This document shows positions 1 through 64,000 of a stretch of DNA of 64,000 nt, piece by piece. A program made the position numbers and the translations under genes. The notes under the pieces were generated by a model, which made no database searches, was not told where the DNA came from, and saw only the letters and a program-made list of their open reading frames with translations. This DNA comes from Arenicola marina (taxonomy: Eukaryota; Annelida; Polychaeta; Arenicolidae). Location of the stretch: the NCBI GenBank assembly GCA_964019135.1, contig OZ025252.1:45358959-45422958 (forward strand), in the 5' to 3' direction. The stretch's first letter is position 1; every line of letters starts with the position of its first letter.

Positions 1-274
1 ACATGCAACTTTAATAAATATATTGCAGTACAGTTTAGTCCTAGTTAAACAGTAAAAAACATACATTTCTGCACCGAATGAGGTGTCGACTTATATTTAT
101 CAAATAGCAAAGACTCATGAAAAAAAAGACATAAATTATAGTAATGGACACGTGTCAACACAAGACACATTGTCCACACAGTGTCCCTTAAAATGTTCAC
201 AAGACACACTGGTGGATACACACATGATATATCTAGGCCTGGCGTCTCTTGCCGGCTTTGGCCGCCCCACTCAC
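1..274 (-). other. RBM25: RBM25 intron 17 (partial)
   Basis: Sequence 3' of the last visible RBM25 exon. A short AC-rich patch near 150-220 (variants of ACAAGACACA) is the only structure seen; no exon encoding the rest of the PWI domain is recognisable here. Confidence 0.5.
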
Positions 275-421
275 CATGGCGACGTCGCCCAGGATGCGGT
301 CCGGCGAGCTGTTGGCCATGACCTTCTGGCAGATGAAGTCGGTCAGCGTGGGTTCCTCCTCGCCGATGTACTCCACGATCTTCTTGTTGACCCAGGGCTT
401 GATGCGGCGGTCCATCAGCGT
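275..421 (-). CDS. RBM25: RBM25 exon 17, start of PWI domain
   Basis: Residues 831-879: TLMDRRIKPWVNKKIVEYIG, EEEPTLTDFICQKVMANSSP and DRILGDVAM. PW-I is visible in IKPWVNKKI. The open frame continues to a stop at 233, but that tail (SGAAKAGKRRQA) is not PWI-like, and the junction GCCATG^GTGAGTGG is a consensus donor, so the rest of the domain lies in an exon outside the window. Confidence 0.92.
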
Positions 422-3400
422 CTGTCAGGGAGACACGGCACAGTCATATCTCTCCGCCAGACATATCACTCCGCCAGACATATCACTCCGCCAGACATAT
501 CACTCCGCCAGGCATATCACTCCGCCAGACATATCACTCCGCCAGGCGTATCACTCCGCCAGGCGTATCACTCCGCTAGGCATATGACTCCGCCAGGCAC
601 ATCACGGTTATATGACTCCGCCAGGAATATCACTCCGTCAGGCACATCACAGGTGTATCCCTCCGCCAGACAAATCACGGTTATATCCCTCCGCCAGACA
701 CATCACGGTTATATCCCTCCGCCAGATCAGCCCGCTTTTATCCATTCACCAGACCCAGCACAAACACGACCATATGAGCCAAAAACTAGCCTGAAGAGGT
801 GTCAATATTATTGCATTATTTGTGTAAGCATATAACAAAATATGAGATGTCTTGTGCTGCTCATATTTGAAGTAATGTGGTTGAATACTTTGAAATCCCC
901 AACTAAATACTAAATTGTGATAGTGGGTGGGAATATTCGACCTCATCTTCCAAAACAAAAAACCAAAAAGGTAAAAGTCCTCACCAGACGGAGACGCCAG
1001 TGAAACAGGTTTCGTAATTTTCGGTACGGACACACTTTGTTTCATCAATATATCATACTAACCAAGACGTGCGTGACAATGGAGCCCCTACCAACCAACA
1101 GGCACGTGACAACGAGGCCCTTAGCAACAAAGGCGGCGTGACCTTAACATTATCCAAGAACAGGCTTTTCATGTACCGATATATGTGATCAAACTTGCAT
1201 ATTTTGTTCTACATCGTTAACATTTTGCTTTTCATTTTTTTGAGGAAGCCCTATGTTCCTAGCGTACGCTATTTTCGGGGTATCCTGGTTAAATAAATTA
1301 CGGTTTAAACCAACCCATATGGGCGTGAGAAAGAAATTGCCGGACTGACCGTGTCGACCATGGTCCAGTCCAGTTCGTAGGCGAACAGCTCCTCCTTGGC
1401 CGTCGGAATCTTCTCGATGAGGTTCTTGATGGAGCGTCGCTTCTCCTCGGCGGTCGTGGGTTTGGAGGAGGCGAGGAGGGACAGGCGCTCCTCCTCGGAG
1501 TAGTCGAGAGGCACGAGCTTGCGGCGCCGCGCGGACCCGTCGTCCTCCTCCTCCTGGTTGAACACGTCGCCCACCGTCAGCCGCTTGCGCCGCGCGGCCG
1601 CCGCGGCGCTACCCGAGTCGGCGGGACTGTCCGGGGCGCCACCTGGCGAATGGACGCACCAAAGTCAATATACGTGTACCACGACATTAAAAACTAACTC
1701 TAGGGAGAACCGATAATTAGGCAAATGTAATATGTAATGATGCCATCAAAAAGCTATTATGTATATTATAGTTGGTTAGAATGATAATTTAAAAATATAT
1801 GACAGCTGACTTGTTAATGGGGTTTAGTAAGTTATGGCGCCCCCCTCCCCTCCCCCCCTCTCCTTCATCTTGTTGTCGCCCTTCTGCTTAATTGTGAAAA
1901 AGAGGTAATCACATACTGAATTATGATTGGTCGTTGCGTTCCAACCACATTGCGACCCCCCCCCACCACTCCGTGTCTCGCCATGGCGTATGTACACGTG
2001 GCCAGTACTAGGGGGCGTCACCCGCGTCCCCAGGGGGCGCCACCCGTGCCCCAGGGGGCGTCACCCGTGTCCCCAGGGGGCGCGACACGATGTCCCCAGG
2101 GGGCGCCACCCGTGTCCCCCATGGGGCGCCACCCGTGTCCTCCAGGGGGCGCCATACGTACCTAGCTTGAGGCCGCCGAAGCCGATGCGGGAGCGGTGCT
2201 GGTCCTCGCGGGTGGCCGGGCCGATGAACTGCTGCGAGGAGCTGTCGTCCGCGCCGGACATGCCCCCGCCAGCCCCGACCGGCATGCTGTCTCCGTCAGA
2301 CACGTCCGGACTGCTCATCGTCGACACCGAGTTGGACAGGTCCGGGTGCTGCTGCTGGTGAGGCTGCAGGCCGGGGGCAGCCCTCCCCCCGCCGCCGCCA
2401 GCCGCCCTCTCGGACCGCTCCAATGTCGAAGTCTCCATCGCCACCCGCTCCGCACTAGCCCAGTCCATTCCGGCGCGGTCTAACCGGTCGGTGCGGTCCA
2501 TGGCCGCCCCCCTGTCTACCCCTGACCGGTCCAGTGCCCGGTCCATGCCCATTCCCCTGTCCACCGCTGCCCGCTCGGCCGTCCGGTCCGCCACCCCCGC
2601 GCCCGGGACCCCCGCGCCCGGGACCCCCGCCGCCCCGCGGTAGGCGTGGTAGGCGTCGTGGTTAGGCTGCAAGGGACTCGCGTTGTCCGATTCCGCGTCA
2701 GAGGACTCCGGCGACTTGGGTCCCATGGCGACGGGCGGGAGGGCGGCGGGTTCCGGGGCCGCCTCCTCGGGGGCCGGGGCGGGGGCCGGCTCCGGGGAGG
2801 GGGCCAGGCGGGGCATCAGGTGCTCATCCCGCTCCTTCTCGATCTGCAAGTCAACCAACGAGAGAGATATGACCACTCCACCCGGCAGGGGGCGCTGGTG
2901 GTTGACACCCTTCACCATTACGACAGCCGTGACACCAACTCTGGCACCACACCGATACTCTCATGAATACGTAAATAACATCACAATTACAATTGATGTG
3001 ATCACAAATCACTTGGTAGTTTTATATTTCAATACCACATCATAAAATGTCAGTACCGCGTCATCATATTTCATTCGCTTTAAATTGCCCACCCACAGGG
3101 GATATCGAGAGACACGTGGGTACAGGTGTGACTCGAGTGTCGTTTCGTACCCTGGCCATCTCGGCCTCGATGTCGGGGTGACCCTCCTCCTCCAGCTTGC
3201 GGCGGATCTCCTCTAGTTCCTCCTTCTCCCGTTGGCGGTCGCGGTCGTCGGCCTCCATCTCCTTCTCGCGTTCCTTCAGGCGCCGCTGCAGCGAGCTCCC
3301 CCTGCCGGACAAAGCCGTTGGTGAGAGAATGGCTTGATCGCGCTGACAACGCCGCCTAACATCATTTACGTTTATGAGAATATTACTTCGACCTACTTGT

Positions 3401-6400
3401 ATTACACGTGTATTTAGACGTTATGATATTACCATCACTTACGTTTAATACCAGTGTATTTGAGCGCTATAATGCTTCCGCCACTTACGTTTAATACCAG
3501 TGTATTTGAGCGCTATAATGCTTCCACCACTTACGTTTAATACCCGTGTATTTGAGTGCTATAATGCTTCCACCACTTACGTTTAATACCCGTGTATTTG
3601 AGCGCTATAATGCTTCCGCCACTTACGTTTAATACCCGTGTATTTGAGAGCTATAATGCTTCCACCACTTACGTTTTTTACTCGTGTATTTGAGCGCTAT
3701 AATGCTTCCGCCACTTACGTTTAATACCAGTGTATTTGAGAGCTATAATGCTTCCACCACTTACTTGTAGTACTTGGGGTCATCTCGCTCGTCGTCATAG
3801 TCTTCAAGGAACTCCTTCAGCCGCCTCGCCTCCCGGGCCTGAAGCGAGCAAGGCAGACTATCAATGGACTCCTCACACAAACTGCTGCAGCCCACAATAA
3901 TAGTCCAGGACAACATCTACATCAGTGCCTCATTGACAGGTGAACATGTTTGAACTGTGAGCGAGTCTGATCTGTGAACCACATACCGTGTCGCTTGGTC
4001 AGTCAGTCCAAACAAAACCTGAATACAGATCCCTTATCACTGGAGTTGGTGATAACATACAACCCAGACTCTTCTGCATTTAATAAACCAATACGTTCAA
4101 GTGAGCGTTGCAGTGTGTGTACAGACAAGGTTACTGTGTACACGGTGTGTACAGACAGGGTTACTGTACACTGTGTGTACAGGCAGGGTTACTGTCTACG
4201 GACAGGGTTACTGTGTACACTGTGTCTACAGACATGGATACTGTGTACAGTGTGTGCACAGACAAGGTTACTGTGTGTACAGACAGGGTTACTGTATACA
4301 GACAGGGTTACTGTACACTGTGTGTACATGCAGGGTTACTGTGTACACGGTGTGTACAGACAGGGTTACTGTGTGTACAGACAGGGTTACTGTGCACACT
4401 GTGTGTACAGACCAGGTTACTGTGTGCACGACCAGGGATACTGTGTACAGTGTGTGTACAGACAGGGTTACTGTCTACAGACAGGGTAAGTGCGTACAGT
4501 GTGCGTACAGTGTGTGTACAGACAGGGTTACTGTGTACACTGTGTGTACAGACAGGGTTACTGTGTACACTGTGTGTACAGACAGGGTTAGTGTGTGTAC
4601 TGACGGGGTTACTGTGTGTACTGACGGGGTTACTGTGTGTACAGACAGGGTTACTGTGTGTACTGACAGGGTTACTGTGTGTACAGACAGGGTTACTGTG
4701 TGTACTGACGGGGTTACTGTGTGTACAGACAGGGTTACTGTGTACAGTGTGTGTACAGACAGGGTTACTGTCTACAGACAGGGTAAGTGCGTACAGTGTG
4801 CGTACAGTGTGTGTACAGACAGGGTTACTGTGTACACTGTGTGTACAGACAGGGTTAGTGTGTGTACTGACGGGGTTACTGTGTGTACTGACGGGGTTAC
4901 TGTGTGTACAGACAGGGTTACTGTGTACTGACAGGGTTACTGTGTGTACAGACAGGGTTACTGTGTGTACTGACGGGGTTACTGTGTGTACAGACAGGGT
5001 TACTGTGCACAGTGTGTGTACAGACAGGGTTAGTGTACACAGTGTGTGTACAGACAGGGTTAGTGTACACTGTATCTACAGACAGGGTAACTGTGTGCAC
5101 TGTGTGTACAGACAGGGTTACTGTGTGTACAGACAAGGTTACTGTGTGTACTGACAGGGTTACTGTGTGTACAGACAGGGTTACTGTGTGTACTGACAGG
5201 GTTACTGTGTGTACAGACAGGGTTAGTGTGTACAGTGTGTGTACAGACAGGGTTAGTGTACACTGTGCACACAGGATTACTCTACCTCCTCCTGACGGCG
5301 ATCAGCCTCTCTCGCCAGCTCCTTCTCCAAGTCTCGAGACTTCTTCCGCTCACGTGCCTCCCACTTCTTCAGCAGCTATAACACAGGGATACAGTTGTCA
5401 CCGTTAATAGTCTCCATGGCAACTGGCCGAATAATCGTCAACGATAGACAGCACATTGCTTATTATTTAAAATTAATAAGCTGTTGAAGCAACTAAATGC
5501 AAAACTAGAATCTAAGTGTATCACAAATATTGCATTTTGCTAAAACCTTTTTTCAAACATTGAGCCGACAAACTATCTTGTCCTGAGCGATCGCCCCGGA
5601 GGTCCGTCCCACTGAGGGTCCCATGGCAGCCGGCCGGTCCCCCCACTCACCTGACCTCAGAGGTCCCACGGCAGCCGGCCGGTCCCCCCACTCACCTGAC
5701 CCCAGAGGTCCCATGGCAGCCGGCCCGTCCCCCCACTCACCTGACCTCAGAGGTCCCCTGGCAGCCGGCCGGTCCCCCTCACCCACCTGACCCCAGAGGT
5801 CCCACGGCAGCCGGCCGGTCCCCCCCCTCACCTGACCCCAGAGGTCCCACTGAGGGTCCCACGGCAGCCGGCCCGTCCCCCTCACCCACCTGACCCCAGA
5901 GGTCCCACTGAGGGTCCCACCACAGCCGGCCCGTCCCCCTCACTCACCTAACCCCAGAGGTCCCACGGCAGCCGGCCGGTCCCCCCACTCACCTGACCCC
6001 AGAGATCCCACTGAGGGTCCCACGGCAGCCGGCCCGTCCCCCTCACTCACCTGACCCCAGAGGTCCCACTGAGGGTCCCACGGCAGCCGGCCCGTCCCCC
6101 TCACTCACCTGACCCCAGAGGTCCCACGGCAGCCGACCCGTCCCCCCACTCACCTGACCCCAGAGGTCCCACTGAGGGTCCCACGGCAGCCGGCCCGTCC
6201 CCCTCACTCACCTGACCCCAGAGGTCCCACGGCAGCCGGCCGGTCCCCCCACTCACCTGACCCCAGAGGTCCCACTGAGGGTCCCACGGCAGCCGGCCCG
6301 TCCACCTCACTCACCTGACCCCAGAGGTCCCACTGAGGGTCCCACGGCAACCGGCCCGTCCCCCTCACTCACCTGACCCCAGAGGTCCCACGGCAGCCGA

Positions 6401-9400
6401 CCCGTCCCCCCACTCACCTGACCCCAGAGGTCCCACTGAGGGTCCCACGGCAGCCGGCCCGTCCCCTCCACTCACCTGACACCAGAGGTCCCACTGAGGG
6501 TCCCACGGCAGCCGGCCCGTCCCTCTCACTCACCTGACCCCAGAGGTCCCACTGAGGGTCCCACGGCAGCCGGCCCGTCCCCCTCACTCATCTGACCCCA
6601 GAGGTCCCACTGAGGGTCCCACCACAGCCGGCTCGTCCCCCTCACTCACCTGACCCCAGAGGTCCCACGATAGCCGGCCCGACCCCCTCACTCACCTGAC
6701 CCCAGAGGTCCCACGGCAGCCGGCCAGTCCCCCTCACTCACCTGACCCCAGAGGTCCCACGGCAGCCGGCCCGACCCCCTCACTCACCTGACCCCAGAGG
6801 TCCCACGGCAGCCGGCCCGACCCCCTCACTCACCTGACCCCAGAGGTCCCACGGCAGCCGGCCGGTCCCCCTTACTCACCTGACCCCAGAGGTCCCACTG
6901 CCCACTGAGGGACCCACGGCAGCCAACCGGTTCCGCCCCTGCCCCCCCCCCCGCCCCCCCACCAATCAAGCGACGCTAGAGGTGTGCCACTGAGGGCCGA
7001 CTCTTGAGCGTCTCCCACAAGGTCACTGACCTCCTGGTAGGCGTTCTCCTTCTCCTTGAGCTTCCGCTCCAGTCTCCGTCTCTCGTAGACCTCCTCCTCG
7101 TCCTCCTCTTCTCGCTCTCGCTCCCTGTAACCACGTGACATCAACATGCTTTCATATCACACAACTGGTGACCTACATTTGTCATAAAAACTATTTTTAT
7201 GACTAATCACTCAACGTTTAGAAACTATTGAAATTAATTGCAAATAATTGACCACTTTACATGAACATTACATTCTGGTTACTATGGGTCCACACCACGA
7301 CCGGCAGTAATATGAAGTAATACATACTGAACTATTTCACTCCTTTTTAAAAATGTTAACTACGCGCCTTCTGAGGGGATGCCACTTACCTAGCTCTCTC
7401 GATTTCTCGTTCGCGGTCTCGTTCTCGCGACCTTGACCGACTGCGAGACTTCAACCTCTCTCGGTCGCGCATTTCCCGGCGTTCCCGTTCTCGTTCCTTC
7501 TCTCGTTTCCTCTCGCGCTCCCGCTCCCGTTCCCGCTCTCGCTCCTCCTCTCGCCGCCGCCGCATGTCCCTCTCGCGGTCTCGCTCCCGCTCCCGTTCCT
7601 TGACGTCATCGTCCTTCAAACAGAACCAGAGCGCCCGGCGCGTGAGACGCACGTCACAGCGGAGACAAGGGGACGGTAGAGAGCGCCATGACATGCCTGC
7701 ATACCCAAGCCCCCCCCCCCTACCCCCTCCCTCACCCCACTTCCCCCTAGGGGACCCACCGCCGATCACAACGCTTGTGTATGACCCACCCTCGGCCAGA
7801 GCAGCTGCACACCCACAAATGTACTATCCTGGTACGCCATAAAACTTACTCCAGTCGTCCTGGTCGAAACAGACATAAAGAGGTGAAAAAGTAGCAAGTA
7901 TATACTATATTTACAGGAAACACAACATTTGTCGCGCAGGCAGGACAGGGCCTTTGTTGGTGTGCAGCCCCTTACCACGAGCCACGTGGCTGCCAAATCA
8001 GAGCTAAGCAACCTTTGCAAGACAACTTTACTGCCATCAAATTATATAGCAAGCATTCAATGACGTCACATGATGACGTCACACTGAGCCAACATATGAC
8101 GTCATTGAATGCTATGAATCCAGACTGCTGACTACACTATGTGCCGTGGCGGCGTCGGATAGCACATGAAACCTGTACTACCGATGGCATACCGGCCCTC
8201 ATCAACCACAGACGGGTCTACTCGACTGCAGCGGTAGTGCTAGGAGTACGAATGCCACGTGGCTTTGTGGTAAAATGGCCGCCGTGTTTAGCGCCAGCAC
8301 GACCAGGAATCTGAGCTTCCAGCTAGGATACCTCAACTCATTCACAATGAGGACCGCTAGACGGCGCTGCCTGTTCCCTTGCTGGCGGTGGAGATTGCCT
8401 CCCATTGTTCATCAACCAAACAGAACCCCGACAATAATATGATCACCAACATCTAAACGGATATAGATCTTAAAGACGTTAACAGACACCACGTAATGTG
8501 AGAATAAAACACTTTGGCTCACGCTCGAAGTCACTTCGCTCTTACTCCTTGCGGGTTCTCCCGGCGGCTAAGGCCAGTGAGTAGCACCCCCTCTAGCGGC
8601 CAGAAGGGGTACTCACTGACGTCTGCAACTTCAAACACAAAGCTTCCCACATCGTTAGGCGTTCCCGCTCATTGCCTTACCTAGCGTCACTACCCAACAG
8701 AAACAGACCATCGCGGATACACGGGCTTCCCATACCTCGTTTGAATTACATCAAAGTTCCGTGGATAACCATAAAAAACAATTTAAAAAGGACGAATTTG
8801 TCCATAATTGTCTGGTTGTCAAAATGACCCATTCTAAGGCAACACCATTTATTTTATGTTCAGTGTTTACAATGTGCTCACATGCACAATAGCAATACAT
8901 CGGAACGTGCGATACGTGCGTGCAAACAACTATCTGCTATATCTTATTCAAGTCCAATTGTCACATTTAAGATTATTAATCACAGAAAACCTTTATATAT
9001 AATATTGATCCACCTTTATTTATCTCAGGATACCCCGCACTGATGTGGACATAGAGAGCCTATATATATCTCTTCTCACTACCGGTTTGATACCGAATCG
9101 TCGGAGGTGCAGCTGACCACGGCAAGGCCGTCTACGTCGAGTATGTAGCCCACAGCATATATATATAGACCATAACCAGCCAACAGGCCTACAGCACACT
9201 TTAAAAACTCTGTGGGGAGGCAACCTCGCAGCGCTTTACGCCTTAAGGATCTAAATTGGTGAGCTGCAGTTCAAGGTATGAAAGTAATACATGGGTAAAA
9301 AGTATTCGGTAAAAATGAAATGTAAATATCACTCACCTTCGAGGAATACAGCTACCACAAGTGACAAATGATGTGTGGGCTAATGAATAGTAGATTGCAC

Positions 9401-12400
9401 TTACCTCAAATGTGTGCTTCACAAGCTCCTGGTAGTGTCCTTATTAACCACAGATTCACAAGAGGACAAGAAACAATAACACCTGATCTCCTTATTAGAT
9501 GGGAGAGAAGTGCAGAAGGGGAAGGAAGGGATGAGACACCGGGGGTTTATATTTAGGCTATTTAGCAATGGCTACTTTTATGCAATTTGTTCAATGCGAA
9601 TTCATCCTATGATGGTGAGGAAGAAAGTTTAACCAATCATCTGGACAAGATATATTTCCTCTTTTACATTCGCTGCATATAAATGTAGGTAAACTTTATT
9701 GCTAATCAACAAAGCACTAATGCAAGTTAGTTACAACGGAGTAACGTCCCAGTAGTTGTCGGCAGCTCTTAACTTGTGGGTTCTGAGGGGATACTGGCTG
9801 AAGCAGTCCCTGCCTACTTCCACATACAAACACTAGGACCACGGGTAGAGCGAGGGACTACTGCAAACACGTGATGTACATACCCGGAAGCTCCTCTTCT
9901 GAGCGGCCATGCTAAACGTTCTAAATTTGCCAAGTTTCAAAAACAAACACTTACCACCTAAGGCAGATAAAGAAAGAACACATCCTATTCATTTCGTGGT
10001 GTTGAAGTGGAGTGGCTTATCCCGAACAGATCTATTAATTCATTCAGGGTAATGAAACACGTGTTAATGTCATGGCGGGACAAGAGAGATCTTCAAAACA
10101 AGGTCAATTTCAAAGAGTTCTTTTTCCCGAAATCTATCTATAGCATTATAATGAATAACGACTATAAACCAAGACGGGTTATCTCGGCATATAACGATTT
10201 CCAAGACATTCACTAGGTACGCAGAAGGCTCATGTTCGGAGAGCAGTGCCACTCGTTGGATGCTGAATTCGATTTTTGCGAAAATTTATGTCCCAAATGT
10301 TTTGGTTTTTGCATTTGCATTCATATTCAGTTGTCCAAGATTTCTTAACTTTCCATTGGGGATTTCTTTTTAGCTAACTGTCCGCTGAATAAAACTGTAC
10401 CTTATGTGCGTCTCGGAAGCTTCTAATTTCTCTGTTGATCAGGTCCAACTTCTCCCCCTCGATTTCCATATTGTCCAAGCTCTGCAGGATACAACGAGGT
10501 CACAGTTAATGACTGACAGTGAGAAAGACAACACGTGCTTGAGGACCAACGGTGATTGACTGTTACAACTTGACGCCACATTATGTTTTTTTTATTTTTA
10601 TACATACAGTTATCAACAGATACAATTAGCCCCATGGTATGAGGGGATCATACCTCGTCCTTTTCTTTCAATTTTTCCTTGTGTTTCCGTTTCTTATCCT
10701 TTTCTTCTTGTGATGGTTCTGCGAAAAAAAACGACGTACACATGAGATTGTTGACATCCACAGGACCCCACGCCGCCCTCACACCCCACCCACCCACCCA
10801 CCCTTACTGGCACTGACCTGGGGGCGGACTCTTGGCCATGTCCTGGGCGTACTCCCGCATGATGGCGTCCAGGCCGGCACTGCCCACGCCGCCCTCACAC
10901 CCCACCCACCCACCCACCCTTACTGGCACTGACCTGGGGGCGGACTCTTGGCCATGTCCTGGGCGTACTCCCGCATGATGGCGTCCAGGCCGGCACTGCC
11001 CACGCCGCCCTCACACCCATCCACCCTTACTGGCACTGACCTGGGGGCGGACTCTTGGCCATGTCCTGGGCGTACTCCCGCATGAATGCGTCCAGGCCGG
11101 CACTGCCCACGCCGCCCTCACACCCCACCCACCCACCCACCCTTACTGGCACTGACCTGGGGGCGGACTCCTGGCCATGTCCTGGGCGTACTCCCGCATA
11201 ATGGCGTCCAGGCCGGCAGTGGCCACACCGCCCTCACACCCCACCCACCCACCCACCCTTACTGGGACTGACCTGGGGGCGGACTCTTGGCCATGTCCTG
11301 GGCGTACTCCCGCATAATGGCGTCCAGGCCGGCACTGCCCACGCCGCCCTCACACCCCACCCACCCACCCACCCTTACTGGCACTGACCTGGGGGCGGAC
11401 TCTTGGCCATGTCCTGGGTGTACTCCCGCATGATGGCGTCCAGGCCGGCAGTGGCCACACCGCCCTCACACCCCACCCACCCACCCACCCTTACTGGCAC
11501 TGACCTGGGGGCGGACTCTTGGCCATGTCCTGGGCGTACTCCCGCATGATGGCGTCCAGGCCGGCAGTGGCCACACCGCCCTCACACCCCACCCACCCAC
11601 CCACCCTTACTGGCACTGACCTGGGGGCGGACTCTTGGCCATGTCCTGGGCGTACTCCCGCATGATGGCGTCCAGGCCGGCAGTGGCCACACCGCCCTCA
11701 CACCCCACCCACCCACCCACCCTTACTGGCACTGACCTGGGGGCGGACTCTTGGCCATGTCCTGGGCGTACTCCCGCATGATGGCGTCCAGGCCGGCACT
11801 GCCCACGCCGCCCTCACACCCATCCACCCTTACTGGCACTGACCTGGGGGCGGACTCTTGGCCATGTCCTGGGCGTACTCCCGCATGAATGCGTCCAGGC
11901 CGGCACTGCCCACGCCGCCCTCACACCCCACCCACCCACCCACCCTTACTGGCACTGACCTGGGGGCGGACTCTTGGCCATGTCCTGGGCGTACTCCCGC
12001 ATAATGGCGTCCAGGCCGGCAGTGGCCACACCGCCCTCACACCCCACCCACCCACCCACCCTTACTGGGACTGACCTGGGGGCGGACTCTTGGCCATGTC
12101 CTGGGCGTACTCCCGCATAATGGCGTCCAGGCCGGCACTGCCCACGCCGCCCTCACACCCCACCCACCCACCCACCCTTACTGGCACTGACCTGGGGGCG
12201 GACTCTTGGCCATGTCCTGGGTGTACTCCCGCATGATGGCGTCCAGGCCGGCAGTGGCCACACCGCCCTCACACCCCACCCACCCACCCACCCTTACTGG
12301 CACTGACCTGGGGGCGGACTCTTGGCCATGTCCTGGGCGTACTCCCGCATGATGGCGTCCAGGCCGGCAGTGGCCACACCGCCCTCACACCCCACCCACC

Positions 12401-15400
12401 CACCCACCCTTACTGGCACTGACCTGGGGGCGGACTCTTGGCCATGTCCTGGGCGTACTCCCGCATGATGGCGTCCAGGCCGGCAGTGGCCACACCGCCC
12501 TCACACCCCACCCACCCACCCACCCTTACTGGCACTGACCTGGGGGCGGACTCTTGGCCATGTCCTGGGCGTACTCCCGCATGATGGCGTCCAGGCCGGC
12601 ACTGCCCACGCCGCCCTCACACCCATCCACCCTTACTGGCACTGACCTGGGGGCGGAATCTTGGCCATGTCCTGGGCGTACTCCCGCATGAATGCGTCCA
12701 GGCCGGCACTGCCCACGCCGCCCTCACACCCCACCCACCCACCCACCCTTACTGGCACTGACCTGGGGGCGGACTCCTGGCCATGTCCTGGGCGTACTCC
12801 CGCATAATGGCGTCCAGGCCGGCAGTGGCCACACCGCCCTCACACCCCACCCACCCACCCACCCTTACTGGGACTGACCTGGGGGCGGACTCTTGGCCAT
12901 GTCCTGGGCGTACTCCCGCATAATGGCGTCCAGACCGGCACTGCCCACGCCGCCCTAACACCCCACCCACCCACCCACCCTTACTGGCACTGACCTGGGG
13001 GCGGACTCCTGGCCATGTCCTGGGCGTACTCCCGCATAATGGCGTCCAGGCCGGCAGTGGCCACACCGCCCTCACACCCCACCCACCCACCCACCCTTAC
13101 TGGGACTGACCTGGGGGCGGACTCTTGGCCATGTCCTGGGCGTACTCCCGCATAATGGCGTCCAGGCCGGCACTGCCCACGCCGCCCTCACACCCCACCC
13201 ACCCACCCACCCTTACTGGCACTGACCTGGGGGCGGACTCTTGGCCATGTCCTGGGTGTACTCCCGCATGATGGCGTCCAGGCCGGCAGTGGCCACACCG
13301 CCCTCACACCCCACCCACCCACCCACCCTTACTGGCACTGACCTGGGGGCGGACTCTTGGCCATGTCCTGGGCGTACTCCCGCATGATGGCGTCCAGGCC
13401 GGCAGTGGCCACACCGCCCTCACACCCCACCCACCCACCCACCCTTACTGGCACTGACCTGGGGGCGGACTCTTGGCCATGTCCTGGGCGTACTCCCGCA
13501 TGATGGCGTCCAGGCCGGCAGTGGCCACACCGCCCTCACACCCCACCCACCCACCCACCCTTACTGGCACTGACCTGGGGGCGGACTCTTGGCCATGTCC
13601 TGGGCGTACTCCCGCATGATGGCGTCCAGGCCGGCACTGCCCACGCCGCCCTCACACCCATCCACCCTTACTGGCACTGACCTGGGGGCGGACTCTTGGC
13701 CATGTCCTGGGCGTACTCCCGCATGAATGCGTCCAGGCCGGCACTGCCCACGCCGCCCTCACACCCCACCCACCCACCCACCCTTACTGGCACTGACCTG
13801 GGGGCGGACTCTTGGCCATGTCCTGGGCGTACTCCCGCATAATGGCGTCCAGGCCGGCAGTGGCCACACCGCCCTCACACCCCACCCACCCACCCACCCT
13901 TACTGGGACTGACCTGGGGGCGGACTCTTGGCCATGTCCTGGGCGTACTCCCGCATAATGGCGTCCAGGCCGGCACTGCCCACGCCGCCCTCACACCCCA
14001 CCCACCCACCCACCCTTACTGGCACTGACCTGGGGGCGGACTCTTGGCCATGTCCTGGGTGTACTCCCGCATGATGGCGTCCAGGCCGGCAGTGGCCACA
14101 CCGCCCTCACACCCCACCCACCCACCCACCCTTACTGGCACTGACCTGGGGGCGGACTCTTGGCCATGTCCTGGGCGTACTCCCGCATGATGGCGTCCAG
14201 GCCGGCAGTGGCCACACCGCCCTCACACCCCACCCACCCACCCACCCTTACTGGCACTGACCTGGGGGCGGACTCTTGGCCATGTCCTGGGCGTACTCCC
14301 GCATGATGGCGTCCAGGCCGGCAGTGGCCACACCGCCCTCACACCCCACCCACCCACCCACCCTTACTGGCACTGACCTGGGGGCGGACTCTTGGCCATG
14401 TCCTGGGCGTACTCCCGCATGATGGCGTCCAGGCCGGCACTGCCCACGCCGCCCTCACACCCATCCACCCTTACTGGCACTGACCTGGGGGCGGAATCTT
14501 GGCCATGTCCTGGGCGTACTCCCGCATGAATGCGTCCAGGCCGGCACTGCCCACGCCGCCCTCACACCCCACCCACCCACCCACCCTTACTGGCACTGAC
14601 CTGGGGGCGGACTCCTGGCCATGTCCTGGGCGTACTCCCGCATAATGGCGTCCAGGCCGGCAGTGGCCACACCGCCCTCACACCCCACCCACCCACCCAC
14701 CCTTACTGGGACTGACCTGGGGGCGGACTCTTGGCCATGTCCTGGGCGTACTCCCGCATAATGGCGTCCAGACCGGCACTGCCCACGCCGCCCTCACACC
14801 CCACCCACCCACCCACCCTTACTGGCACTGACCTGGGGGCGGACTCTTGGCCATGTCCTGGGTGTACTCCCGCATGATGGCGTCCAGGCCGGCAGTGGCC
14901 ACACCGCCCTCACACCCCACCCACCCACCCACCCTTACTGGCACTGACCTGGGGGCGGACTCTTGGCCATGTCCTGGGCGTACTCCCGCATGATGGCGTC
15001 CAGGCCGGCACTGCCCACGCCGCCCTCACACCCCACCCGCCCACCCACCCTTACTGGCACTGACCTGGGGGCGGACTCTTGGCCATGTCCTGGGTGTACT
15101 CCCGCATGAATGCGTTCAGGCCGGCACTGCCTACGCCGCCCTAACACCCCACCCACCCACCCACCCTTACTGGCACTGACCTGGGGGCGGACTCTTGGCC
15201 ATGTCCTGGGTGTACTCCCGCATGAATGCGTCCAGGCCGGCACTGCCTACGCCGCCCTAACACCCCACCCACCCACCCACCCTTACTGGCACTGACCTGG
15301 GGGCGGACTCTTGGCCATGTCCTGGGCGTTCTCCCGCATGATGGCGTCCAGGCCGGCAGTGGCCACACCGCCCTCACACCCCACCCACCCACCCACCCTT

Positions 15401-18400
15401 ACTGGCACTGACCTGGGGGCGGACTCTTGGCCATGTCCTGGGCGTACTCCCGCATGATGGCGTCCAGGCCGGCAGTGGCCACGCCGCCCTCACACCCCAC
15501 CCACCCACCCACCCTTACTGGCACTGACCTGGGGGCGGACTCTTGGCCATGTCCTGGGCGTACTCCCGCATAATGGCGTCCAGGCCGGCAGTGGCCACAC
15601 CGCCCTCACACCCCACCCACCCACCCACCCTTACTGGCACTGACCTGGGGGCGGACTCTTGGCCATGTCCTGGGTGTACTCCCGCATGATGGCGTCCAGG
15701 CCGGCAGTGGCCACACCGCCCTCACACCCATCCACCCTTACTGGCACTGACCTGGGGGCGGACTCTTGGCCATGTCCTGGGCGTACTCCCGCATGATGGC
15801 GTCTAGGCCGGCAGTGGCCACACCGCCCTCACACCCCACCCACCCACCCACCCTTACTGGCACTGACCTGGGGGCGGACTCTTGGCCATGTCCTGGGTGT
15901 ACTCCCGCATGAATGCGTCCAGGCCGGCACTGCCTACGCGGCACTGCCTACGCCGCCCTAACACCCCACCCGCCCACCCACCCTTACTGGCACTGACCTG
16001 GGGGCGGACTCTTGGCCATGTCCTGGGCGTACTCCCGCATGAATGCGTCTAGGCCGGCAGTGGCCACGCCGCCCTCACACCCCACCCACCCACCCACCCT
16101 TACTGGCACTGACCTGGGGGCTGACTCTTGGCCATGTCCTGGGTGTACTCCCGCATGATGGCGTCCAGGCCGGCAGTGGCCACGCCGCCCTCACACCCCA
16201 CCCGCCCACCCACCCTTACTGGCACTGACCTGGGGGCGGACTCTTGGCCATGTCCTGGGCGTACTCCCGCATGATGGCGTCCAGGCCGGCAGTGGCCACA
16301 CCGCCCTCACACCCCACCCACCCACCCACCCTTACTGGCACTGACCTGGGGGCGGACTCTTGGCCATGTCCTGGGCGTACTCCCGCATGATGGCGTCCAG
16401 GCCGGCAGTGGCCACGCCGCCCTCACACCCCACCCACCCACCCTTACTGGCACTGACCTGGGGGCGGACTCTTGGCCATGTCCTGGGTGTACTCCCGCAT
16501 GAATGCGTCCAGGCCGGCACTGCCCACGCCGCCCTCACACCCCACCCACCCACCCTTACTGGCACTGACCTGGGGGCGGACTCTTGGCCATGTCCTGGGC
16601 GTACTCCCGCATGATGGCGTCCAGGCCGGCAGTGGCCACGCCGCCCTCACACCCCACCCACCCACCCACCCTTACTGGCACTGACCTGGGGGCGGACTCT
16701 TGGCCATGTCCTGGGCGTACTCCCGCATGATGGCGTCCAGGCCGGCAGTGGCCACGCCGCCCTCACACCCCACCCACCCACCCACCCTTACTGGGACTGA
16801 CCTGGGGGCGGACTCTTGGCCATGTCCTGGGCGTACTCCCGCATGAATGCGTCCAGGCCGGCAGTGGCCACGCCGCCCTAACACCCCACCCACCCACCCT
16901 TACTGGCACTGACCTGGGGGCGGACTCTTGGCCATGTCCTGGGCGTACTCCCGCATGATGGCGTCCAGGCCGGCAGTGGCCACGCCGCCCTCACACCCCA
17001 CCCACCCACCCACCCTTACTGGCACTGACCTGGGGGCGGACTCTTGGCCATGTCCTGGGCGTACTCCCGCATGATGGCGTCCAGGCCGGCAGTGGCCACG
17101 CCGCCCTCACACCCCACCCACCCACCCACCCTTACTGGCACTGACCTGGGGGCGGACTCTTGGCCATGTCCTGGGCGTACTCCCGCATGATGGCGTCCAG
17201 GCCGGCAGTGGCCACGCCGCCCTCACACCCCACCCGCCCACCCACCCTTACTGGCACTGACCTGGGGGCGGACTCTTGGCCATGTCCTGGGCGTACTCCC
17301 GCATGATGGCGTCCAGGCCGGCAGTGGCCACACGGTCCTCTCGCTTGGTGAACTCGTCCAAGGCGTCAATGTCCTCTTCCTCGCTCTCCTTCTCGCCATC
17401 CTCCACGATCTCTCCCTGCTCCTTGCCCTCCTTCTCCTCCTCCTCCTTGCCCTCACCCTCAGCCTTCTTCTCCTCTTTCCTCTTCTTTCTCTTGTAATCG
17501 TCCAGCTGTGCTTTCGTCTTGGCGTCTACTTTGACCTGAAAACAACAAAATCAGAGTTACGTTGAATGTGGTCTTCAACTGGGTCCCCAAGAGATATGAT
17601 AAAGTCCTTGATTCTTCCTTTATTTATCATTACCAGACACCATTCCTAATAATTCTCAATAATATTTGACGACATATCAATAGCAGGATATGTGCTCTTG
17701 GGAGCTATGCAAGTTATATATTGTAGTTATTTCCATCAGTCAGCCATCACCAAAGGTGGTCTGCTCATTGTTTCAGTAGCTATCAGCACTCACCACTAGT
17801 CATTTGTTAGCTATGGGCCATTCAGTTTCAGCAGCTATCAGCACTCACCACTAGTCGTTTGTTAGCTATTGGCCACTCAGTTTCAGTAGCTACCAGCACT
17901 CACCACTAGTCGTTTGTTAGCTATGGGCCATTCAGTTTCTGTAGCTATCGGCACTCACCACTAGTCGTTTGTTAGCTATGGGCCATTCAGTTTCAGTAGC
18001 TATCAGCACTCACCACTAGTCGTTTGTTAGCTATGGGCCATTCAGTTTCAGTAGATATCGGCACTCACCACTAGTCGTTTGTTAGCTATGGGCCACTCAT
18101 TTAGAAGTCTGATACATCTCAACGTGGCTTCAGGCTCTTCATATTCACAGAATCCAAAGGCTGCAAAAATAAAAAGTCACATTAGTCTGGTTGTTGTATT
18201 TGTATATGCAGGACGCTCTAACCAATTCTGGTCATAATGCGTCAATGGGAGAAGTAACGGAAGAGGATAACCTTGTCCCCGGGGTCACCCCCTACTATGA
18301 TAACCTTCATTAGGGTAAAGTGTATTTAGTTAATGTCAAAACATTACTGAAACCTTTTACAGTGATTTCGTTTATCCTCAGATCAAGTAATCACATGCTA

Positions 18401-21400
18401 AGCATACCACTTGCCTTGAAGTTTCCCAGAAGCACCTTGAACTCGTTTCCAACTTAAAACATTGCCACAGCGCTGCAAATAAGTTAAATATTGATACATA
18501 AATCTGAATAATGAATGCAAAGTTGATTCATATAAATTGCTGTAAAATAACTCAGGCTGTCCAGCACACCCTCATGAAAAAGTAGGACAAAAGTAGGAAT
18601 GGAAATACAGAAAAAGTAGGACGAAAGTAGGAAAATAGAAGCAAAAAGTATGACTCAAATAGCATATGTAGCAACATTATTCCGGATAAACAAAGGACTA
18701 AACGTTATTTTACTAAGAAAATGCCTTTTTAGAAAATTTCTTATATGCTGCTCAGCTGTACCTGTATTTTCATTATTAGAACTTGACAGACACTAGTGTT
18801 GATTTAAAGAAATATCAGGACGCAAAAACAAAATACCTCTGACTTTTGCAATAATAGAAGCGATATACACACTTTTACAGCAATTCACGACATTTTGAAG
18901 TTGCGCCTGGTGAAGCAAATACCAAAAAGTAGGAAAATGTAGGTATTTTGAAGAAAAAGTATGAAAAATAGGATGGAGACAAAAAAGTAGGAAAAAGTAG
19001 GAAAAGTAGGATCACTGGACAGCCTGAATAACTATTAATACGTTACACCATTGACGTATTCTACAAGTGTTCACTCTTCACTAAAGCAGCATCACATAAT
19101 ATGAGCCTTTAATACAAGTAATATCAATTATGGGACGTTAAATCGCCTCATTATTAGAGTCGGGTACCACAGTGGGTCGTTGTTCCATGTAAGGGCGAAT
19201 CATTGTTTCAGCATAGCTCACGTATTACTCACGCCTAACGTATACTACAATAATACATTTCGTTGGCTCTAACATGAAAGATGGACCCCAGAGTGGCTCT
19301 CACAAGGTGCCAAGCAGAACAAGTTGCTTCAATGTCTAGAGACTCCCACCTGAAGCATCTGCCGAATCATTGCATCAGGAGCTCTCTCACTGATATTACC
19401 AACAAATACAGTGGTCACAGGGGGTTTGTCTTCCTTGTCTTCTTTCTGCAATCACACACATATCCACAGTAGATGGTAGTTGGCATGGGAAAGACCTGTT
19501 TACCTCCGAGGCTATATTGCTGTTGTCCACATGAAGAGTAAAAGCTCGACGAAACACATCCTGGGTGTCAACCCGCTACTCTAATAATGCAGTTTCATGA
19601 ATAAATTATACATTTCACAAAGGATACATGGCATGACAGGACATCAACTTCCAAAGTGGATACCCTATTTTATCTATTGAGAACATCAAATCATGCAGAT
19701 AATGTCAAAAGGATTAGTAAGATGATATCTTTTCTATCCCTCAGGACACATTTAAACCGTTGCAAAAATAACAAGATCTACTTGGCAACAATTCTCACCT
19801 TGGGGATATCCTGTGGTATCAATTTCTTTGTATGTCTGGCGTTGTTATTGGGGCCGTCAGAGTTTGACATATTTCCCATATGTTGATGCCTCATCATCTG
19901 ATAATGTAAAAAATCATGACATTGCCTGTAACCACAACAAAGATAGGATTGCCAACTGAGAGACATAATAAACATGGTATAATGCTGGTTATACCGGTAA
20001 ATATAATATATGGCCATGGCTTATGACACAGCTCAGCTAAAGTTGCTTTAAACCCTGGTTTGAATTGATGACACAAAAATATAAATATGAATATTTCTTA
20101 GATTACAAGAAAATTTGTTTAGAAATTTTAGAACAGAACACAACGAAAAGACAGAAAGAAGTACTTACAGGCATCATTCCCATCCCCATTGGCATCATCC
20201 CTGAAAAAAAAGACAGATACAACATCATTTACACTGCAAACTTCACCCCAAATGAAACTCCATGACAGATGGATAAGCAAGGTGCTATAACATATTTGCA
20301 TCCGTGGACAAAAGTTGGTATAATGTAGGGACCATTGTACTTGTATAATACAACATATTGCCTTAAGTGAAAGATTATACATATCCAGATTTATAGACAG
20401 TCAGTAAACAATATCAGAAAGTTCACCAAGACCATCAAAAATTTATAATCATTTAAAACTATACAGTTCTGCTATATGTATATTTATAGATTACCGTAAA
20501 CTGCCTATTTGAAGCCGCATACATATTAGAAGCTGCACCCCAAGTTTGGCCTCAAAACCAGGTTGGCAGGCACCCAGAACCATTTCCGGAAAAATACATA
20601 TTATAAGTCGCACCTGGACTTTGGCCTCTCACCCCCCCCCCCCCCCCTCCCTGTATCCCTGCTTAATCTCATCCCGCCAACCAAACCAATTAATTGTTTA
20701 TACAAGCAGTCGTGACCACTAACAACATTCAGCTGAGCCCTCCCCCTCCGATTGCACCTCTTATCAAGTGTCACACAAGTGGCTGGCTCTCCTGGCCGCT
20801 ACCAAGCGAATTTATTGTTTATACAAGCAGTCGTGACTACTAACAACATTCACCTCTCCGATCGCAGCTCTTATCAAGTGTCACACCAGTGACTGTCTCT
20901 CCTGGCTCTTACTGCATGTTTATGAATTACTATCGTACCTAACCAATATCAAATTACTGTCAAGCACAATTAACTTCTTGCATTTGGTGTGAGGTCGGCG
21001 GCAGCTGTATCCATTTATACCACATGAAACCTGGCCTCTGATCATTGGTCTACAATAGGTGTGGGCGGAGTCGCGAGGCAGTAGTAAAAAATAACACAAC
21101 CGTAAGTAGCTCATTGTGAGTCTTGATTGCCACATTAATACATTGCCTACGAACATCTTGTGATGCAGCTTTCAAGTTGAATTATCTCCCGACTTGTTGA
21201 CTTATATGAGTAATTTTTGTATTACCCCTCTCCCCCCTGTCTCACCACGCTACTTGAAATCGGCAAAAGGGCTTATTTAAAGCTGCACCCTGACTTGGGA
21301 CTCAAACCCAGAAAGTGGAACCTCCAACTTCTTAATATAAGCTGCGGCTTCAAATAGGCAGTTTACAGTACTTATATATCAGAATGGCAAAAGTGTGATT

Positions 21401-21500
21401 TTCTATTTCACTCACCCATGTGCGAGTAGCCATAGCCTTGCATCATCCCCCCAGGGGGCATGGGAGGCATGCCCATAGGGGGACGAGGCGGATAGGACAT
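275..21500 (-). CDS. RBM25: RBM25 splicing factor gene, 17 coding exons (3' end off window)
   Basis: RNA-binding protein 25, a nuclear SR-like splicing regulator; in mammals it affects 5' splice-site choice and associates with U1 snRNP components (family knowledge). Seen here: 17 minus-strand exons with good splice sites whose phases join into one open frame of 879 codons. Order: Met/Pro/Gly-rich N-terminus (1-39), RRM (about 80-157; VFVGNI and AFGFCEY as RNP2 and RNP1), Glu/Lys-rich linker, RE/RD-rich helical region (295-505), a long lineage-specific segment (506-733), the conserved block RRKLVPLDY..IEKIPTAKEELFAY (733-830) and the first half of the PWI domain (831-879). Exon order and content match the vertebrate protein. 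The frame runs into a donor after DVAM, so the PWI domain finishes beyond position 1. A short exon between exons 9 and 10 could be missing from my model. Several introns carry minisatellites at their 5' splice sites. Confidence 0.95.
443..728. repeat. 17-bp minisatellite at acceptor side of RBM25 exon 17
   Basis: About 16 units related to CTCCGCCAGACATATCA, later ones longer with an inserted CGGTTAT. It ends about 20 nt from the 3' splice site of exon 17, so its position differs from the donor-side arrays in this gene. Confidence 0.85.
1350..1642 (-). CDS. RBM25: RBM25 exon 16
   Basis: Residues 733-830: RRKRLTVGDVFNQEEEDDG, RRRKLVPLDYSEEE, then IKNLIEKIPTAKEELFAYEL and DWTMVDT. This is the highly conserved pre-PWI segment of RBM25. 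Acceptor TTCGCCAG, donor GACACG^GTCAGTC. Confidence 0.94.
2005..2161. repeat. 22-bp minisatellite at RBM25 exon 15 donor
   Basis: About seven units of GGGGGCGCCACCCGTGTCCC on the plus strand. The unit nearest the exon merges into the donor GTACGTATGGCGCC, so the array starts at intron position +1. Confidence 0.85.
2162..2843 (-). CDS. RBM25: RBM25 exon 15, long DR-rich exon
   Basis: Residues 506-733 in one 682-nt exon: Pro/Ala/Glu-rich segment, a repeat-like run of (V/M/L)DR motifs (for example VDRGMGMDRALDRSGVDRG), a Gly-rich tract, LSNSVSTMSSPDVSDG, and RSRIGFGGLKLG, the counterpart of the vertebrate RPKIGLSLKLG. The DR-repeat portion has no counterpart that I recall in vertebrate RBM25. 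Donor CTAG^GTACGTATG lies on a 22-bp minisatellite. Confidence 0.88.
3151..3301 (-). CDS. RBM25: RBM25 exon 14
   Basis: Residues 455-505: SSLQRRLKEREKEMEADDRD, then REKEELEEIRRKLEEEGHPD and IEAEMAR, matching vertebrate SALQKRLRDREKEMEADERD. Acceptor TCCGGCAG, donor GCCAGG^GTACGA. Confidence 0.93.
3433..3764. repeat. 46-bp minisatellite at RBM25 exon 13 donor
   Basis: Seven to eight units at a regular 46-bp spacing (starts near 3435, 3481, 3527, 3573, 3619, 3665, 3711, 3757). Every unit carries CACTTAC on the plus strand, i.e. a GTAAGTG donor on the transcribed strand. The last one is the real donor of exon 13. Confidence 0.92.
3765..3838 (-). CDS. RBM25: RBM25 exon 13
   Basis: Residues 431-455, AREARRLKEFLEDYDDERDD then PKYYK; near-identical to the vertebrate KRLKEFLEDYDDDRDDPKYY block. 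Donor TACAA^GTAAGTGG (out phase 2), immediately followed by the 46-bp array. Confidence 0.93.
4100..5279. repeat. 20/30-bp minisatellite in RBM25 intron 12
   Basis: Several dozen units of TGTGTACAGACAGGGTTACT, with longer variants carrying an extra GTGTACACT. It starts within a few bases of the exon 12 donor; the donor-proximal sequence GTAGAGTAATCCTGTGTGCA resembles a degenerate unit. Overlapping ORFs on both strands here are products of the repeat. Confidence 0.9.
5286..5375 (-). CDS. RBM25: RBM25 exon 12
   Basis: Residues 401-430, LLKKWEARERKKSRDLEKEL then AREADRRQEE, matching the NWEIRERKK region. Acceptor GTTATAG, donor GAGGAG^GTAGAG. A 20/30-bp minisatellite begins within a few bases of this donor. 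Confidence 0.9.
5590..6900. repeat. 46/58-bp minisatellite in RBM25 intron 11
   Basis: Roughly 25 units of two lengths that differ by a 12-bp ACTGAGGGTCCC segment. On the transcribed strand each unit contains CAGGTGAGTGAG, a perfect 5' splice-site consensus, although the true donor of exon 11 (GAG^GTCAGTG) lies at 7030. Intron sequence near 6975-7000 looks like a diverged unit. Confidence 0.9.
7031..7124 (-). CDS. RBM25: RBM25 exon 11
   Basis: Residues 369-400, containing EVYERRRLERKLKEKENAYQ, equivalent to the vertebrate DAYERRKLERKLREKEAAYQ block. Donor CAGGAG^GTCAGTG. The next intron carries the 46/58-bp array at 5590-6900. Confidence 0.92.
7390..7613 (-). CDS. RBM25: RBM25 exon 10, RE-rich region
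   Basis: Residues 295-369: DDDVKERERERDRERDMRRR followed by long Arg/Glu repeats and an SRSRSRSRERDRE stretch. Acceptor TTTGAAG (AAG type), donor GCTAG^GTAAGTG (out phase 2). The RE/RD-rich region localises RBM25 to speckles in mammals (family knowledge). Confidence 0.9.
7614..10400 (-). other. RBM25: RBM25 intron 9
   Basis: About 2.8 kb between exons 10 and 9. It holds a CRE-bearing hairpin (8051-8114), a second short inverted repeat around 8577-8622 (AGTGAGTA...TACTCACT) and AT-rich TATATATA stretches near 9060 and 9160. I see no further exon or recognisable transposon. Confidence 0.4.
8051..8114. repeat. Hairpin with three CRE palindromes
   Basis: AGCATTCAATGACGTCA and its exact reverse complement (17-bp stem) flank a loop of about 29 bp. 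Complete TGACGTCA palindromes lie at 8061-8068, 8074-8081 and 8097-8104. It may be a miniature inverted-repeat element or a CREB/ATF-type enhancer; the sequence alone cannot tell. Confidence 0.6.
10401..10481 (-). CDS. RBM25: RBM25 exon 9
   Basis: Residues 268-294, SLDNMEIEGEKLDLINREIR then SFRDAHK, matching the conserved LINREI..FRD block of RBM25. Acceptor TCCTGCAG, donor CATAAG^GTACAG. Confidence 0.88.
10654..10718 (-). CDS. RBM25: RBM25 exon 8
   Basis: Residues 246-267, Lys-rich (EPSQEEKDKKRKHKEKLKEK). Acceptor TTTTTTTCGCAG, donor GACGAG^GTATGA. It sits just beyond the far end of the large minisatellite, so exon 7 must splice across about 6.5 kb of repeats. Confidence 0.85.
10766..17330. 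repeat. 116-bp exon/intron-junction minisatellite, RBM25 intron 7
   Basis: About 57 units, mostly 116 bp, filling almost the whole intron between exons 7 and 8. Read on the transcribed strand, each unit has about 70 nt matching the 3' end of exon 7 (coding ATAGLDAIMREYAQDMAKSP), then the donor GTCAGTGCC, then a G-rich spacer of GGGT repeats. Shorter units recur periodically and define an 803-bp higher-order repeat: the same marker occurs at 11086, 11889, 12692, 13727 and 14530, with steps of 803, 803, 1035 and 803. Confidence 0.96.
17262..17535 (-). CDS. RBM25: RBM25 exon 7, acidic linker
   Basis: Residues 155-246: VKVDAKTKAQLDDYKRKK, a Glu/Lys-rich run, DIDALDEFTKRED, then VATAGLDAIMREYAQDMA. 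Ends CCCCCAG^GTCAGTGCC (out phase 1). The last roughly 70 nt of this exon are the source of, or a copy in, the 6.5-kb array downstream. Confidence 0.92.
17745..18068. repeat. 55-bp exon/intron-junction minisatellite, RBM25 intron 6
   Basis: Six copies of the junction CTAGTG^GTGAGTGC at an exact 55-bp spacing (17787, 17842, 17897, 17952, 18007, 18062 on the plus strand). Each unit includes about 29 nt of exon 6 coding sequence (PIANKRLV) followed by the donor and intron start. Confidence 0.94.
18069..18160 (-). CDS. RBM25: RBM25 exon 6, RRM second half
   Basis: Residues 124-154: AFGFCEYEEPEATLRCIRLL then NEWPIANKRLV. AFGFCEY is RNP1. The exon ends CTAGTG^GTGAGTGC, and this very junction is the core of the 55-bp minisatellite that follows it. 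Confidence 0.92.
18205..18308 (-). repeat. SINE fragment (same family as 39410-39658)
   Basis: Matches the 3' half of the tRNA-derived SINE at 39410-39658 (shared GTCAATGG and a CCCCGGGGTCACC-like block), with many differences. No tRNA head is present. Confidence 0.55.
18415..18472 (-). CDS. RBM25: RBM25 exon 5, RRM middle, GC donor
   Basis: Residues 105-124, RCGNVLSWKRVQGASGKLQ, the beta2 region. The frame and the RRM alignment require the non-canonical donor CAAG^GCAAGT, which fits the strong GC-AG consensus. Confidence 0.88.
18553..19026. mobile_element. hAT-like non-autonomous DNA element
   Basis: Terminal inverted repeats CAGGCTGTCCAG / CTGGACAGCCTG, flanked on both sides by AATAACT (7 bp). 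The interior is non-coding and unusually rich in AAAAGTAGG-type motifs on the plus strand near both ends. TIR start CAGG and the short duplication suggest a hAT relative; the assignment is an inference. Confidence 0.7.
19350..19445 (-). CDS. RBM25: RBM25 exon 4, RRM first half
   Basis: Residues 73-104. Contains PPVTTVFVGNISERAPD..IRQMLQ: beta1/RNP2 (VFVGNI) and helix 1 of the RRM. Acceptor GATTGCAG, donor CTTCAG^GTGGGAG. Confidence 0.9.
19799..19897 (-). CDS. RBM25: RBM25 exon 3
   Basis: Residues 40-72, starting MMRHQHMGNMSNSDG and ending PQDIPK, a polar linker before the RRM. Acceptor TTATCAG, donor CCCAAG^GTGAGAA, phase 0 on both sides. Confidence 0.8.
20169..20200 (-). CDS. RBM25: RBM25 exon 2 (32-nt microexon)
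   Basis: A 32-nt exon encoding residues 29-39, GMMPMGMGMMP, between TTTTTTTCAG and CCT^GTAAGTAC. Too short for ORF finding, but it continues the Met/Gly-rich stretch of exon 1 in phase (1 in, 0 out). Confidence 0.8.
20492..21371. mobile_element. pogo/mariner-like element, copy 1
   Basis: About 880 bp with inverted ends TACCGTAAACTGCCTATTTG / CAAATAGGCAGTTTAC and TA at each end. Related throughout to copy 2 at 22726-23620. The interior near 21150-21190 retains a decayed version of the transposase start seen in copy 2. Lies in intron 1 of RBM25, between coding exons 1 and 2. Confidence 0.75.
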
Positions 21501-21519
21501 CCTGGTTTAAGGTTGGTAA
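21416..21519 (-). CDS. RBM25: RBM25 exon 1 (first coding exon)
   Basis: ATG at 21498-21500 opens MSYPPRPPMGMPPMPPGG and runs to a CATGG^GTGAGTG donor (out phase 1). A TTTCAG acceptor at 21519/21520 leaves 19 nt of 5' UTR in this exon, so the gene must have at least one upstream non-coding exon. The Met/Pro/Gly-rich start is typical of RBM25. Confidence 0.85.
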
Positions 21520-22020
21520 CTGAAATATACAAAACATACATAAATGTGAGTCAGTATGACAGTTGTTGTTCAGCATTATCTTTGTATCTTCTTTATATCA
21601 CAATTTATTTTATTGTAGAACTGTGTGACCACGTCTTAGCAGCGTAACTGTCCAGCCTTTCTCTATGAGGTGAAACCAGAGAATTTCCCACTTATACCTG
21701 TAGCACCTCCTGCTGACAATTTTGGCGCTTGTCTCTTTGAATGGCTGTGCAAATGTTAGGATGAAATGTGGAATATCAGCAGCTTGGTGAAAAAAAGTTT
21801 AGGTAAATAGTTTAAGGCATGTAGAATTAACATATAATAAGGATTGGATGCAGTCTTCACCTAGAAATTAATACTAGTCACAAGTGGAGGGGTTTCAAAT
21901 CGGGACCCTGGTCGAATAGGAGGGAGGCCTGGGGGTTCTTCAGGGCTATCACAATTGCAATCTCGAAAGGGGCATCTTTTTGTAACATACCTAAAAATCA
22001 GGGATAATATAATTACCTCC
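21520..22020. other. Non-coding sequence upstream of RBM25 coding exon 1
   Basis: Presumed 5' intron of RBM25 or its upstream region. No CpG-rich promoter-like patch, exon or transposon was recognised. Confidence 0.3.
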
Positions 22021-22131
22021 CTCCTTTTACATAGGTAACAACCTCTTGTATTTGGAGGTTCATTGGTCAGTTAATTTTACATTTTCTTATCGATCACTGC
22101 ACCATTTTGAATTTTGTCATTCTTCACCAGC
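22021..22131. repeat. 111-bp module, copy A
   Basis: Identical over 111/111 positions to 25017-25127, running from CTCCTTTTACATAGGTAACA to CATTCTTCACCAGC. No target-site duplication is visible around this copy. Not otherwise recognised. Confidence 0.85.
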
Positions 22132-22661
22132 AGCTTTATTAGGAGTGCTCTAGCAATTCATTTCAATTAACTACTGTGGCTAAACACCGTAAATTTTCTT
22201 TAGTCACATACAGATCTCACTAGCCACATATATGTATTTTTCCCCTCCAAAAAAATGTTTTTAGAAGCTAAATCACACTTTCATGCATGCAATGCATAAT
22301 ATGAACCATTCGGCACAAATAAGGTCATGATGGTAGATGAATTCCTGGGGGGCTATATTGTATAAATTTAAGGGGGGGGGCTTCCCTGGATGCCTGACAC
22401 AGACCAGACATTTCTTAGTGGTAAAGACTGGACTGATATTTAAGCAGATTTTGGAAACCCAGCATTATATTAAGTACCCCACCCCTCGGGAAGGAATGCC
22501 ACTTCAAATTGTAAATCCCATAATGGCTTTACTGAACAACGACTCTGGTCGCATTATATGTTGCGAAACACTGATATGGACACTCTATGCAACTTAATCT
22601 ATTACTCAACCTTTTACTTGACATCTTTACTCATATTATAAATGTATCCGAAGCGATTAAG

Positions 22662-23921
22662 GCCGCTGCTTCAACTTTCACACTGTGCGCACTGATAAAC
22701 AAATATGGCAGTTTATGTGCAAATGTACCGTAAACTGCCTATTTGAAGCTGCATACATATTAGAAGCCACACCCCACCAACCGGGTTGGCAGGCACCCAG
22801 AACCATTTCCGGAAAACTACATATTATAAGACGCACCCGGACTTTGGCCTCTCGACCACCCCCCCTCCCTCTGTATCCCTGCTTAATCCAGTCCCGCCAA
22901 CGAAGCCAATTAATTGTTTATACAAGCAGTCGCGACTACTAACAACATTCCCCTCTCCCTCTCCGATTGCACCTCTTTTCAGGTGTCACACCAGTGGCTG
23001 GCTCTCTGGCCCCTACCAAGCCAATTAATTGTTTTTACAAGCTGTCGCGACTACTAACAACATTCACCTCTCTCTCTGATCGCTGCTCTTATCAAGTGTC
23101 ACACCAGTGGCTGGCTCTCCTGGCTCTTACTGCATGTTTATGAATCAGTCATACCTACCCAGTATCAAGTTTCTATCTGTTACAATTAACTTATTGCATT
23201 TGGTGCGAGGCCTGCGGCAGCCGTATCAATTTACACCACCTGAAACCTGGCCTCTGATCATTGGTCTACAATAGGTGTAGGCGGAGGCGCGTGGCAGTAG
23301 TAATAAATAGCACAACCGTAAGTAGTTCATTGTCAGTCTTGATTGCCACGGTAACACAATGCCTGGGAAAAGAACATCTTACGACGCAGCTTTCAAGTTG
23401 AATTATCTCCCGACTTGTATGACGTTATGATGCAATACATTATTTTGGCAACACCGGTAATTTTACGTATTACCCCCCCCCCCCCCCGTCTCGCCACGCT
23501 CACTTTAAATCTGCAAAAGGCCCTATTCAAAGCCGCACCCTAACTTGCGCCTCAAATCCGGAAAGTGGAACCTCCAACTTCCTAATATAAGCCGCGGCTT
23601 CAAATAGGCAGTTTACGGTACTTGAAGTGGTGCCATCTGGTGGTGAATGTTAGTACCATATATTGCGTATATGCGCCTCAGTGCTCATTCCCATTGAATG
23701 CTCATTCGATATGGCATGGCGAACAAATATAAACATGCTTGAAAGTAATACCCACAATACCGATTGTTTCACAACATAAGAAAGGAATGAGCACCGAAGC
23801 GTGTATGCGCAATATAGCGCTAACATTCACCGCCAGATGGCGCCATTTCAATTACATTCGCACATGAGCTAAAAGCCATATTTGTTTATCATTGCACACA
23901 GCGTTAAAGTTGAAGCAGCGG
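22662..23921. mobile_element. Long palindromic MITE interrupted by pogo copy 2
   Basis: The two arms share CCGCTGCTTCAACTTT, a GATAAACAAATATGGC block, CCATCTGG.GGTGAATGTTAG and a match through TGCTCATTCC, giving arms of about 145 bp around a loop near 23700-23770. The left arm is split by the TA-flanked element at 22728-23618. No clear target duplication seen. Confidence 0.75.
22726..23620. mobile_element. pogo/mariner-like element, copy 2
   Basis: 895 bp including flanking TA dinucleotides; TIR CCGTAAACTGCCTATTTGAA with its complement at the right end. At 23359 an ATG opens MPGKRTSYDAAFKLNYLP, which resembles the N-terminus of pogo/CENP-B-type transposases, then the frame is lost; the catalytic region is absent. 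It interrupts the palindromic element described separately, so it is the younger of the two. Confidence 0.8.
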
Positions 23922-25016
23922 ACATTTGTCGCAAATGAAATAGACTAAATTACAGACAATGAAATGCTCTATAGTTGCCATGGCGCGCATGGCTGGTATT
24001 CAATATAGAGCATCTATTGTTTAACTCTTTGCCTACCATTGACAAGCTCCCGAATCCAACCGGCGCAGCCCGCAAGACGCATATAAGCGCTGCCAGTGAG
24101 TGCATGCGAAACCCCACTGACGCACACATGCGCGGCCTTGCAACAGCGCTGAATACTTACAGACGCATATATGCATTTGCAAACTTCATCGTGATTGGAT
24201 AAAAGTTGAAGCTCACCAACTTAGTCATCCAATGGAATTCCATGACACACATGTGTACTCTAACGTATGCAGATTTCAATATGCAAATGAACCAGAACAG
24301 ATCAGGGTTTTCCCAAGGGACCCATATGATTGTGTGGTTTTGTAGTTATGCCTGTCTGGATCATGGGCTTGGATCCAGGGCTGAGAGGGCTTGGGGCGGG
24401 AAATATAGCGTCACTTGCTGACTTAGCTGGCAAAATGGCTGCAGTAAATCCTTCAGAGAGTGATTCTGGTGAATCCTTTGATGGTTTTGAGCAGGACTTA
24501 GATCCTGCTAGAAAGGTGCAGATAGACTCTGATATATCTGTGTCGCCCGTGTCAACCCCAAACTTGTCAGAGTGGGAGACAGATGACGAGAATGATCAGG
24601 CAGGCGATCAACAAGAAGGGAGGGGAATTCGTTTATGGAGCGACCAGCTACAAGCCATACAGCTTCCACCTTTCACAAAACCTGTGGGGGCCACATTTAA
24701 TCTCCAGCCAGACGCAAGGGAGATTGATTTCTTTTCTTCTTTTTTCACCAATGAAGCTGTAGCTATTCTTGTCCGTGAAACAAATGCGTACGCGGCAAGA
24801 ACAATTCTGCATCACCCAGACCGGAGGTGGAAAGATGTGACAGCAGAAAAAATGAAGGCATTTATTGGGCTGCATATCATCATCTCAGTCATCCCACTGC
24901 CAGCCTACAATCTGCTCTGCTCCACCAGAAAGTATTTCTGCATTCCTGGGGCTAAAGATGTCATGACCAGAGATCGATTTAAACGGATCTCAAAATATTT
25001 TCACCTCAATGACAGC

Positions 25017-25127
25017 CTCCTTTTACATAGGTAACAACCTCTTGTATTTGGAGGTTCATTGGTCAGTTAATTTTACATTTTCTTATCGATCACTGCACCA
25101 TTTTGAATTTTGTCATTCTTCACCAGC
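25017..25127. repeat. 111-bp module, copy B, inside piggyBac transposase
   Basis: Flanked by a direct repeat AATGACAGC(C) of 9-10 bp (25008-25017 and 25128-25137), so it was inserted. Identical to 22021-22131. It has no inverted ends. It contains GTAACA near the left end and TTCTTCACCAG at the right, i.e. potential splice sites, but removing GT..AG would still leave extra bases and not restore the frame. Confidence 0.88.
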
Positions 25128-25994
25128 AATGACAGCCAGGCCACGACAAATTGTGCCACCTGCGTCCTATTTTGGACCTTGTCTTGGGGACATGCCTGAA
25201 CAATTACAACCCTCACAGAGAGCAGAGCATCGATGAGGGAATGATTGCATTCAAAGGTCGCTTGTCTTTTCGGCAATATTTGACTGCCAAGCCCACCAAA
25301 TTTGGAATTAAAGTTTGGGTGCGAGCCGACCCGCACAATGCATATGTCCACCAATTTCAAGTTTACACAGGAGCTACTGACATTGTGGGAAATAGGCGCC
25401 CAGAAGAAGGGCTCGGTGGTTGAGTTGTCAGGGACATGACACGCCCTCTGGTCAATGGCAATTACCATGTGTACATGGATAACTATTTCTCAAGTCCTTT
25501 TCTCTTTGATCAACTTAGAGAGGAGAACATATTTTGCTGTGGGATTGTAAGAGCCCATCGTAAACAATTCCCTCCCACCTTGAAGGACAAGAAGGTTGTC
25601 AAAGAGAGGGGTGACACTAAAATGCTGCAGCGAGGTGACCTTGTGGCTGTGGCATGGAAAGACAAGAGGACAGTTCATTTTTTGGCCAACAATTGTGACC
25701 CCACTTCTGAAGATGTCACCCAAAGAAGGCAGAAAGATGGCCGTCTAATTGATGTCACCTGTCCAACCATAGTGACAAACTATGGCAAATACATGGGCGG
25801 AGTGGACAGGGCGGACCAGTACCGCATGCAATACATGAGTTGCCGTAAGGCTAGAAAATGGTGGAAATACATCTTTTGGTTCCTCATTGATATCTCTATC
25901 TGCAACTCCTTGATTTCCATGAAGGAGTCAGTCAATCATGTCCTTCAATCCCGAAGGGGACGCCCAAAAAGTCGGCGACAGATTGACTACCGGA

Positions 25995-26613
25995 TAGCCA
26001 TGCATCCATGGCTATGGTTGAAGCATCATAGCCATGTAGCATTCTATAGTGAAAAATCAACTTCATATGACAAATTGAATTATTTAAGAATAGCTTTCAT
26101 AATTAGTTTCAACAATGTAAAAGTACTTTTCTATATATAATTAATGATGTATGAACTCTTATAAAGTTGTTAAAGTCTTCAAAAGGAGCTATAATTGCCT
26201 ACTGGCATAAAAATGGACAACATGCCACCATTTTGTTTACAGGAACTTGATCACTGCACATGTGCAAGGTCATCACATGATATTATAAGCCATGCTAATT
26301 GGTTCATTGTTCAGAGCCCCAGTCATTGGGTCAGTGAAAACACATGTTTTCATATGAATTTCAGGTGACAGACTGGACTATTTTTGCCTTTTAAGAAAGG
26401 TTAATTATCTGATTAGTCATTACTTGCCAGGAGGTAATAAGAAAAGGATTAAGGTTTGTTTCTGTTATAAAACTTTTGCCACAGCAAAGGAAAATCAGAG
26501 CTACACTTGGTCAAAGTCAAACAACCCTGAAATGGGGTTATTCCAGACCAGAATTTTACTATGGAATGCTACTAGGCCGTGTTTCAGCCCACACAGCCTA
26601 GGGTTCTGGGCTA
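25995..26613. mobile_element. Non-autonomous TIR element (619 bp) inside piggyBac
   Basis: Flanked by the direct repeat ACTACCGGA (25986-25994 and 26614-26622), 9 or 10 bp. Imperfect inverted ends of about 57 bp: TAGCC... with a shared TAGCATTC.ATAGT near the inner boundary. No coding capacity recognised. Length of the target duplication and long TIRs suggest a Mutator-like element (inference). Confidence 0.8.
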
Positions 26614-27216
26614 ACTACCGGATGGCACTGGCAGAGCAGCTGATTGGAGGCTACCGGGGCCAAAGGAAGAGGCATATGCCTTCAACCCTGGATGTAGAAG
26701 GGAACTTCCATTGGCCCGGGAAGTTTGAGAAGAGGGGCAGGTGCAAGCTGTGCAGCCGGGAAGGCCGTCGCCATGAAGTTTTTACTTGGCTGCAAGCAGT
26801 GCCAAGTCCACCTTTATGTTGACAATGATTGTTTTGTGAGGTATCACAACCTCATCTAAACTGCAGACTTTCATAGATATACATACTGTATATAATTGCT
26901 CCTGTATATATAACATTTTGACAACTACATCTGGCTTCATCTTTCCTTGAAAGTCCTGACTGGATATTTATGCTGGTTGGATTTTACTCTGCTACAAGAT
27001 TGGAAATAAAATCGAATAGAGTTTTTGTTCTATATACATACACGATTCTTCAATTGGATTAAACTGATGCAGGTTGGATACAAATTTATCGATGTGTATT
27101 ATACTAGGAGACATTTCAAAGGTGGGTTCCTCTGTTTAAATGATCCTAGTAGCTGCAGTAAGCGTATTGCAGCTCAACCTGTGCATGCAGCCATGCGGCA
27201 GAGCTGGGCTGCAGCC

Positions 27217-29480
27217 TAACCTGAATGTTCAGACGTTACAGTCTGGACACTTGTTCTTGTGACTGTAACGTCTGAACTCATCGTGTAGAATTGCTGTTCA
27301 GCCGCAAATTTTCGCCTTCAGCACAAATACTCACACGAATCCCAAAAAAATGATATCCTAAACTTGTTCTATGGTAACTGCTTTAGTTCCGTGAGATATG
27401 GATTCGTGCCAATTCATCGCAAATTTTGTATAAACGACAAGTTTTTATTCTGTCACAAAACTGTTTTGCCGCTCGCCGCCATGTTGATGTCTCGTTCATA
27501 CCCTCAGCGCCGCTTGTGAGCGACAGCGGAGTTATAATTCTAGAGGTCATCGTACTCTAATCTCTCTACTCGTTCGTTCAAAAAATGTGATTTATAAGTG
27601 TCTTTCACAATCATTTCTCGGACACATTTAACCACGATTTCCATTTGGGGGTACCAAAGTCTTTCCCAACACGTTCTTTTGTCGGCACGATTTTGTTCAA
27701 AAACTGCTTCAATAATGTATTATTTGTTTAGCTATGGTTTCTTTTATATATTTATTTTTGTAAAATCACAGCTATTCTTTTTGTTGTCATATGGTAGCTG
27801 TTCCACGTGCATGCTGGAAAACAGCGTGGTCCTTACACATGTCCGGGAAAGTAGCGTGGTCTTCCATGTAACATGTCTGGGAAAGTGTGCGTCGTCTGCT
27901 CAGACGAGTTTGAGAGACAGGCTACTGGCTACGGATTTTCTAAGTATGCAAAAGGACAAATCTCCAGTACCGTAAATTTAAGAGACATAACCGAAATGTC
28001 TATTTATGAGACACTGATCGGAAGCTAATGTTTATTCCTGATTTTGCTTCCACATGCCAATGATCGTATCTGATGAAATGTTTTCTATATCCAATACACC
28101 CCGGCCGCCCTGCGCGCAATGCCAAAACTCAATTCTAAAATCGTATACTATGTATATCTACGGGTATAACTATGTTTTATTTACAAATTTGTGTGTGCCA
28201 CTGTGTAGTGAGTGAAAGTTGCTTGTCGAGCTTTATCCGCCAAATCTAAACCCAGGCAACATACAATAAGCAGAAACTCTATCAATTAAGAATCGTAATA
28301 CGCATCGCCGTTTCGACTGTAATATGGCAAACGTGTTTATCCGGTGACACCATGGACGCGGCACTGTTACTTAACTAAAATTGATGACCTTCACTATAAA
28401 CTTGAATACTTTTATTGGCGGGAAAGAGCTCTATATGTAACTTTAAAAAATTGCAATGCCGTACCTTGTGTCCTGTACGCAAAGCCGTAAACCCCCACCC
28501 CCCCCACACACACAAGTGATGACACCCTTCGCCAAGGCTCCCATCCCTTGCAATCAGTCGCAGTTTCTACACAGCTTGACATTGGTTCATTAGCGTTTTA
28601 ATCAATTTATTTGTTTTGCCCCTTGCGCGACTGAAACCTCTCATGTGACTTTTGACTCATTTTAAATTCGGATGCACAAGAAGACTGTTACTTGTGTCAG
28701 CTAGTGCCCGCCCATCCATCCCGCTCGCTATCCGCCCCGGGCACGTTAGATAACACCAATCCACTTAATTCACCCTCCGCTCCTACCCCTGTTGTTTTTA
28801 CATGTGAAATCAGCGGGGAGTTTCCATAGCTCAGTTGATAGCGCGCTGGGCTTTAGATCAATAGGTCCCAGGTTTGACAATGCGCTCAGGGGGGCCTGCT
28901 CTACTGGCTTCCTCAATCTCTCATCTGTGTCAATCGTCTCGCGAGGCTCCTTGGCCGTCGTATTCCGGGCCCAGCAACAATCATTCTATCTCCCATGTCT
29001 TTCTTCGCAAAGAGTACAGGGTTACCCCCGCTCCGCATTATGCACATACGGCAGCCGCAATGCTTCTGAAACATTTTTGACGAGGTGCATCTTACACGTG
29101 GTGTATTCAGGTCTGCAACGTATTGCTTACTGATGTCAATGCTGAACGTACAAAACTATACTACAAAGTTACCTCTAACATCGCTTTGGGCCGTGGCGCC
29201 ACCTTCAGGGCATCAACATGGCGGCAAGCGGCAAAACAGTTTTGTGACAGAATAAAAAGTTGTTTATGTAAAATTGGCTACAAGTTGGCACGAATCCATA
29301 TCTCACGAAACTAAAGAAGTTACCATAGAACAAGTTTAGGATATCAATTTTTTTGGATTCATGTGAGTATTTGTGCTGAAGGAAAAAATTTGCGGCTGAA
29401 CAGCAATTCTACGCGATGAGTTCAGACGTTACAGTTATAAGAACAAGTGTCAAGACTGTAACGTCTGAACATCCAGGCTA
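27217..29480. mobile_element. Long-TIR non-autonomous element (2.26 kb) inside piggyBac
   Basis: Inverted ends of about 275 bp (27217-27490 against 29211-29480), starting TA(A/G)CCTG(A/G)ATGTTCAGAC and themselves containing a terminal hairpin (GTTCAGACGTTACAG...CTGTAACGTCTGAAC). Flanked by the direct repeat GGCTGCAGCC (27207-27216 and 29481-29490). No transposase seen. Mutator-like by structure; family not certain. Confidence 0.82.
28815..28895 (+). repeat. tRNA-like sequence / SINE head
   Basis: TAGCTCAGTTGATAGCGCGC matches a Pol III A box and GGTTTGACAATGC a degenerate B box. No cloverleaf acceptor stem forms, so this is a tRNA-derived repeat and not a tRNA gene. It lies inside the long-TIR element. 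Confidence 0.5.
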
Positions 29481-29589
29481 GGCTGCAGCCCTGCTCGGGT
29501 ATTAAAGCCCACAGCTGTATGTGGTAAATGCGCTGGAGAGCTGTGCTGGCAGCCAGCCTGGAAAGTGGTTGGGGTAGGCAAAGAGTTAA

Positions 29590-30213
29590 AGCACGTTCGG
29601 AGCCATGGCAACTACGTCATATTATGACGTGTGCTTTAGTATATTTGCGAAACTGCATTTGCTGTGAATGGAGTGTCAGCATGGAGAAATATTGTTTGTG
29701 TCTTAAAAAAGGATAACATCGCAGTACACAGGTAAGTTTGGTATCATTAAAATTGCACAGTGTTCCTTTCTCACGTCAGTGATTTTTAGAGCAATCGCGA
29801 CAAATTGGTGGAAAATATGGGCCGAAACGACACGCTACAGCATTTATGACTTTGACTTTATGTACATAAGCTTACCACCACTCACCAGACCACCGTCTCT
29901 GCCACAGACAGGTTAAGCTTATTCCGCGAAACTAGTATTCTAGTAAACTAGTATTCCGCAACTATTCCGGGTTTTTTGATAGCCGATTGGCCAGCGCGTT
30001 AGGGGGACGCAGATAATGACAGTGGAGTAGCGGTCACGTGATCAGTTATACTACACAGCTAAATGCCTGGCCGGCCTAAATGAAAATGTGGTGAAGTCAA
30101 GCGGCGGAAAAGCTGCTCCTTATTTACGAACATTTAACGTCTTTTAAGAACATCAAAGGGCGGTAACAATCGTATTTCAGTCCGTATCAGGGCATTTAAT
30201 AAATTAAACTTAC
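29590..30213. other. Intergenic or intronic sequence right of the piggyBac
   Basis: Contains a small palindromic patch around 29928-29955 (ACTAGTATTC repeated) and otherwise unique sequence; no gene, tRNA or transposon was recognised. Confidence 0.3.
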
Positions 30214-30330
30214 CACAAATAACCAGGATCCAACGTAATCTGTTGAAGGAAAGATATAAACACGCACGATCCCGTCCACTCTCTCGCTTTGCAAATGGCG
30301 GATCTAGCCTCGCTTTCACTTCTGCTGTCT
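30214..30330 (-). promoter_or_regulatory. RBM25: Candidate RBM25 5' non-coding exon and promoter
   Basis: On the minus strand this stretch reads GATCCGCCATTTGCAAAGCG ... CTGGTTATTTGTG^GTAAGTTT, ending in a strong donor at 30213/30214, and the sequence is relatively GC- and CpG-rich. RBM25 coding exon 1 starts with an acceptor, so an upstream exon is required; this is the best candidate I see. A different gene's first exon remains possible. Confidence 0.35.
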
Positions 30331-30804
30331 AAACACCGAAATCAGTTTTAAACCTTAAATCAAGACTGCCCTCCCCCACCTCCCCCCCCCCCCCCCCCAC
30401 TACCTTGCTTCACCTCTACGGGAACAGCTATAGCCTATACCTGCCCCTTAGCCAGTCTCGCTTCTTTCCTCTCAGCAGTCTGAGCCAAAAAACGGTAACG
30501 CTTATAGAAATGTTATCATCTAAAACGCTTAAAATGCATAAAAAGAGGTGTACCGTGCCGGCTTGCAATAAGTTTCTTAATTTTTGTATAATATCACTAT
30601 GATATATGTTTTTTACTGTTAACAAGGTTAAAATATGCCAATTTGTGCCCAGAAATACCCCACATTAAGAAACGCGCAAAACTGGTGGTTAGGGGCCCGG
30701 GTTGGGTGGGGAGAGGGGGGCACGTGTTCTCAACGCTCGTCCTAGTACCGAGCGTCGCTTTAAATATAATACTTTATTTTCTGTATTCCCAGGTCATGAT
30801 GACT

Positions 30805-31025
30805 TAAATGGGGAACTTCCCACATACACGAAAGGATCAAATACATGATATAAATTCACGGTCATTTAATATTAAAATGCTCAGTTCACGATTAATGATT
30901 AATGATCAAATCCTTGATCACGACGGACGGCTAATATCCCATTCCCAGTTCACGAATAATTATTTTCCTCATTGCCGGTTCACGGTGAAGTGAAAACCTC
31001 ATTCCCTAGGAACGGAAATACCCCT
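30805..31025 (-). repeat. Dispersed repeat, copy 1
   Basis: Reverse complement aligns over about 200 bp with 61855-62095 (shared motifs CGTGAACTGGGAAT, CGTCGTGATCAAG, TTTTAATATTAAA). The unit contains internal copies of CGTGAACTGGGAAT. Family not recognised. Confidence 0.7.
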
Positions 31026-31629
31026 TGCCCCCCCCCCCCCCACCCCCCTTTGTATGGGGGCAGGCGGAAAGCACAACATATTCTGTCTACTGAAAGGGCA
31101 ACTATAAGTCTTTAATCGGTAGACTAGAATAAAAAGGTTTGATATCCAAGCAAAGCAAAGCTATTATCCAACTGTAAAGACACACCAAACTGAATAATAG
31201 GCCAAAATCTCTCGATATTCCTTTTAATAACTCATCAACTTTACAACACTGATATTGATTGCTATTCAAAACTATTACTTGCCGGTCCTTTATTTTATAA
31301 TTCTTGCCATAAAACATAAACTCTCACCGGCATTTTGTTACCTATCGCATTGTATTGGCATAGTATGGCATAGTATAATTGACTATATATTATATAAAAT
31401 GTATATACATGTTTTCATAAGTGCCGTTCTCCCTGTCTCTGCGTATTTATCGACTAGATGGAATCATAAAATGATTTGTTATATGGCCTCTGTTAAACAA
31501 AGCTAACAGAGTCAGTCCTCATGATTGTCATGCTGGAAAAATGGGTCACTGTCTGCAGGACAAACAGGTTGGGCGGAACTATAATACTGAAGCTCTAAGT
31601 AGAGGAAGTATGACATCAACGCATTCTAA
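31026..31629. other. 3' flank of the four-exon TSSK gene
   Basis: A C-run with interruptions near 31030-31047, then unique AT-rich sequence. TTTATT at 31289-31294 is an AATAAA on the minus strand, about 340 bp past the TSSK stop codon, and is a candidate polyadenylation signal. Confidence 0.35.
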
Positions 31630-35839
<4,210 letters not shown>

Positions 35840-36462
35840 TTATAATTTAAAATGTCCAGAAAATAATATGTATAGTTCGTCAAAAGTAAGAGTTGTCCTT
35901 AAATAAACCCCAGTTTACAATTTTAAAAGTTGTGAAGGTTATTTGAGACTGATACCCCCTAAGTTATTACCCTCTGATGTTTCCCCCAGTTTTGTTTCTT
36001 TACAAGCCCGCGAACTGTAGAAGTGCACAACTAGTCTGTTCACGATTGTGTGATTCTATGACGTAATGTTACTTGACAACGTTTATTACGTCATCAATAG
36101 TACGTGAAACACTCAGGTAATCTACAAATCTCGTGGTGAACCATTTTAAAAGTTTATTGGTTCGAACAAAGGATCCCGATATTGCAAATTAATTACGATT
36201 CACCATTAGTATGGATAAAAACCTGATATTATCTTATTAAAATATTGGGATAAAGATGTAAAACAAAAAAAATCATGTTCAGTCACGTAACGATTGGCTT
36301 AGCATCAGTTACTATGACGATGAGAGAACAAAACACGGATTTTTTTTCTTCCGGGACTCAAGATTCGATGAGGACTTAGATTCCACCGTGAAGTTTTCAT
36401 GAATCTATATTGTTTTTTCGTTTTCTTTACAACTTTTCTTTTGTTGCTATAACGTCGGCTTT
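35840..36462. promoter_or_regulatory. Bidirectional TSSK promoter region with paired CRE-like sites
   Basis: The 623 bp between two divergent TSSK start codons. It contains TGACGTAA at 36059-36066 and TTACGTCA at 36086-36093, inverted CRE-like sites 27 bp apart. CREM/ATF-type factors drive many post-meiotic male genes in mammals (family knowledge); that they act here is inference. No TATA box close to either start stands out. Confidence 0.5.
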
Positions 36463-37569
36463 ATGTCGCTGTGCAAACGAAGGCGCAATGATATGGGACC
36501 AGAGAGTGTCCCTGAGTTGGAGCAGGAACTCAGGCGTCTAAGCATGGAGATCGAACCAGTAGCAGTGAGACAAGTCGATCAAACATCGCTCATGGGCTAC
36601 CGCCCAACCTATCGCGCGGTTCTTGCTAAACAAGGATATCTCGTACGCAATAGCATAGGCAGTGGATCCTACTCAAAAGTGAAAATGGCACTAAACGTTA
36701 ACGGACGTGGCGCAGAAAAGGTAGCGGTCAAAATCATTGATCGATTGAAAGCACCGAAGGATTATCAGCACAAGTTTTTACCAAGAGAACTGAAATTCTG
36801 GCCGGAACTCTCCCATCCTCATCTTGTTCACCTGCATGATGTTTTCAGTGATTCCAGACGAGTATACATAATTTTACAGTTCGCGGACAATGGCGATGTT
36901 TTGCGCCATGTCCAGCGCCACGGAGCGGTGAGTGAACATTTATCACGAAAGTGGACCCACCAGGTAACTGATGCTGTCCGTTACATGCACGAAAAAGATA
37001 TTACGCACAGAGACTTGAAATTGGAGAATCTCCTGCTTGATAGCGACCGCAATGTAAAGATATGTGACTTTGGATTTATCAAACCTAACAGCTCTAAGGA
37101 TCTCAGCCGTACATACTGCGGATCAAAGTCATACGCGGCGCCGGAAATATTGCAAGGTCGGCCGTATGACCCTAAAAAATCTGACGTCTGGGCTTTAGGC
37201 GTCATCATTTATATCTTGGTAACAGGCAAAATGCCATTTGATGAAACGAAAGGTACCAAAAGTATCCTGAATGAGCAAACGAAACTGTCGTTTCGGTGGC
37301 CTGGAGTTATTACGGACACGTGCAAGAAACTCATCAGAGATATATTTACATGGGATTACCTTGACAGACCGACAGTTCAGAAAGTATTGACGTACGACTG
37401 GTTTCACTGCAGACCTAAGGCCTCAGAAAAGGAAGTAATTGATACGCCACAAGCATCAACCTCTGCTGCTGTGAAGAATGATATTGTATCGGATGTGTCC
37501 GGCGAAAAGAAACGGTTGTTACTGGGCAGAGGCGAAACAGCGCCCACCCGTGCAGGGGATGGAAAATAA
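36463..37569 (+). CDS. TSSK: Intronless TSSK-family kinase (TSSK4-like features)
   Basis: A 368-aa single-exon kinase. Motifs: glycine loop GSGSYSKVK (66-74), VAVKI with Lys90, DRLKAPKDYQHKFLPREL, VYIILQFADNGDVL, HRDLKLENLLLD (182-193), CDFGFIK (201-207), [15 protein letters not shown] (218-232), DVWALGVIIY, and a C-terminal low-complexity tail of about 50 residues. All catalytic residues are present. VYIIL..NGDVL and the longer N-terminus (about 57 residues before the kinase domain) recall TSSK4 more than TSSK1/2; the subfamily call is uncertain. Lack of introns beside a four-exon relative suggests descent from a retrocopy, now head to head with it. Confidence 0.93.
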   Translation: MSLCKRRRNDMGPESVPELEQELRRLSMEIEPVAVRQVDQTSLMGYRPTYRAVLAKQGYLVRNSIGSGSYSKVKMALNVNGRGAEKVAVKIIDRLKAPKDYQHKFLPRELKFWPELSHPHLVHLHDVFSDSRRVYIILQFADNGDVLRHVQRHGAVSEHLSRKWTHQVTDAVRYMHEKDITHRDLKLENLLLDSDRNVKICDFGFIKPNSSKDLSRTYCGSKSYAAPEILQGRPYDPKKSDVWALGVIIYILVTGKMPFDETKGTKSILNEQTKLSFRWPGVITDTCKKLIRDIFTWDYLDRPTVQKVLTYDWFHCRPKASEKEVIDTPQASTSAAVKNDIVSDVSGEKKRLLLGRGETAPTRAGDGK

Positions 37570-38561
37570 CCCTCGTAAGATTCCTCCAGCAAAACTTTAT
37601 TCTCGTCACAGATGCTGATGTCGTTACATAATTTTCTTATCAAAATGAATGCATACTTAACAGAATTATGTGAATGATAGATATCGTAATTTGTAATACT
37701 GTAATTGTTGCGACCGACTAAGTTTATGACCAATATTATGACTTTGGCATGCATTTCTCTCTTATGCACCTCGCTTTTATTTCTTTACATTGAGATTACG
37801 TTGTTCCGAAAGGGCGAATAAAGACCTCGTTATAAATTATATAGGCAGATATTCATACCTGATTACATATTTATGATATTACAACCGAGGATCCAGAAAG
37901 TTGACGAAAAGGGGGGCGGCGGCTCCACTTCGGGTGGCACGTACCCGAAATAGCTAGGAGGAGGATCCATGAAAAATACTGTCCTATACAAAAGGGGATA
38001 GGCCGCAGAGTACTCCACAAGCCCCAGCGGCCGGCGATAACGCCGGCTACTCGTATAACTTGGCCCGTCTACTTTTTTCATATTAAATATGTTAAAAGGT
38101 AAAAAAAAACGACAATGTGCCGGCTACTCCAAATGCTTTGTCTGTCTACTCTGTAAAGTGTGGAGCACCTTGATAATATGCCATATTGAACGCGTTCCGA
38201 TCTTCATCCTTCATATGACAGACTGCTCTTCTCCGTATCATCAAGTTTTCTTTCCAAAAACTTTATTTATTTAGCATATAATAAGGAATCTGCAGGAATA
38301 TGGTACATCATGTATTTGTTTTGTCACACATCACACATCTGAATCTGCGCGCGAGTATATAGCAAGCCACGTGTACAATGTGCGTGCGTACTCATAACTA
38401 CAACCGTGTGTGCACGAACTGTATTGCTTTAATTATAATTGAAATGAAGAACACTGTGGACAGTCGGGCTTACTGTAAAGTTAACTTCCACACCGTAAGT
38501 CTCATGATACTGAAATCCTCTCTAACCTCGACATGTTATCGTCATAGCTGGCACACAACCA
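37570..38561. other. Intergenic between TSSK and the WD40 gene (convergent 3' ends)
   Basis: AATAAA at 37817-37822 is a candidate polyadenylation signal for the plus-strand TSSK. TTTATT at 38562-38567 (AATAAA on minus) could serve the WD40 gene. A 72-codon minus-strand ORF lies at 37863-38081 and is listed separately. Confidence 0.4.
37863..38081 (-). CDS. Hypothetical 72-aa ORF
   Basis: MKKVDGPSYTSSRRYRRPLG then a Tyr/Pro-rich stretch (DPPPSYFGYVPPEVEPPPPF). The composition is less random than in neighbouring ORFs and the surroundings carry no repeats, so it could be a small protein or an exon, but there is no homology I recognise, and no splice or promoter support. Confidence 0.2.
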   Translation of the reverse strand: MKKVDGPSYTSSRRYRRPLGLVEYSAAYPLLYRTVFFMDPPPSYFGYVPPEVEPPPPFSSTFWILGCNIINM

Positions 38562-38928
38562 TTTATTTATCTTAACATACGTATGTCGCTTCCCGAACCG
38601 TTCGCAATAGCCTGTTAATGAAGGGTGTTTAGTGTCTCAAACACAGGAGGGCGGAAAAAAAACAGGGTCGTCGTTATATATAGGTATAGTGCCTCTTATT
38701 CAGGCCGCACAAGTATATATATACATATGAAACGCATAGGCAGAGATTCATCGAGATAATAAATTAATACGATCAAGAGATTAAAGCCCTATAAAGATAT
38801 ATAAGTGTACAGCAGAAGGCGCGAGTAGACCGGCGATTGAGCGAAAGACAAGTCGGTACGAGGATAGCGGTCTTCCAGGCAATAGTCTTGGTGAGTTCCT
38901 TGTTGAGCGTTGAACCAGGCAGCATTGA

Positions 38929-59139
<20,211 letters not shown>

Positions 59140-59358
59140 CTGAAGCGTCAACAAGAGCCATGGTTAATAACGGGGGAACTCTGCAATATATAGACATACC
59201 GGTCCGGACGCATGGGAACGACTTGGGTTAATAAGACCAATCTGAGTCATAAAAGTCACATTGCTGCATACAGATGCATACAATATCTTTTCGGTAATCG
59301 ACCAGTGACTCACCTCCTTCCTACTTAAGAATATATATACCAAAAAAATTGTTACCCA

Positions 59359-59449
59359 TCCCGCGAGACGGAGTCGAACCGCCGACCTAAGGATGTCAGT
59401 GTTTTGTGACCGCTACAGTCCTCCGCTCTACCAACTGAGCTATCACGGG
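59359..59449 (-). tRNA. tRNA-Tyr(GUA), copy 1, with intron
   Basis: 91 bp: acceptor stem CCCGTGA/TCGCGGG (all paired, one G-U), D-arm GCTCAGTTGGTAGAGC, anticodon arm GAGGACTGTAG with anticodon GTA at plus 59414-59416, an 18-nt intron (CGGTCACAAAACACTGAC) directly after position 37, T-arm GGCGGTTCGACTCCGTC, discriminator A. A run of seven T on the transcribed strand (59342-59348) is the Pol III terminator. All elements needed for function are present. Confidence 0.95.
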
Positions 59450-60426
59450 TGAACATGATGACCAGACATTGCTTTAGTCATTTGTCAGTGGTGACCTCTC
59501 TCGCGGTGAATTGAGGTATATAATTGTCGTCTGCCCCTATCTACCACGGCGAGCACGTGTATGCAATACATAGCGCCACCTAGCGGTCCCCTGGCGCCAT
59601 TGTTTAACATAGGGACGCCGCAAGCGACAATTGGACAACAGTTGGTTTGATGTAAGTCTGTTTGATCTCTTAATGAGTAATATTGCGTCAATGGGAGGAA
59701 TCATGGATAGAGCTAGCCATGTAGTTGAGGGTAATGAAAGTATTGAAAGCAAAACAGTTCGTCCCGGTGGCGCTGCAGAAAACACACCATTCTTTCCACG
59801 GGTGAACGACAGTAATAGAGTAGGGTGGGGGGGGGGGCACCATTTCCGATTTGAGCGATTGGCATCCATGGAATTTTTGGGGATTTGCGATTGGTTACTG
59901 GTAATGTTTGGAGTCGTCTCCGTACCATTCCTGATTCCATGCGAAGACCCTTTCCCTATTTACGCGATCAGTTATATCAATCTGTGAATTTTTCTATATT
60001 CGAGATATCAAGTTATGGTTTTCGCGATCTTGAGCAGTCCGTGTACAGTGGACAGTGCTATTTGGATTAGGCTATACATAAAACCCGACTACTTTTAGGC
60101 CTACTACCCGTGTGCCTATGTAAAGTGACTAAGCATAGTACTATCATAAACATACATGATGGTCACATTTCAAGTTTACAGTTATAGGCTATATATAGGG
60201 ACAAAAAAGTAGTTTTGTTTCTTTATTTTTGCTGGCTATGATATGTCAGCATTGACAACGTGTGTACAGAACAGTTATCATTGTCAATGCCTTCATTTAG
60301 GCTAAATGTCTATGTAAATTGATCGTGCTGCACGTCCAACACCCTCTGGTTTGTTGTCTAACACCCCGAAAAGTTGTGACATCGGCCCAAGAAAAGTCAC
60401 CAAGGGAATTACTGCGGCAAAAATGT

Positions 60427-60517
60427 TCCCGCGAGACGGAGTCGAACCGCCGACCTAAGGATGTCAGTGTTTAGTGACCGCTACAGTCCTCCGCTCTACC
60501 AACTGAGCTATCACGGG
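60427..60517 (-). tRNA. tRNA-Tyr(GUA), copy 2, with intron
   Basis: Same as copy 1 in every stem and loop; only the 18-nt intron differs by one base (CGGTCACTAAACACTGAC). Five T at 60419-60423 (A-run on plus) serve as terminator. Predicted functional. Confidence 0.95.
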
Positions 60518-60878
60518 TGCACATGATGACACAGGGCAGCCCCTGTATATAATATGCCAGGTGCTATATCCACAGTTAGGCAAGCTGTCGTTGACACCCA
60601 GGAGCGGTGGAGCCATCTGGTGGTGGGCACATGACCTGGCCAGTCACTTCCCGCATGTTATATGAGCCCATAAATAATGATGTAAACGGTGATGGCATTG
60701 TGTGTGCTCAAAAAGTAAAGGAAAAACCTTCAGATAAGCTATGATAGGAGTCATCGTTTTTTGTTTGTTTTCTGTCGGGTGGGAAGAAAGGACTGAAAAG
60801 AAAGCACTACCTATAGTCAGATTTGGGCGGACAGGAGGCTGATGGGTCCGGTCGACCAGAGCATACAGCGGGGACAAC

Positions 60879-61064
60879 CAGGGGCAGATCCAGGAATTTG
60901 ACAAGGGGGGGGGGCGACCGGGGAGCGGGGGGGTGTATCCAAAAATGTCCCTTTACGATGTATTTCGTCGGAAAACTAGACTTTTACAGTGTATGCTCAA
61001 GTTCCCAAGAAGGGGGGGGGCGGTTGCAACCCCCCTAACCTCCCCAACCCAAGATACGCCCCTG
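60879..61064. mobile_element. hAT-type MITE, copy 2
   Basis: Ends CAGGGGCAGATCCAGG and GATACGCCCCTG; interior block ACAGTGTATGCTCAAGTTCC and a CGGTTGCAACCCCC segment match copy 1. Confidence 0.8.
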
Positions 61065-61854
61065 ATACCTCACATTGTTAATGGCAGAATTTAAACATAT
61101 AATAAATAAAAAGATCTAGGGCGACATGTACAACACTAAAATATCCTAATAAATTGAAAATGTGTAAACGTACACGGGAAGTTTGTATGCCAGAGACTTG
61201 AACCGCCGGCCTGTGACTGTCGGGGTTTTGTGGTCGCTACGTACATTTCCTCGCTGTAAAACAGGGTCATCGCTTGTGAAATGTACATTAGTTCATCGGA
61301 CAGCTTGTCCATCCGGTCTATTTGTACAGCATGTGTGTGTGTCCTGCTGGCGCGTTCGTACAATACATGCCCGCCGCCCTTCCCCCACCCACCCCCAAGA
61401 CACGCGCGCACACACGCACGCACGCAGAGGGTTACTACGGAAGCCGCAAAGGATTCGGCGTTTGACGATGATTTTTCCTTATCGTTACGCACGGAAAAAC
61501 ACTGACCGTTATATTTTAACCGTGAAATTTGCTAGTAAGTCCTCGTTATTTTACGCTAAGATTGATTTAACCATGACAAAAATGCTAATTACACTGGCAA
61601 TGGTCTTCTGCTGAATGCAAGTCCTACGAGAGAGGCTCATCCCTAAAGACGTCAATAGGTGAAAATGCGTATTAAACGGGCTACATAATATATGTCAGAT
61701 TAATCACAGTTCTGTTTGGGCTGATGCGAAGACACATATTCATATAAGTATGTATGCGATATATAACATCTAAGCGGCTGCCTTCCAGGATCGTCAAACG
61801 CGATACCCTTTTCTGGATGTCTTAACCATACAGCGTGGTCGGACGTGTCTTTCA

Positions 61855-62095
61855 TACCTCTTGGGAAAAAAAATTTGGGCTTCAATTTCACCGTGAACTG
61901 GGAAAGAGGCAAATAATTGGGAATGGGGTACGAGCCGACCGTCGTGATCAAGCATTTTTATTAATCGTGAACTGGGAATTTTAATATTAAAAAACAGTGA
62001 ATCGGTAAATCGCTAATTTAAATAATGTATCCGCCCTTGATATGTAAACTGAGAGTTCCTCTTTTTAATTCAACGTGACCTGGGAATAAAGAAAT
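61855..62095 (+). repeat. Dispersed repeat, copy 2
   Basis: Partner of 30805-31025 (reverse complement), sharing CACCGTGAACTGGGAA, GGGAATGGG, CCGTCGTGATCAAG and TTTTAATATTAAA. Confidence 0.7.
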
Positions 62096-62498
62096 TTATT
62101 CTTCGTGAATAAACATGAATAAACATGAAGCCCCTTGCCCCCTGGAAAGCGTGTCTTATTTTTGTGGCTGAGTGCTTTTCGTTGAGTTGAAGCCAATGAG
62201 CAGCGATAATGACCCTCAATGTAAAGTCACATGCGTTTGTGACGTCACTCTCCTCGCTCCCAGAATTTGAATTGGAAGGTGCAAAAATAGGTGGAACAAG
62301 TATTCCCTTCCACTTTTTGGGGCATCATAGCTCCGGAATATAAGCGAGGAAACACCGAAGAAGAATATGAGATGACGTTGTTTTGGCGTGGCACCAAATA
62401 TTTAAAGCAAAGAAACTTCAAACTGACCAACAAAGCCCCTAAAAGTGGTGACATCGGCCCAAGACAAGTCACCAAGTGAATTACTGCGGCAAAAATGT

Positions 62499-62804
62499 TC
62501 CCGCGAGACGGAGTCGAACCGCCGACCTAAGGATGTCAGTGTTTGGTGACCGCTACAGTCTTGACTCTTATTCATGGTTTTATTCATATCTACTTGACCT
62601 TTTATCATTTTTGCAATTGTTTTATCTTCAATATCACATGTATTAATTTTCATGGTTTTAGTACTGACTACCGAGTTATTTAAATTTTGAAGAACCAGTA
62701 TGGCACGATATAGCCTTATAGGCTAAAAGTGCCGTTAAACCCCAATAAAATAAAATAAAATCAACCGCTACAGTCCTCCGCTCTACCAACTGAGCTATCA
62801 CGGG
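62499..62804 (-). pseudogene. tRNA-Tyr(GUA), copy 3, split by a retroposon
   Basis: The 5' half (62764-62804) and 3' half (62499-62560) are otherwise intact, with intron CGGTCACCAAACACTGAC, but a 203-bp insertion lies in the anticodon region. The 12-bp ACCGCTACAGTC is present on both sides of it. As it stands the precursor could not fold normally. Confidence 0.92.
62561..62763 (+). mobile_element. Retroposon (LINE or SINE 3' end) inserted in tRNA-Tyr copy 3
   Basis: 203 bp ending GCCGTTAAACCCCAATAAAA with an (ATAAA)n tail, flanked by a 12-bp target duplication. The tail and direct repeat point to target-primed reverse transcription. No coding region; family not assigned. Confidence 0.85.
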
Positions 62805-63244
62805 CGAACATGATGACCGGACATTGCTTTAGCCATTTGTAAGTTCTGACCTCTTTCACAGTGAACTCCAGAGTATATAATTGTCGTCTGCCCCTGTCCA
62901 CCACGGCGAGCACGTGCATGTCATACATAAATGGCGCCACCTAGCGGGTGCCTATTGGCGCCATATGGTTTTTACGGAAGCCTACAAGTGCATGGTCAAT
63001 TTTGACCTGTACCCAGGAACCAAGACATGTACACTCATACACTGCGTCAGTGGAAAGGACCAGGGATAAAGCGGTGTCACGTCATGACTTCGCCATGTTA
63101 ATTCTTCCCTAAATAACCACTCCTTCCGAGAGTCACAAGTACAAAGGCATCCTGGTAAAGCAATTTAAAACCTTGGTCGTTTGTCGGCTGGACTAATTGC
63201 TTTGCGCCGGCACTGTGTTTATTTCGTAGTGGAACCGCAATTTT

Positions 63245-63290
63245 GTGTACCGAGCAATTACACGTGAACATGATGACGATGCGTTTCTTT
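63245..63290 (-). pseudogene. Relic of a tRNA-Tyr unit
   Basis: GAGCAATTACACGTGAACAT corresponds to GAGCTATCACGGGTGAACAT at the 5' end of the other copies, and its upstream flank (63290-63420) matches theirs, but the rest of the tRNA is missing. Confidence 0.6.
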
Positions 63291-63965
63291 AGCCAATTGA
63301 AAATGATGACCTCTGCCGCGGTGAACTGCTCTCAGTATAATTGTCGTCTGCCCCTGTCCACCACGGCGAGCACATGCATGCAATATATGTGGCGCCACCT
63401 AGCGGGTGCCTATTGGCGCCAAGTGCTATATGTACGGAAGTCGACAAGTGCACGACCAACAAGTGCACGACCAACTTTGACCCGAACACTCAGATATCGC
63501 TTCGATGGAAAGGACCAGGGGTAAAGCGGTGCCATGTCAGGTCTCCACCGTTTTATTTCTCCCCTAAATGACCACTCATTTCGAGAGTCACAAGTAGAAA
63601 GGCATCGTGGTAAAACGTTACAAACAAATTGTTCGGTGTGTGGTAGGACTAATTGCTTTGCGCGGGCACTGTGTTTATTTCGTTATGGACCTGTGATTTA
63701 ACTCCACAAAACAAGGGAACGAGTCTCTATTATCGTCCCAACAAGGAATGAATTGTCACTTTCTTTTTTTCTGGTCATGACATTTCAGCATTGACAACGT
63801 GTGTGCTGAACAGTTATCATTGTCAATGCCTCTAGAAAGGCTGAATGTCTATGTACAATGATCGTGTCGCACGTCCAACACCCTGCGGTTTGTTATCTGA
63901 CACCCTGAAAAGTAGGTACAACGTCTCAAGGCAAAGCACAAAGTATGTCACTGAGGGAAAAATGT

Positions 63966-64000
63966 TCCGGCGAGACGGGGTAGAACCGCCGACCTAAGGA
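63966..64000 (-). tRNA. tRNA-Tyr, copy 4, 3' part at window edge
   Basis: 35 nt matching the 3' end of copies 1-3 with changes in the acceptor and T-arm (CCGGCGAGA, GGGGTAGAACC). Cut by the end of the window; the changes in the T-arm suggest a decaying copy. Confidence 0.7.

Follow-up and report, generated by a model that had tools for sequence, protein, structure and literature searches.

Minisatellites that copy exon-intron junctions in genes of the annelid Arenicola marina

Two genes and the arrays at their junctions

The window, which is the whole stretch of 64 kb that was analysed, contains two minus-strand genes, RBM25 and WDR64, with exon ends derived from sequence and homology. In protein comparison, RBM25 is closest to lophotrochozoan sequences, and a maximum-likelihood tree places it beside Capitella (96/93) and apart from Branchiostoma; the WDR64 of the window is nearest to that of Lingula (66%). 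Both genes argue against amphioxus as the source. RBM25 exon E5 seems to use a GC donor, TTCAAG/GCAAGT, at 18414 (-). An intronless protein-kinase ORF of 388 aa lies between the two genes (36403-37569, +), and two candidate 91-nt tRNA genes of equal Rfam score are found at 59359-59449 and 60427-60517 (-), with fragments resembling them near 62500-62800 and 63970. TRF returned 67 rows for the window, which were collapsed into 19 arrays. The genes and the arrays discussed below are as follows, in window positions.

275..21519, minus strand: RBM25 gene, 18 coding exons inside the window (E1-E18), 3' end beyond its edge
441..726, minus strand: 17/28-bp minisatellites ending 19 nt before the RBM25 E18 acceptor (E18 275-421; TRF)
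2010..2154, minus strand: 22/23-bp minisatellite from 7 nt behind the RBM25 E16 donor (E16 2162-2843; TRF)
3403..3764, minus strand: 46-bp minisatellite, about 8 copies, unit beginning exactly at the RBM25 E14 donor (E14 3765-3838; TRF)
4115..5274, minus strand: 21/42-bp minisatellite from 11 nt behind the RBM25 E13 donor (E13 5286-5375; TRF)
5617..6898, minus strand: composite minisatellite, periods 45-58 and multiples, 132 nt behind the RBM25 E12 donor (TRF)
10768..17331, minus strand: 116-bp minisatellite, 57 copies, across the RBM25 E7 donor (E7 17262-17535); unit of 70 nt exon end and 46 nt intron (TRF, gene model)
17770..18099, minus strand: 55-bp minisatellite, 6 copies, across the RBM25 E6 donor (E6 18069-18160); unit of 31 nt exon end and 24 nt intron (TRF, gene model)
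48945..59139, minus strand: WDR64 gene, internal exons W1-W11 (11 exons)
49324..52082, minus strand: 71-bp minisatellite, 39 copies, from 11 nt behind the WDR64 W10 donor (W10 52094-52178; TRF)
52187..52409, minus strand: 34-bp minisatellite ending 8 nt before the WDR64 W10 acceptor (TRF)
52430..52686, minus strand: 28-bp minisatellite, about 9 copies, across the WDR64 W9 donor (W9 52675-52802); unit of 12 nt exon end and 16 nt intron (TRF)
55883..58258, minus strand: 56-bp minisatellite, about 42 copies, across the WDR64 W2 donor (W2 58235-58341); unit of 24 nt exon end and 32 nt intron (TRF, gene model)

When TRF arrays and gene models are combined, 8 of the 29 donors of the two genes lie inside an array or at most 11 nt from one, in agreement with a preliminary description of this DNA that had reported at least eight introns in two unrelated genes with a minisatellite at or near the 5' splice site. 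The donors of E6, E7, W2 and W9 are inside the array, which takes in 31, 70, 24 and 12 nt of the respective exon, and the remaining distances are 0 nt (E14), 7 nt (E16) and 11 nt (E13 and W10). At five of the 29 donors, the donor is part of the repeat unit, and four of these units also carry 12-70 nt of coding sequence; both counts match those given earlier, the junction then assigned to RBM25 exon 13 being that of E14. The unit sequences are unrelated, with a single 15-nt match among 18 arrays, and it is position that is shared, as had been proposed. None of the 29 acceptors lies inside an array, one is within 11 nt (W10, 8 nt), and one is at 19 nt (E18). The E16 array repeats GGTGGCGCCCC, a sequence that also spans the acceptor of the next exon, E17 (2010-2161, 1633-1643, -), reflecting either an acceptor-side relation or chance.

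The comparison of array distances with random positions that had been suggested as a genome-wide check was made within the window. For random placement of each array within its own intron, 8 of the 12 intronic arrays fall within 11 nt of a donor against 1.5 expected (exact P = 5.6e-8, which describes the window only, because the window was picked for its arrays), and on the acceptor side 1 of the 12 falls within 11 nt. Twelve of 13 intronic arrays were tested, since the array at 610-726 was merged into its neighbour.

At all five junctions with donor-containing units, orthologous proteins run through the junction and the window protein has no added sequence, which fits use of the first donor. 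The alignment is gapless to chiton and Lingula at RBM25 E6/E7, to chiton at E14/E15, and to Lingula WDR64 across W2/W3 and W9/W10; E7/E8 lies in a variable charged stretch, where the junction itself is ungapped and gaps occur a few residues beyond it (chiton, Lingula). Therefore, the exon ends are old coding sequence, conserved in the proteins of other phyla, and the copies behind them are derived. An artefact of assembly or of wrongly placed exon ends has to be considered for exon ends that come from sequence and homology and for arrays that come from one assembly, and it is very improbable: the copies differ from one another (mean mismatch 3-9% in the five window junction arrays), the proteins align across the junctions, and 13 separate WD40 loci, spread over 8 chromosomes, show the same anatomy, as described below.

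The arrays contribute a large share of intron length. In the 27 introns of the two genes (27,602 bp), 50% of the DNA belongs to arrays that span a donor or lie at most 11 nt from one. The E7 array makes up 99% of its 6.5-kb intron, and the arrays at 52187..52409 and 52430..52686 together account for 94% of the W9-W10 intron. The median intron measures 369 bp without a donor array and 990 bp with one, of which 258 bp is non-array sequence.

Donors and acceptors in a sample of the genome

The assembly, 867 Mb in 762 contigs, was examined by sample. Of 712 candidates in a search with PF00400, 150 were scored hits, and from these 80 WD40 loci, each a hit with 400 bp on either side, were selected roughly by E-value with the sequence unseen at selection; long frames, near-duplicates and hits interrupted by internal stops were excluded. 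A simple matrix called 73 donors and 69 acceptors. After manual correction of one site of each type and removal of two donors that belonged to last or doubtful exons, 71 donors and 69 acceptors were left.

Arrays span 13 of the 71 WD40 donors, whereas the rate at which arrays begin within the first 300 nt of intron would predict 2.1 (P 4e-7); the density of array starts at donor exon ends is about six times that of these 300 nt. The loci are L032, L047, L051, L054, L060, L066, L072, L073, L077, L083, L086, L088 and L100, on 8 chromosomes; L060 is doubtful, and its omission leaves 12 of 70 donors. The exon part of the unit is 7 nt or less in L051, L060 and L083. Acceptors are spanned in 5 of 69 cases (L030, L045, L061, L064, L088) against 3.5 expected (P 0.28), and the difference between donors and acceptors in this sample is significant (Fisher p = 0.028). 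Arrays with at least four copies number 11 at donors and 2 at acceptors, with a cut-off that was chosen after the data were seen. One exon, in L088, has arrays at both ends, and intact acceptor copies stand ahead of the real acceptors in L030 and L088. In L064 (129-418), the acceptor-spanning 96-bp units lie inside one open frame, and the copied acceptors have CAT where the real one has CAG.

Protein kinases (Pkinase) were rejected as a second test family, as their hits are mostly single-exon or stop-bearing. The replicate, on RRM exons, was fixed beforehand at 60 exons with 400-bp flanks and was run on 20 with 200-bp flanks, selected for small hits and short frames. Arrays span 0 of the 20 RRM donors, which counts against generality, and 1 of the 20 acceptors (L120). 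When both samples are pooled, donors and acceptors stand at 13 versus 6 (two-sided p = 0.17). The extension of the class beyond the window thus holds for the WD40 sample and fails for RRM donors: it is real in WD40 genes but patchy rather than universal. The acceptor-spanning arrays in five WD40 loci and one RRM locus also lead to the rejection of a donor-only class, which is therefore better described as donor-biased.

Some further arrays in the WD40 sample deserve mention. Those at L025 1-245 and L056 1-107 lie upstream of acceptors and carry sense donor motifs, and may therefore be the distal parts of arrays whose anchor is the donor of the previous exon; among 39 arrays not extending over a donor, the units contain three donor motifs in sense and none in antisense orientation. 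At L085 589-798, a 31-bp array extends over the stop codon in what appears to be a last exon, in a gene that we take to be FZR1-like; this coding/non-coding boundary is not a splice site.

The searches also gave several observations unrelated to the arrays. By hand count, chromosome C3 carries about 70 of the 122 listed Pkinase matches, the majority of them in frames some 280-320 aa long. On the small contigs C443, C465, C504, C330, C652, C497, C609, C684 and C232, the stops that interrupt kinase frames are all TAA or TAG, as if the contigs came from a contaminant reading these codons, as is known of ciliates. Frames of exactly 424, 519 and 462 aa with equally scoring RRM matches are present in many copies on many chromosomes and are probably mobile elements or retrocopies. 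Contig C762, with a COX1 match at 7161-8501 that reads through 13 TGA codons, is probably mitochondrial.

The repeat background of this genome is high. Tandem repeats with a period of at least 10 cover on average 41.5% of 21 ten-kb stretches of chromosome C1 (range 0.5%-100%), and the background therefore matters. Arrays are also linked to base composition, exon GC3 being 0.82 in 36 loci with arrays and 0.67 in 44 without (p 8e-6); for donor-spanning arrays alone, the link is non-significant (11 of 55 GC3-rich versus 2 of 25 other exons, p = 0.21). The low GC3 of the RRM exons (0.51, measured in 18 of 20) may explain part of the negative donor result. With some 40% of the genome in minisatellites, the exon ends of GC-rich genes might be expected to fall within arrays anyway, with no cause specific to donors, and both the GC3 link and the spanned acceptors and negative RRM donors are compatible with this. 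We nevertheless regard it as quite unlikely, given that exon starts are nearly as GC-rich as exon ends (55% in the first 45 nt and 57% in the last 45 nt of WD40 sample exons) and yet acceptors have no excess over introns, that array starts show the six-fold excess at donor exon ends, and that 8 of the 12 window arrays abut donors.

An excess of array starts at donors specifically, with unrelated sequences, would also be expected if transcription-linked events there, such as R-loops on G-rich intron starts, polymerase pausing or U1 binding, initiated duplications as a mutational hotspot, with no need for selection. The intron part of the unit is indeed G-skewed in several arrays (for example E7 0.69, L032 0.67, L083 0.87 and L100 0.60), but the skew is negative or nil in others (W2 -0.33, L066 -0.54, L088 -0.50, L051 and L073 0), and the RRM donors, in array-poor and AT-richer genes, have no such arrays. 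A hotspot of this kind is therefore considered unlikely as the main cause.

Variation among the copied donors

The copies were compared in 18 junction arrays, five from the window and 13 from the WD40 sample. At positions +1 to +6 of the copied donor, 19 mismatches are present in 1272 positions, a count that takes in all units including the functional one; the remaining non-CpG columns of these 18 arrays would predict 53.9. Circular shifting of the donor window round the unit gives P = 0.004 for the 18 arrays, 0.002 without L060, and 0.014 without the two largest arrays (E7 and W2). For 14 donor-like motifs in arrays of random loci, several of them sharing an array, the ratio averages 1.01 (median 0.81). 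These results suggest constraint round the copied junction.

Such constraint would follow if selection kept the repeated donors as U1 snRNP landing sites, marking the exon end or suppressing premature cleavage and polyadenylation. As general background, duplicated donors are bound by U1, and in vitro a downstream site can win when both are bound. In addition to the low mismatch count and the average behaviour of the random-locus motifs, this proposal draws on the E7 array, where CAGGTCAGT is intact 57 times in 57 copies and CAG/GTCAGT is found 57 times exactly, and on the E12 array, which has 20 intact CAG/GTGAGT and no recognised piece of E12; the E14 array contains 8 copies of GTAAGT. However, P is 0.05 in the 13 sample arrays alone (0.04 without L060) and 0.012 in the wider window -3 to +6 (all 18 arrays), and the copies are not independent. 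Among four control windows, the exon window -9 to -4 is also quiet (ratio 0.55, P 0.02), the window +7 to +12 is noisy (ratio 1.5) and two are average, so the low-variation signal is not confined to the U1 site. Moreover, the E13 and W10 arrays abut donors though neither contains a sense GTRAGT. The selection for repeated U1-binding sites that the preliminary description had offered as an alternative thus gains modest support from the less variable copied donors, which by themselves do not demonstrate selection, and we judge it unlikely. Its stronger form, according to which dozens of intact donor copies are kept behind exon ends as rows of U1 landing sites, arose independently in spiralians and cephalochordates, and make intron size in such genomes largely the extent of exon-end copying, is slightly more doubtful still.

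The relationship of the copies to the functional unit was also compared. Exon-proximal copies are closer to the real exon in 9 arrays, farther in 2 and tied in 2 (n=13), a trend only (Wilcoxon p = 0.15). At least one E7 copy and the first copies of W2 and W9 are identical to the functional copy over the whole unit. The consensus unit length is not divisible by 3 in 14 of the 18 junction arrays, and use of the next donor in these would therefore shift the frame.

Tolerated duplication as a probable origin, and known parallels

On balance, the arrays are probably donor-anchored minisatellites of the kind known as mirages, generated by tandem duplication in a minisatellite-prone genome and tolerated at donors as the first donor is the one spliced, a reading that we hold with restrained confidence. 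Short tandem duplications would sometimes span an exon end together with its donor, with the upstream copy continuing to serve as the actual exon end. Provided that splicing takes the first donor, the copies behind it become intron, are tolerated and are free to multiply, and the intron would lengthen as the array grows. Duplication of an acceptor would instead place a complete acceptor ahead of the real one, and because this upstream copy can capture splicing, it would be harmful more often, and acceptor arrays would be rarer, with fewer copies. Selection on the protein would keep the exon copy intact; therefore, the seed of an array could not be lost and the array could be rebuilt.

Tolerated duplication is favoured by the anatomy of the units, the donor excess in the WD40 sample, the fit of orthologues to the first donor, the predicted frame shift at the next donor and the donor-array share of introns, as well as by the tandem-repeat cover on C1 and the higher GC3 of array loci. 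Against it stand the RRM donors and the pooled comparison, the intact acceptor copies in L030 and L088, the non-significant proximal-copy trend and GC3 link for donor-spanning arrays, and a variability of copied donors lower than neutral copies should have. With tolerance as the sole factor, arrays should begin as often in exon ends as in introns; in view of the six-fold excess, a seed, a hotspot or selection is therefore needed in addition.

Arrays of this kind are already known. The mention in the preliminary description of minisatellites in amphioxus introns proved correct, the published name being "mirages"; in amphioxus globin genes, these occur at both exon-intron boundaries with regular splicing, and earlier cases are cited in the available part of that paper (PMC3087553), while in amphioxus PGBD5, mirage repeats abut donors, according to the part of the report available (PMC3902484). 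As in amphioxus, the Arenicola unit combines exon and intron with an intact splice signal; the donor is in the unit at 5 of the 29 window donors, and arrays span the 13 donors and 5 acceptors of the WD40 sample. The passages available on the amphioxus arrays further describe length instability and a proposed help in intron creation. Unlike those, the present arrays are hosted by a spiralian rather than a cephalochordate and reach 57 copies and 6.5 kb; their donor excess and copied-donor variability were measured across a genome sample, whereas the available passages of the globin paper contain no test of donor bias.

Related phenomena have been described in other organisms, again as far as the accessible parts of the sources go. 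The supposition that nothing is in print outside cephalochordates is rejected, as human minisatellites at exon-intron boundaries of primate-specific paralogues have been published, with 27 intron modifications (PMC2812944). Those tandem repeats are likewise of minisatellite size and overlap the boundaries, but they differ between recent paralogues, average about 30 bp x 4, have been proposed to form novel introns and often keep the repeat in the exon, whereas in Arenicola it is conserved introns, already present, that lengthen at their donors. Intron gain by tandem genomic duplication of sequence with AGGT (reviewed in PMC3443670) similarly duplicates splice-signal sequence and results in more intron; it makes a new intron inside an exon, while the Arenicola introns already exist and extend from their own donors. 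The polyubiquitin gene UBC has a tandem array of dual-specific splice sites (PMC10809524), resembling the present arrays in its regular usable splice sites within a tandem repeat; the UBC repeats are coding and variably spliced, and the copies here are intronic and would mostly break the frame. Among annelids, earthworm metallothionein introns carry minisatellites, for which the accessible text describes no junction-spanning units (PMC12783039). Microsatellites have been noted in cone-snail introns (PMC3862624), and the direct repeats reported at intron borders (PMC11782384), which are short at 4-30 bp, are a different matter. The parts available of PMC4039745, PMC3152781 and PMC2206037 describe no junction-spanning units either, and no spiralian junction-spanning minisatellite was found among the matches listed in the literature search, which lay mostly outside subscription papers. 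As far as could be searched, the additions made here to a known kind are the spiralian host, the scale of the arrays, a donor bias that was measured, and the low variation of the copied donors.

The choice of one donor among many is an old question in splicing, and these genes present up to 57 copies of an exon end, its donor and the start of its intron. Where copies are identical to the functional unit, local sequence cannot discriminate between them, and position or order must therefore do so, which makes the arrays a natural test of splice-site choice among near-identical copies. A practical point is that such arrays can mislead gene prediction. For the evolution of gene structure, they represent a simple route to intron growth, half of the intron DNA of two genes being in arrays that copy or abut a donor, and their presence in cephalochordates and in a spiralian suggests a recurrent process.
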